Below are positions 1 through 64,000 of a stretch of DNA of 64,000 nt, in pieces. Position 1 is the stretch's first letter. Each line of letters begins with the position of its first letter. The stretch is taken from assembly GCA_030765065.1 (NCBI GenBank), contig CM060990.1, forward strand, positions 498,408,190 to 498,472,189, in the 5' to 3' direction. The position numbers and the translations under genes are program-made. The notes below the pieces were generated by a model. That model did not search any database. It had not been told where the DNA came from and saw nothing but the letters and a program-made list of their open reading frames with translations. The stretch is from Deroplatys truncata (taxonomy: Eukaryota; Arthropoda; Insecta; Mantodea; Mantidae).

Positions 1-2105
1 ATGGCAGCCGGATCCACTATGGTGGCATTAGAAACCTGAAGGCCAGAAACAGTACAATGTGACACTTTACCTGAGAAGCGACGAAGTTTATCCCAAACAA
101 CGGATGAAGGCGTAAAACGATTAAAAGACTCGACAAAACGAGCCCAAGATGCCTTCTTGCTATCCTGAATAATGCGACGAGCCCTGGCGCGCGATTGTTT
201 AAAAGTCACCAAATTATCAAGTGTAGGGTGGCGCCGAAACACCCTAAGTGCAGTCCTACGGGCACGAACGGCGTCCCGACAATCCTCGTTCCACCACGGA
301 ACAGGTGGCCGCCGAGGTTGGGAGGATGAACGGGGTATTGCGCGTTCGGCGGCAGAGAAAATAACAGACGTAAGGTGCTGCACTAGTTGGTGAATGTTGG
401 AGAAGGGCTGGTCGTCAAAATGCACGAGGCTGGAATACAAGCTCCAGTCGGCTTTTGCGAATATCCAGGTAGGTACTCTGGAATGCTGTACGTGGTGCGA
501 CAGAAGAGAAACGATGCAGGGGTAATGGTCGCTGGAGTAGGTGTCAGCGACGACGTTCCACTGAAGACGACGTGCAAGCTGGAGTGAGCAAATTGCAAGG
601 TCCAGGTGAGAAAATGTACCAGAAGAATCAGAAATAAAAGTAGGTGCACCTGTATTGAGGATGGAAAGATTGAACTGATAAAAAATGTCGGAAAGAAGAG
701 TTCCCCTCGCACAAGCCCTTGGCGAACCCCATAGTGGGTGATGGGCATTAAAATCTCCCAACAGAAGAAATGGTGTTGGGAGAGCGGACAGGAGAGATTG
801 CATGTCCGCGGGAGCGAGGGGAGACGATGGAGGTGTATACACAGAGCAAACAGAAAACAAAAAGCCGGGTAAGTGAAGGCGAACGGCAACAGCTTGCAAG
901 TCAGATGTAAGTGTGACAGGTGTAAAATGAACGTCATTACGCTCAAGCGCCGTGAATCGGTTCTGGGTGGCGATGGGTGAAGGGTGCCGCTGAGCGCGGC
1001 TTGTCCCAGGACCTTCCTGGGACAGCGACCTCCGAGGAGGAGAAGGTGAACTTTTCTTACCGCGCGCACGCGGAGGGTCTTTCAAAAAATCTTCCCTACG
1101 TAGTTTCTGCTTGGGCTTCTTTTCAACGGCTTGCGACTTCATTGACTTGGGACCAGGTTTATACGGCTTGGTAACTGTAGCCTTAATAGACGGCCGGATG
1201 GTAGTGGCGGTTAATCCAGTCAAGGTCCAGGTCTGAGTTTCGGCATCTACGCGTGGTACTGGCGAGGCAACAACAGAACTAAATGTGCCAGATCGCAGGA
1301 GTGAAGGTTGGCGCGCATGGTAACGCCTCCGGGCTTCAGCGAAGGAGAGTTTTTCCTTTACCCGGATCTCCTGGATCGCCTTCTCGTCCAAGTACCGCGG
1401 ACAGTCGGCAAACGAAGCAGAATGAGACCCTTTACAATTAACGCAGACGGGGGCTGTTGAACAGGTACCTTCGTGTGAGGGCTGGCTACAGGTTGCACAG
1501 ATGTTAACGGCACTCTTACATGAGACTTGCGTATGCCCAAAACGTTGGCATTTAAAACAACGCAGAGGTCTAGGAATATAAGGCCTCACAGAAATCCGTT
1601 CGTACCCTGCGGAAATGCTCGTGGGCAGATCGACGCCATCAAATGTAATAAACAGGGTACGAGTGGGTACCAACACGCCGTCGCGTTTGGCCTGCACTCG
1701 ATGAACCGCTGTCACCCTCTGGTCTGCAAGATATTCCACCAGGTCTTCGTCAGAGATACCATCGAGGCTATGCGTGGTGACAACGCCTCTACATGAATTC
1801 AAGGTGCGGTGCTTCTCAACACGGATAGGATAACCGTGGAGAAGCGTGGCGCTCAACAAGGACTTACTTTGTGCCTCGGATTTGCTTTGAACTAGCAACG
1901 AACCATTACGAAGCCGAGTGCAGGAAAGAACCGGACCAGCAATTGAGTCAATGCCCTTCTGGATAATAAAAGGGTTCACCTTCTCGAATGATTGTCCCTC
2001 CTCTGTACGGGTAATCACTAAGTAACAACCAGCTGTTGGCGGTGCTACTTCTGTTACTAAAACTTTGCGGCGCTTGTTGTTAACAATGGAGAAAGGGTGC
2101 TCCAT
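1..2105 (-). pseudogene. LINE copy A: ORF1 and ORF2 fused in frame by a deletion
   Basis: The ATG at 2105 opens ORF1 (gag-like), which runs with all three CCHC-type knuckles to residue ~388. It then joins ORF2 at residue 72 without a stop; the joined residues read ...FTALE/RNDVHF.... Both halves have the same phase (first codon base at positions congruent to 2 mod 3). I found no stop down to the window edge, giving about 701 codons. The deletion removed ORF1's C-terminus, the intercistronic spacer and ORF2 residues 1-71, including the endonuclease residues N7 and E34, so the endonuclease must be dead. The rest of ORF2 lies to the left, outside the window, so completeness of the fusion is unknown. 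The breakpoint shows no clear microhomology. Confidence 0.85.
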
Positions 2106-2218
2106 AGCGAAAAAAAAAAAATCCTCCACCATTGCAACCGTCTCCGACCTCGGGCTCTGACTTCCCGGGCGTTACCCCGGCTTGGGTGAGTGGCCTATCT
2201 ATACCTAGCTCACCCCAG
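1..2218 (-). mobile_element. LINE copy A, 3' portion (interrupted by copy B; runs off the left edge)
   Basis: This is the outermost element of the first nest. From right to left it holds the start of the 5' leader (2106-2218), ORF1 and the 5' half of ORF2; its 3' end lies outside the window. Copy B is inserted at 2218 in the leader, and A resumes at 14356. The leader pieces before and after B add up to the 637 nt seen in copies C, D, F and G, plus five extra A residues in a homopolymer near 2109-2120. That agreement confirms the reconstruction. About 360 bp spanning the ORF1/ORF2 boundary are missing at 942/943. Confidence 0.93.
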
Positions 2219-2386
2219 GATGATGATGATGATATGCGGTTTAAGGGCGCTAAACTGCTACGGTCATCAGCGCCCTTACAATGTATAAAAGATAATGTCA
2301 AAATATAATGTCAAAATATAAAACAGGTAAAAGAACCGCATAGTTAAAAACGGGACACAAACCCGCAATGTTCAAATAGCTAAAAC

Positions 2387-2506
2387 CAACAACAGAACAA
2401 TAACAAAATAACAATAACAACAATAATAACAATAACAATAATAACAATATCAATAACAAGAACAACAATAATAACAAGAACAACAAGAATAACAATAACA
2501 ACAATA
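2387..2506 (-). repeat. AAC/AAT triplet array in the 3' UTR of copy B
   Basis: About 120 bp are built from AAC, AAT and AAG triplets on the plus strand (TTG/TTA/CTT on the element's sense strand). The array lies between the ORF2 stop and the terminal hairpin. It is the longest such array among the copies and gives a spurious leucine-rich reading frame on the minus strand. Confidence 0.85.
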
Positions 2507-2670
2507 CAAAGGTCTGAAAAACCAACACACTAAAAGCAAGGGCTATAAAAGATTAAAACGTGTCAGGAACTGTAGAATGCGAGGGACATGAGCGTCATAT
2601 GTCCACTGGGGATAAGAGTTCCCATAAAACAGACAGAATAAAAGTACTAAGCCAACAGACGCCCAACGCA

Positions 2671-5600
2671 TTAAATGCGCAGATTAAAATCACTGTCATG
2701 AATAAAACGTAAAACACATTCTACAGCACGCGTGTCGTCTGCCAAAACGTTGGCTAGGCCAACAGGCAGACCCACACGAGCACGCAATGCAGCTAAAACC
2801 TGACAGTCTGTTAAAATGTGACGCACCGTTAAGGGCACGTCACACTGCCCACAGAGTGGTGCGGGGTCACCACTGAGCAAATACCTATGACTAAAAACAC
2901 AATGTCCAATCCGTAGACGAGCTAAAATTACCTCTTCCCGACGACAAGAACGAGAAGAGGTACCCCAGATTAACGGGAGAAGCTTAACCTCCCGCAACTT
3001 GTTCCCCCGGAGGGCCGTCCACTCATCGCGCCAGCACGAGAGGATGCGGCGACGTAAAATAGCACACGAATCTGACGAGGGAACAACAGAGGTAAAAAAT
3101 CTGGGTAATAAAATCGCCGATTTCGCAGCGGCGTCGGCAGACTCATTCCCTGAGATGCCCACATGACCTGGAATCCACATGAAGGACACGCTGATGCCAG
3201 AGACACCAAGCGAGTGGAGCAGGTCATGTATGCGCTGTACAAGCGGGTGGTAATGGTACAGCGCAGTAATAGTCTGAAGGGCACTCAGAGAGTCCGTACA
3301 AATAAAACAGTGCTGTAAGGCGTGCCGCTGAATGTATAAAACGGATTGATAAATGCTAAAAAGTTCGGCGGTAAAGATTGAACATTGTGCAGGTAAACGA
3401 AACTTAAAACTACAGTGACCAGAAACAAAGGCACATCCAACTCCAGCTTCAGTCTTAGATCCATCGGTAAAGATAAAATGGAAGTCCCCGAATTGAGCCC
3501 GTACTTCTAAAAAAGCCGATCTAAAGACTGAAGCAGGGGTCGCAGTCTTCGGCATTGACGTTAGCCCAAGGTGACAGTGGGCCTCAGCGCGGGACCATGG
3601 AGGAAAACGCGTTTCCCCCCGTGGAAGGGCCGGCGCTGGCGTAACGTCCAAATGCCGAAGTAGCAGTCGAAATCGAACCCCTGGAGGGAGCAATGCAGAG
3701 GAGCTAACTAAATATTGCCGGTCAAGCGAATCCTCGTAAAATACATCGAAGGACGGGTGGTTAGGCAAGCTTGAGAGTCGACAAGCATAGCTGCACAAAA
3801 GCATCTCACGCCGGAAGGACAGCGGAGGCTCTGCAGCTTCTGCGTACAGACTGGGTACAGGGCTAGTTGGAAAGGCCCCTGTAGCGACTCTTATGCCACG
3901 ATGGTGAATGGCATTCAAACGACGTAACACAGATGGACGTGCCGACGAATAAACAATACACCCGTAATCAAGCTTGGATCGGACCAAAGAGCGATAAAGG
4001 CGAAGAAGGACGGTCCGATCAGCTCCCCAGGATGTGCCACTTAAAACACGTAAAAGATTAAGAGAACGGTCACACTTTGCTTTTAAAAAGGAAACGTGCG
4101 AGGTCCAACACAACTTCCTGTCAAAAATCAACCCCAAAAATTTCGCCTCGTCTGCAAACGGAAGTATCCCTGGCCCAAGATGGAGAGTGGGCGGAGGGAA
4201 ATACTTCCGGCGCCAAAAGTTGATGCAGACGGATTTCTCGGCGGAGAAATTAAAGCCGTTGGCGTTACTCCAGGCGTAGAGACGGTCGATACAGCTCTGG
4301 AGACGGCGTTCGAGTAGACAGGTCCGCCGTGAACTGCAATAAATAGCGAAATCGTCAACAAAAAGGGACGATGAAATGCCAGGTGGAATACAATCAACAA
4401 TGGGGTTGATAGCAATCGCAAAAAGTGTGACACTGAGTACAGAGCCCTGCGGTACTCCGTTCTCTTGAATAAAACGACGAGATAAAACCGAGCCCACACG
4501 TACACGAAAGACGCGGTCCGTCATAAACTCCCGAAGAAATATGGGAAGACGACCGCGCATATTCCAATCGTGAAGTGTACGTAAAATGCCGCCCCTCCAA
4601 CAAGTGTCATAAGCTTTCTCCAGGTCAAAAAATACAGCCACGGTTTGACACTTTCTCAGAAATCCATTCATAATATGCGTCGACAAGGACACCAGATGGT
4701 CGACGGTAGAGCGATAGCGACGAAACCCGCACTGAGCGTTCGCTAGAAGTTTCTGAGACTCAAGCCACCATGTCAACCGCCCGTTGATCATGCGCTCCAT
4801 CACCTTGCAAATGCAACTGGTGAGGGAGATAGGGCGGTAGCTGGAAGGTAGTTGGCGATCCTTCCCAGGCTTAAGTATAGGGACAATGGTGGCTTCGCGC
4901 CAAACGGAAGGAAAAATGCCGTCTTGCCAAATACGGTTATAGACCTGTAAGAGAAATAGTTTACTGTCGGCTGAAAGGTTCTTTAACATCAGGACATGAA
5001 TGCCGTCCGGCCCGGGAGCGGAGTGCCGAGAGCAATGAAGAGCGTGCTCCAGCTCCCTCATTGTGAATAGTTCGTTATAGCATTCAGCATTAACAGACCG
5101 AAAAGTATATGATGCGGAATCCTGCCGGTCTTTAATAGAGCGAAAGCCGGCGGAATAATGGTCTGAACTGGAAACCGCCTCAAAGGCAGAACCCAGAGTG
5201 TTAGCGATGGCAGCCGGATCCACTATGGTGGCATTAGAAACCTGAAGGCCAGAAACAGTACAATGTGACACTTTACCTGAGAAGCGACGAAGTTTATCCC
5301 AAACAACGGATGAAGGCGTAAAACAATTAAAAGACTCGACAAAACGAGCCCAAGATGCCTTCTTGCTATCCTGAATAATGCGACGAGCCCTGGCGCGCGA
5401 TTGTTTAAAAGTCACCAAATTATCAAGTGTAGGGTGTCGCCGAAACACCCTAAGTGCAGTCCTACGGGCACGAACGGCGTCCCGACAATCCTCGTTCCAC
5501 CACGGAACAGGTGGCCGCCGAGGTTGGGAGGATGAACGGGGTATTGCGCGTTCGGCGGCAGAGAAAATAACAGACGTAAGGTGCTGCACTAGTTGGTGAA

Positions 5601-6360
5601 TGTCGGAGAAGGGCTGGTCGTCAAAATGCACGAGGCTGGAATACAAGCTCCAGTCGGCTTTTGCGAATATCCAGGTAGGTACTCTGGAATGCTGTACGTG
5701 GTGCGACAGAAGAGAAACGATGCAGGGGTAATGGTCGCTGGAGTAGGTGTCAGCGACGACGTTCCACTGAAGACGACGTGCAAGCTGGAGTGAGCAAATT
5801 GCAAGGTCCAGGTGAGAAAATGTACCAGAAGAATCAGAAATAAAAGTAGGTGCACCTGTATTGAGGATGGAAAGATCGAACTCATAAAAAATGTCGGAAA
5901 GAAGAGTTCCCCTCGCACAAGCCCTTGGCGAACCCCATAGTGGGTGATGGGCATTAAAATCTCCCAACAGAAGAAATGGTGTTGGGAGAGCGGACAGGAG
6001 AGATCGAATGTCCGCGGGAGCGAGGGGAGACGATGGAGGTGTATACACAGAGCAAACAGAAAACAAAAAGCCGGGTAAGTGAAGGCGAACGGCAACAGCT
6101 TGCAAGTCAGATGTAAGTGTGACAGGTGTAAAATGAACGTCATTACGCACCAAAATCATGACACCACCATGAGCAGGAGTACCCTCCTCCGGTTCAAGGT
6201 CGTAGCGAACCGGAGTATATCCTCGGAAATCAAAAGGATCGTGAGGGCGAAGCTTAGTCTCCTGCAAACATACGACCATAGGTGAATGGGAACGCAATAA
6301 AAGCTGCAGTTCCGCCCTATGCGATCGTACACCACGTACATTCCAGGTCAGGATAGCCAT
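2671..6360 (-). CDS. LINE ORF2, copy B: endonuclease-reverse transcriptase-RNase H, intact
   Basis: This is a 1229-aa polyprotein starting at ATG 6360, 22 nt after the ORF1 stop. The AP-endonuclease domain (about 1-220) shows WNVRG with N7, QETK with E34, GDFNAHHPLW with D134/N136, and SDH at 208-210. The reverse transcriptase (about 440-800) shows FFDLEKAYD, NGVPQGSVLS and the catalytic FVDD at 667-670. RNase H shows FTDGSK (D966), AELFSI (E999), TDSLSAL and WIPGHVGI with H1066. A CxxC...H...C knuckle (CGQC, then HILTDC) follows near the C-terminus. The protein nicks the target and copies its own RNA. Copy B reads MAILTWN and DVHFTPVTL, and has C-terminal signature FIHDSDFNLRI shared with copy C. 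No stop or frameshift is present. Confidence 0.95.
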   Translation of the reverse strand: MAILTWNVRGVRSHRAELQLLLRSHSPMVVCLQETKLRPHDPFDFRGYTPVRYDLEPEEGTPAHGGVMILVRNDVHFTPVTLTSDLQAVAVRLHLPGFLFSVCSVYTPPSSPLAPADIRSLLSALPTPFLLLGDFNAHHPLWGSPRACARGTLLSDIFYEFDLSILNTGAPTFISDSSGTFSHLDLAICSLQLARRLQWNVVADTYSSDHYPCIVSLLSHHVQHSRVPTWIFAKADWSLYSSLVHFDDQPFSDIHQLVQHLTSVIFSAAERAIPRSSSQPRRPPVPWWNEDCRDAVRARRTALRVFRRHPTLDNLVTFKQSRARARRIIQDSKKASWARFVESFNCFTPSSVVWDKLRRFSGKVSHCTVSGLQVSNATIVDPAAIANTLGSAFEAVSSSDHYSAGFRSIKDRQDSASYTFRSVNAECYNELFTMRELEHALHCSRHSAPGPDGIHVLMLKNLSADSKLFLLQVYNRIWQDGIFPSVWREATIVPILKPGKDRQLPSSYRPISLTSCICKVMERMINGRLTWWLESQKLLANAQCGFRRYRSTVDHLVSLSTHIMNGFLRKCQTVAVFFDLEKAYDTCWRGGILRTLHDWNMRGRLPIFLREFMTDRVFRVRVGSVLSRRFIQENGVPQGSVLSVTLFAIAINPIVDCIPPGISSSLFVDDFAIYCSSRRTCLLERRLQSCIDRLYAWSNANGFNFSAEKSVCINFWRRKYFPPPTLHLGPGILPFADEAKFLGLIFDRKLCWTSHVSFLKAKCDRSLNLLRVLSGTSWGADRTVLLRLYRSLVRSKLDYGCIVYSSARPSVLRRLNAIHHRGIRVATGAFPTSPVPSLYAEAAEPPLSFRREMLLCSYACRLSSLPNHPSFDVFYEDSLDRQYLVSSSALLPPGVRFRLLLRHLDVTPAPALPRGETRFPPWSRAEAHCHLGLTSMPKTATPASVFRSAFLEVRAQFGDFHFIFTDGSKTEAGVGCAFVSGHCSFKFRLPAQCSIFTAELFSIYQSVLYIQRHALQHCFICTDSLSALQTITALYHYHPLVQRIHDLLHSLGVSGISVSFMWIPGHVGISGNESADAAAKSAILLPRFFTSVVPSSDSCAILRRRILSCWRDEWTALRGNKLREVKLLPLIWGTSSRSCRREEVILARLRIGHCVFSHRYLLSGDPAPLCGQCDVPLTVRHILTDCQVLAALRARVGLPVGLANVLADDTRAVECVLRFIHDSDFNLRI

Positions 6361-6565
6361 TAAAAATAAGGGGATAAACTGTCTATTTAGAAGGGCGGCT
6401 TAAAATTACCTTTTGTTTAACCTTTGGGCTCGGGCTTTTTGTATGGAGTTGGTCAGACTCCATAGCTTCCTCGGAGGGAGGGCCCACGCGCTCAGTGCCA
6501 GAAACCGATTCAAGCGCCGTGAATCGGTTCTGGGTGGCGATGGGTGTGGTGATGATGATGATGAT

Positions 6566-6659
6566 ATGCGGTTTAAGGGCGCTAAACTGCTACGGTCATC
6601 AGCGCCCTTACAATGTATAAAAGATAAGGTCACAATATAAAACAAGTAAAAAACCGCAT
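6566..6659 (-). other. 3'-terminal RNA structure of copy C: two nested perfect stems
   Basis: The inner hairpin is formed by aagggcgct (6575-6583) with agcgccctt (6601-6609), 9 bp with a 17-nt loop. The outer stem is atgcggttt (6566-6574) with aaaccgcat (6651-6659), also 9 bp. The inner hairpin is present in copies B, D, E, F, G, H and I. The outer arms are kept in B, D, E and G, with one mismatch in F and H (atgcggctt). LINE reverse transcriptases often recognise such 3' structures, so a role in template recognition is likely but is inferred. Confidence 0.7.
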
Positions 6660-6710
6660 AGTTAAAAACGGGACACAAACCCGCGTAGTTCAAAAAGCTA
6701 AAACTAACAA

Positions 6711-6798
6711 CAGAACAATAACAAAATAACAATAACAACAATAACTATAACAATAACAACAATAATAACAAGAACAACAAGAATAACAATAACAATAC
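6711..6798 (-). repeat. AAC/AAT triplet array in the 3' UTR of copy C
   Basis: This is the same position and composition as in copy B but shorter, with an AAG-containing middle. The length difference between otherwise near-identical copies indicates slippage or copying slippage. Confidence 0.8.
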
Positions 6799-6962
6799 AA
6801 AGTTCTGAAAAATCAACACACTAAAAGCAAGGGCAAGAAACGATTAAAACGTGTCAGGAACTGTAGAATGCGAGGGACATGAGCGCCAAATGTCCACTGG
6901 GGATAAGAGTTCCCATAAAAACAGACAGAATAAAAGTACTAAGCCAACAGGCGCCCAACGCA

Positions 6963-9900
6963 TTAAATGCGCAGATTAAAATCACTGTCATGAATAAAAC
7001 GTAAAACACATTCTACAGCACGCGTGTCGTCTGCCAAAACGTTGGCTAGGCCAACAGGCAGACCCACACGAGCACGCAATGCAGCTAAAACCTGACACTC
7101 TGTTAAAATGTGACGCACCGTTAAGGGCACGACACACTGCCCACAGAGTGGTGCGGGGTCACCACTGAGCAAATACCTATGACTAAAAACACAATGTCCA
7201 ATCCGTAGACGAGCTAAAATTACCTCTTCCCGACGACAAGAACGAGAAGAGGTATCCCAGATCAACGGGAAAGGCTTAACTTCCCGCAATTTGTTCCCCC
7301 GGAGGGCCGTCCACTCATCGCGCCAGCGCGAGAGGATGCGGCGACGTAAAATAATACACGAATCAGACGAGGGAACAACAGAAGTAAAAAATCTGGGTAA
7401 TAAAATCGCCGATTTCGCAGCGGCGTCGGCAGACTCATTCCCTGAGATGCCCACATGACCTGGAATCCACATGAAGGACACGCTGATGCCAGAGACACCA
7501 AGCGAGTGGAGCAGGTCATGTATGCGCTGTACAAGCGGGTGGTAATGGTACAGCGCAGTAATAGTCTGAAGGGCACTCAGAGAGTCCGTACAAATAAAAC
7601 AGTGCTGTAAGGCGTGCCGCTGAATGTATAAAATAGATTGATAAATGCTAAAAAGTTCGGCGGTAAAAATTGAACATTGTGCAGGTAAACGAAACTTAAA
7701 ACTACAGTGACCAGAAACAAAGGCACATCCAACTCCAGCTTCAGTCTTAGATCCATCGGTAAAGATAAAATGGAAGTCCCCGAATTGAGCCCGTACTTCT
7801 AAAAAAGCCGATCTAAAGACTGAAGCAGGGGTCTCAGTCTTCGACATTGACGTTAGCCCAAGGTGACAGTGGGCCTCAGCGCGGGACCATGGAGGAAAAC
7901 GCGTTTCCCCCCGTGGAAGGGCCGGCGCTGGCGTAACGTCCAAATGCCGAAGTAGCAGTCGAAATCGAACCCCTGGAGGGAGCAATGCAGAGGAGCGAAC
8001 TAAATATTGCCGGTCAAGCGAATCCTCGTAAAATACATCGAAGGACGGGTGGTTAGGCAAGCTTGAGAGTCGACAAGCATAGCTGCACAAGAGCATCTCA
8101 CGCCTGAAGGACAGCGGAGGCTCTGCAGCTTCTGCGTACAGACTGGGTACGGGGCTAGTTGGAAAGGCCCCTGTAGCGACTCTTATGCCACGATGGTGAA
8201 TGGCATTCAATCGACGTAACACAGATGGACGTGCCGACGAATAAACAATACACCCGTAATCAAGCTTGGATCGGACCAAAGAGCGATAAAGGCGAAGAAG
8301 GACGGTCCGATCAGCTCCCCAGGATGTGCCACTTAAAACACGTAAAAGATTAAGAGAACGGTCACACTTTGCTTTTAAAAAGGAAACGTGCGAGGTCCAA
8401 CACAACTTCCTGTCAAAAATCAACCCCAAAAATTTCGCCTCGTCTGCAAACGGAAGTATCCCTGGCCCAAGATGGAGAGTGGGCGGAGGGAAATACTTCC
8501 GGCGCCAAAAGTTGATGCAGACGGATTTCTCGGCGGAGAAATTAAAGCCGTTGGCGTTACTCCAGGCGTAGAGACGGTCGATACAGCTCTGGAGACGGCG
8601 TTCGAGTAGACAGGTCCGCCGTGAACTGCAATAAATAGCGAAATCGTCAACAAAAAGGGACGATGAAATGCCAGGTGGAATACAATCAACATAGGGGTTG
8701 ATAGCAATCGCAAAAAGTGTGACACTGAGTACAGAGCCCTGCGGTACTCCGTTCTCTTGAATAAAACGACGAGATAAAACCGAGCCCACACGTACACGAA
8801 AGACGCGGTCCGTCATAAACTCCCGAAGAAATATGGGAAGACGACCGCGGATATTCCAATCGTGAAGTGTACGTAAAATGCCGCCCCTCCAACAAGTGTC
8901 ATAAGCTTTCTCCAGGTCAAAAAATACTGCCACGGTTTGACACTTTCTCAGAAATCCATTCATAATATGCGTCGACAAGGACACCAGATGGTCGACGGTA
9001 GAGCGATAGCGACGAAACCCGCACTGAGCGTTCGCTAGAAGTTTCTGAGACTCAAGCCACCATGTCAACCGCCCGTTGATCATGCGCTCCATCACCTTGC
9101 AAATGCAACTGGTGAGGGAGATAGGGCGGTAGCTGGAAGGTAGTTGGCGATCCTTCCCAGGCTTAAGTATAGGGACAATGGTGGCTTCGCGCCAAACGGA
9201 AGGAAAAATGCCGTCCTGCCAAATACGGTTATAGACCTGTAAGAGAAAGAGTTTACTGTCGGCTGAAAGGTTCGTTAACATCAGGACATGAATGCCGTCC
9301 GGCCCAGGAGCGGAGTGCCGAGAGCAATGAAGAGCATGCTCCAGCTCCCTCATTGTGAAAAGTTCATTATAACACTCAATATTAGCAGATCGAAAATTAA
9401 AGGTGTCGGAATCCAGCCGGTCTTTGATAGAGCGAAAGCCGGCGGAATAATGGTCCGAATTGGATACCGCCTCAAAGGCAGCACCCAGAGTGTTAGCGAT
9501 GGCAGCCGGATCCACTATGGTGGCATTAGAAACCTGTAGGCCAGAAACAGTACAATGCGACACTTTACCTGAGAAGCGACGAAGTTTATCCCAAACAACA
9601 GATGAAGGCGTAAAGCGATTAAAAGACTCGACAAAACGAGCCCACGACGCCTTCTTGCTATCCTGAATAGTGCGACGAGCCCTGGCGCGCGATTGTTTAA
9701 AAGTCACCAAATTAGCAAGTGTAGGGTGGCGCCGAAACACCCTAAGTGCAGCCCTACGAGCACGAACGGCGTCCCGACAATCCTCGTTCCACCACGGAAC
9801 AGGTGGCCGCCGAGGTTGGGAGGATGAACGGGGTATTGCGCGTTCGGCGGCAGAGAAAATAATAGACGTAAGGTGCTGCACTAGTTGGTTAATGTCGGAG

Positions 9901-10652
9901 AAGGGCTGGTCGTCAAAATGCACGAGGCTGGAATACAAGTTCCAGTCGGCTTTTGCGAATATCCAGGTAGGTACTCTGGAATGCTGTACGTGGTGCGACA
10001 GAAGAGAAACGATGCAGGGGTAATGGTCGCTGGAGTAGGTGTCAGCGACGACGTTCCACTGGAGACGATGTGCAAGCTGGAGTGAGCAAATGGAAAGGTC
10101 CAGGTGAGAAAATGTACCAGAAGAATCAGAAATAAAAGTAGGTGCACCTGTATTGAGGATGGAAAGATTGAACTGATAAAAAATGTCGGAAAGAAGAGTT
10201 CCCCTCGCACAAGCCCTTGGCGAACCCCATAGTGGGTGATGGGCATTAAAATCTCCCAACAGAAGAAATGGTGTTGGGAGAGCGGACAGGAGAGATCGAA
10301 TGTCCGCGGGAGCGAGGGGAGACGATGGAGGTGTATACACAGAACAAACAGAAAAGAAAAAACCGGGTAACTGCAGTCTAATGGCAACAGCTTGCAAGTC
10401 GGACGTAAGTGTGATAGTTTGAAAATGAACGTCATTACGCACCAACAACATAACACCTCCATGAGCAGGAGCACCCTCCTCCGGTTCAAGATCGTAGCGA
10501 ACCGGAGTGTACCCTCGGAGATCGAAAGGGTCGTGAGGGCGAAGCTTGGTCTCCTGCAAACACACGACCATAGGTGAATGGGAACGCAATAAAAGTTGCA
10601 GTTCCGCCCTATGCGATCGTACACCACGTACATTCCAGCTCAGGATAGCCAT
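6963..10652 (-). CDS. LINE ORF2, copy C: endonuclease-reverse transcriptase-RNase H, intact
   Basis: This is a 1229-aa open frame starting 20 nt after the ORF1 stop. All catalytic motifs listed for copy B are present: N7, E34, D134, the SDH triad end, FVDD at 667-670, and RNase H residues D966, E999, D1023 and H1066. It differs from B by MAILSWN and DVHFQTITL in the endonuclease, and by INPYVDC instead of INPIVDC just before the FVDD box. Its C-terminal knuckle reads CGQC, then HILTEC. The C-terminal half is of the same type as B, while the N-terminal type is shared with G and H. Confidence 0.95.
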   Translation of the reverse strand: MAILSWNVRGVRSHRAELQLLLRSHSPMVVCLQETKLRPHDPFDLRGYTPVRYDLEPEEGAPAHGGVMLLVRNDVHFQTITLTSDLQAVAIRLQLPGFFFSVCSVYTPPSSPLAPADIRSLLSALPTPFLLLGDFNAHHPLWGSPRACARGTLLSDIFYQFNLSILNTGAPTFISDSSGTFSHLDLSICSLQLAHRLQWNVVADTYSSDHYPCIVSLLSHHVQHSRVPTWIFAKADWNLYSSLVHFDDQPFSDINQLVQHLTSIIFSAAERAIPRSSSQPRRPPVPWWNEDCRDAVRARRAALRVFRRHPTLANLVTFKQSRARARRTIQDSKKASWARFVESFNRFTPSSVVWDKLRRFSGKVSHCTVSGLQVSNATIVDPAAIANTLGAAFEAVSNSDHYSAGFRSIKDRLDSDTFNFRSANIECYNELFTMRELEHALHCSRHSAPGPDGIHVLMLTNLSADSKLFLLQVYNRIWQDGIFPSVWREATIVPILKPGKDRQLPSSYRPISLTSCICKVMERMINGRLTWWLESQKLLANAQCGFRRYRSTVDHLVSLSTHIMNGFLRKCQTVAVFFDLEKAYDTCWRGGILRTLHDWNIRGRLPIFLREFMTDRVFRVRVGSVLSRRFIQENGVPQGSVLSVTLFAIAINPYVDCIPPGISSSLFVDDFAIYCSSRRTCLLERRLQSCIDRLYAWSNANGFNFSAEKSVCINFWRRKYFPPPTLHLGPGILPFADEAKFLGLIFDRKLCWTSHVSFLKAKCDRSLNLLRVLSGTSWGADRTVLLRLYRSLVRSKLDYGCIVYSSARPSVLRRLNAIHHRGIRVATGAFPTSPVPSLYAEAAEPPLSFRREMLLCSYACRLSSLPNHPSFDVFYEDSLDRQYLVRSSALLPPGVRFRLLLRHLDVTPAPALPRGETRFPPWSRAEAHCHLGLTSMSKTETPASVFRSAFLEVRAQFGDFHFIFTDGSKTEAGVGCAFVSGHCSFKFRLPAQCSIFTAELFSIYQSILYIQRHALQHCFICTDSLSALQTITALYHYHPLVQRIHDLLHSLGVSGISVSFMWIPGHVGISGNESADAAAKSAILLPRFFTSVVPSSDSCIILRRRILSRWRDEWTALRGNKLREVKPFPLIWDTSSRSCRREEVILARLRIGHCVFSHRYLLSGDPAPLCGQCVVPLTVRHILTECQVLAALRARVGLPVGLANVLADDTRAVECVLRFIHDSDFNLRI

Positions 10653-10672
10653 GAATAAAAGGGATAAACTGT

Positions 10673-11962
10673 CTACTTAGAAGGGCGGCTTAAAATTACC
10701 TTTTGTTTAACCTTTGGGCTCGGGCTTTTTGTATGGAGTTGGTCAGACTCCATAGCTTCCTCGGAGGGAGGGCCCACGCGCTCAGTGCCAGAAACCGATT
10801 CAAGCGCCGTGAATCGGTTCTGGGTGGCGATGGGTGAGGGGTGCCGCTGAGCGCGGCTTGTCCCAGGACCTTCCTGGGACAGCGACCTCCGAGGAGGAGA
10901 AGGTGAACTTTTGCTACCGCGCGCACGCGGAGGGTCTTTCAAGAAATCTTCCCTACGTAGTTTCTGCTTGGGCTTCTTTTCAGCGGCTTGCGACTTCATT
11001 GACTTTGGACCAGGTTTATAAGGCTTGGTAACAGTAGCTTTAATAGACGGCCGGATGGTAGTGGCGGTTAATCCAGTCAAGGTCCAGGTCTGAGTTTCAG
11101 CATCTACTCGTGGTACTGGCGAGGCAACAACAGAACTAAATGTGCCAGATCGCAGGAGGGAAGGTTGGCGCGCATGGTAACGCCTCCGGGCTTCAGCGAA
11201 GGAGAGTTTTTCCTTTACCCGGATCTCCTGGATCGCCTTCTCGTCCAAGTACCGCGGACAGTCGGCAAACGAAGCAGAATGAGACCCTTTGCAATTAACG
11301 CAGACGGGGGTTGTTGAACAGGTACCTTCGTGTGAGGGCTGGCTACATGTTGCACAGATGTTAACGGCACTCTTACATGAGACTTGCGTATGCCCAAAAC
11401 GTTGGCATTTAAAACAACGCAGAGGTCTAGGAATATAAGGCCTCACAGAAATCCGTTCGTACCCTGCGGAAATGCTCGTGGGCAGATCGACGCCATCAAA
11501 TGTAATAAACAGGGTACGAGTGGGTACCAATACGCCGTCGCGTTTGGCCTGCACTCGATGAACCGCTGTCACCCTCTGGTCTGCAAGATATTCCACCAGG
11601 TCTTCGTCAGAGATACCATCGAGGCTATGCGTGGTGACAACGCCTCTACAAGAATTCAAGGTGCGGTGCTTCTCAACACGGATAGGATAACCGTGGAGAA
11701 GCGTGGCGCTCAACAAGGACTTACTTTGTGCCTCGGATTTGCTTTGAACTAGCAACGAACCATTACGAAGCCGAGTGCAGGAAAGAACCGGACCAGCAAT
11801 TGAGTCAATGCCCTTCTGGATAATAAAAGGGTTCACCTTCTCGAATGATTGTCCCTCCTCGGTACGGGTAATCACTAAGTAACAACCAGCTGTTGGCGGT
11901 GCTACTTCTGTTACTAAAGTTTTACGGCGCTTGTTGTTAATAATGGAGAAAGGGTGCTCCAT
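10673..11962 (-). CDS. LINE ORF1, copy C: gag-like RNA-binding protein, intact
   Basis: This is a 429-aa protein. The start is the ATG at 11962 (MEHPFSI). The frame is open nine codons further upstream, but only to a TTG, and a variable T homopolymer in the leader separates that region in other copies, so the ATG is the supported start. Three zinc knuckles follow a region rich in beta-type residues: C-x2-C-x4-H-x4-C at 183-196, C-x2-C-x4-H-x3-C at 203-215 and C-x2-C-x3-H-x6-C at 221-235. The tail from about 250 is basic and rich in P, S and K. Known ORF1 proteins of I- and Jockey-type LINEs with this layout bind element RNA and form particles; that role is inferred here. The stop is TAG. Confidence 0.93.
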   Translation of the reverse strand: MEHPFSIINNKRRKTLVTEVAPPTAGCYLVITRTEEGQSFEKVNPFIIQKGIDSIAGPVLSCTRLRNGSLLVQSKSEAQSKSLLSATLLHGYPIRVEKHRTLNSCRGVVTTHSLDGISDEDLVEYLADQRVTAVHRVQAKRDGVLVPTRTLFITFDGVDLPTSISAGYERISVRPYIPRPLRCFKCQRFGHTQVSCKSAVNICATCSQPSHEGTCSTTPVCVNCKGSHSASFADCPRYLDEKAIQEIRVKEKLSFAEARRRYHARQPSLLRSGTFSSVVASPVPRVDAETQTWTLTGLTATTIRPSIKATVTKPYKPGPKSMKSQAAEKKPKQKLRREDFLKDPPRARGSKSSPSPPRRSLSQEGPGTSRAQRHPSPIATQNRFTALESVSGTERVGPPSEEAMESDQLHTKSPSPKVKQKVILSRPSK

Positions 11963-12599
11963 AGCGAAAAAAATCCTCCACCATTGCAACCGTCTCCGAC
12001 CTCGGGCTCTGACTTCCCGGGCGTTACCCCGGCTTGGGTGAGTGGCCTATCTATACCTAGCTCACCCCAGGGTCACACCTCCCAGAACATAGACAGAGGG
12101 ACCCAATCGCCGTCGGAAGCCAGCAGCTCATGCAATGGCCCCCCCGCGGGACTGCAGTTGAACAGCGGATACGAACAACAACCCTACATGACGACCCCGG
12201 GTGGTGGGGATGACGCCATTACCCACTCACCCAGCTGCGCACACGGTGCGCGGGTATCCGTCAGGCTGTGTCCACGGAGGATTTAAATAAAAAGATAAAA
12301 GAAACTAAAACTGTGTGGGCGTTTCGCACGCAAGGTAGGCCGGCGGGGAAGAAAAAGAGAGATATGCGAATGTCGTGGTGCGAAATGGCCGGAAAGTGAT
12401 AAGGGAAGAAAGAAACGATGGTGAGGTGCAGTATGGATGGAATGCAAAGAACGCACGAGAGCCTACCTTGGGTCCACCGGTCACTTGAAGAACCCACCTC
12501 GACCGGATGGGGGTGAGGGGATGAAGGTGGCGATGAGTGGCTCGGGAACCCCCGGGTGCGCCAAAAACCCGTACTCACATAAGGTGAGCCCCTGAGGGG
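11963..12599 (-). other. 5' leader of copy C with an open sense frame and GC-rich 5' end
   Basis: The leader is 637 nt, the same length in C, D, F and G. It probably holds the internal promoter, as in other LINEs, but I cannot point to a core element. The first bases (CCCCTCAGGGG) form an inverted repeat, followed by CTCAC...GTGAG. From the very 5' end one sense frame is open for about 112 codons to a stop at 12261. It contains no ATG and is unlikely to be a gene, but it lets ORFs of the interrupted host element read into it. Confidence 0.6.
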
Positions 12600-14355
12600 G
12601 GCGATGGGTGAAGGGTGCCGCTGAGCGCGGCTTGTCCCAGGACCTTCCTGGGACAGCGACCTCCGAGGAGGAGAAGGTGAACTTTTCTTACCGCGCGCAC
12701 GCGGAGGGTCTTTCAAAAAATCTTCCCTACGTAATTTCTGCTTGGGCTTCTTTTCAACGGCTTGCGACTTCATTGACTTGGGACCAGGTTTATACGGCTT
12801 GGTAACTGTAGCCTTAATAGACGGCCGGATGGTAGTGGCGGTTAATCCAGTCAAGGTCCAGGTCTGAGTTTCGGCATCTACGCGTGGTACTGGCGAGGCA
12901 ACAACAGAACTAAATGTGCCAGATCGCAGGAGTGAAGGTTGGCGCGCATGGTAACGCCTCCGGGCTTCAGCGAAGGAGAGTTTTTCCTTTACCCGGATCT
13001 CCTGGATCGCCTTCTCGTCCAAGTACCGCGGACAGTCGGCAAACGAAGCAGAATGAGACCCTTTACAATTAACGCAGACGGGTTCTGTTGAACAGGTACC
13101 TTCGTGTGAGGGCTGGCTACAGGTTGCACAGATGTTAACGGCACTCTTACATGAGACTTGCGTATGCCCAAAACGTTGGCATTTAAAACAACGCAGAGGT
13201 CTAGGAATATAAGGCCTCACAGAAATCCGTTCGTACCCTGCGGAAATGCTCGTGGGCAGATCGACGCCATCAAATGTAATAAACAGGGTACGAGTGGGTA
13301 CCAACACGCCGTCGCGTTTGGCCTGCACTCGATGAACCGCTGTCACCCTCTGGTCTGCAAGATATTCCACCAGGTCTTCGTCAGAGATACCATCGAGGCT
13401 ATGCGTGGTGACAACGCCTCTACAAGAATTCAAGGTGCGGTGCTTCTCAACACGGATAGGATAACCGTGGAGAAGCGTGGCGCTCAACAAGGACTTACTT
13501 TGTGCCTCGGATTTGCTTTGAACTAGCAACGAACCATTACGAAGACGAGTGCAGGAAAGAACCGGACCAGCAATTGAGTCAATGCCCTTCTGGATAATAA
13601 AAGGGTTCACCTTCTCGAATGATTGTCCCTCCTCTGTACGGGTAATCACTAAGTAACAACCAGCTGTTGGCGGTGCTACTTCTGTTACAAAAACTTTGCG
13701 GCGCTTGTTGTTAACAATGGAGAAAGGGTGCTCCATAGCGAAAAAAATCCTCCACCATTGCAACCGTCTCCGACCTCGGGCTCTGACTTCCCGGGCGTTA
13801 CCCCGGCTTGGGTGAGTGGCCTATCTATACCTAGCTCACCCCAGGGTCACACCTCCCAGAACATAGACAGAGGGACCCAATCGCCGTCGGAAGCCAGCAG
13901 CTCATGCAATGGCCCCCCCGCGGGACTGCAGTTGAACAGCGGATACGAACACCAACCCTACATGACGACCCCGGGTGGTGGGGATGACGCCATTACCCAC
14001 TCACCCAGCTGCGCACGCGGTGCGCGGGTATCCGTCAGGCTGTGTCCACGGAGGATTTAAATAAAAAGATAAAAGAAACTAAAACTGTGTGGGCGTTTCG
14101 CACGCAAGGTAGGCCGGCGGGGAAGAAAAAGAGAGATATGCGAATGTCGTGGTGCGAAATGGCCGGAAAGTGATAAGGGAAGAAAGAAACGACGGTGAGG
14201 TGCGGTATGAATGGAATGTAAAGAACGCACGAGAGCCTACCTTGGGTCCACCGGTCACTTGAAGAACCCACCGCGACCGGATGGGGGTGAGGGGATGAAT
14301 GTGGCGATGATTGGCTCGGGAACCCCCGGGTGCGCCAAAAACCCGTACTCAGGGG

Positions 14356-14894
14356 CTCACCCTAGGGTCACACCTCCCAGAACATAGACAGAGGGACCCA
14401 ATCGCCGTCGGAAGCCAGCAGCTCATGCAATGGCCCCCCCGCGGGACTGCAGTTGAACAGCGGATACGAACAACAACCCTACATGACGACCCCGGGTGGT
14501 GGGGATGACGCCATTACCCACTCACCCAGCTGCGCACGCGGTGCGCGGGTATCCGTCAGGCTGTGTCCACGGAGGATTTAAATAAAAAGATAAAAGAAAC
14601 TAAAACTGTGTGGGCGTTTCGCACGCAAGGTAGGCCGGCGGGGAAGAAAAAGAGAGATATGCGAATGTCGTGGTGCGAAATGGCCGGAAAGTGATAAGGG
14701 AAGAAAGAAACGACGGTGAGGTGCGGTATGAATGGAATGTAAAGAACGCACGAGAGCCTACCTTGGGTCCACCGGTCACTTGAAGAACCCACCGCGACCG
14801 GATGGGGGTGAGGGGATGAATGTGGCGATGATTGGCTCGGGAACCCCCGGGTGCGCCAAAAACCCGTACTCACATAAGGTGAGCCCCTGAGGGG
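14356..14894 (-). mobile_element. LINE copy A, 5' leader continuation to the element's 5' end
   Basis: After copy B the leader of A resumes with the second copy of the 10-bp duplication and runs to the conserved terminus gagcccctgagggg at 14894. Non-repetitive sequence starts at 14895. This is the 5' boundary of the outermost element, so the TSD of A should begin at 14895 (aaagacaagagg...) and reappear to the left of the window. Confidence 0.92.
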
Positions 14895-17800
14895 AAAGAC
14901 AAGAGGAAGCATATGCTTTGTTTACATCAGAGAGAACTCTGGTTTACAGTGGATAGTGTGTAATATAATCACAAGGTATTTGTAACCACACATTTTTCCT
15001 TAATGTAAGCAATTTCTCTTTTCAGAAACCTACTTTTAAGGGTAGTTTAAACATGTGTGTTCTATTTAATTCTAGGATATACACAATGGAAAGTTGGAGT
15101 TAAGTTGTGGCTATTTGTGTCCAGTGATGGTGCTTCAAGTCAGAGCACAGAGAGTGACAATGGCATTAATAGTGTTAAATGGTGTGGTGAAACTTGCTAA
15201 TGACATTTATTGCACTGCTAATAGCAATTTAGTGAATGACAAACAATAGCTACACTATTGCATATAATGTGTGCAGAAGTTTCTTTGTAGGAAATGGATT
15301 TAAGTTATGTCAAATTGTATTGCGCTATCTAGAGTAGAATAAAATAAGTGTCAAACATGTGTTATTCTTACAATTTTCCTGTCAAATTTCACATCCTACT
15401 GTTGGTTGGAAGTTCAAACAAACCATGGAGGCAGTTTAAGTGCAAAAAATTTTACTATGAAGCATGCAGAAGAAATTATTGCAAGGTGCTGGATCTCATT
15501 CACTCTCAAAAATTTAAATGTGACCATTATGTATTATGACATAGAAACATTCAGCAACCACTATTAACGCCAATAATATTATATAAAAAGCAATGTATGT
15601 GCCGACTATTGGATAATTTAATAAGTTACACAGGAATGAACAGTTGTGTTTTTCATACTAGCCTAGCTGTGAGGTGTTCAACTGATCATAATTGTGTTCT
15701 AATATTGTACTGCTACAGATGACAGTGACAAGTTATTTCATGTGAGCTTTAAACGACTCCTTTAAAAAGAAATATGAATAACTCAAAGTGCAATCACGAT
15801 TATTGAAGCTCACGTAATTAACTTTGTACGTCGTCAGTAGCGATACAGTATTGGAACATATGATCAGCTGAGCAGACAGCTAGGCAGGTATGAAAAATAC
15901 AGCTATAGTAGCTACGAGTGACATCATCATCCGAGAGCACGATTTTTCATAGTTTAGTTCCATCCCAGATCACTACTCACGCTGCGATCGCCCTCGTGTT
16001 TCCAACGTTTAACACGAGAGTTGCACTTCTAATACTTTGCTGTTCTGTGGGAGAAAATGCTCTGCACACGTAAACAGTTTTTATTGATACGAAACAGAGA
16101 TTTTGCTCTTGGAGAATAGTTTACTCCGTTTTGCTCTCGAGAGGTTTCTCCTGAGAGATTGCTCAGTTTTATCGATATCACCAATTTTCTCACTTAGGTA
16201 GCAATAAAAATTTCAGCATGCCCCTCACTGTAAGACCATTAAATAACCACGATCAGACATCGATAACATTGTCTTTTCATGAACAAGCATCAACTCTGAG
16301 CATTAGAGAAGGCGGTTATCGCTTTACTCGTGGATTCAGTGTTGTATGTGGACCGTTGTTCCATGCTGTTCATTTGTGAATTAAAATGTCGGACAATTGT
16401 AAGACTTTCTCTGCAGAAACGAACACGTGCTTGACACAATTTTATTGTAAAGCAGCACAGCGATATCTTGGAAACGTATCAGTGTCAGTGTCTCAACAAA
16501 AATTTACTTGGGAAATATTGGCAAAACAAGGCAACTCGTGTGCATTTTCATTGAACGTGTGAACTTAATATTTACAAAGGCAGATCACAAACAGGTCATT
16601 TATTGCATTCTCCAATGTTTTATTGCTATTTCTGGCACCAGTACGGTAGGTGAGTAGGAGCGTAATTCACCATAAACATTTACTAAACGGGACGTTTTGA
16701 TATCCAACAGTATCAGTTGAGAAAAGGGGTTGCTTTTGTGTAGGAGTTGCTGCCGGAATGAAGTCATTTTGCTTAACACTCTGCCTTTATAGCGGCCGTT
16801 CTTATATAATGGGTACTGGCGACATTTTGTGATAAAGAATTACCAACTAAAGAAGAAAAAATGTGGCTAAAGGATTGTCATGGACCATTGGAGTTTAGTC
16901 TCACAGATCCTATGGCCACACCCTGTCGACGCTCCTCGGCCACAACTGCTTCACTCTTCTACTTATAAAAAACATCTCTCGGCTATGCTTTGTGGCTTAG
17001 GGCCCTCAATGTTGGCAGCAGAAGAGCAAGACTAGCAACACTCCCATAATGCCTCAGGTGGGATACATGTGACGGGAGTTGTGTAACATGTTAATATAGT
17101 ACAAAAGTGACAAAATGTAATTAATATGCTAACCTAACCACAATGTCCAGTAGTGTTCTTTCTGTTTAATAATGTTTTGAAAGTAATAACGATAATCCTG
17201 TAGTAGATGCATGTGTGCAATGTATATGGTGAATGCAGCTCCTACTCATATACCATACAATATCCCTATTTCTTAACATTTCTACTTATGTAACAATGAA
17301 CATTTGGGTTGAAATTGAGCATGTCGAGGAAAAAGAGAAACATGCGTTCATTCTACTGGTTTACATGATCTGTATTCGTATGAATTTATAAATGTCATCA
17401 GGGTATTTTTATGAAAAAATGGAGTCAGCCAACATAAATGATGACAAATGATCGTGGAAAGTAACGATGATCTATATCTGCATGTGAAGAAAGCATATTA
17501 ATATAAATTGAAAAGATGGGAGTTTAAAATGCAAAAACTAAATGCACTTATAGGTTTTGTTTGAAGCAAATTGCAAAGATATACTATAGAGTGGGGAAAG
17601 CAAATTGTTGGTACCTGCAAGAAGACATGTAATGTCGCTCTTGCTTAATTTAAAAAATTTTACTTTTCTATACTTTAATATAATAATACATCATTAATAT
17701 TATAATAATTAATCCAAAGTCCTAAGATTTAGTTTAAATGGTAGTACACACTCAGTTTTTAAACTATATTTTACACAGATCCCAGCAAGGTATCTATACT

Positions 17801-18135
17801 GCATATGCACGCTTATGTACATAATTTTTAGACCAACCCAAAAGCATAATAAGCATAACAGGGCTTTAAACATGTGATTGTTACCCAGAACATGATTTTG
17901 GGGTCTAAGAGTATGGATAAAATAAGCTTTAAAAGCACAATATGTAATGCAAAGCATAATTCTTGGAAAATTCCTGTTTAAAATGTAACAATAGGTTCTA
18001 TGCAAAGCTTAAAATATTTCCAGCAACAATGAAAAGCTAAGATTTCAACAACAAACATCTTGTACGTAAAGTTTAACAGTTTTATGCTCAGTGCACAATC
18101 TGTATCAGAGCAGTTTACATCTATTGAGCATCAGC
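14895..18135. other. 3.2 kb of AT-rich sequence with no recognised gene
   Basis: Open frames are short (below 100 codons) and look random. A somewhat less AT-rich patch lies around 15,780-16,400 and another around 16,860-17,060. I see no convincing coding exon, TIR pair or RNA gene in either. This may be intergenic DNA or intron. Confidence 0.5.
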
Positions 18136-19430
18136 ATGCCAAAAATTGCTGCAAATGCAATTCAAAGATTTCATGAGTTTCCCACAGATTATTTTGTGGC
18201 TGAAAAGGGGAAATGTTTATGTACCTTATGTTCAGAGTACATTAATTTTGAATAAAAGACTACTATACAAAAGCACGTGGAAAGTTTTAAACAGAGATCT
18301 TAAAAATAGAGTGATGGGCATGGTCCAACTTCAGGCAGTGATAGCAGCATACATACCAGTTCTATACCCAGTATGGCAGCATATGGAAGGTTCAAAGGGT
18401 AATATGAAAGAAATGCTCAAAGCATTCACTTCTGCTGGTATTCCATTCCATGTCTTCTGTGATGAAACAGTTTCATCAGTGGACATCAACAGCTACAAGT
18501 ATGAAACTGGCTCCCAGTGAAACCACTCTGAGAAAATATGTTGTCAAGTGTGCTGAAGACGACTTTCAGGAAACCAAGTCAAAATGTGAACGATATTCTG
18601 TTTACCTAAAGGTTGATGAAATGACATTAAGAATTGTAAGGTGGTGAATGTTCTTGTTGCTCCATTGGGTATCATATGCGAAAAACCCTGTCTTGTGAAA
18701 ACAAAAATCATATACCACATTGCAATGCATATGTTATAGTAAATTTAATACTTGACACACTAGCTCGTATTGGTGTTCATAGCTCTAACTTTATTGTTTT
18801 AATATCGGACAGTACAACATATATGCTTTCTGCTGGAGGCGATTGGCTGAGTTGCATCTCAACTTCTACATTCTACCTGTTGGGTTCATGTGTTGCATCT
18901 TTAGGCTGAAGAGATTAGACTTTCGCTCAAAATTGCTGATGAATTCATTGCAGCTGTTAAGACTGCTTTAGTGAAAACATCAGCCAAAAGGGAGAGATTA
19001 CTGGACTGCTTAAAAGAATCAGAAATATTTGATCGACCTCCAGTTCCTGTAAACACACATTGGGACACATGACTAAAGGCAGGAAAATATCTCATGAATT
19101 TCAATGCAGTTAAACATTGGATTGATCTGAAAGATGGTGAAGGGAGTGCTGCTGTAACACATTTAAAATGACTGGTTGAAAATAAAACCATTCAACTTCA
19201 ACTCAGAGCTATATCTGAAATATGTTGGTATTTGTAAACAAATACAGGTTTTGGAATCAGATAATACTGATACAACACAGATCTGGTTGCTTCTATCATC
19301 ACTTCTTCCTATGCTTCAAAGTTCTGGTGTAGCATGTAGGAAAGTTGAGAAATATATGCATGAATAACATCCTACAAAAAACTTCTGGGAGAAAGTTCAG
19401 AATTTAGATCCAACATTTGGTGTTCCTGAA
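18136..19430 (+). pseudogene. Dead hAT transposase, CGGBP1-related type
   Basis: From ATG 18136 the reading MPKIAANAIQRFHEF leads into a BED-like finger (CLCTLCSEYINFE, then a stop, then KHVES). Further pieces in shifting frames are AFTSAGIPFHVF (near 18420), SETTLRKYVVKCAEDDF (near 18510), VDEMTL (near 18615), SNFIVLISDSTTYMLSAG (near 18790), RPPVPVNTHWDT (near 19040) and LMNFNAVKHWIDL (near 19095). These follow, in order, the layout of arthropod hAT transposases related to CGGBP1: BED finger, VDETT, SDAAPYM-like motif, TRWGTWL-like motif. Several stops and frameshifts make it non-functional. I could not place its inverted repeats. Confidence 0.75.
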
Positions 19431-19581
19431 TAGATTTCTTCCATCTTCACTTTAGGTGACCTGAAATGCTATTCTAACGTGATGTTCCAGTGGAAGAAAT
19501 ATCAAGATATACAGCAATGATACATTGAGAAAATCTGTCTTCTGTTACTGCTTCATCCTTCTGGCAGAAACATTCTGCTAA

Positions 19582-21082
19582 GGGCTTGTATTGCAATCTC
19601 CGGTTAAAAGTCGAGGTTTACTAACCTGTAGTTATTGCTAACTGTTGTTTTAAACAGAGTGCATGCTAGGTAACTGTAGGTTAGTTAACCTGGAGTTTGT
19701 TAACAATTCGGTATGGTTGGCAACATTTTTGTGTGCGATTTCATGCCACCTAGATGGAAACTAGTAGCATTAGATCTTCAAAATAAACTTTTTGCTGTAA
19801 CTCTCTTGAGCTTGCTATCTGATTTATGTGTATAATAAAATCTATAGTTTTATTAAATTAGTGTGTTGGGCTTTCGTGATTAATATAGATCATTTCTGAT
19901 AGCTTGATAATAGGCTTGAAACATTTAGGAACGTAATAAAGCATGCTTGCTTTTGATAATATGATTTGTATAGGTTAGATAGTGACATTTGTTAGGGTTA
20001 TACTGTTAATTTAATTGCAGTGAGTTTGGAATAGGTTAAGTGTTTCGGTATGTTTAAAAATGAATTATTTGCCATTAATATAGTTCTTGAAGGTAGTGTT
20101 AAATAGATAACTGTACATGTAGTGCAGTTAGGGTATTTCAAAGTATTAGGTCATAATATGAGGTTTCACTCTAAATAATAGTTTATTTAGGTCAATGGAG
20201 AAATAGATTTTGCATTAATAGAAACACGTTGGTAGCAGAGAAGGCAGGAGTGTCTCTTGATTCTAACATATGCTAATAATTATTGTATTAATGTTGCTCT
20301 TGAAATATTCAAAGCCTAGTCTTATTTTATTTCTGCCAGGAGTTTGTATGACATGGAGGTATTAGCTTATTCCACTAAACTGAAATTTGTGTTGTTAATT
20401 TAAGAAACACTTTCGTCAAGTGTGTACAATTAAAACTAAGAAGGCCATAAACTTAGGAAGAGGTTGTGCTGCTACAAATTATTACAGAGCATAAGTGTGA
20501 TAGAAAATAAAGCTATAATGCAGTTTTGATTAATCTGAATCATTTCCCAATTTCCTCATTCCTCTCCTCACATTAATTTCTTCCGAGATCTTATTCCTAT
20601 AATATGAATAATATCTGAGCTGTTCACCTTGCCATAAAAAGAATAATGTAGAGCTTTTGCTGGATTAAAACATTTCAGAATATTCAATTATATAAGTTTC
20701 ACTGTGAATATGCTCTGTGATTGTTAGTGTGAAAATATTAACCTTAGCGAAATGATTAATAAATACTTATGTTTGGAGGAAAAACACCACACAAAAAAAA
20801 ATAAAAAGCATATGTTACGTAGGATTTTGACCTTAATATATTTCTGTAGATTAGTGCAGAAATATTTTGCGTGATTTCAAAGTGTTACCTTATATAGATT
20901 TTTACTTTCGACTTCCTACAGGTTAGTAGGAAAATAGGGCATTTTGGAATATAAGTTTTCCACCATTAAAATACTTTGTAAGGGTTGCTTGCAAAATAAG
21001 TTGGATGCTTTTATGAATATCGGGTTAGTATCAGTTCATTAAATTAAGCAAATACTACTTCTATGCACCTTAAAAAAAAAAA

Positions 21083-21125
<43 letters not shown>

Positions 21126-21349
21126 AAATGCTAAGTATGCTGTTGGAGGCATTATGCAGCAGAAATGTAATAGAAATTACAGCTACCTGTGCAACTTCGA
21201 TAAACCAACCAATACCCAATATGGCGGTTAGCTCATTGCTAAGAGTAACTCCCAGTTAGCTGTTAACCGAAGGTCATAATAAGAAAATTTGGAATAACTC
21301 TCAGTTAATATTAAACTGGAACTTTAACTGGAGATTGCAATTCAGGACC
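19582..21349. mobile_element. Non-coding PIF/Harbinger-like element, 1.77 kb, TSD TAA
   Basis: The left end GGGCTTGTATTGCAATCTCC (19582) and the reverse complement of the right end, GGTCCTGAATTGCAATCTCC, match at 17 of the first 20 bases, and similarity continues for some 10 bases more. The repeats are flanked by TAA on both sides (19579-19581 and 21350-21352), the 3-bp TWA target duplication typical of PIF/Harbinger. No open frame of note lies inside, so it would be non-autonomous. It lies 266 bp from a second Harbinger-like element with different ends. Assignment to PIF/Harbinger rests on TIR plus TSD only. Confidence 0.65.
21072..21118. repeat. A homopolymer followed by a (GA)n microsatellite
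   Basis: About 20 A residues are followed by some 14 GA units and two GCGA steps. It lies within the non-coding Harbinger-like element. Slippage is expected. Confidence 0.95.
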
Positions 21350-22043
21350 TAAGATGTCTACACTAAGTAAGCTGGCAATGAAGGTAATTATGGTTCCTCC
21401 TGCTTTAGTTGAGAGAAGCTCAATTGGATTTTAAATTCTAAATGGTTGTGTCTGAAAGAAGAAAACCTTGTAACTCACCTAAAGCTTAAAATTAATCAAC
21501 CTCAAGAGTGTTGTACAGAGACTAAGAGTGACACAGATTTTCATTCTTTAGTATTGTTCTCTTATTGTAGTATGTTCCTGTATAACTTAACATTATTTTT
21601 GTGAGACAAACTTAAGGTACTTGTCCACGATGCAACTTAAATGGCTTGCAACTTCGAACTGCGCAACAAAAGTGGAGATGCATCGTGTAAACTGCCAAGC
21701 AAGTAGGAAAATTGCATGCGCAACTCAAATTCAGCGCAACTTCTAAGTGGCGTGCAACTTAGGAAGTTGCTTCGTGTACGCAGCGAAAAAAAGAAAGTTG
21801 CGCCATCTGAAAGCGGATTGAACAGTTTAGAAAACTTTTGTGGCGTATTCCGTGCAACTTTGTTATGTCATATGCTGTGAAAGTAAATATCTGTTTGAGA
21901 GGTAGGTACAAGGATTATAATTTGTGTTACACTAAATACAGAATTAAGATAGATACGTGCATTTTATTTCCTTAACAATACGAACAATTTATTGCAGTAC
22001 GGTGACAATTTATTTCTTCATAGCTAATAATGTCCTTAACAAT

Positions 22044-22372
22044 AAATGGACGAGGGAAATGACAAAAAAGTTTATTGAAATGATTGAGACCAAAGATTGC
22101 TTGTGGAGAGTAGACACTGCGGATTACAGAAATAAACAAAAGCGACAAAATGCGTTACATGATATAGAAATAGAGTTCTACATGTCAGCAGAGGAAATTA
22201 AAGTAAAAATCTACAGGTTGAGAACCAAGTTCACCAACGAAAGGAACGAAATGAATGCAGGGAAATCTGGAAGTGGTGCAAAGACAAGTATAAAACAAAA
22301 TGGGAATTTTATGATGCTCTGCAGTTTATGTTTTACCACACCAGCACCAATAATGATGCAGTAGATGAATAG
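22044..22372 (+). pseudogene. MADF-domain gene of the Harbinger element (frameshifted)
   Basis: The reading KWTREMTKKFIEMIE, LWRVDTADYRNKQKR, ALHDIEIEFYMSAEEIK, KIYRLRTKFTNERNEM is the three-helix MADF DNA-binding domain. Near 22270 the frame slips, and the neighbouring frame continues KDKYKTKWEFYDALQF to a stop at 22370-22372, as the end of a MADF domain should. In Harbinger elements this accessory protein binds DNA and helps transposase reach the element. No in-frame ATG precedes the domain closely. Possible splice acceptors (ttattgcag, ttcttcatag) lie just upstream, so an upstream exon may be lost or unrecognised. Confidence 0.75.
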
Positions 22373-22775
22373 ATTCTTTGGTAAGTACCAACAAACTCAC
22401 TTTAAATGTAGCGATATTGCCATGGAACCTCTCCTTCATGGCAAAAAATACTTCTTGAATTCCTAACGTTTTTTGCTGCAGTATGGGGATTCATACTTGC
22501 AGTTCTTTGCAACGGCATAAAGTCTTAGTTCTTATTGTGCCAAATATAAGAAATAAATACATCTTTGACTGATAGCTGCTGCCTAAAAAAAATCACAGTG
22601 ATTATATAGATGACAACCGAACGTGTTATATATTAAACTTGGTAATGTTGCTGCTCCATTATCTTAAGCCGAATTACCTGTGGCTAGAAATCTCAGTGTC
22701 AACACAAGACGTTCTGTTGCTGATATTGACCTTCTCATTATTGTATCTTGCTTCTGTATTACAGGTGCTATTCTT

Positions 22776-22982
22776 CTAAGCAGATAATTCTAAATTTTGA
22801 TCTCCATCGTAGAGCTCTTGCAGCAAGTTGTTTACAACCCCACAATATTCGCGACTTAAAATCCACTCTCTTACCCTACACTTTCTGGCCGTCCTTTTAC
22901 GTTTTTCTCTACGTCGACGAAGTAAAATAAGAGACAGGCATGCTACGGATAAAACTTCATTATCAGATGAAATATTTGCCAT
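22776..22982 (-). pseudogene. Harbinger (HARBI1-like) transposase, N-terminal fragment
   Basis: The frame starts at ATG 22982 (MANISSDNEVLS) and contains RRRREKRKRTARKCRVREW, SREYCGVVNNLLQELYDGDQ, then a stop at 22776. The arginine-rich block followed by W...R...YxxLxxEL is the known N-terminal signature of PIF/Harbinger transposases. The catalytic DDE domain that should follow is absent between here and the MADF gene, so the copy cannot supply transposase. The two genes converge, which fits the family. Confidence 0.7.
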
Positions 22983-23205
22983 ACAAAGCACACAGCTGAC
23001 TAAAAAGTGGCATGCAGAAAAATTACCGCCACAAATATAGCATTGTGTAAACGCTTGGTGCAACATTTCTGTGGACATGCCACTTTTATAGTGGCGCAAC
23101 TCGAAATCGTGCAACTTTGCAAGCTGTATGTAAACAGAACATGCCACATTTGTGGCCCGCAAGAAAAGTAGCATGCCATAAAACTGGCATCGTGGACGAG
23201 TACCT

Positions 23206-23976
23206 TTACTTTACTGTCACAAAAAATTTAATGTACTGAAGCTTATTTGTGTGAAAGAAATACATTATATACAAAATAAAGCATGAAGTATAACTATAAA
23301 AAAGATAAACTATAATTATAAAACCAAATAAAGCATAATATGGGTTGCTGTAGTAATTCAGGTTACACTATTCGAAGTGCAACTTCCATGAACAAATTGT
23401 TAATCAACAAATTTAAATTAAAATCAAGTAAATAAATTATGGAACTCACCAAATTGATACTAGAGTTCTCCAATGCATTTCTATTTCAGTGTTATGGATT
23501 TGCTCACAATTCTCAATAGATTTTAATTTCTGGTATGTTTCATTTTCTGTGCTCACAATTGCTGAAGCACATAACCTTGTTTGTCATTATGCTTCTTAGA
23601 AACCTTTTATTCTTTTGACATTTAAAAATGACTTTTCAGCTGTTGCCAACATCACGCTCAACTTAAATAACTGAATCATTGTATAGAGATCTGGTACACT
23701 ATTAGCTGAACAGCTGTTATTAATAATCATGAATATTAGAATGTTGTGTAAGAACAGAGTTTAGAGTTTATTGACCATCAGGCTGTTTTACAACATTGTA
23801 TTTGATTTTAGTTCTTAATACTATACATATGTACAATATTAAAATTATTATTACAATACATTGATGATATTATACAATATTAGGGACTTCATATATAATT
23901 TAAAATTTAGTACATTAAATTTATGTAATGGTGCTAAACTGGAGCTAATTAACACTAAGCTCATTTAGTTATTTGC
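23206..23976. other. AT-rich spacer, nothing recognised
   Basis: There are no open frames or repeats of note. A run of TA-rich sequence near 23,810-23,900 could be the 3' UTR of the LINE remnant that follows on the minus strand. Confidence 0.5.
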
Positions 23977-24213
23977 TCATCTTGTGAAAATTGTTGCATT
24001 CAGAGAAACCTTCTTTTGAATAAAATGCTTTATTTTTAGCCATTTATTCAGAAATGTTTTGTATCTATGAATGGCTAGTGAGGTAATGTGACCCGGAAGT
24101 TTATTATACATATGTAATCCTAAATATTTGTGACTGTTATATATTTTTGATAATCCAGAAAAAGGTAAATCTAAGACTGAATTATTTTGTGTTGAGTAAC
24201 TATGTATTGTCTG
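23977..24213 (-). pseudogene. Reverse transcriptase C-terminus of an unrelated LINE (CR1/Jockey-like)
   Basis: An open frame of 78 codons ends at a stop at 23977-23979. It reads HSYSTQNNSVLDLPFSGL, KYLGLHMYNKLPGHITSL, YKTFLNKWLKIKHF. The HxY(N/S)TR...GxxLYNKLP...FKxxLxxxL pattern is the common tail of arthropod CR1- and Jockey-type reverse transcriptases. It has no start codon and nothing upstream to the element's left of homology, so this is a 5'-truncated, old copy. It is unrelated to the A-I family. Confidence 0.55.
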
Positions 24214-24742
24214 TCAAAGCGCACATTTTAGCAAATATCAGAGAATGGTGTATGTACAATGCTGGCACAGTCATGATTTTAAGTTTTGGAAAAATTGTCT
24301 GCACGGATGGTTATAATTCAAATTAGCAATACATCTTATTGCCTTTTTTTGCCACTTGAATACATTACATTAGGTACACATTCCCATTACACCTCTGTGA
24401 TAGCAATACTGAATGCAACAACCAGAAATGTTGAATGCAAGCACTTAGAGTATTATTATTTACTGAAAGTGTTCTCTGATTTTCAACCATAACAATATAG
24501 TTTCAAATCTCATCCAGCTGCACTTGCGTCATACCCAAACAAGTGACTCACAATGAATTCATCACTGCATTGCGTTTGAATGATGATGATGATGATATGC
24601 GGTTTAAGGGCGCTAAACTGCTAGGGTCATCAGCGCCCTTACAATGTGTAAAATATAAGGTCAAAATATAAAAGGTAAAAAAACCGCATAATTAAAAAAC
24701 GGGACACAAACCCGCGATGTCCAAAAAGTTAAAACTCACAAT

Positions 24743-24812
24743 AGCATAACAATAACAATAACAACAAGAATAAAAATAACAACAAGAATAACAATAACAA
24801 CAATAATAACAA
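24743..24812 (-). repeat. AAC/AAT/AAG triplet array in the 3' UTR of copy D
   Basis: This is about 70 bp of AAY/AAG triplets. The same arrangement, with an extra unit, is found in copy G. Confidence 0.8.
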
Positions 24813-24975
24813 TAAATATATCTCAAAAACCAACACACTAAAAGCAAACCCAATAAAAGATTAAAACGTGTCAAGAACTGTAGAATGCGGGACATGAGCG
24901 CCATATGTCACTGGGGAGTAAGTCCCTATAAAAACATACAGAATAAAATAACAAAGCTAAAAGACGCTCAGCGCA

Positions 24976-27900
24976 TCAAATGCGACGATTAAAATCAATG
25001 TCACTTATAAAACGTAAAAGACATTCTACAGCATGCGCGTCGTCTGCCAAAACGTTGGCTATGCCAACAGGCAGACCCAGGCGAACGCGCAGTGGAGCTA
25101 AAACTTGACACTCAGTTAAAATGTGACGCACCGTTAAGGGCACGTCACACTGCTGACACAGCGGAGCGGGATCACCACTGAGCAGGTAACTATGACTAAA
25201 ACGACAATGTCCAATTCGTAAACGGGCTAAAAGTACCTCTTCCCGACGTAAAGAACGAGAAGAGGTACCCCAGATTAACGGGAGAGGCTTAACCTCCCGC
25301 AACTTGTTCCCCCGGAGGGCCGTCCACTCATCGCGCCAGCGCGAGAGGATGCGGCGACGTAAAATAACACACGAATCTGACGAGGGAACAACAGAGGTAA
25401 AAAATCTGGGTAATAAAATCGCCGATTTCGCAGCGGCGTCGGCAGACTCATTACCTGAGATGCCCACATGACCTGGAATCCACATGAAGGACACGCTGAT
25501 GCCAGTGACACCAAGCGAGTGGAGCAGGTCATGTATGCGCTGTACAAGCGGGTGGTAATGGTACAGCGCAGTAATAGTCTGAAGGGCACTCAGAGAGTCC
25601 GTACAAATAAAACAGTGCTGTAAGGCGTGCCGCTGAATGTATAAAATAGATTGATAAATGCTAAAAAGTTCGGCGGTAAAAATTGAACACTGTACAGGTA
25701 AACGAAACTTAAAACTACAGTGATCAGAAACAAAGGCACATCCAACTCCAGCTTCAGTCTTAGATCCATCGGTAAAGATAAAATGGAAGTCTCCGAATTG
25801 AGCCCGTACTTCTAAAAAAGCCGATCTAAAGACTGAAGCAGGGGTCTCAGGCTTCGGCATCGACGTTAGCCCAAGGTGACAGTGGGCCTCAGCGCGAGAC
25901 CATGGAGGAAAACGCGTTTCCCCCCGTGGAAGGGTCGGCGCTGGCGGAACGTCTAAAAGCCGAAGGAGCTGTCGAAAGCGAACCCCTGGTGGGAGCAAAG
26001 CAGAGGAGCTAATAAAATAGTGACGATCAAGTGACTCCTCGAAAAATAACTCGAAGGACGGGTGGTCAGGCAAGCTTGAGAGTCGACAAGCATAGCTGCA
26101 CAAGAGCATCTCACGCCTGAAGGACAGCGGAGGCTCTGCAGCTTCAGCATACAGGCTAAAACAGGGCTGGTTGGAAAGGCCCCTGTAGCGACTCCTATGC
26201 CACGATGGTGAATGGCATTCAATCGACGTAACACAGATGGACGTGCCGACGAATAAACAATACACCCGTAATCAAGCTTGGATCGGACCAAAGAGCGATA
26301 AAGGCGAAGAAGGACGGTCCGATCAGCTCCCCAGGATGTGCCACTTAAAACACGTAAAATATTAAGAGAACGGTCACACTTTGCTTTTAAAAAGGAAACG
26401 TGCGAGGTCCAACACAACTTCCTGTCAAAAATCAACCCCAAAATTTTCGCCTCGTCTGCAAACGGAAGTATCCCTGACCCAAGATGGAGAGAGGGCGGAG
26501 GGAAATACTTCCGGCGCCAAAAGTTGATGCAGACGGATTTCTCGGCGGAGAAATTAAAGCCGTTGGCGTTACTCCAGGCGTAGAGACGGTCGATACAGCT
26601 CTGGAGACGGCGTTCGAGTAGACAGGTCCGCCGTGAACTACAATAAATAGCGAAATCGTCAACAAAAAGGGACGATGAAATGCCAGGTGGAATACAATCA
26701 ACAATGGGGTTGATAGCAATCGCAAAAAGTGTGACACTGAGTACAGAGCCCTGCGGTACTCCGTTCTCTTGAATAAAACGACGAGATAAAACCGAGCCCA
26801 CACGTACACGAAAGACGCGGTCCGTCATAAACTCCCGAAGAAATATGGGAAGACGACCGCGGATATTCCAATCGTGAAGTGTACGTAAAATGCCGCCCCT
26901 CCAACAAGTGTCATAAGCTTTCTCCAGGTCAAAAAATACAGCCACGGTTTGACACTTTCTCAGAAATCCATTCATAATATGCGTCGACAAGGACACCAGA
27001 TGGTCGACGGTAGAGCGATAGCGACGAAACCCGCACTGAGCGTTCGCTAGAAGTTTCTGAGACTCAAGCCACCATGTCAACCGCCCGTTGATCATGCGCT
27101 CCATCACCTTGCAAATGCAACTGGTGAGGGAGATAGGGCGGTAGCTGGAAGGTAGTTGGCGATCCTTTCCAGGCTTAAGTATAGGGACAATGGTGGCATC
27201 GCGCCAAACGGAAGGAAAAACGCCGTTTTGCCAAATACGGTTATAGACCTGTAAGAGAAAGAGTTTACTGTCGGCTGAAAGGTTCTTTAACATCAGGACA
27301 TGAATGCCGTCCGGCCCGGGAGCGGAATGCCGAGAGCAATGAAGAGCGTGCTCCAGCTCCTTCATTGTGAATAGTTCGTTATAGCATTCATCATTAGCAG
27401 ACCGAAAAGTATATGATGCGGAATCCTGCCGGTCCTTAATAGAGCGAAAGCCGGCGGAATAATGGTCTGAACAGGAAACCGCCTCAAAGGCAGAACCCAG
27501 AGTGTTAGCGATGGCAGCCGGATCCACTATGGTGGCATTAGAAACCTGAAGGCCAGAAACAGTACAATGTGACACTTTACCTGAGAAGCGACGAAGTTTA
27601 TCGCAAACAACGGATGAAGGCGTAAAACGATTAAAAGACTCGACAAAACGAGCCCAAGATGCCTTCTTGCTATCCTGAATAATGCGACGAGCCCTGGCGC
27701 GCGATTGTTTAAAAGTCACCAAATTATCAAGTGTAGGGTGGCGCCGAAACACCCTAAGTGCAGTCCTACGGGCACGAACGGCGTCCCGACAATCCTCGTT
27801 CCACCACGGAACAGGTGGCCGCCGAGGTTGGGAGGATGAACGGGGTATTGCACGTTCGGCGGCTGAGAAAATAATAGACGTAAGGTGCTGCACTAGTTGA

Positions 27901-28664
27901 TTAATGTCGGAGAAGGGCTGGTCGTCAAAATGCACGATGCTGGAATACAAGCTCCAGTCGGCTTTTGCGAATATCCAGGTAGGCACTCTGGAATGCTGTA
28001 CGTGGTGCGACAGAAGAGAAACGATGCAGGGGAAATGGTCGCTGGAGTAGGTGTCAGCGACGACGTTCCACTGAAGACGACGTGCAAGCTGGATTGAGCA
28101 TATGGCAAGGTCCAGGTGAGAGAATGTACCGGAAGAATCAGAAATAAAAGTAGGTGCACCTGTATTGAGGATGGAAAGATTGAACTGATAAAAAATGTCG
28201 GAAAGAAGAGTTCCCCTCGCACAAGCCCTTGGCGAACCCCATAGTGGGTGATGGGCATTAAAATCTCCCAACAGAAGAAATGGTGTTGGGAGAGCGGACA
28301 GGAGAGCTCGAATGTCCGCGGGAGCGAGGGGAGACGATGGAGGTGAATATACAGAGCAAACAGAAAACAAAAAGCCGGGTAAGTGAAGGCGAACGGCAAC
28401 AGCTTGCAAGTCGGATGTAAGTGTGACAGGTGTAAAATGAACGTCGTTACGCACTAAGAACATGACACCTCCATGAGCAGGAGTACCCTCCTCCGGTTCA
28501 AGGTCGTAGCCAACCGGAGTATATCCTCGGAGATCAAAAGGATCGTGAGGGCGAAGCTTAGTCTCCTGCAAACATACGACCATAGGCGAATGCGAACGCA
28601 ATAAAAGTTGCAGTTCCGCCCTATGCGATCGTACACCACGTACATTCCAGGTCAGGATAGCCAT
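24976..28664 (-). pseudogene. LINE ORF2, copy D: broken by one single-base deletion
   Basis: The span is 3689 nt against 3690 in intact copies. The N-terminal 835 or so residues (endonuclease and reverse transcriptase, FVDD present) read from 28664; the C-terminal part (RNase H and knuckle) is in the next frame. The shift lies near 26155-26165, where D has ...ctaaaacagggctgg and other copies have one base more, just after GAFPTSPV. The N-terminal frame then runs about 68 foreign codons to 25953. Apart from this lesion no domain is lost, so D was inactivated recently or the base is an assembly error. Confidence 0.92.
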
Positions 28665-28686
28665 GGAGAATAAGGGGACAAACTGT

Positions 28687-29976
28687 CTATTTAGAAGGGC
28701 GGCTTAAAATTACCTTTTGTTTAACCTTTGGGCTCGGGCTTTTTGTATGGAGTTGGTCAGACTCCATAGCTTCCTCGGAGGGAGGGCCCACGCGCTCAGT
28801 GCCAGAAACCGATTCAAGCGCCGTGAATCGGTTCTGGGTGGCGATGGGTGAAGGGTGCCGCTGAGCGCGGCTTGTCCCAGGACCATCCTGGGACAGCGAC
28901 CTCCGAGGAGGAGAAGGTGAACCTTTGTTACCGCGCGCACGCGGAGGGTCTTTTAAAAAATCTTCCCTACGAAGTTTCTGCTTGGGCTTCTTTTCAACGG
29001 CTTGCGACTTCATTGACTTGGGACCAGGTTTATACGGCTTGGTAACTGTAGCCTTAATAGACGGCCGGATGGTAGTGGCGGTTAATCCAGTCAAGGTCCA
29101 GGTCTGAGTTTCGGCATCTACTCGTGGTACTGGCGAGGCAACAACAGAACTAAATGTGCCAGATCGCAGGAGTGAAGGTTGGCGCGCATGGAAACGCCTC
29201 CGGGCTTCAGCGAAGGAGAGTTTTTCCTTTACCCGGATCTCCTGGATCGCCTTCTCGTCCAAATACCGCGGACAGTCGGCAAACGAAGCAGAATGTGGCC
29301 CTTTACAATTAACGCAGACGGGGGCTGTTGAACAGGTACCTTCGTGTGAGGGCTGGCTACATGTTGCACAGATGTTAACGGCACTCTTACAGGAGACTTG
29401 CGTATGCCCAAAACGTTGGCATTTAAAACAACGCAGAGGTCTAGGAATATAAGGCCTCACAGAAATCCGTTCGTACCCTGCGGAAATGCTCGTGGGCAGA
29501 TCGACGCCATCAAATGTAATAAACAGGGTACGAGTGGGTACCAATACGCCGTCGCGTTTGGCCTGCACTCGATGGACCGCTGTCACCTTCTGGTCTGCAA
29601 GATATTCTACCAGGTCCTCGTCCGATATACCATCGAGGCTATGGGTGGTAATAACGCCTCGACAGGAGTTCAATGTGCGGTGCTTCTCCACACGGATGGG
29701 ATAGCCGTGGAGAAGCGTAGCGCGCAACAAGGTCTTACTTTGCTGATCGGATTTCGTTTGGGCTAATAAGGAACCATTCCGTAGACGAGTGCAGGACTGA
29801 ACCGCACCAGCAATTGCATCAATGCCCTTTTGAATGATGAAAGGGTTCACCTTCTCAAAGCTTTGTCCTTCTTCGGTTCGTGAAATGACCAAGTAACAAC
29901 CAGTTGTCGGTGGTGTCACTTCTGTTACATAAACTTTTCGGCGCTTGTTAGTATTAATGGAGGAAGGGTGCTCCAT
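28687..29976 (-). CDS. LINE ORF1, copy D: gag-like protein, intact
   Basis: This is 429 aa from ATG 29976 (MEHPSSINTNKRRK). The three zinc knuckles are intact. It defines the second ORF1 type of the family: TEVTPPTTGCYLVISRTEEG, GIDAIAGAVQSC, LLAQTKSDQQSK and YLADQKVTAVH. It has CKGPHSAS where other copies have CKGSHSAS in the third knuckle. The stop lies 22 nt before the ORF2 ATG. Confidence 0.92.
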   Translation of the reverse strand: MEHPSSINTNKRRKVYVTEVTPPTTGCYLVISRTEEGQSFEKVNPFIIQKGIDAIAGAVQSCTRLRNGSLLAQTKSDQQSKTLLRATLLHGYPIRVEKHRTLNSCRGVITTHSLDGISDEDLVEYLADQKVTAVHRVQAKRDGVLVPTRTLFITFDGVDLPTSISAGYERISVRPYIPRPLRCFKCQRFGHTQVSCKSAVNICATCSQPSHEGTCSTAPVCVNCKGPHSASFADCPRYLDEKAIQEIRVKEKLSFAEARRRFHARQPSLLRSGTFSSVVASPVPRVDAETQTWTLTGLTATTIRPSIKATVTKPYKPGPKSMKSQAVEKKPKQKLRREDFLKDPPRARGNKGSPSPPRRSLSQDGPGTSRAQRHPSPIATQNRFTALESVSGTERVGPPSEEAMESDQLHTKSPSPKVKQKVILSRPSK

Positions 29977-30625
29977 AGCGAAATAAATCCTCCACCATTG
30001 CAACCGTCTCCGACCTCGGGCTCTGACTTCTCGGGCGTTACCCCGGCTTGGGTGAGTGGCCTATCTATACCAGACTCACCCCAGGGTCACACCTCCCAGA
30101 ACATAGACAGAGGGACCCAATCGCCGTCAGAAGTCAGCAGCTCATGCAATGGCCCCCCCGCGGGACTGCAGTTGAACAGCGGATACGAACAACAACCCTA
30201 CATGACGACCCCGGGTGGTGGGGATGACGCCATTACCCACTCACCCAGCTGCGCACGCGGTGCGCGGGTATCCGTCAGGCTGTGTCCACGGAGGATTTAA
30301 ATAAAAAGATAAAAGAAACTAAAACTGTGTGGGCGTTTCGCACGCAAGGTAGGCCGGCGGGGAAGAAAAAGAGAGATATGCGAATGTCGTGGTGCGAAAT
30401 GGCCGGAAAGTGATAAGGGAAGAAAGAAACGATGGTGAGGTGCGGTATGGATGGAATGCAAAGAACGCACGAGAGCCTACCTTGGGTCCACCGGTCACGA
30501 GAAGAACCCACCTCGACCGGATGGGGGTGAGAGGATGAATGTGGCGATGAGTGGCTCGGGAACCCCCGGGTGCGCCAAAAACCCGTACTCACATAAGGTG
30601 AGCCCCTGAGGGGATTGCGTTTGAA

Positions 30626-31050
30626 GCAAACCTACATTATAAACACTCGCAATTATGAATTCATTCTCAAATAATTTACCTATGCTGGAAATAGGAGCTC
30701 TAAAGGCCTAGAAACCCAGTAATCACTGGCAGCCAACCACAAGGCAAACCATGTTGGGCCTTTAGCTTCACTGCTATTAAACTTACACATAGCCTCCAAA
30801 TTCTAAGTAGCAAATTACGCTGAATAGCACCAACATTCACACTTGTAGCTATTACTTACATGTTTGAATAATGTTAGTGACACTTTGAATAAAGTTTCTG
30901 AATCCGTTAAGTAGCTACCAGTCCTCAAAAAAGTGATTTGAGTGAACCTTAAGTCAACACCAGACTTCACTATAAAAATAATCAAATCCCACCCAATTTT
31001 CACCCTTTCCCCATTCATTTTTGAGTTGAATTATGTTTGACTAATATTGG
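30626..31050. other. Unique-looking spacer between copies D and E
   Basis: These 425 bp are AT-rich, without a recognised gene. They are the left flank of copy E and continue at 53499 after E. Confidence 0.6.
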
Positions 31051-32242
31051 CACTCAACTGATGATGATGAGATGCGGTTTAAGGGCGCTAAACTACTAAG
31101 GTCATCAGCGCCCTTACAAGGTATAAAATATAAACTCAAAAAGATAAAGTAACCGCATAATTAAAAAACGGGACACAAACCCGCTATGTCCAAAAGCTAA
31201 AACAACAAGACAACAATCGCAAAAACTAACACACTAAAAGCATAAGCAATAAAAGTGTGAAACGTGTCCAGAACTGTAGAATGCGAGGGACATGAGCGCC
31301 GTATGTCCACTGGGGAGTAGAGCCCCTATTAAAACATACAGAATAAAATAACAAGGCTAAAGGACGCTCAACGCATGAAATGCGCAGATTAAAATCACTG
31401 TCACTAATAAAACGTAAAACACATTCTACAATACGCGCGTCGTCTGCCAAAACGTTGGCTAGGCCAACTGGCAGACCAACACGAACGCGCAATGGAGCTA
31501 AAACCTGACACTCTTCTAAAATGTAACGCACCGTTAAGGGCGCATCACACTGCCCACAGAGTGGTGCGGGGTCACCACTCAGCAAATACTTATGACTAAA
31601 AATGCAATGTCCGATACGAAGGCGTGTTAAAATTACCTCTTCGCGACGAGAAGCACGGGAAGAGTTAGCCCAGGCTAACGGGAGAGGCTTAACCTCCCGC
31701 AACTTGTTCCCCCGGAGGGCCGTCCACTCATCGCTCCAAAGCGAGAGGATGCGGCGACGTAAAACAATAAACAAATCTGACGAGGGAAAAACAGAGGTAA
31801 AACTTCTGGGTGATAAAATCGCCGATTTGGCAGCGGCGTCGGCAGACTCATTACCTGAGATGCCCACATGACCTTGAATCCACATGAAGGAGACGCTGAT
31901 GCCAGAGACACCAAGCGAGTGGAGCAGGTCATGAATGCGCTGTACGAGCGGGTGGTAACTGTACAGCGAGCTAATACTTTGAAGAGCACTCAGGGAGTCG
32001 GAACAAATAAAACAGTGCCGTAAGTCGTGCCGCTGAATGTATAAAAGAGACTGATAAATGCTAAAAAGTTCGGCGGTAAAAATCGAAGATGGATGATATG
32101 CGGCTTAAGGGCGCTAAACTGCTGAGGTCATCAGCGCCCTTACAAGGTATAAAATATAAAGTCAAAAAATAAAAGATAGGTAAAAAACCGCATAATTAAA
32201 AAACGGGACACAAACCCGCGATGTCAAAAAGCTAAAACTAAC

Positions 32243-32332
32243 AATATAACAATAACAAATATAACAATAACAATAATAACAATAACAACAATAACAATAA
32301 AAACAATAATAACAATAACAGCAATAATAACA
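32243..32332 (-). repeat. AAC/AAT triplet array in the 3' UTR of copy F
   Basis: This is about 90 bp of AAC, AAT and AAA triplets before the terminal hairpin at the left. Confidence 0.8.
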
Positions 32333-32859
32333 AGACAAAGATCTGAAAAACAACACACTAAAAGCATAGGCAGTAAAGGAGTAAAACGTGTCAGGAACTG
32401 TAGAATGCGAGGGACATGAGCGCCATATGTCCACTGGGGATAAGAGTTCCCATAAAAACCGACAGGATAAAAGTACGAAGCTAACAGACGCTCAACGCAT
32501 TAAATGCGCAGATTAAAATCACTGTCATGAATAAAACGTAAAACACATTCCACAGCATGCGTGTCGTCTGCCAAAACGTTGGCTAGGCCAACAGGCAGAC
32601 CCACACGAGCACGCAATGCAGCTAAAACCTGACACTCTGTTAAAATGTGACGCACCGTTAAGGGCACGTCACACTGCCCACAGAGTGGCGCGGGGTGATG
32701 ATGATGATATGCGGTTTAAGGGCGCTAAACTGCTAGGGTCATCAGCGCCCTTACAATGTGTAAAATATAAGGTCAAAGTATAAAAGGTAAAAAAACCGCA
32801 TAATTAAAAAACGGGACACAAACCCGCGATGTCCAAAAAGTTAAAACTAACAATAGTAT

Positions 32860-32945
32860 AACAATAACAATAACAACAAGAATAAAAATAACAACAAGAA
32901 TAACAATAACAACAAGAATAACAATAACAACAATAATAACAATAA
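32860..32945 (-). repeat. AAC/AAT/AAG triplet array in the 3' UTR of copy G
   Basis: It has the same layout as the array of copy D but one AACAAGAATAACAAT-like unit more. This suggests a recent unit gain. Confidence 0.8.
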
Positions 32946-33105
32946 ATATATCTCAAAAACCAACACACTAAAAGCATAGCCAATAAAAGATTAAAACGTG
33001 TCAAGAACTGTAGAATGCGGGACATGATCGCCACATGTCACTGGGGAGTAAGTCCCTATAAAAACATACAGAAGAAAATAACAAAGCTAAAAGACGCTCA
33101 GCGCA

Positions 33106-36100
33106 TCAAATGCGACGATTAAAATCAATGTCACTTATAAAACGTAAAAGACATTCTACAGCATGCGCGTCGTCTGCCAAAACGTTGGCTATGCCAACAG
33201 GCAGACCCAGGCGAACGCGCAGTGGAGCTAAAACTTGACACTCAGTTAAAATGTGACGCACCGTTAAGGGCACGTCACACTGCTGACACAGCGGAGCGGG
33301 ATCACCACTGAGCAGGTAACTGTGACTAAAACGACAATGTCCAATTCGTAAACGGGCTAAAAGTACCTCTTCCCGACGTGAAGAACGAGAAGAGGTACCC
33401 CAGATTAACGGGAGAGGCTTAACCTCCCGCAACTTGTTCCCCCGGAGGGCCGTCCACTCATCGCGCCAGCGCGAGAGGATGCGGCGACGTAAAATAACAC
33501 ACGAATCTGACGAGGGAACAACAGAGGTAAAAAATCTGGGTAATAAAATCGCCGATTTCGCAGCGGCGTCGGCAGACTCATTACCTGAGATGCCCACATG
33601 ACCTGGAATCCACATGAAGGACACGCTGATGCCAGTGACACCAAGCGAGTGGAGCAGGTCATGTATGCGCTGTACAAGCGGGTGGTAATGGTACAGCGCA
33701 GTAATAGTCTGAAGGGCACTCAGAGAGTCCGTACAAATAAAACAGTGCTGTAAGGCGTGCCGCTGAATGTATAAAATAGACTGATAAATGCTAAAAAGTT
33801 CGGCAGTAAAAATTGAACATTGTCCAGGTAAACGAAACTTAAAACTACAGTGACCAGACACAAAGGCACATCCAACTCCAGCTTCAGTCTTAGATCCATC
33901 GGTATAGATAAAATAGTAGTCTCCGAATTGAGCCCGTACTTCTAAAAAAGCCGATCTAAAGACTGAAGCAGGGGTCTCAGTCTTCGGCATCGACGTTAGC
34001 CCAAGGTGACAGTGGGCCTCAGCGCGAGACCATGGAGGAAAACGCGTTTCCCCCCGTGGAAGGGCCGGCGCTGGCGGAACGTCTAAATGCCGAAGGAGCT
34101 GTCGAAAGCGAACCCCTGGTGGGAGCAAGGCAGAGGAGCTAATAAAATAGTGACGATCAAGTGACTCCTCGAAAAATAACTCGAAGGACGGGTGGTTAGG
34201 CAAGCTTGAGAGTCGACAAGCATAGCTGCACAAGAGCATCTCACGCCTGAAGGACAGCGGAGGCTCTGCAGCTTCTGCGTACAGACTGGGTACAGGGCTA
34301 GTTGGAAAGGCCCCTGTAGCGACTCTGATGCCACGATGGTGAATGGCATTCAATCGACGTAACACAGATGGACGTGCCGACGAATAAACAATGCACCCGT
34401 AATCAAGCTTGGATCGGACCAAAGAGCGATAAAGGCGAAGAAGGACGGTCCGATCAGCTCCCCAGGATGTGCCACTTAAAACACGTAAAATATTAAGAGA
34501 ACGGTCACACTTTGCTTTTAAAAAGGAAACGTGCGAGGTCCAACACAACTTCCTGTCAAAAATCAACCCCAAAAATTTCGCCTCGTCTGCAAACGGAAGT
34601 ATCCCTGGCCCAAGATGGAGAGAGGGCGGAGGGAAATACTTCCGGCGCCAGAAGTTGATGCAGACGGATTTCTCGGCGGAGAAATTAAAGCCGTTGGCGT
34701 TACTCCAGGCGTAGAGACGGTCGATACAGCTCTGGAGACGGCGTTCGAGTAGACAGGTCCGCCGTGAACTGCAATAAATAGCGAAATCGTCAACAAAAAG
34801 GGACGATGAAATGCCAGGTGGAATACAATCAACAATGGGGTTGATAGCAATCGCAAAAAGTGTGACACTGAGTACAGAGCCCTGCGGTACTCCGTTCTCT
34901 TGAATAAAACGACGAGATAAAACCGAGCCCACACGTACACGAAAGACGCGGTCCGTCATAAACTCCCGAAGAAATATGGGAAGACGACCGCGGATATTCC
35001 AATCGTGAAGTGTACGTAAAATGCCGCCCCTCCAACAAGTGTCATAAGCTTTCTCCAGGTCAAAAAATACAGCCACGGTTTGACACTTTCTCAGAAATCC
35101 ATTCATAATATGCGTCGACAAGGACACCAGATGGTCGACGGTAGAGCGATAGCGACGAAACCCGCACTGAGCGTTCGCTAGAAGTTTCTGATACTCAAGC
35201 CACCATGTCAACCGCCCGTTGATCATGCGCTCCATCACCGTACAAATGCAACTGGTGAGGGAGATAGGGCGGTAGCTGGAAGGTAGTTGGCGATCCTTCC
35301 CAGGCTTAAGTATAGGGACAATGGTGGCTTCGCGCCAAACGGAAGGAAAAATGCCGTCTTGCCAAATACGGTTATAGACCTGTAAGAGAAATAGTTTACT
35401 GTCGGCTGAAAGGTTCTTTAACATCAGGACATGAATGCCGTCCGGCCCGGGAGCGGAGTGCCGAGAGCAATGAAGAGCGTGCTCCAGCTCCCTCATTGTG
35501 AATAGTTCGTTATAGCAGTCATCATTAGCAGACCGAAAAGTAAATGATGCGGAATCCTGCCGGTCTTTAATAGAGCGAAAGCCGGCGGAATAATGGTCTG
35601 AACTGGAAACCGCCTCAAAGGCAGAACCCAGAGTGTTAGCGATGGCAGCCGGATCCACTATGGTGGCATTAGAAACCTGAAGGCCAGAAACAGTACAATG
35701 TGACACTTTACCTGAGAAGCGACGAAGTTTATCCCAAACAACGGATGAAGGCGTAAAACGATTAAAAGACTCGACAAAACGAGCCCAAGATGCCTTCTTG
35801 CTATCCTGAATAATGCGACGAGCCCTGGCGCGCGATTGTTTAAAAGTCACCAAATTATCAAGTGTAGGGTGGCGCCGAAACACCCTAAGTGCAGTCCTAC
35901 GGGCACGAACGGCGTCCCGACAATCCTCGTTCCACCATGGAACAGGTGGCCGCCGAGGTTGGGAGGATGAACGGGGTATTGCACGTTCGGCGGCTGAGAA
36001 AATAATAGACGTAAGGTGCTGCACTAGTTGATTAATGTCGGAGAAGGGCTGGTCGTCAAAATGCACGAGGCTGGAATACAAGCTCCAGTCGGCTTTTGCG

Positions 36101-36795
36101 AATATCCAGGTAGGTACTCTGGAATGCTGTACGTGGTGCGACAGAAGAGAAACGATGCAGGGGAAATGGTCGCTGGAGTAGGTGTCAGCGACGACGTTCC
36201 TCTGAAGACGACGTGCAAGCTGGATTGAGCAAATCGCAAGGTCCAGGTGAGAGAATGTACCAGAAGAATCAGAAATAAAAGTAGGTGCACCTGTATTGAG
36301 GATGGAAAGATTGAACTGATAAAAAATGTCGGAAAGAAGAGTTCCCCTCGCACAAGCCCTTGGCGAACCCCATAGTGGGTGATGGGCATTAAAATCTCCC
36401 AACAGAAGAAATGGTGTTGGGAGAGCGGACAGGAGAGATCGAATGTCCGCGGGAGCGAGGGGAGACGATGGAGGTGTATACACAGAACAAACAGAAAAGA
36501 AAAAACCGGGTAACTGCAGTCTAATGGCAACAGCTTGCAAGTCGGACGTAAGTGTGATAGGATGAAAATGAACGTCATTACGCACCAACAACATGACACC
36601 TCCATGAGCAGGAGCACCCTCCTCCGGTTCAAGATCGTAGCGAACCGGAGTGTACCCTCGGAGATCGAAAGGGTCGTGAGGGCGAAGCTTGGTCTCCTGC
36701 AAACACACGACCATAGGTGAATGGGAACGCAATAAAAGTTGCAGTTCCGCCCTATGCGATCGTACACCACGTACATTCCAGCTCAGGATAGCCAT
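33106..36795 (-). CDS. LINE ORF2, copy G: endonuclease-reverse transcriptase-RNase H, intact
   Basis: This is 1229 aa, open throughout, with ATG at 36795, 20 nt after the ORF1 stop. The catalytic motifs are complete as in copy B. Private changes are DVHFHPITL in the endonuclease, ICTVMERM instead of ICKVMERM, WLEYQKLL in the reverse transcriptase, and FIYTDGSK at the first RNase H motif, where the catalytic D is kept. The C-terminal half has the second type: LFFEESLDRHYFIS, CQQCDVPLTV and FISDIDFNRRI, shared with D and H. Confidence 0.95.
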   Translation of the reverse strand: MAILSWNVRGVRSHRAELQLLLRSHSPMVVCLQETKLRPHDPFDLRGYTPVRYDLEPEEGAPAHGGVMLLVRNDVHFHPITLTSDLQAVAIRLQLPGFFFSVCSVYTPPSSPLAPADIRSLLSALPTPFLLLGDFNAHHPLWGSPRACARGTLLSDIFYQFNLSILNTGAPTFISDSSGTFSHLDLAICSIQLARRLQRNVVADTYSSDHFPCIVSLLSHHVQHSRVPTWIFAKADWSLYSSLVHFDDQPFSDINQLVQHLTSIIFSAAERAIPRSSSQPRRPPVPWWNEDCRDAVRARRTALRVFRRHPTLDNLVTFKQSRARARRIIQDSKKASWARFVESFNRFTPSSVVWDKLRRFSGKVSHCTVSGLQVSNATIVDPAAIANTLGSAFEAVSSSDHYSAGFRSIKDRQDSASFTFRSANDDCYNELFTMRELEHALHCSRHSAPGPDGIHVLMLKNLSADSKLFLLQVYNRIWQDGIFPSVWREATIVPILKPGKDRQLPSSYRPISLTSCICTVMERMINGRLTWWLEYQKLLANAQCGFRRYRSTVDHLVSLSTHIMNGFLRKCQTVAVFFDLEKAYDTCWRGGILRTLHDWNIRGRLPIFLREFMTDRVFRVRVGSVLSRRFIQENGVPQGSVLSVTLFAIAINPIVDCIPPGISSSLFVDDFAIYCSSRRTCLLERRLQSCIDRLYAWSNANGFNFSAEKSVCINFWRRKYFPPPSLHLGPGILPFADEAKFLGLIFDRKLCWTSHVSFLKAKCDRSLNILRVLSGTSWGADRTVLLRLYRSLVRSKLDYGCIVYSSARPSVLRRLNAIHHRGIRVATGAFPTSPVPSLYAEAAEPPLSFRREMLLCSYACRLSSLPNHPSFELFFEESLDRHYFISSSALLPPGVRFRQLLRHLDVPPAPALPRGETRFPPWSRAEAHCHLGLTSMPKTETPASVFRSAFLEVRAQFGDYYFIYTDGSKTEAGVGCAFVSGHCSFKFRLPGQCSIFTAELFSIYQSILYIQRHALQHCFICTDSLSALQTITALYHYHPLVQRIHDLLHSLGVTGISVSFMWIPGHVGISGNESADAAAKSAILLPRFFTSVVPSSDSCVILRRRILSRWRDEWTALRGNKLREVKPLPLIWGTSSRSSRREEVLLARLRIGHCRFSHSYLLSGDPAPLCQQCDVPLTVRHILTECQVLAPLRVRLGLPVGIANVLADDAHAVECLLRFISDIDFNRRI

Positions 36796-36815
36796 GAATA
36801 AAAGGGATAAACTGT

Positions 36816-38105
36816 CTACTTAGAAGGGCGGCTTAAAATTACCTTGTGTTTAACCTTTGGGCTCGGGCTTTTTGTATGGAGTTGGTCAGACTCCATAGCT
36901 TCCTCGGAGGGAGGGCCCACGCGCTCAGTGCCAGAAACCGATTCAAGCGCCGTGAATCGGTTCTGGGTGGCGATGGGTGAAGGGTGCCGCTGAGCGCGGC
37001 TTGTCCCAGGACCTTCCTGGGACAGCGACCTCCGAGGAGGAGAAGGTGAACTTTTCTTACCGCGCGCACGCGGAGGGTCTTTCAAAAAATCTTCCCTACG
37101 TAGTTTCTGCTTGGGCTTCTTTTCAACGGCTTGCGACTTCATTGACTTGGGACCAGGTTTATACGGCTTGGTAACTGTAGCCTTAATAGACGGCCGGATG
37201 GTAGTGGCGGTTAATCCAGTCAAGGTCCAGGTCTGAGTTTCGGCATCTACGCGTGGTACTGGCGAGGCAACAACAGAACTAAATGTGCCAGATCGCAGGA
37301 GTGAAGGTTGGCGCGCATGGTAACGCCTCCGGGCTTCAGCGAAGGAGAGTTTTTCCTTTACCCGGATCTCCTGGATCGCCTTCTCGTCCAAGTACCGCGG
37401 ACAGTCGGCAAACGAAGCAGAATGAGACCCTTTACAATTAACGCAGACGGGGGCTGTTGAACAGGTACCTTCGTGTGAGGGCTGGCTACAGGTTGCACAG
37501 ATGTTAACGGCACTCTTACATGAGACTTGCGTATGCCCAAAACGTTGGCATTTAAAACAACGCAGAGGTCTAGGAATATAAGGCCTCACAGAAATCCGTT
37601 CGTACCCTGCGGAAATGCTCGTGGGCAGATCGACGCCATCAAATGTAATAAACAGGGTACGAGTGGGTACCAACACGCCGTCGCGTTTGGCCTGCACTCG
37701 ATGAACCGCTGTCACCCTCTGGTCTGCAAGATATTCCACCAGGTCTTCGTCAGAGATACCATCGAGGCTATGCGTGGTGACAACGCCTCTACAAGAATTC
37801 AAGGTGCGGTGCTTCTCAACACGGATAGGATAACCGTGGAGAAGCGTGGCGCTCAACAAGGACTTACTTTGTGCCTCGGATTTGCTTTGAACTAGCAACG
37901 AACCATTACGAAGACGAGTGCAGGAAAGAACCGGACCAGCAATTGAGTCAATGCCCTTCTGGATAATAAAAGGGTTCACCTTCTCGAATGATTGTCCCTC
38001 CTCTGTACGGGTAATCACTAAGTAACAACCAGCTGTTGGCGGTGCTACTTCTGTTACAAAAACTTTGCGGCGCTTGTTGTTAACAATGGAGAAAGGGTGC
38101 TCCAT
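36816..38105 (-). CDS. LINE ORF1, copy G: gag-like protein, intact
   Basis: This is 429 aa from ATG 38105 (MEHPFSIVNNKRRK), of the first ORF1 type (SIAGPVLSC, LLVQSKSEAQS). It is very close to the ORF1 of A and B: the A segment 943-2105 lines up with this gene at a constant offset of 36,000 without any gap. The three zinc knuckles are intact. It has one private change near the end (KVKHKVILS instead of KVKQKVILS). Confidence 0.93.
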   Translation of the reverse strand: MEHPFSIVNNKRRKVFVTEVAPPTAGCYLVITRTEEGQSFEKVNPFIIQKGIDSIAGPVLSCTRLRNGSLLVQSKSEAQSKSLLSATLLHGYPIRVEKHRTLNSCRGVVTTHSLDGISDEDLVEYLADQRVTAVHRVQAKRDGVLVPTRTLFITFDGVDLPTSISAGYERISVRPYIPRPLRCFKCQRFGHTQVSCKSAVNICATCSQPSHEGTCSTAPVCVNCKGSHSASFADCPRYLDEKAIQEIRVKEKLSFAEARRRYHARQPSLLRSGTFSSVVASPVPRVDAETQTWTLTGLTATTIRPSIKATVTKPYKPGPKSMKSQAVEKKPKQKLRREDFLKDPPRARGKKSSPSPPRRSLSQEGPGTSRAQRHPSPIATQNRFTALESVSGTERVGPPSEEAMESDQLHTKSPSPKVKHKVILSRPSK

Positions 38106-41100
38106 AGCGAAAAAAATCCTCCACCATTGCAACCGTCTCCGACCTCGGGCTCTGACTTCCCGGGCGTTACCCCGGCTTGGGTGAGTGGCCTATCTATACC
38201 TAGCTCACCCCAGGGTCACACCTCCCAGAACATAGACAGAGGGACCCAATCGCAGTCAGAAGTCAGCAGCTCATGCAATGGCCCCCCCGCGGGACTGCAG
38301 TTGAACAGCGGATACGAACACAAACCCTACATGACGACCCCGGGTGGTGGGGATGACGCCATTACCCACTCACCCAGCTGCGCACGCGGTGCGCGGGTAT
38401 CCGTCAGGCTGTGTCCACGGAGGATTTAAATAAAAAGATAAAATAAACTAAAACTGTGTGGGCGTTTCGCACGCAAGGTAGGCCGGCGGGGAAGAAAAAG
38501 AGAGATATGCGAATGTCGTGGTGCGAAATGGCCGGAAAGTGATAAGGGAAGAAAGAAACGATGGTGAGGTGCGGTATGAATGGAATGCAAAGAACGCACG
38601 AGAGCCTACCTTGGGTCCACCGGTCACTTGAAGAACCCACCTCGACCGGATGGTGGTGAGGGGATGAATGTGGCGATGATTGGCTCGGGAACCCCCGGGT
38701 GCGCCAAAAACCCGTACTCACATAAGGTGAGCCCCTGAGGGGAGAGTGGCGCGGGGTCACCACTCAGCAAATACTTATGACTAAAAATGCAATGTCCGAT
38801 ACGTAGGCGTGTTAAAATTACCTCTTCCCGACGAGAAGCACGGGAAGATGTAGCCCAGACTAACGGGAGAGGCCTAACCTCCCGCAACTTCTTCCCCCGG
38901 AGGGCCGTCCACTCATCGCTCCAAAGCGAGAGGATGCGGCGACGTAAAACAATAAACAAATCTGACGAGGGAACAACAGAGGTAAAACGTCTGGGTGATA
39001 AAATCGCCGACTTGGCAGCGACATCGGCAGACTCATTACCTCAGATGCCCACATGACCTGGAATCCACAAGAAGGAGACGCTGATGCCAGAGACATCAAG
39101 CGAGTGGAGCAGGTCATGAATGCGCTGTACGAGCGGGTGGTAACTGTACAGCGAGCTAATACTTTGAAGAGCACTCAGGGAGTCGGAACAAATAAAACAG
39201 TGCCGTAAGTCGTGCCGCTGAATATATAAAAGAGACTGATAAATGCTAAAAAGTTCGGCGGTAAAAATCGAACATTGCTCTGGTAAACGAAAGGTAAAAC
39301 TATTTCCACCACAAAAAAGGCACATCCTACTCCAGCATCAGTCTTAGATCCATCAGTAAAGATAAAAGGCAAGTCCCCGAATTGCGACTGAAGTTCTAAA
39401 AACGCTGATCTAAAGACTGAAGAAGGGGTCTCATTCTTCGGCATTGACGATAACCCAAGGTGACAGAGGGCCTCAGCGCGCGACCATGGAGGAAAACGCG
39501 TTTCCCCCCTTGGAAGGGCCGGCGCTGGCGTAACGTCCAAATGCCGAAGGAGCAGTCGAAATCGAACCCCTGGAGGGAGCAATGCAGAGGAGCTAACTAA
39601 ATATTGCCGGTCAAGTGAATCCTCGAAAAATGCCGCGAAAGACGGGTGGTCAGGTAAGCTTGAGAGTCGACAGGCATAGCTGCACAAGAGCATCTCACGC
39701 CTGGAGGACAGCGGAGGCTCTGCAGCTTCAGCATAAAGACTGGGCACGGGGCTAGTTGGAAAGGCCCCTGTAGCGACTCTAAGACCACGATGATGAATGG
39801 GATTCAAACGACGTAACACAGATGGACGTGCCGACGAATAAACAAAACACCCGTAATCAAGTTTGGATCGGACCAAAGAGCGATAAAGGCGAAGAAGGAC
39901 GGTCCGATCAGCTCCCCAGGATGTGCCACTTAAAACACGTAAAAGATTAAGAGAACGGTCACACTTTGCTTTTAAAAAGGAAACGTGCGAGGTCCAACAC
40001 AACTTCCTATCAAAAATCAACCCCAAAAATTTCGCTTCGTCTGCAAACGGAAGTATCCCTGGCCCAAGACGGAGAGAGGGGGGAGGGAAATACTTCCGGC
40101 GCCAGAAGTTGATGCAGACGGATTTCTCGGCGGAGAATTTAAAGCCGTTGGCGTTACTCCAGGCGTAGAGACGGTCGATACAGCTCTGGAGACGGCGTTC
40201 GAGTAGACAGGTCCGCCGTGAACTGCAATAAATAGCGAAATCGTCAACAAAAAGGGACGATGAAATGCCAGGTGGAATACAATCAACAATGGGGTTGATA
40301 GCAATCGCAAAAAGTGTGACACTGAGTACAGAGCCCTGCGGTACTCCGTTCTCTTGAATAAAACGACGAGATAAAACCGAGCCCACACGTACACGAAAGA
40401 CGCGGTCCGTCATAAACTCCCGAAGAAATATGGGAAGACGACCGCGGATATTCCAATCGTGAAGTGTACGTAAAATGCCGCCCCTCCAACAAGTGTCATA
40501 AGCTTTCTCCAGGTCAAAAAATACAGCCACGGTTTGACACTTTCTCAGAAACCCATTCATAATATGCGTCGACAAGGACACCAGATGGTCGACGGTAGAG
40601 CGATAGCGACGAAACCCGCACTGAGCGTTCGCTAGAAGTTTCTGAGACTCAAGCCACCATGTCAACCGCCCGTTGATCATGCGCTCCATCACCTTGCAAA
40701 TGCAACTGGTGAGGGAGATAGGGCGGTAGCTGGAAGGTAGTTGGCGATCCTTCCCAGGCTTAAGTATAGGGACAATGGTGGCTTCGCGCCAAACGGAAGG
40801 GAAAATGCCGTCTTGCCAAATACGGTTATAGACCTGTAAGAGAAATAGTTTACTGTCGGCTGAAAGGTTCTTTAACATCAGGACATGAATGCCGTCCGGC
40901 CCGGGAGCGGAGTGCCGAGAGCAATGAAGAGCGTGCTCCAGCTCCCTCATTGTGAATAGTTCGTTATAGCAATCAGCATTAGCAGACCGAAAAGTATATG
41001 ATGCGGAATCCTGCCGGTCTTTAATAGAGCGAAAGCCGGCGGAATAATGGTCTGAACTGGAAACCGCCTCAAAGGCAGAACCCAGAGTGTTAGCGATGGC

Positions 41101-42912
41101 AGCCGGATCCACTATGGTGGCATTAGAAACCTGAAGGCCAGAAACAGTACAATGTGACACTTTACCTGAGAAGCGACGAAGTTTATCCCAAACAACGGAT
41201 GAAGGCGTAAAACAATTAAAAGACTCGACAAAACGAGCCCAAGATGCCTTCTTGCTATCCTGAATAATGCGACGAGCCCTGGCGCGCGATTGTTTAAAAG
41301 TCACCAAATTATCAAGTGTAGGGTGGCGCCGAAACACCCTAAGTGCAGTCCTACGGGCACGAACGGCGTCCCGACAATCCTCGTTCCACCACGGAACAGG
41401 TGGCCGCCGAGGTTGGGAGGATGAACGGGGTATTGCACGTTCGGCGGCTGAGAAAATAATAGACGTAAGGTGCTGCACTAGTTGATTAATGTCGGAGAAG
41501 GGCTGGTCGTCAAAATGCACGAGGCTGGAATACAAGCTCCAGTCGGCTTTTGCGAATATCCAGGTAGGTACTCTGGAATGCTGTACGTGGTGCGACAGAA
41601 GAGAAACGATGCAGGGGAAATGGTCGCTGGAGTAGGTGTCAGCGACGACGTTCCACTGAAGACGACGTGCAAGCTGGAGTGAACAAATGGCAAGGTCCAG
41701 GTGAGAAAATGTACCAGAAGAATCAGAAATAAAAGTAGGTACACCTGTATTGAGGATGGAAAGGTTGAACTGATAAAAAATGTCGGAAAGAAGAGTTCCC
41801 CTCGCACAAGCCCTTGGCGAACCCCATAGTGGGTGATGGGCATTAAAATCTCCCAACAGAAAAAATGGTGTTGGGAGAGCGGACAGGAGAGATCGAATGT
41901 CCGCGGGAGCGAGGGGAGACGATGGAGGTGTATACACAGAACAAACAGAAAAGAAAAAACCGGGTAACTGCAGTCTAATGGCAACAGCTTGCAAGTCGGA
42001 CGTAAGTGTGATAGTTTGAAAATGAACGTCAGTACGCACCAAAATCATGACACCACCATGAGCAGGAGTACCCTCCTCCGGTTCAAGGTCGTAGCGAACC
42101 GGAGTATATCCTCGGAGATCAAAAGGATCGTGAGGGCGAAGCTTAGTCTCCTGCAAACATACGACCATAGGCGAATGGGAACGCAATAAAAGTTGCAGTT
42201 CCGCCCTATGCGATCGTACACCACGTACATTCCAGGTCAGGATAGCCATTAAGAATAAGGGGATAAACTGTCTATTTAGAAGGGCGGCTTAAAATTACCT
42301 TTTGTTTAACCTTTGGGCTCGGGCTTTTTGTATGGAGTTGGTCAGACTCCATAGCTTCCTCGGAGGGAGGGCCCACGCGCTCAGTGCCAGAAACCGATTC
42401 AAGGGCCGTGAATCGGTTCTGGGTGGCGATGGGTGAAGGGTGCCGCTGAGCGCGGCTTGTCCCAGGACCATCCTGGGACAGCGACCTCCGAGGAGGAGAA
42501 GGTGAACCTTTGTTACCGCGCGCACGCGGAGGGTCTTTTAAAAAATCTTCCCTACGAAGTTTCTGCTTGGGCTTCTTTTCAACGGCTTGCGACTTCATTG
42601 ACTTGGGACCAGGTTTATACGGCTTGGTAACTGTAGCCTTAATAGACGGCCGGATGGTAGTGGCGGTTAATCCAGTCAAGGTCCAGGTCTGAGTTTCGGC
42701 ATCTACTCGTGGTACTGGCGAGGCAATAACAGAACTAAATGTGATGATGATGATGATGATGATGATGATATGCGGCTTAAGGGCGCTAAACTGCTGAGGT
42801 CATCAGCGCCCTTACAAGGTATAAAATATAAAGTCAAAAAATAAAAGACAGGTAAAAAACCGCATAATTAAAAAACGGGACACACACCCGCGATGTCAAA
42901 AAAGTTAAAAAT

Positions 42913-42995
42913 AACAATAGAATAACAATAACAATAACAATAGCAATAAAAACAATAACAATAATAACAATAACAACAATAGTAACAATAACAAT
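42913..42995 (-). repeat. AAC/AAT triplet array in the 3' UTR of copy H
   Basis: This is about 80 bp of AAC, AAT and occasional AGC/AGT triplets, between ORF2 and the terminal hairpin. Confidence 0.8.
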
Positions 42996-43159
42996 AAATA
43001 TGTCGCAAAAACCAACACACTACAAACATAGCCAATAAAAGATTAAAACGTGTCAAGGACTGTAGAATGCGAGGGACATGAGCGCCATACGTCACTGGGG
43101 AGTAAGTCCCTATTAAAACATACAGAATAAAATAACAAAGCTAAAAGACGCTCAGCGCA

Positions 43160-46100
43160 TCAAATGCGACGATTAAAACCAATGTCACTTATAAAACGTA
43201 AAAGACATTCTACAGCATGCGCGTCGTCTGCCAAAACGTTGGCTATGCCAACAGGCAGACCCAGGCGAACGCGCAGTGGAGCTAAAACTTGACACTCAGT
43301 TAAAATGTGACGCACCGTTAAGGGCACGTCACACTGCTGACACAGCGGAGCGGGATCACCACTGAGCAGGTAACTATGAGTAAAACGACAATGTCCAATT
43401 CGTAAACGGGCTAAAAGTACCTCTTCCCGACGTGAAGAACGAGAAGAGGTACCCCAGATTAACGGGAGCGGCTTAACCTCCCGCAACTTGTTCCCCCGGA
43501 GGGCCGTCCACTCATCGCGCCAGCGCGAGAGGATGCAGCGACGTAAAATAACACACGAATCTGACGAGGGAACAACAGAGGTAAAAAATCTGGGTAATAA
43601 AATCGCCGATTTCGCAGCGGCGTCGGCAGACTCATTACCTGAGATGCCCACATGACCTGGAATCCACATGAAGGACACGCTGATGCCAGTGACACCAAGC
43701 GAGTGGAGCAGGTCATGTATGCGCTGTACAAGCGGGTGGTAATGGTACAGCGCAGTAATAGTCTGAAGGGCACTCAGAGAGTCCGTACAAATAAAACAGT
43801 GCTGTAAGGCGTGCTGCTGAATGTATAAAATAGATTGATAAATGCTAAAAAGTTCGGCAGTAAAAATTGAACATTGTCCAGGTAAACGAAACTTAAAACT
43901 ACAGTGACCAGACACAAAGGCACATCCAACTCCAGCTTCAGTCTTAGATCCATCGGTGAAGATAAAATAGTAGTCTCCGAATTGAGCCCGTACTTCTAAA
44001 AAAGCCGATCTAAAGACTGAAGCAGGGGTCTCAGTCTTCGGCATCGACGTTAGCCCAAGGTGACAGTGGGCCTCAGCGCGAGACCATGGAGGAAAACGCG
44101 TTTCCCCCCGTGGAAGGGCCGGCGCTGGCGGAACGTCTAAATGCCGAAGGAGCTGTCGAAAGCGAACCCCTGGTGGGAGCAAGGCAGAGGAGCTAATAAA
44201 ATAGTGACGATCAAGTGACTCCTCGAAAAATAACTCGAAGGACGGGTGGTTAGGCAAGCTTGAGAGTCGACAAGCATAGCTGCACAAGAGCATCTCACGC
44301 CTGAAGGACAGCGGAGGCTCTGCAGCTTCTGCGTACAGACTGGGTACAGGGCTAGTTGGAAAGGCCCCTGTAGCGACTCTGATGCCACGATGGTGAATGG
44401 CATTCAATCGACGTAACACAGATGGACGTGCCGACGAATAAACAATGCACCCGTAATCAAGCTTGGATCGGACCAAAGAGCGATAAAGGCGAAGAAGGAC
44501 GGTCCGATCAGCTCCCCAGGATGTGCCACTTAAAACACGTAAAATATTAAGAGAACGGTCACACTTTGCTTTTAAAAAGGAAACGTGCGAGGTCCAACAC
44601 AACTTCCTGTCAAAAATCAACCCCAAAAATTTCGCCTCGTCTGCAAACGGAAGTATCCCTGGCCCAAGATGGAGAGAGGGCGGAGGGAAATACTTCCGGC
44701 GCCAGAAGTTGATGCAGACGGATTTCTCGGCGGAGAAATTAAAGCCGTTGGCGTTACTCCAGGCGTAGAGACGGTCGATACAGCTCTGGAGACGGCGTTC
44801 GAGTAGACAGGTCCGCCGTGAACTGCAATAAATAGCGAAATCGTCAACAAAAAGGGACGATGAAATGCCAGGTGGAATACAATCAACAATGGGGTTGATA
44901 GCAATCGCAAAAAGTGTGACACTGAGTACAGAGCCCTGCGGTACTCCGTTCTCTTGAATAAAACGACGAGATAAAACCGAGCCCACACGTACACGAAAGA
45001 CGCGGTCCGTCATAAACTCCCGAAGAAATATGGGAAGACGACCGCGGATATTCCAATCGTGAAGTGTACGTAAAATGCCGCCCCTCCAACAAGTGTCATA
45101 AGCTTTCTCCAGGTCAAAAAATACAGCCACGGTTTGACACTTTCTCAGAAATCCATTCATAATATGCGTCGACAAGGACACCAGATGGTCGACGGTAGAG
45201 CGATAGCGACGAAACCCGCACTGAGCGTTCGCTAGAAGTTTCTGAGACTCAAGCCACCATGTCAACCGCCCGTTGATCATGCGCTCCATCACCTTACAAA
45301 TGCAACTGGTGAGGGAGATAGGGCGGTAGCTGGAAGGTAGTTGGCGATCCTTCCCAGGCTTAAGTATAGGGACAATGGTGGCTTCGCGCCAAACGGAAGG
45401 AAAAATGCCGTCTTGCCAAATACGGTTATAGACCTGTAAGAGAAATAGTTTACTGTCGGCTGAAAGGTTCTTTAACATCAGGACATGAATGCCGTCCGGC
45501 CCGGGAGCGGAGTGCCGAGAGCAATGAAGAGCGTGCTCCAGCTCCCTCATTGTGAACAGTTCGTTATAGCATTCATCATTAGCAGACCGAAAAGTATATG
45601 ATGCGGAATCCAGCCGGTCTTTAATAGAGCGAAAGCCGGCGGAATAATGGTCTGAACTGGAAACCGCCTCAAAGGCAGCACCCAGAGTGTTAGCGATGGC
45701 AGCCGGATCCACTATGGTGGCATTAGAAACCTGAAGGCCAGAAACAGTACAATGTGACACTTTACCTGAGAAGCGACGAAGTTTATCCCAAACAACGGAT
45801 GAAGGCGTAAAACGATTAAAAGACTCGACAAAACGAGCCCAAGATGCCTTCTTGCTATCCTGAATAATGCGACGAACCCTGGCGCGCCATTGTTTAAAAG
45901 TCACCAAATTATCAAGTGTAGGGTGGCGCCGAAACACCCTTAGTGCAGTCCTACGGGCACGAACGGCGTCCCGACAATCCTCGTTCCACCACGGAACAGG
46001 TGGCCGCCGAGGTTGGGAGGATGAACGGGGTATTGCGCGTTCGGCGGCAGAGAAAATAATAGACGTAAGGTGCTGCACTAGTTGGTTAATGTCGGAGAAG

Positions 46101-46849
46101 GGCTGGTCGTCAAAATGCACGAGGCTGGAATACAAGCTCCAGTCGGCTTTTGCGAATATCCAGGTAGGTACTCTGGAATGCTGTACGTGGTGCGACAGAA
46201 GAGAAACGATGCAGGGGTAATGGTCGCTGGAGTAGGTGTCAGCGACGACGTTCCACTGGAGACGATGTGCAAGCTGGAGTGAGCAAATGGAAAGGTCCAG
46301 GTGAGAAAATGTACCAGAAGAATCAGAAATAAAAGTAGGTGCACCTGTATTGAGGATGGAAAGATTGAACTGATAAAAAATGTCGGAAAGAAGAGTTCCC
46401 CTCGCACAAGCCCTTGGCGAACCCCATAGTGGGTGATGGGCATTAAAATCTCCCAACAGAAGAAATGGTGTTGGGAGAGCGGACAGGAGAGATCGAATGT
46501 CCGCGGGAGCGAGGGGAGACGATGGAGGTGTATACACAGAACAAACAGAAAAGAAAAAACCGGGTAACTGCAGTCTAATGGCAACAGCTTGCAAGTCGGA
46601 CGTAAGTGTGATAGTTTGAAAATGAACGTCATTACGCACCACAATCATGACACCTCCATGAGCAGGAGCACCCTCCTCCGGTTCAAGATCGTAGCGAACC
46701 GGAGTGTACCCTCGGAGATCGAAAGGGTCGTGAGGGCGAAGCTTGGTCTCCTGCAAACACACGACCATAGGTGAATGGGAACGCAATAAAAGTTGCAGTT
46801 CCGCCCTATGCGATCGTACACCACGTACATTCCAGCTCAGGATAGCCAT
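43160..46849 (-). CDS. LINE ORF2, copy H: endonuclease-reverse transcriptase-RNase H, intact
   Basis: This is 1229 aa from ATG 46849 with complete endonuclease, FVDD and RNase H motifs. The endonuclease has the DVHFQTITL and SICSLQLAHRLQWN variants shared with C. The C-terminal half has LFFEESLDRHYFIS and CQQCDVPL, shared with D and G. Private changes are MIVVRND, FKQWRARVRR, RRCILSRWRD and a final DIGFNRRI. None hits a known catalytic residue. Confidence 0.95.
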   Translation of the reverse strand: MAILSWNVRGVRSHRAELQLLLRSHSPMVVCLQETKLRPHDPFDLRGYTPVRYDLEPEEGAPAHGGVMIVVRNDVHFQTITLTSDLQAVAIRLQLPGFFFSVCSVYTPPSSPLAPADIRSLLSALPTPFLLLGDFNAHHPLWGSPRACARGTLLSDIFYQFNLSILNTGAPTFISDSSGTFSHLDLSICSLQLAHRLQWNVVADTYSSDHYPCIVSLLSHHVQHSRVPTWIFAKADWSLYSSLVHFDDQPFSDINQLVQHLTSIIFSAAERAIPRSSSQPRRPPVPWWNEDCRDAVRARRTALRVFRRHPTLDNLVTFKQWRARVRRIIQDSKKASWARFVESFNRFTPSSVVWDKLRRFSGKVSHCTVSGLQVSNATIVDPAAIANTLGAAFEAVSSSDHYSAGFRSIKDRLDSASYTFRSANDECYNELFTMRELEHALHCSRHSAPGPDGIHVLMLKNLSADSKLFLLQVYNRIWQDGIFPSVWREATIVPILKPGKDRQLPSSYRPISLTSCICKVMERMINGRLTWWLESQKLLANAQCGFRRYRSTVDHLVSLSTHIMNGFLRKCQTVAVFFDLEKAYDTCWRGGILRTLHDWNIRGRLPIFLREFMTDRVFRVRVGSVLSRRFIQENGVPQGSVLSVTLFAIAINPIVDCIPPGISSSLFVDDFAIYCSSRRTCLLERRLQSCIDRLYAWSNANGFNFSAEKSVCINFWRRKYFPPPSLHLGPGILPFADEAKFLGLIFDRKLCWTSHVSFLKAKCDRSLNILRVLSGTSWGADRTVLLRLYRSLVRSKLDYGCIVYSSARPSVLRRLNAIHHRGIRVATGAFPTSPVPSLYAEAAEPPLSFRREMLLCSYACRLSSLPNHPSFELFFEESLDRHYFISSSALLPPGVRFRQLLRHLDVPPAPALPRGETRFPPWSRAEAHCHLGLTSMPKTETPASVFRSAFLEVRAQFGDYYFIFTDGSKTEAGVGCAFVSGHCSFKFRLPGQCSIFTAELFSIYQSILYIQQHALQHCFICTDSLSALQTITALYHYHPLVQRIHDLLHSLGVTGISVSFMWIPGHVGISGNESADAAAKSAILLPRFFTSVVPSSDSCVILRRCILSRWRDEWTALRGNKLREVKPLPLIWGTSSRSSRREEVLLARLRIGHCRFTHSYLLSGDPAPLCQQCDVPLTVRHILTECQVLAPLRVRLGLPVGIANVLADDAHAVECLLRFISDIGFNRRI

Positions 46850-46869
46850 GAATAAAAGGGATAAACTGT

Positions 46870-48159
46870 CTACTTAGAAGGGCGGCTTAAAATTACCTTT
46901 TGTTTAACCTTTGGGCTCGGGCTTTTTGTATGGAGTTGGTCAGACTCCATAGCTTCCTCGGAGGGAGGGCCCACGCGCTCAGTGCCAGAAACCGATTCAA
47001 GCGCCGTGAATCGGTTCTGGGTGGCGATGGGTGAGGGGTGCCGCTGAGCGCGGCTTGTCCCAGGACCTTCCTGGGACAGCGACCTCCGAGGAGGAGAAGG
47101 TGAACTTTTGCTACCGCGCGCACGCGGAGGGTCTTTCAAGAAATCTTCCCTACGTAGTTTCTGCTTGGGCTTCTTTTCAGCGGCTTGCGACTTCATTGAC
47201 TTTGGACCAGGTTTATAAGGCTTGGTAACAGTAGCTTTAATAGACGGCCGGATGGTAGTGGCGGTTAATCCAGTCAAGGTCCAGGTCTGAGTTTCTGCAT
47301 CTACTCGTGGTACTGGCGAGGCAACAACAGAACTAAATGTGCCAGATCGCAGGAGTGAAGGTTGGCGCGCATGGTAACGCCTCCGGGCTTCAGCGAAGGA
47401 GAGTTTTTCCTTTACCCGGATCTCCTGGATCGCCTTCTCGTCCAAGTACCGCGGACAGTCGGCAAACGAAGCAGAATGAGACCCTTTGCAATTAACGCAG
47501 ACGGGGGCTGTTGAACAGGTACCTTCGTGTGAGGGCTGGCTACATGTTGCACAGATGTTAACGGCACTCTTACATGAGACTTGCGTATGCCCAAAACGTT
47601 GGCATTTAAAACAACGCAGAGGTCTAGGAATATAAGGCCTCACAGAAATCCGTTCGTACCCTGCGGAAATGCTCGTGGGCAGATCGACGCCATCAAATGT
47701 AATAAACAGGGTACGAGTGGGTACCAATACGCCGTCGCGTTTGGCCTGCACTCGATGGACCGCTGTCACCTTCTGGTCTGCAAGATATTCTACCAGGTCC
47801 TCGTCCGATATACCATCGAGGCTATGGGTGGTAACGACGCCCCGACAGGAGTTCAATGTGCGGTGCTTCTCAACACGGATGGGGTAACCGTGGAGAAGCG
47901 TAGCGCGCAACAAGGTCTTACTTTGCTGATCGGACTTAGTTTGTGCCAATAAGGAACCATTCCGTAGACGAGTGCATGATTGAACCGCACCAGCAATAGC
48001 GTCTATTCCCTTCTGAATTATAAAAGGGTTCACCTTCTCAAAGTTTTGTCCTTCTTCTGTTCTCGAAATTACCAAGTAACAACCAGATGACGGCGGTGCT
48101 ACTTCTGTTACAATGACTTTTCGGCGCTTGTTGTTAATAATGGAGAAAGGGTGCTCCAT
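46870..48159 (-). CDS. LINE ORF1, copy H: gag-like protein, intact, mosaic
   Basis: This is 429 aa from ATG 48159. A one-base longer T run upstream closes the frame above the ATG here, which supports this ATG as the true start in all copies. The N-terminal third is of the D/F type (GIDAIAGAVQSC, LLAQTKSDQQSK, YLADQKVTAV) with private APPSSGCYL and EGQNFEK. The C-terminal part (MKSQAAEKKPKQK, RARGSKSSPSPP) is as in copy C. The three knuckles are intact. Confidence 0.93.
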   Translation of the reverse strand: MEHPFSIINNKRRKVIVTEVAPPSSGCYLVISRTEEGQNFEKVNPFIIQKGIDAIAGAVQSCTRLRNGSLLAQTKSDQQSKTLLRATLLHGYPIRVEKHRTLNSCRGVVTTHSLDGISDEDLVEYLADQKVTAVHRVQAKRDGVLVPTRTLFITFDGVDLPTSISAGYERISVRPYIPRPLRCFKCQRFGHTQVSCKSAVNICATCSQPSHEGTCSTAPVCVNCKGSHSASFADCPRYLDEKAIQEIRVKEKLSFAEARRRYHARQPSLLRSGTFSSVVASPVPRVDAETQTWTLTGLTATTIRPSIKATVTKPYKPGPKSMKSQAAEKKPKQKLRREDFLKDPPRARGSKSSPSPPRRSLSQEGPGTSRAQRHPSPIATQNRFTALESVSGTERVGPPSEEAMESDQLHTKSPSPKVKQKVILSRPSK

Positions 48160-51100
48160 AGCGAAAAAAAATCCTCCACCATTGCAACCGTCTCCGACCT
48201 CGGGCTCTGACTTCTCGGGCGTTACCCCGGCTTGGGTGAGTGGCCTATCTATACCAGACTCACCCCAGGGTCACACCTCCCAGAACATAGACAGAGGGAC
48301 CCAATCGCCGTCAGAAGTCAGCAGCTCATGCAATGGCCCCCCCGCGGGACTGCAGTTGAACAGCAGATACGAACAACAACCCTACATGACGACCCCGGGT
48401 GGTGGGGATGACGCCATTACCCACTCACCCAGCTGCGCACGCGGTGCGCGGGTATCCGTCAGGCTGTGTCCACGGAGGATTTAAATAAAAAGATAAAAGA
48501 AACTAAAACTGTGTGGGCGTTTCGCACGCAAGGTAGGCCGGCGGGGAAGAAAAAGAGATATGCGAATGTCGTGGTGCGAAATGGCCGGAAAGTGATTAGG
48601 GAAGAAAGAAACGATGGTGAGGTGCGGTATGGATGGAATGCAAAGAACGCACGAGAGCCTACCTTGGGTCCACCGGTCACTTGAAGAACCCACCTCGACC
48701 GGATGGGGGTGAGGGGATGAATGTGGCGATGAATGGCTCGGGAACCCCCGGGTGCGCCAAAAACCCGTACTCACATAAGGTGAGCCCCTGAGGGGAGAAC
48801 TAAATGTGCCAGATCGCAGGAGTGAAGGTTGGCGCGCATGGAAACGCCTCCGGGCTTCAGCGAAGGAGAGTTTTTCCTTTACCCGGATCTCCTGGATCGC
48901 CTTCTCGTCCAAATACCGCGGACAGTCGGCAAACGAAGCAGAATGTGACCCTTTACAATTAACGCAGACGGGGGCTGTTGAACAGGTACCTTCGTGTGAG
49001 GGCTGGCTACAGGTTGCACAGATGTTAACGGCACTCTTACAGGAGACTTGCGTATGCCCAAAACGTTGGCATTTAAAACAACGCAGAGGTCTAGGAATAT
49101 AAGGCCTCACAGAAATGCGTTCGTACCCTGCGGAGATGCTCGTGGGCAGATCGACGCCATCAAATGTAATAAACAGGGTACGAGTGGGTACCAATACGCC
49201 GTCGCGTTTGGCCTGCACTCGATGGACCGCTGTCACCTTCTGGTCTGCAAGATATTCTACCAGGTCCTCGTCCGATATACCATCGAGGCTATGGGTGGTA
49301 ATAACGCCTCGACAGGAATTCAATGTGCGGTGCTTCTCCACACGGATGGGATAGCCGTGGAGAAGCGTAGCGCGCAACAAGGTCTTACTTTGCTGATCGG
49401 ATTTCGTTTGGGCTAATAAGGAACCATTCCGTAGACGAGTGCAGGACTGAACCGCACCAGCAATTGCATCAATCCCCTTTTGTATGATGAAAGGGTTCAC
49501 CTTCTCAAAACTTTGTCCTTCTTCGGTTCGTGAAATGACCAAGTAACATCCAGTTGTCGGTGGTGTCACTTCTGTTACATAAACTTTTCGGCGCTTGTTA
49601 GTAGTAATGGAGGAAGGGTGCTCCATAGCGAAATAAATCCTCCACCATTGCAACCGTCTCCGACCTCGGGCTCTGACTTCCCGGGCGTTACCCCGGCTTG
49701 GGTGAGTGGCCTATCTATACCTAGCTCACCCCAGGGTCACACCTCCCAGAACATAGACAGAGGGACCCAATCGCCGTCGGAAGCCAGCAGCTCATGCAAT
49801 GGCCCCCCCGCGGGACTGCAGTTGAACAGCGGATACGAACAACAACCCTACATGACGACCCCGGGTGGTGGGGATGACGCCATTACCCACTCACCCAGCT
49901 GCGCACGCGGTGCGCGGGTATCCGTCAGGCTGTGTCCACGGAGGATTTAAATAAAAAGATAAAAGAAACTAAAACTGTGTGGGCGTTTCGCACGCAAGGT
50001 AGGCCGGCGGGGAAGAAAAAGAGAGATATGCGAATGTCGTGGTGCGAAATGGCCGGAAAGTGACAAGAGAAGAAAGAAACGATGGTGAGGTGCGGTATGA
50101 ATGGAATGTAACGAACGCACGAGAGCCTACCTTGTGTCCACCGGTCACTTGAAGAACCCACCTCGACCGGATGGGGGTGAGGGGATGAATATGGCGATGA
50201 TTGGCTCGGGAACCCCCGGGTGCGCCAAAAACCCGTACTCACATAAGGTGAGCCCCTGAGGGGGGTAAAAATCGAACATTGCTCTGGTAAACGAAAGGTA
50301 AAATTATTTCCACCACAAAAAAAGGCACATCCTACTCCAGCTTCAGTCTTAGATCCATCAGTAAAGATAAAATCAAAGTCCCCGAATTGCGACTGAAGTT
50401 CTAAAAACGCTGATCTAAAGACTGAAGAAGGGGTCTCATTCTTCGGCATCGACGATAACCCAAGGTGACAGAGGGCCTCAGCGCCCAACCATGGAGGAAA
50501 ACGCGTTTCCCCCCTTGGAAGCGCCGGCGCTGGCGTAACGTCCAAATGCCGAAGTAGCAGTCGAAATCTAACCCCTGGAGGGAGCAATGCAGAGGAGCTA
50601 ACTAAATATTGCCGGTCAAGCGACTCCTCGTAAAATACCGCGAAGGACGGGTGGTCAGGCAAGCTGGAGAGTCGACAGGCATAGCTACACAAGAGCATCT
50701 CACGCCTGGAGGACAGCGGAGGCTCTGCAGCTTCAGCGTAAAGACTGGGCACGGGGCTAGTTGGAAAGGCCTCTGTAGCGACTCTAATACCACGATGATG
50801 AATGGGATTCAAGCGACGTAACACAGATGGACGTGCCGATGAAAAGACAATACACCCGTAATCAAGTTTGGATCGGACCAAAGAGCGATATAGACGCAGA
50901 AGGACGGTCCGATCAGCTCCCCAGGATGTGCCACTTAAAACACGTAAAAGATTAAGAGAACGGTCACACTTTGCTTTTAAAAAGAAAATGTGCGAAGTCC
51001 AACACAACTTTCTATCAAAGATCAACCCCAAAAATTTCGCCTCGTCTGCAAAGGGAAGTATCCCTGGCCCTAGATGGAGAGAGGGCGGAGGGAAATACTT

Positions 51101-52728
51101 CCGGCGCCAGAAGTTGATGCAGACGGATTTCTCGGCGGAGAAATTAAAGCCGTTTGCGTTACTCCAGGCGTAGAGACGGTCGATACAGCTCTGGAGACGG
51201 CGTTCGAGTAGACCGGTCCGCCGTGAACTGCAATAAATGGCAAAATCGTCAACAAAAGGGGACGATGACATGCCAGGTGGAATACAATCAACAATGGGGT
51301 TGATAGCAATCGCAAAAAGTGTGACACTGCTTTAACATCAGTACATGAATGCCGTCCGGCCCAGGAGCGGAGTGCCTAGAGCAATGAAGAGCGTGCTCCA
51401 GCTCCCGCATTGTGAATAGTTCATTATAACACTCAATATCAGCAGACCGAAAATTAATGGTGTCGGAATCCAGCCGGGATTTGATAGAGCGAAAGCCGGC
51501 GGAATAATGGTCTGAACTGGATACCGCCTCAAATGCAGCACCCAGAGTGTTAGCGATGGCAGCCGGATCCACTATAGTGGCATTGGAAACCTGAAGGCCA
51601 GAAACAGTACAATGTGACACTTTACCTGAGAAGCGACGAAGTTTATCCCAAACAACAGATGAAGGCGTGAAGCGATTAAAAGACTGGACAAAACGAGTCC
51701 AGGACGCCTTCTTGCTATCCTGAATAATGCGACGAGCCCTGGCGCGCGATTGTTTAAAAGTCACCAAATTATCAAGTGTAGGGTGTCGCCGAAACACCCT
51801 AAGTGCAGTCCTACGGGCACGAACGGCGTCCCGACAATCCTCGTTCCACCACGGAACAGGTGGCCGCCGAGGTTGAGAGGATGAACGGGGAATTGCGCGT
51901 TCGGCGGCAGAGAAAATCGTAGACGTAAGGTGCTGCACTAGTTGGTTAATGTCGGCGAAGGACTGATCGTAAAAAGGCACGAGGCTGGAATACAAGCTCC
52001 AGTCGGCTTTTGCGAATATCCAGGTAGGTACTCTGGAATGCTGTACGTGGTGTGACAGAAGAGAAACGAAGCAGGGATAATGGTCGCTGGAGTAGGTGTC
52101 AGCGACGACGTTCCACTGAAGACGAGCAAGCTGGAGTGAGCAAATGGCAAGGTCCAGGTGAGAGAATGTACCAGAAGAATCAGAAATAAAAGTAGGTGCA
52201 CCTGTATTGAGGATGGAAAGATTGAACTGATAAAGAATGTCGGAAAGAAGAGTTCCCCTCGCACAAGCTATTGGCGAACCCCACAGTGGATGATGGGCAT
52301 TAAAATCTCCCAACAGAAGAAATGGTGTTGGGAGAGCGGACAGGAGAGCTCGAATGTCCGCGGGAACGAGAGGAGATGACGGAGGTGAATATACAGAGCA
52401 AACAGAGAAGAAAAAACCGGGTAACTGCAATCTAAGGGCAACAGCTTGCAAGTCGGATGTAAGTGTGACAGGTTTAAAATGAACGTCGTTACGCACTAAC
52501 AACATGACACCTCCATGAGCAGGAGTACCCTCCTCCGGTTCAAGGTCGTAGCGAACCGGAGTATATCCTCGGAGATCAAAAGGATCGTGAGGGCGAAGCT
52601 TAGTCTCCTGCAAACATACCACCATAGGCGAATGGGAACGCAATAAAAGTTGCAGTTCAGCCGTATGCGATCGTACACCACGTACATTCCAGGTCAGGAT
52701 AGCCATTAAGAAAAAGGTGATAAACTGT

Positions 52729-53366
52729 CTATTTAGAAGGGCGGCTTAAAATTACCTTTTGTTTAACCTTTGGGCTCGGGCTTTTTGTATGGAGTTGGTC
52801 AGACTCCATAGCTTCCTCGGAGGGAGGGCCCACGCGCTCAGTGCCAGAAACCGATTCAAGCGCCGTGAATCGGTTCTGGGTGGCGATGGGTGAGGGGTGC
52901 CGCTGAGCGCGGCTTGTCCCAGGACCTTCCTGGGATAGCGACCTCCGAGGAGGAGAAGGTGAACTTTTGTTACCGCGCGCACGCGGAGGGTCTTTCAAAA
53001 AATCGTCCCTACGTAGTTTCTGCTTGGGCTTCTTTTCAGCGGCTTGCGAGTTCATTGACTTTGGACCAGGTTTATAGGGCTTGGTAACAGTAGCTTTAAT
53101 GGACGGCCGGATGGTATTGGCGGTTAATCCAGTCATGGTCCAGGTCTGAGTTTCGGCATCTACTCGTGGTACTGGCGAGGCAACAACAGAACTAAATGTG
53201 CCAGATCGCAGGAGTGAAGGTTGGCGCGCATGGAAACGCCTCCGGGCTTCGGCAAAGGAGAGTTTCTCCTTTACCCGGATCTCCTGGATCGCCTTCTCGT
53301 CCAAATACCGCGGACAGTCGCCAAATGAAGCAGAATGTGACCCTTTAGAATTAACGCAGACGGGGA
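52729..53366 (-). pseudogene. LINE ORF1, copy E: C-terminal half only
   Basis: This part covers the third knuckle to the stop at 52729. The first two knuckles and everything before them are gone: at about 53366 the gene joins leader sequence (gaacgcacgagagcc). The remaining knuckle has lost its second cysteine (CVNSKGSHS instead of CVNCKGSHS), so no zinc site is left. The frame stays open into the joined leader, up to 53490, but that part is not homologous protein. Confidence 0.9.
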
Positions 53367-53544
53367 ATGAAATGCACAGAACGCACGAGAGCCTACCTTG
53401 AGTCCCCCGGTCACGAGAACGAACGCACCTCGACCGGACGGGGGTGGATAGATGATGGCGATGATTGGCTCGGGAACCCCCGGGTGACACTCAACTGAGA
53501 TTCGAGTGTGAGTGCCCCTTAGTACGGACCATGGATTTGGCCCT

Positions 53545-54930
53545 TAGCAGATGATGTGAAAGGTACTTTACCTTCATGAATAAAACTTCACTAAATTTTT
53601 GCTTCAAATGGATGAACCAACAGATGTAGCTGGGATGGCAATCTTAATAGCTTTTGTGCACTACCAGTACTTTTCAGTCTTTTCAAGAGCATCTGCTCTA
53701 CAAATTCTTACTGACTACTCTAACTAAGGCTGAAATGTTTAAATTAACAGATGAATTCTTCACAGTGAATGGCATCCCATTGGATAATACTGTCAATGTG
53801 AGCACAGATGGTATGAAGGCCATGACTGGATTGACATCAGCTGTTATCTAAAAAATGAAACAAACAGCAAAGGACTGCAGCAGCAGGCACTGCATCTCTC
53901 ACAGCCAAGCCCTTGCTCTCAAGTAGCTGCCACCTTCCTTAAAAGGAGTCCTGGACGATAGCATGAAAGTAATTAATTTTATTAAAACACGACCTAACAC
54001 ACTATTCAAAGTGTTCTGTGATGACGTGGAGAGTTTACATACATTATTACTTTTTCATACAGAAATAAGGCGGTTCTGTTTGACTTGTCTCTTTGAAATG
54101 AGAACCTGACTGACTGTCATCCTCCATTGACTAGTGGTACCGTGCTAGCCTCTAGTTCCCAAGGTCTCGGGTTCAAACCCGGCAGAGGGCGATGGTCCTT
54201 TTCGGGCATAAAAATCCTTAGCATGGCTTCCTTCAGTAGGGAAGTAAAGCCGGTGGTCCCATGTCATAGATTTACGGCACATAAAAGAACCTCAAGCCTG
54301 ATAAAGAGGCCTCTGAGCAAAACTACCGGTCTTTCACGCCCAATATAGAATGGGACGCTAAGGACCATAGTAGTTAAAGAGCTCCATAAATAAAACTCAA
54401 TTTAATTTCCTGACTGACTGGCAATGACTTTGCTTTGGCATACAGGTTATGTAACGAACCCTAACTAATAAAATTGGAATATTTAGGTGACTTTTTCGAA
54501 ACATTAATAATTTAAGCTTCTACAAGTTCATAGAAAAGAAACAAATGTTTGATGCCAGTGATAAAGTGTAAGAGTTCAAAAAGAAAATCAAGTTTTGTCA
54601 GAATCAGTGAACAATTGCAACCTTCACAGTTTGCCAATGTCAAAAGAATTTATGGAAGAAATAACTTCAGACATATCTGGGATATCTTAAATGAATTGTA
54701 AATTCACCTCCTAAGTTTGCTTGATAGCTTCAACTTTCAATAGTTCGCTGTTATTTTCTGGAAGAACTCCACAAGAAAACAATATATATATAAAAGGCGT
54801 TAAACCCATTCTCTATTGTGTCAGAAGAGCCAGCCTCTCTGTTAATGCAAAACTATGAATGCTTGATTGATTTGACATCAGATTCAATAATAAAAGATAA
54901 TTTTTCAAATAAAAATTAACTTTCTGAATC
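53545..54930 (+). pseudogene. Dead hAT transposase, ZBED5/Buster-like, interrupted by a SINE
   Basis: The pieces in order are ADDVKGTLPS, LQMDEPTDVAGMAILIAFV (near 53605), FQEHLLYKFLLTT, TDEFFTVNGIPLDN and VNVSTDGMKAMTG (near 53800), KVINFIKTRPNTLFKVFCDD, LLLFHTEIRRF (near 54050). After the SINE come SKEFMEEITSDIS and NPFSIVSEEPA, then ECLIDLTSDSIIKDNF (near 54880). This follows ZBED5- and GTF2IRD2-type hAT proteins (MDESTDVAG, STDGAKAMTG, LHTEVRW, NPFS, LTSDS). Frameshifts, stops and the SINE make it non-functional. The dimerisation domain at the end was not found. Confidence 0.75.
54117..54408 (+). mobile_element. tRNA-derived SINE, 292 bp, 12-bp TSD
   Basis: It is flanked by a perfect duplication cctgactgactg at 54105-54116 and 54409-54420. 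The 5' part looks like a tRNA, with an A-box-like tgactagtgg (near 54129) and a perfect B box ggttcaaaccc (near 54170), matching GGTTCRANNCC. These would form an internal RNA polymerase III promoter. The body has atttacggcacataaaaga and a 3' end in ...ggacgctaaggaccatagtagttaa, then a short A-rich tail. It lies within the dead ZBED5-like hAT. No 3' similarity to the A-I LINE family is visible, so another LINE must have mobilised it. Confidence 0.8.
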
Positions 54931-55302
54931 CGGTGTCAGTTAACATTGCAGTAGTCGCATGCGGATTCACAGTCTGCATGAAAGTATTTTTTTTTTGTTC
55001 CCTTTAAACTTCTCTGAACTCAGGAATCACATGACCCAAGTACCTTCCTGTAATCAGCAGATTACATTATTTCTTTGTTTCTTGTGCATCGGTTCTGGAA
55101 TGGTCAGCAAATATGGATTGACAGTCCCATGCGAGCAACAATTTGTGGAATTATCTGCATTGATGCTGTTAGCAGAAGTAAAAGTGAGCTGTTGTAATCA
55201 TACAATAGCTTATTCTCAAGGGTTTTCTTATTCTTAAAGTTTGACTTTCTATTAGTTACATCATTTTGTTACATTCACCTCAGTTAATTCTTCTTTTGCA
55301 GA

Positions 55303-55503
55303 ATGGACTCTTATGAAATGGAGTCTGAAACAATCAGGAATATTATTGTTGAGATTTTGGTAGGGAATAACCATTATGGAACAGAGTCTGAAAGAATCAG
55401 GAATATTGTTGTTGAGATTTTGGTAGGGAATAACCATTATGAAACAGATTCAGAAAGAATCAGGAATATTGTTGTTGAGATTTTGGTAGGGAATAACCAT
55501 TAA
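55303..55503 (+). CDS. Small open frame made of three 21-residue repeats (hypothetical)
   Basis: ATG 55303 starts MDS, followed by three units of a 21-residue repeat: Y-E-x-E-S-E-x-I-R-N-I-V-V-E-I-L-V-G-N-N-H. The stop follows directly at 55501-55503. A pyrimidine-rich stretch ending in ttgcag (just before 55301) looks like a splice acceptor, so this could be a last exon. The unit would form an amphipathic helix (IRNIVVEILV). I recognise no family. It may be a chance reading of a minisatellite. Confidence 0.35.
   Translation: MDSYEMESETIRNIIVEILVGNNHYGTESERIRNIVVEILVGNNHYETDSERIRNIVVEILVGNNH
55312..55500 (+). repeat. 63-bp tandem repeat, three units
   Basis: The units are 55312-55374, 55375-55437 and 55438-55500. 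Units 2 and 3 differ at few positions; unit 1 is slightly more divergent. The period is a multiple of three and keeps one reading frame open. Confidence 0.95.
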
Positions 55504-55915
55504 AGTTGAAGGCTGACTGAAATGTATCATCTGAAGCACTGCAGTAACCAATGTGTGCATTTCATCCTGTTTACAACATTATTATACAGTATTTGTTTGT
55601 GAATTTGAAGCACACGTCATGCATTAAGAAACTTATAATTTCAGTAGAAATGGACAGGATTTATTGTTTTATAAAACCAATGTATTTAGTAAATTAAAAT
55701 TCAAACATACTAAATTGTATATTTTGTGTTACTTTGTTGTTATTTAGTTATAAATCCATATTTTTCTCCATGCGAACTCACAGTCTGCAGCGACTATTAC
55801 CGGTACAAAACATTGCGCGACTAGTGCAGGGTTAAAAACGAATTTAAAAGATTTATTGAATAAAGCTAAAACCATCCTTTTATCCTTTGCAACTACTTCA
55901 ATGGATCAGGATTCT

Positions 55916-57109
55916 CTACTTATGCAGACACTTAAACAAAACACAGATCTTAAATTGATGCAGAGCAAAATATTCAACTGGTTTGATGAGATTCCACGCA
56001 CTTTTTATCCACCGACACACTTGTTCAATGGAGGGCCACTTAATGTTGTCACCTTTCGTAAGAGGCAGTGAACTAGATAGCATCCAATTCCCATACAATG
56101 GGCACAGATAACCTTTAAATGGTTTGTTAATTTATACATGTAGCAGTGAAGCAAGTTCTCCAGGAATTATCACTGGAACTATGGTCAGTCACAACATTTG
56201 TTCTTTTATTTGTTTCTGCTAAATGACACCAAAAACTGTCCAAAACAAGCATGGCCGTCTTCCTTAGCAGAGCTCCAGGGCATCGATCTCTCTCAATTTT
56301 CAGCCATTCCTTCACGAGTTCAGCTGACATCCATCCTTTTTCATGCACCCTCACAATTATACCAGGCGGAATATCACACTTTGGCACAGTTTATCTCTTA
56401 AAAATAACAAAGGGTGGCAGCTTTTCTTTCCATCTGCTAGCATTGCTAGGATCACTGTGCAGTGAAGTTTTTCCACACCCATTATTTTTAATTGAAACAC
56501 TAGAAGCACACTTTGCATCCACTGTCATATTTCGTGACATGTCAAAAAACATTGGTGTCTGGTCCACATCCCCTATTTGTGATAGGTGAAGTTCATTTTT
56601 GCGCCTTGGTCGGATTACAAAATGGTGAAACTGGATCACTTTATCCATGTAGCCACATGGCAGATGCTGGGCTAGTGTCATTCGTCTTCTCAAACACGTG
56701 GCAGATGCTGGGCTAGTGTCATTCATCTTCTCAAACTAAGTCTTTTCCTCCATGTAAATCGAGTAACCCTAGCTTTGAGTTCCACATGTGAAATACCATG
56801 CTTTTTTGCTGTTTCCCTTACTGTCAACTGCAACATTCTGTATGTTACTGCAATGCCATCATTTCTTATTTCCACAACATAATGTAACACTTCTTGGTCA
56901 ATGTCGGGATATTTGCCATGTTTTGGGCCATGAAACGATTGACAGGTTGATTTGGCATTTTTCAATTTTTCTATCTGGTCCCTCCAGTAGCGAATTAATT
57001 TGGGTTCTACGCCAAACTCTCTTCCCACAAGCTTCACTCAGTTTTTCTCTACGAAATTAACTACTTGAAGTTTAAATTTTGGCATGTAACAATTGTTCTT
57101 TCTTCCCAT
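55916..57109 (-). pseudogene. Dead pogo/Tigger-like transposase
   Basis: It starts at ATG 57109 (MGRKNNCYMPKFKLQVV), with an in-frame stop at 57038-57040. Next come GREFGVEPKLIRYWRDQIE, the CENP-B-type helix-turn-helix (FHGPKHGKYPDIDQEVLHY), and from 56726 the DDE domain with IGDVDQTPMFFDM (first catalytic region), LHSDPSNASRWKEKLPPFV, KGWMSAELVKEWL and VLDSFWCHLA (second D). The C-terminus (GNWMLSSSLPLTKGD, WIKSAWNLIKPVEY) lies at 56098-55930. Frameshifts occur near 56725, 56390 and 56150. The original family member would be a Tc1/mariner-superfamily transposase; this copy is dead. Inverted repeats were not located. Confidence 0.8.
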
Positions 57110-57638
57110 TGCACACTATGTATAACCGTTTAATGCTTTCAGGACAAGAAAAGACTGAACTGCTGCCAGAAGTTTAAAACAATCACTTAAAGGTAATGTA
57201 TGTGGCGCATCAGGTACCTATATGGGAGGTTGGGTGTTCCAGGAATCCTAACAAACGAAGCTTCTGAAAGTGAAGGAATGTCCAAAATTTTTCACAAAAA
57301 CTGCAATGAAAATTACTTTTGTTTGAAAAACCTTCTAATATCAAGGCAGGGGGATTACGCAAGATGGAAATTATGCGAGTAAATGCGGTATATCACTTAT
57401 CTCAGTGTTGCTAGATAAATTTATTTTTAATTAGAATTTAGATAACTTATAACCTCACCATTACTATTTTTTCATGTCTTTTCCGCATGAGACCTCTTGA
57501 ATAACTATCTCCAAATTGAGATCTTGCATTTCTTGATGAAAAACATATAAATGCCATATTCATGATTTGGGTGTGATTTAATATAATTTGCCTATTACAT
57601 ATTAATTGTTAAGATACCTAGGCTTTTAAGTTATGAAC

Positions 57639-57960
57639 TCATTTTCTAACTATCTGAAGCCTAAACTTGCTCTGTCCTCTTAGATGTCTTTGATGCTTCC
57701 AAAATTTCTTAGAATCTTGTTTATAATCATTTTCAACTCTTTTTCCAAATTTCTTCACTGCTTGTCTCTTGACTCTTAACCATGACTTTACATTCTTTCC
57801 TCTTTCTGATATATTCTTCTTTGTGGCTGGTGTCCTTAGTGAGCATGTACTTTTTCCATACTCACTACTTCTCAGATGTAACTGCTTCACCTCCTCATTT
57901 CACCACGTAGTTTTCACGTGGTACCTTCTTTTATCATTTTTATCCACAGACCTCTTCACA
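57639..57960 (-). pseudogene. RTE-like LINE ORF2 fragment (linker between endonuclease and RT)
   Basis: Reading RRYHVKTTW, a stop in place of the expected second W, NEEVKQ, then VKSWLRVKRQAVKKFGKRVE and DSKKFWKHQRHLRGQ. The pattern WWNEE(V/L)K...AKK..WE.FGKR.E....KFWK..R.LR is typical of the region between endonuclease and reverse transcriptase in RTE-type LINEs. Sequence to the right (to about 58,300) may be the decayed endonuclease, but I could not confirm motifs. It is unrelated to the A-I family. Confidence 0.5.
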
Positions 57961-59240
57961 TGTTTGTAGTATTGACTCCTTTATAATCTTTCACTTGCCC
58001 TCTGTCCCTGTTGCTTTGATTGATCTTTGTATCAATTTTTCTTCCAGTTCTTTCTTTCTTCCTCATATTATGTTTGCTTAGAGTCTTCTTAAGTGCTTCC
58101 CATTTAACCCTCTGCTGGTATCTTGCATCTACCACCCATAAAGACTGTATCTGTCCCAGAAGGTAATGGGGCAGTAAATAGGTTGGTACCTTTCGCAACC
58201 TTTACATCCCTACATGAGCTTTTCAGTTCTTTTGGGAAGATGAAATGATCTATAATCTATGTGTCTTCTCAAATGTGGTTTGGTGAATCCTCTTGATTTT
58301 GTAATAGTTTACCACTATCATAACATTGGTTAGACAAGTCAATAATTCTATTCCTGTTTCCATTTAATATTGATTCTCCTCAATATTGTCATCGTTCTGG
58401 CAGAAAATATTAAGTCCAAAATTGGTGTTTTGATATACAGAGATTTTAAAGTATGATTTAGTCCTAAGCATCTGTTATGACATTATGCTAAACTTCAAAC
58501 ATATTTTTCATAAAACTACACATTATAGTCATTGCCTCAGGTATAACTTTAATGCTTTTTCCATAAATGTTTGTGTATTCTTTAAAATTTCCAAAATAGT
58601 GGACTTAGTGGCTTCTGCGTGAAGAGTAAAAAGCCGTTTAATGGAGATATAGGTCTTGATTGTAAATAACATTTCATTATTTTATGATAAATGTATTAGC
58701 TGTTATTTACAACATGTTTTGCAGTATTTATTTTTTGACCCTTTAGTAGCTATACAACTGAGTTGTTTTTCAAGTACACATATAAATCAATTATGTGTAT
58801 AAAAAGTTTTGCATTAGTTTGCAACCACATTCGAAACTGTGTATAACCCAAAATTAACTGCTGAAATTGAAAACATTAGCATGAAACATGTGATCACTTT
58901 TAACAAATTATTAAACTCTATAAGGTTTTGTTCATTGTTTAATTGAATTTACTCTGAAGCAAACTAATGATTGTCTTATCCTTTAGGTTCACTTTCGATG
59001 CTTGGTTCTGAGATATTGCCCTGCACATTTTTTCATGTGGCAAGGAGCGATAGCATGGTTGAAATTCCACTGGAATGATACCTTTACCATAAACTGACAA
59101 CAAGTTCTTGCATTTCATGCCAGATATAGGAAAGGTATCATTACATGCCTTAAGGAGAATAGGTATGCCAGTGGGAAGTCTTCATCAAAACACATTTATT
59201 TGTGAGTAGCTCCCAAAATGCTCGTACCTGTATTTCATCC
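57961..59240. other. No confident gene
   Basis: The left part may belong to the RTE-like remnant (minus strand). The right part, from about 58,980, may be the decayed 3' end of the DDE-like gene that follows. Open frames are short and broken. Confidence 0.4.
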
Positions 59241-59249
59241 AGGGTTCTC

Positions 59250-61440
59250 TTTTTCATACCTGAAACACTTTATTTTCAACCAGTTTACTCTCTGTTCACT
59301 GTCTTTAATTTTGTTGCACAAATTGTACTGGATAGACCTGATAAACAAACAGTTATCAAACTTCAGCGTCTTCACATAAGGTGCAGCTTTTTTTCCCTTT
59401 TTTTTTGGGAACGAGCAAATTGAAAGATATTTAGCCAGTAATGCATAATGAAGACGGATACAAATTTCTTTCAGATCTCAGCGGCAGTATGCATAGTGTC
59501 ATCACAGAATGACCAGACTCGAGGAACATTTGTTCAATCACATCAGTTAGTGGTCTGAACAACATATACAAAACAGCAAGCAACTGGTGTGCAACTGGTT
59601 GATGACTCAACCTTAAAGTTTCTTTGAAGAAGGGATATACAAGCTTCCAAAATGGTGGAGAAAATGTATAGTGTGTGCAGGAGACTATATTGAGAAAAGT
59701 TAAGAGGTTTTGTTTGCATTTTTTCATGGCCAATAAACGTATATAAAAATGTTCAGTTTATTTTTGACTTACCCACGCACATGACAGCAACTTCACTACT
59801 TGGGATTTGCAAGACACGCTTGTAGGTCAAAAGTTGCTGTCACAAATGTTTCTTCTTTGGAAGTTCTTGCTTTGTCATTTCTTTGCATTGTTTGGCTTCT
59901 TGTTCCCTTCTCTTTTGTTTCAGGTACTCAGATTTCAGTTCCTTCTTCTCTTCCCCTTGCACAGATTTATATCTGTTACAAAACGAGCACTGGTACTTTT
60001 GAGGCTTAAGGAAAGAGTATATAATTTTGGCAAAAAAAATTCCTTTGCAAGTTCTCAAACTTGCTGCTTTCTGATTTATTTCTTTATACTCTTCTTCATA
60101 AAGAGAGTACATCATAGATATACACAACTTGCTGTTCAAATACTTATGTGATTTCCTAATATAATGAGGCTCCATGGTGGGGAATTTCTCAATATGCTTC
60201 TTTATTTTCTCTATTTCATTGAAGAAAGTTTGTTTGCTGGTTGATGTGTTCCTCATAGATCATTAGAATGGAAAGTATCTGACTAATTTATTTTCTCATT
60301 GGCTTTGTTTAATGACTCATTACTGATACAATGTGTATTTAAGAAAATACATTCTGCTTACTCTTCTTTGTGCTCCGTTTATCATGAGAAAGAATTCTTT
60401 TGCATTCATGCTCTCTTCTGCACCTTTTCTAGATCTTCCACAAATTTTGCTCTGTTTTAATATAAAATCCTTTTGCCTATCATAATCACCGAACGCTCAA
60501 TACTCTGAACAGATTTTTGTTCCTTCTTCCTCAGTAAAAATGGCATAGTATTTAAAATGGCACTTGCAACTAACTGGTTTAGGTATCCTTGCTTTAAATT
60601 TCCCAAATTTTTATGCATATGCCTGTCTGGAGTTTTGCAATTTCTTTGTAATGTTGCTGTTCCATGATGATGCATTATCGATTCTATCTGCTCCTTTTCT
60701 TTACTATGGGGTCTTCAAAACCTAAAAATGTTTCAAATATAGCCTATATACTGGTATTTATAAAAAGTTAATATTTTAATTTTCTATTTTTTTTTATATG
60801 GAGATTTAGATTTTATGAAATAATTGCTGATGTTCTCATTTTAGCTATGTTATTTCTTTGGAGTACTGCATTTAATTAATTTCTGTCTACTTGTTCTCCA
60901 AACTCTATTGAGGGTAAATAATAATCATAGTTGCAGAAAACTGATTGGAACTGGGAATTGAAGCTGTAACTTCTGTATTTATGCTAACATGTAATGCACT
61001 AGTCCAGAGAAGTACAGTTTTTAGATAAAATAACATTAATTTCACATTATATTATAGCAGAGTTATCTCCCTTTTGAGAAGCTTCATGGCCGGATGTTGC
61101 CACTGGTGTAGATACAATTTGTGATTTTAGACAACCATCTGGTTCAGAAATTGGTAGCCAAGTAGGGTCAACATCAGTATCATCTAGCTTTGCATTACCA
61201 AAAGGAACACTGTCATTATCCTATTAAGGAAAATAATGATTTATTTGTTATTTTTAGGTATCAAAAATAATGAAATACAAATTTATAAAATTGCAACTTT
61301 AATATTAATGCTAATATCATACTTACATGAAAATTATGATTGTCGATTCTATTCTGTGTTCTTAGTATTGTGAATCTTAGCATTCTTTACAGTAAAATAG
61401 CTGCTTCCTGCATCACTTGTGTCAGGTTCAACATATGTAG
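59250..61440 (-). pseudogene. Decayed gene of an uncharacterised DDE-like, transposon-associated family
   Basis: Pieces on the minus strand, from right to left, follow a protein family I know only as uncharacterised proteins from insects and cnidarians. They are an acidic N-terminus (YVEPDTSDAGSSYF near 61420; AKLDDTDVDPTWLPISEPDG at about 61195-61130, preceded by a good splice acceptor ttccttaatag), RNCKTPDRHMHK (near 60640), and then one 138-codon frame at 60256-59840. That frame has HIEKFPTMEPHYIRKSHKYL, CISMMYSLYEEEY, KPQKYQCSFCNRYK. Shifted pieces follow: LQIPSSEVAVM, DVIEQMFLESGHS (near 59530), AEI, QRVNWLKIKCF (near 59290). Stops in most pieces show it is dead. I cannot name its function beyond likely transposition. 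Confidence 0.5.
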
Positions 61441-61441
61441 G

Positions 61442-61521
61442 TGATGATGATATGTGGCTTAAGGGCGCTAAACTGCTGAGGTCATCAGCGCCCTTACAAT
61501 GTAGAAAATATAAAGTCAAAA
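61442..61521 (-). mobile_element. LINE copy I: 80-bp extreme 5'-truncated insertion of the A-H family
   Basis: It contains only the (GAT)n tail, the 3' hairpin (aagggcgct...agcgccctt) and about 25 nt beyond, flanked by a 12-bp duplication aacatatgtagg at 61430-61441 and 61522-61533. The hairpin is of the F/H type (ctgctgagg). The outer-stem arm atgtggctt is changed by two bases and its partner lies beyond the truncation. It is inserted in the decayed DDE-like gene. Confidence 0.93.
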
Positions 61522-61566
61522 AACATATGTAGGAGCAGATACCTGAAGTATATGTTGAGCTACCTG

Positions 61567-61595
61567 TAGGGTGACCAGATGTCCTGCATTTTGTA
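61567..61595 (+). repeat. Probable left terminal inverted repeat of a hAT element
   Basis: The sequence tagggtgaccagatgtcctg resembles the CAGGGTGACCAGACGTCC ends known from some animal hAT elements. It lies 360-400 bp upstream of the BED-finger transposase remains in the same orientation. The matching right end is not seen before 64000. Confidence 0.5.
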
Positions 61596-61934
61596 AGATA
61601 CTCATTTTTTTAATATTTTATCCTACAATCCGCGTATAGACTTTAAAATTACAAAAATATCCTGCGAAAACTCCTGCAAAATTGAATTTTATTTCAAAAT
61701 GCTCATGGGCTGTCATTTAAACCAATATGGATGATAGAAGAAATGCGCACAATTTGCAAAGAGTATAGTGTCATAGTATATTGTCACACCTCACTGCATA
61801 CAAATCAATACCAACGATACAGTCAGTCATCTTTGACTTCCACTTCCGGTCTATGCTTCCTGTTTGTTTTAACTACAACAAAGAGCAGCATTGCAGCATA
61901 GCAATAACATGAATCAAATCAATCTGTAGTAAGG

Positions 61935-63690
61935 TGTAAATTTTAAATGTGAAAGGGAAATGTGATTTGAATGCAGAGTTACGATCTCTCTATCCATTTA
62001 TCATTGAAAATAAGTCTAATAGCAAGAAAGTGCACTGTACAAAGTGTTCAGCATTGATTTCGATATCAAATGGCGGTAGAAGTGAAATTCATTGACACTT
62101 GCAGACAATGAAACACAAACTTGTTTATAATGTTGCTGCATCCAGCTCATCTTTCTTCCGAGGCACCTAACTTGGGACAGCTGAACAGAAATTAGCAGCT
62201 TCTGTAGGCAGTTTTGCATTTCATACTGCCCAACATTATCAAACATTTTGCTCAACAGACTGCACATCCAAACTATTACAGAAGTGTTTTGAACCTAAAT
62301 ATTCCTGTGCCAAGACAAAATATGAGGCTATCATTACTAATGTGATTGGTTCATTTGTCATTTCAGAAGTGAAAAAGGATTTGGAAAAAGTGAATAATGT
62401 TTCTATGTATACAGATTCATCAAACCACAAGTCAACAAAACTTTTCCCCCCTTATGGTTCATTATTTGATTATAAGAATGGAGTACAAGTGAAGGCTTTA
62501 GATTTTCAACAAATGTTAGGAGAAAGTGATGATATTGTTTTGTCTTATGTCCTAAAAACTCTGGGATCATCAGCTTGAAAATAAAGTGGTTGGACATTGT
62601 GCAGATAACACTAATACAAAACTTTGTGGTTCATCTAGAACAGGATCTAATAATGTGTATTCAATTGTTCAGAAGTTACTCAAGAGATCAATTATTGGAG
62701 TAGGTTGCAGTGCTCACATTGTTAACAATACTATACAAACTGCAGTGGATTGTCTTCTGATTTGCCTTGAAAGTGTGGTGCAGAAAATGTATTCCTATTT
62801 TCATATATACACCACACGTGAGGCCTCCTTGTTGGAGTCTTGCAGTTTTCTAGATATTGACTATGCTAAAGTACTTGGTTACAGTAGGACAAGGTTGCTC
62901 TCTATGTTACCTTCAATTGAACAGATGTTGAAATTGTAACTTGCCCTGAAATCCTATTTTCAGTCACAAGAGCGATGTCCAATTGTAATTAACCATTTTT
63001 TTTAAGATCCTTTGTCTGAGGTGTGGTTACATTTTGAATGTAGCCAGGCTGCATTTTTTCACGTCATACAGTTACTTGAGGAGCAACATGTTGCTATGTT
63101 AGATGTGTGCATACTGCTTGTAGGTCCAAGAAAGAAAATCTCAGATAGGTTAGACTGTGTGTTTGTACCTTCAGTTGTTCAAGCAAAACTAGATGTACTT
63201 GAAATTGATGATGGCCTGGTTAATGTTTTACATTTCAAAAGAAATGTAGAAAAATTTTACTCTACTTACTTGCAGTATTTAGATCAATGGACCTTCCATT
63301 TTTCTGAATTTAATATGTAAATACACAAGGAAAGAAATATGTGATACGACCCTTTTTGATGAAATTTCAAATATCAGAGAGTATAACACTATTTCTAAAC
63401 TTAAAGAGTGGAATTCAAATCACATACCATTGCATTTGAGATGCGTGGAAATATTCTCAAAATATGAAGAGATAAATATTGAATTTAGAAGTGCAGGTAG
63501 CATTGTAGAGTTTGCTTTATGTCTCCCCTGCTACAAGTACACTAACAGAAAGGGTGTTTTCATAATGAACAATCTCTGGGCAAATGAAAAGTCCACAGTG
63601 AAACTGGAACCTGTCAAACACATGATAATTACAAAATGTAATTTGAACTTTAACTGTGTACAATTCTGATATGCTTCTTAAAAATTCAAA
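61935..63690 (+). pseudogene. Dead hAT transposase with BED-type finger
   Basis: The reading starts near LNAELRSLYPFIIENKSN, then a BED finger (VHCTKCSALISI, a stop in SEIH/HL, TMKHK) at 62025-62115. The RNase-H-fold part follows: AFHTAQHYQTFCSTDCTSKL (62215), VNNVSMYTDSSNHKSTKLFP (first catalytic D, 62400), DDIVLSYVLKTL, HCADNTNTKLCG (second D, 62600), GVGCSAHIVNNTIQTAVDCL, LGYSRTRLLSMLPSIEQML (62880). It ends with the hAT dimerisation region SIVEFALCLPC...VFIMNNLWANEKS (63500-63600) and MIITKCNLNFNC. The stops at 62090, 62170, 62576 and 62937, with frame changes, show decay. The domain order is complete, so it was once a full element. Confidence 0.8.
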
Positions 63691-63699
63691 GTTATTGAT

Positions 63700-64000
63700 A
63701 GCCATTCACTCAAGTGAAAAATATGAAAATAGTGGTAGTCAGTGCAAGAAAAGTGGTTCAGATTAACAGCCCATTTTATAAACTTGAAAAATCCTACCTG
63801 TTACTTTAGCCTGAAATTAACAGTTCTATTTTAAAGGAAATAATAAAAGTCTTAAAATATTTAATTCAATTATAAATATTCATTATTGTCTCTGTTTTAC
63901 TTGTTATGCTTTGTGTTGTAAGAAGAATAAATGCGTAACAATAATATAACTTTCATCCAATTATTTTTGTTGCTTTTATACTCTGTTTCCTTTGTTAAGT
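63700..64000. other. AT-rich flank, nothing recognised
   Basis: This is probably the 3' part of the hAT element, but its right terminal repeat is not in the window. Confidence 0.5.

Follow-up and report, generated by a model that had tools for sequence, protein, structure and literature searches.

To our understanding, LINEs are commonly assumed to insert on either strand at random, save for the influence of local motifs. The window (the whole stretch of 64,000 nucleotides from Deroplatys truncata that was analysed) contains a LINE family of ~6.05 kb with the order EN-RT-RNase H, represented by eight long copies and a single fragment, all on the minus strand. It was mapped onto copy G (the reverse complement of 32696-38743, 6048 bp), which served as the reference copy (Table 1). 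The mapping bore out the nest map of a preliminary description of this DNA: C is inside B inside A, G and H are inside F inside E, D stands alone, and every piece is on the minus strand. Position 53498, given there as the end, is the end of the duplication of E. Exact target duplications of 8-15 bp were found at all seven insertions bounded within the window (B, C, D, E, F, G and H); the 8 bp of B is the least convincing, and some others may include a few bases of tail. The pieces of E are 84-94% identical to G, with internal deletions and the greatest divergence at the 3' end, and ORF2 of copy D is split into two frames. The chance of 1 in 256 first given for nine copies on the same strand is unsafe, as it assumes that neighbours are independent, and genome-wide counts were used instead.

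Table 1. Pieces, open reading frames and target duplications of the LINE copies in the window
Feature	Positions	Strand	Remarks
Copy A, 3' side piece	1-2219	-	element bases 3102-2161 and 1801-530; 360 bp absent at 942/943; runs past left window edge
Copy A, 5' end piece	14355-14895	-	element bases 541-1
Copy B, 3' piece	2221-6546	-	element bases 6048-1765; host A
Copy B, 5' piece	12600-14351	-	element bases about 1775-24; 5' end begins at element base 24
Copy B duplication	2208-2215 and 14355-14362		GCTCACCC, 8 bp
Copy C, full length	6550-12599	-	mapped start about 6550-6553; host B
Copy C ORF2	6963-10652	-	1229 aa, open
Copy C ORF1	10673-11989	-	438 aa, open
Copy C duplication	6536-6546 and 12600-12610		GGCGATGGGTG
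Copy D, full length	24581-30614	-	mapped start about 24581-24584; host non-family DNA
Copy D duplication	24569-24580 and 30614-30625		ATTGCGTTTGAA
Copy E, 3' piece	31059-32090	-	divergent 3' end
Copy E, 5' piece	50264-53486	-	internal deletions at 51329/51330 and near 53365
Copy E duplication	31051-31061 and 53488-53498		final bases may be tail
Copy F, 3' piece	32092-32696	-	host E
Copy F, middle piece	38743-42743	-	
Copy F, 5' piece	48796-50263	-	
Copy F duplication	32075-32087 and 50264-50276		GGTAAAAATCGAA
Copy G, full length	32696-38743	-	host F
Copy G ORF2	33106-36795	-	EN, RT, RNase H
Copy G ORF1	36816-38132	-	
Copy G duplication	32682-32696 and 38743-38757		AGAGTGGCGCGGGGT; end bases may be tail
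Copy H, full length	42744-48796	-	mapped start about 42744-42757; host F; (TGA)n tail; both ORFs open
Copy H duplication	42731-42743 and 48796-48808		AGAACTAAATGTG
Fragment I	61442-61520	-	79 bp, element 3' end

The family is a young, probably active non-LTR retrotransposon that inserts by target-primed reverse transcription. ORF2 of copy G matched the Pfam models RVT_1 (7.9e-32), Exo_endo_phos_2 (1.2e-19) and Exo_endo_phos (5.4e-18), with RNase H downstream of the RT (PF00075, 3.6e-11), and it matched human L1 ORF2p chains across EN and RT (5e-25). An apurinic-type endonuclease and an RT are present in one ORF, and duplications and a short-repeat tail, (TCA)n at the 3' end, were found. CCHC knuckle-like motifs were seen by eye in ORF1, where the Pfam zf-CCHC match (E 0.18) is under the cut-off. 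RNase H following the RT is a mark of the I-like clade, and the family is a candidate member of the I group of non-LTR retrotransposons, elements that carry EN, RT and RNase H; the likeness includes two ORFs, the EN-RT-RNase H ORF2, the short-repeat tail, duplications of ~8-15 bp and possibly the CCHC-like motifs in ORF1. Frames were open in 150/150 of the RT matches scored genome-wide (best 150 matches). A search for RNA genes, covering the window and the surroundings of eight RVT_1 loci, gave no Rfam match at gathering score.

To our knowledge, one-way clusters of Mb size occur neither in the I group nor in human L1, and we know of no satellite preference in the I group. TRAS/SART (telomere-specific) and Waldo (microsatellite-specific) LINEs also enter tandem arrays with a single orientation, but they recognise one sequence, while the family here uses about 15 dissimilar arrays plus itself. 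A site-specific LINE was ruled out, since many positions within the element and many unrelated arrays are targeted and the C|T preference is weak. The Drosophila elements HeT-A/TART/TAHRE are same-family elements attached tandemly to chromosome ends in uniform orientation. In contrast, the copies in the window have inserted internally and carry target duplications, and clusters also occur in the middle of chromosomes (C1 178-180.6 Mb and C16 367-376 Mb, for example), which also rules out a telomeric LINE. A limited literature search, by titles and abstract openings, found no precedent for one-way LINE clusters in satellites.

Genome-wide counts were made on the best 40 matches per DNA query and the best 150 per protein query, a sample that leans to young, best-matching copies. 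There were 160 places, 4 of them within the window; 149 of the 156 outside places were read and, with G of the window, gave 150 3' junctions. Family DNA adjoined 77/150 of these junctions, while family sequence was present in 1/40 random genome pieces, in agreement with the dense same-family nesting noticed at the outset. With duplicates removed, 65 self-insertions were parallel and 8 antiparallel (62 and 5 under strict rules). This count, set beforehand as the test of the bias, gave a parallel to antiparallel ratio of about 8:1 to 12:1 and not ~1, and the parallel bias among self-insertions is real. At the 5' side, 13/30 junctions adjoined the family, all 13 in parallel. Self-insertions without a known neighbour showed no clear bias (3 parallel, 2 antiparallel, n = 5).

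The reading in the preliminary description was borne out in part. The bias does not belong chiefly to self-insertion: satellite and other non-family insertions follow the strand of their neighbourhood in 33/34 testable cases (of 73). This test used neighbours 12-500 kb away among the sampled places, at least 2 of them, with an 80% majority, all limits of our own choice. Parallel self-insertions followed the neighbourhood in 53/53 testable cases, and among antiparallel ones the insert followed the region in 3/4. Neighbouring young copies 10-200 kb apart shared a strand in 42/42 pairs of best matches to the RT query and in 57/59 pairs with the 3'-end queries; about half did so beyond 1 Mb. Agreement holds for copies at 99-100% identity and was seen on many chromosomes. 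An exact-pattern count over the genome gave 6479 3' ends, 2920 of them forward and 3559 reverse. The first 100 of these places in order, spanning 0-206.5 Mb of C1, agreed in 45/52 neighbour pairs at 12-200 kb and in 23/29 at 50-200 kb, the latter below the best-match samples; at 178.17-180.61 Mb, 43/45 ends were on the plus strand. Within regions of ~0.1-2.4 Mb, most young copies share a strand regardless of the local target. The strand looks to be set by the region more than by local sequence, because non-family insertions and neighbours obey the local strand, isolated self-insertions show no clear bias and the nick motif is weak. The agreement extends over hundreds of kb and from one kind of target to another, in a young family whose 3' ends number in the thousands.

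The family often inserts into its own copies and into directional tandem arrays of many unrelated sequences. Tandem arrays contained 27/73 non-self flanks against 0/40 random pieces, although the 73 include duplicates and shared arrays, so these are not 27 independent events; by our grouping, the 27 represent about 15 arrays that show no detectable similarity to one another and have periods of 41-144 bp. A word of the 58-bp satellite on C13 had 0 forward and 8819 reverse matches, and one of the 97-bp satellite on C14 had 159 forward and 5717 reverse. Strand skew was not significant in non-array flanks (n = 43); in array flanks it reached p = 0.002 per flank (n = 26) and was not significant per array (18 arrays, p = 0.17).

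Our first choice, which is tentative, is that a regional directional process picks the nicked strand, namely the passage of replication forks through origin-poor repeat blocks. According to PMC12503042, human L1 favours the lagging-strand template; the two ORF2 proteins are similar in EN and RT, and the parallel that we propose is that both link strand choice to a directional process. The endonuclease would favour one template strand in a similar, stronger way during target-primed insertion, and nested parallel towers would follow because host and insert obey one regional direction. Perhaps, and this is more tentative still, the insertion strand is largely dictated by such a process, so that young copies record fork or transcription direction across satellite, possibly centromeric, DNA, and targeting responds to repeat arrays in general, not to a single sequence. 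If replication or transcription direction is the cause, that direction could be read off the copies in satellite DNA, where measuring it is difficult. Divergent copies of E type, whose greater age is deduced from how far they have diverged (their matches to E are at 95-98%), track the young strand poorly: 4 were concordant and 2 discordant within 200 kb, and 4 against 6 within 500 kb, where the outcome varies with radius and 2/10 cases rest on a single neighbour. Therefore either the direction is no long-standing, fixed feature of a locus, or the E-type subfamily lacked the coupling. Several further observations speak against forks. A one-way zone of 2.4 Mb is long for one fork, agreement falls to the value given above at 50-200 kb on C1, and a second LINE group does not differ significantly (21:7 against 45:7 for the young family on C1 at 12-200 kb, p = 0.23). 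Strand switches within clusters, such as the one on C11 between 42.33 and 42.59 Mb, had no clear polarity (7 vs 5 in the young set, 12 vs 7 in all), and GC skew by array was negative in 13/18 (p = 0.17).

Selection against inverted copies, already suggested in the preliminary description, is possible but rather unlikely, and we do not favour it. Insertion strand would be random, and inverted copies would be lost through hairpins, deletions or dicentric exchange products. The second LINE group also agrees at close range (15:1 within 12 kb, besides the 21:7 at 12-200 kb), and the C13 and C14 satellites are nearly inversion-free. A weaker precedent is the depletion of inverted Alu pairs in human, where direct pairs exceed inverted ones over long distances, with an inverted to direct ratio of 0.82 for adjacent pairs and an imbalance reaching 350 kb (PMC3215922). 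This effect is small beside the 42/42 and 45/52 pairs of the family here. The agreement at 99-100% identity also leaves little time for purging. Divergent copies, the longest exposed, are more often discordant, although divergence would also protect them. Near-identical antiparallel nested pairs persist at C16:367 Mb (L115, L116, L020, L021), and the parallel bias is equally strong in divergent hosts (19:1 below 90% identity, 46:7 above). If purging were true, this would be the strongest case of inverted-pair exclusion known to us; with either cause, the question is testable.

It is unlikely that the direction reinforces itself, with existing young copies driving read-through transcription along the cluster and exposed single strands or R-loops making the next insertion take the same strand. 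The strand tracks the young cluster better than the divergent copies do, all scored RT matches have open frames, and the bias was not seen where no young neighbour is known. However, coherence over 2.4 Mb would require transcripts of great length or numerous start sites, and satellite and other non-family flanks obey the rule too.

Target sequence alone, with endonuclease sites confined to one strand of each directional satellite monomer and concentrated on one of the two element strands, is improbable, and the strand preference first proposed proved too weak in the models tried. Both arrays tested are strongly one-directional, and junctions favour C|T followed by pyrimidines, YCTYY occurring 104 times on one element strand and 40 on the other. 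Position-weight models nevertheless predict only 0.52-0.61 parallel for self-insertion and, in array flanks, 0.52-0.57 on average (0.15-0.68 in single flanks), and the local motif was rejected as the full cause. Five flanks in the C14 array use four different positions, all on one strand, the cluster at C11 41.8-42.3 Mb is equally coherent though its two non-self flanks are not arrays, and isolated self-insertions show no bias (n = 5).

Block duplication or unequal array exchange, multiplying copies together with their orientation kept, is very improbable, and as a full cause it is largely refuted by distinct sites. Some junctions are duplicates (L026-L028, L076/L077, L174/L175, L123/L124, L166/L167 and L040/L045) and satellite blocks of ~3 kb are repeated on C14, but by our count 13/17 junctions in the C14 cluster and 12/12 at C11 41.8-42.3 Mb are distinct, all minus, and each bounded insertion in the window has its own target duplication. 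Misjoined or collapsed repeats are the least probable cause: the assembly is repeat-rich (818 contigs) and some duplicated junctions are identical, but target sites are mostly distinct, target duplications match at the seven bounded insertions of the window, and the coherence extends over many chromosomes. Misassembly would not be expected to prefer a particular strand in each region.

Self-comparison and mapping to copy G, the reference copy, confirmed the nests and single orientation claimed in the preliminary description: the eight long copies of the LINE family in the window, and a fragment of 79 bp, all lie on the minus strand. All seven insertions with both ends inside the window are flanked by exact shared stretches of 8-15 bp. 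ORF2 carries endonuclease (EN), reverse transcriptase (RT) and RNase H domains, and L1 ORF2p is similar to it across EN and RT. CCHC-like motifs were seen by eye in ORF1, where the Pfam match is below the cut-off, and both frames are open in copies C, G and H. By its parts the family is an ordinary kind of LINE; its unusual feature is regional strand coherence.

The contig holding the 64-kb window, C16, is 707 Mb long, in an assembly of 4.29 Gb and 818 contigs. Allowing at most 2 mismatches, a 30-base pattern from the 3' end has 6479 matches in the genome (2920 forward, 3559 reverse), and family sequence was found in one of 40 random 450-bp pieces (403 of 18,000 bases). Among the 41 matches listed for the 298-base 3' end, 40 are at 100% (rounded; three score slightly lower) and one at 85%. 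The best 150 places for the RT query are at 99% (148) or 100% (2) identity, with an internal stop in none.

Among the matches listed, neighbours 10-200 kb apart share their strand in 42 of 42 pairs for the RT query and in 57 of 59 for the 3'-end queries (58 of 60 once hits of one element are merged); past 1 Mb, agreement is about half. A less selected sample, the first 100 exact-pattern 3' ends ordered along contig C1 up to 206.5 Mb, gave agreement in 13/14 pairs below 12 kb, 22/23 at 12-50 kb, 23/29 at 50-200 kb, 6/6 at 0.2-1 Mb and 9/17 at 1-5 Mb. Since agreement in this list is incomplete, regional coherence is strong, with exceptions, but not absolute. Two of the largest clusters, each close to the midpoint of its contig, may, as a guess, be centromeres.

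A total of 150 3' junctions were read (120 with short and 30 with long flanks). Family DNA adjoins or nearly adjoins the tail in 77, with 69 rows parallel to the host copy and 8 antiparallel, or 65 and 8 after four duplicate rows were dropped. Strict rules (host identity of at least 80%, no more than 15 bp between match and tail, window copy excluded) left 62 parallel and 5 antiparallel junctions (p = 1.4e-13), so the outcome named in the preliminary description as refuting, a genome-wide ratio near 1, did not occur. On the 5' side family DNA adjoins 13 of 30 junctions, all 13 parallel, including one duplicate pair and the window's own copy. The bias that the preliminary description had guessed from nine copies is real and genome-wide, and extends beyond the self-insertion proposed there. 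Insertions at different places share some element positions, which may therefore be hot target sites.

Tandem arrays with periods of 41-144 bp make up 27 of the 73 non-self flanks and 0 of 40 random pieces, an array being called where the tandem covers at least 80% of 280 bp, a test that overlooked a 142-bp repeat in one random piece (L227). By our grouping the 27 flanks represent about 15 arrays, and a comparison between clusters gave matches inside the C13, C14 and C11:198 Mb groups and nowhere else. Both arrays tested are one-directional: the C13 array word occurs 8819 times in reverse and 0 forward (the first 100 matches listed are all on C13), and the C14 word 5717 times in reverse and 159 forward. 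In the C14 array the insertions at five flanks, all on one strand, lie at four distinct points within the 97-bp unit. The minority forward blocks of this satellite resemble one another, as if a single ~3 kb block had been copied repeatedly. A simple array was absent from the flanks read in other clusters, including the window and C11:41.8-42.3 Mb.

Features in the window, on the element and elsewhere in the genome
Feature	Location	Strand	Remarks
MADF domain ORF	window 21957-22364	+	between the two nests; Pfam E 2.7e-12
Remnant, probably a DNA transposon	window 56127-57037	-	DDE_1 (6e-07); weak helix-turn-helix matches
Short tandem repeats	window, within 55311-55502 and 56654-56736		units of 63 bp (three copies) and 41 bp (two copies)
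Inverted 5' end piece beside 3' piece (element 4978-6045)	L021 positions 1-1802 (C16:367.31 Mb)	3' piece plus	as twin priming would leave
Target base shared by L020 and L021	2863-2864
Reused target base	element ~5511		junctions L072, L073, L109; different places
Reused target base	element 2491		L120, L168; different chromosomes, flanks 99% identical
Reused target bases	element 3596-3598		L014, L141; different places
Forward blocks, 97-bp satellite	C14:1401716-1404790, 1422732-1425786, 1435063-1438137, 1563037 onwards	forward
Sampled places	C14:0.73-2.31 Mb	all minus
Sampled places	C7:6.22-6.58 Mb; C1:178.60-179.94 Mb	all plus
Listed 3' ends	C1:178.17-180.61 Mb	plus in 43/45
Listed 3' ends	C1:20.35-21.71 Mb	minus in 11/13
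Listed 3' ends	C1:4.08-4.24 Mb	minus in 7/7
Mid-contig clusters	C1:178.2-180.6 Mb of 338.6 Mb; C16:367-376 Mb of 707 Mb

Of the 73 non-family insertions 34 are testable, and 33 of these match the strand of their neighbourhood; the remaining 39 have too few or mixed neighbours. Parallel self-insertions match it in 53 of 53 testable cases. In three of four testable antiparallel self-insertions the insert rather than the host carries the regional strand. Where no neighbour was known within 500 kb, self-insertions were 3 parallel and 2 antiparallel, versus 61 and 6 with neighbours. The strand of new insertions is therefore predicted better by the region than by the host copy, on deciding exceptions and isolated cases that are few.

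The family inserts with target duplications, prefers itself and arrays, and takes the strand of its region, which a directional process acting at insertion may set. Read-through transcription from existing copies is a serious rival, as is the purging of inverted copies, of which Alu pair exclusion (PMC3215922) is the known weak form. A strand direction fixed as an ancient property of the locus is disfavoured: divergent copies resembling copy E agree with young neighbours in 4/6 cases within 200 kb and 4/10 within 500 kb, versus 207/211 and 229/237 for young places, which argues against it unless the E-type subfamily inserted differently. A simple junction motif was rejected as the full cause, since weight models from junction sites predict a parallel share of 0.52-0.61 in the element and, averaged over array flanks, 0.52-0.57 (single flanks 0.15 to 0.68), short of that observed. 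The nick preference over 56 parallel sites is C before, T after and pyrimidines downstream, and is similar in arrays. The longer pyrimidine motif YCTYY occurs 104 versus 40 times on the two element strands, so motif effects beyond the simple model could contribute to the bias.

In another LINE group same-strand pairs outnumber opposite-strand ones by 15 to 1 up to 12 kb apart and by 21 to 7 at 12-200 kb, and a mixed RVT_1 list agreed 18 to 2 (0-12 kb), 6 to 0 (12-50 kb) and 7 to 5 (50-200 kb). The RT sample of our family, 42 to 0 among the matches listed, differs clearly from 21 to 7 (Fisher p = 0.001); the C1 list, 45 to 7 at 12-200 kb, showed no clear difference from that group (p = 0.23). 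Strand coherence is thus at least partly common to other LINEs in this genome; the C1-list comparison weakens the family-specific part and leaves the regional rule standing. The other LINE group (L001-L008 and further places) has open frames of up to about 1010 aa and forms pairs and triplets on one strand, spaced from a few kb to ~10 kb; several of them are on small contigs.
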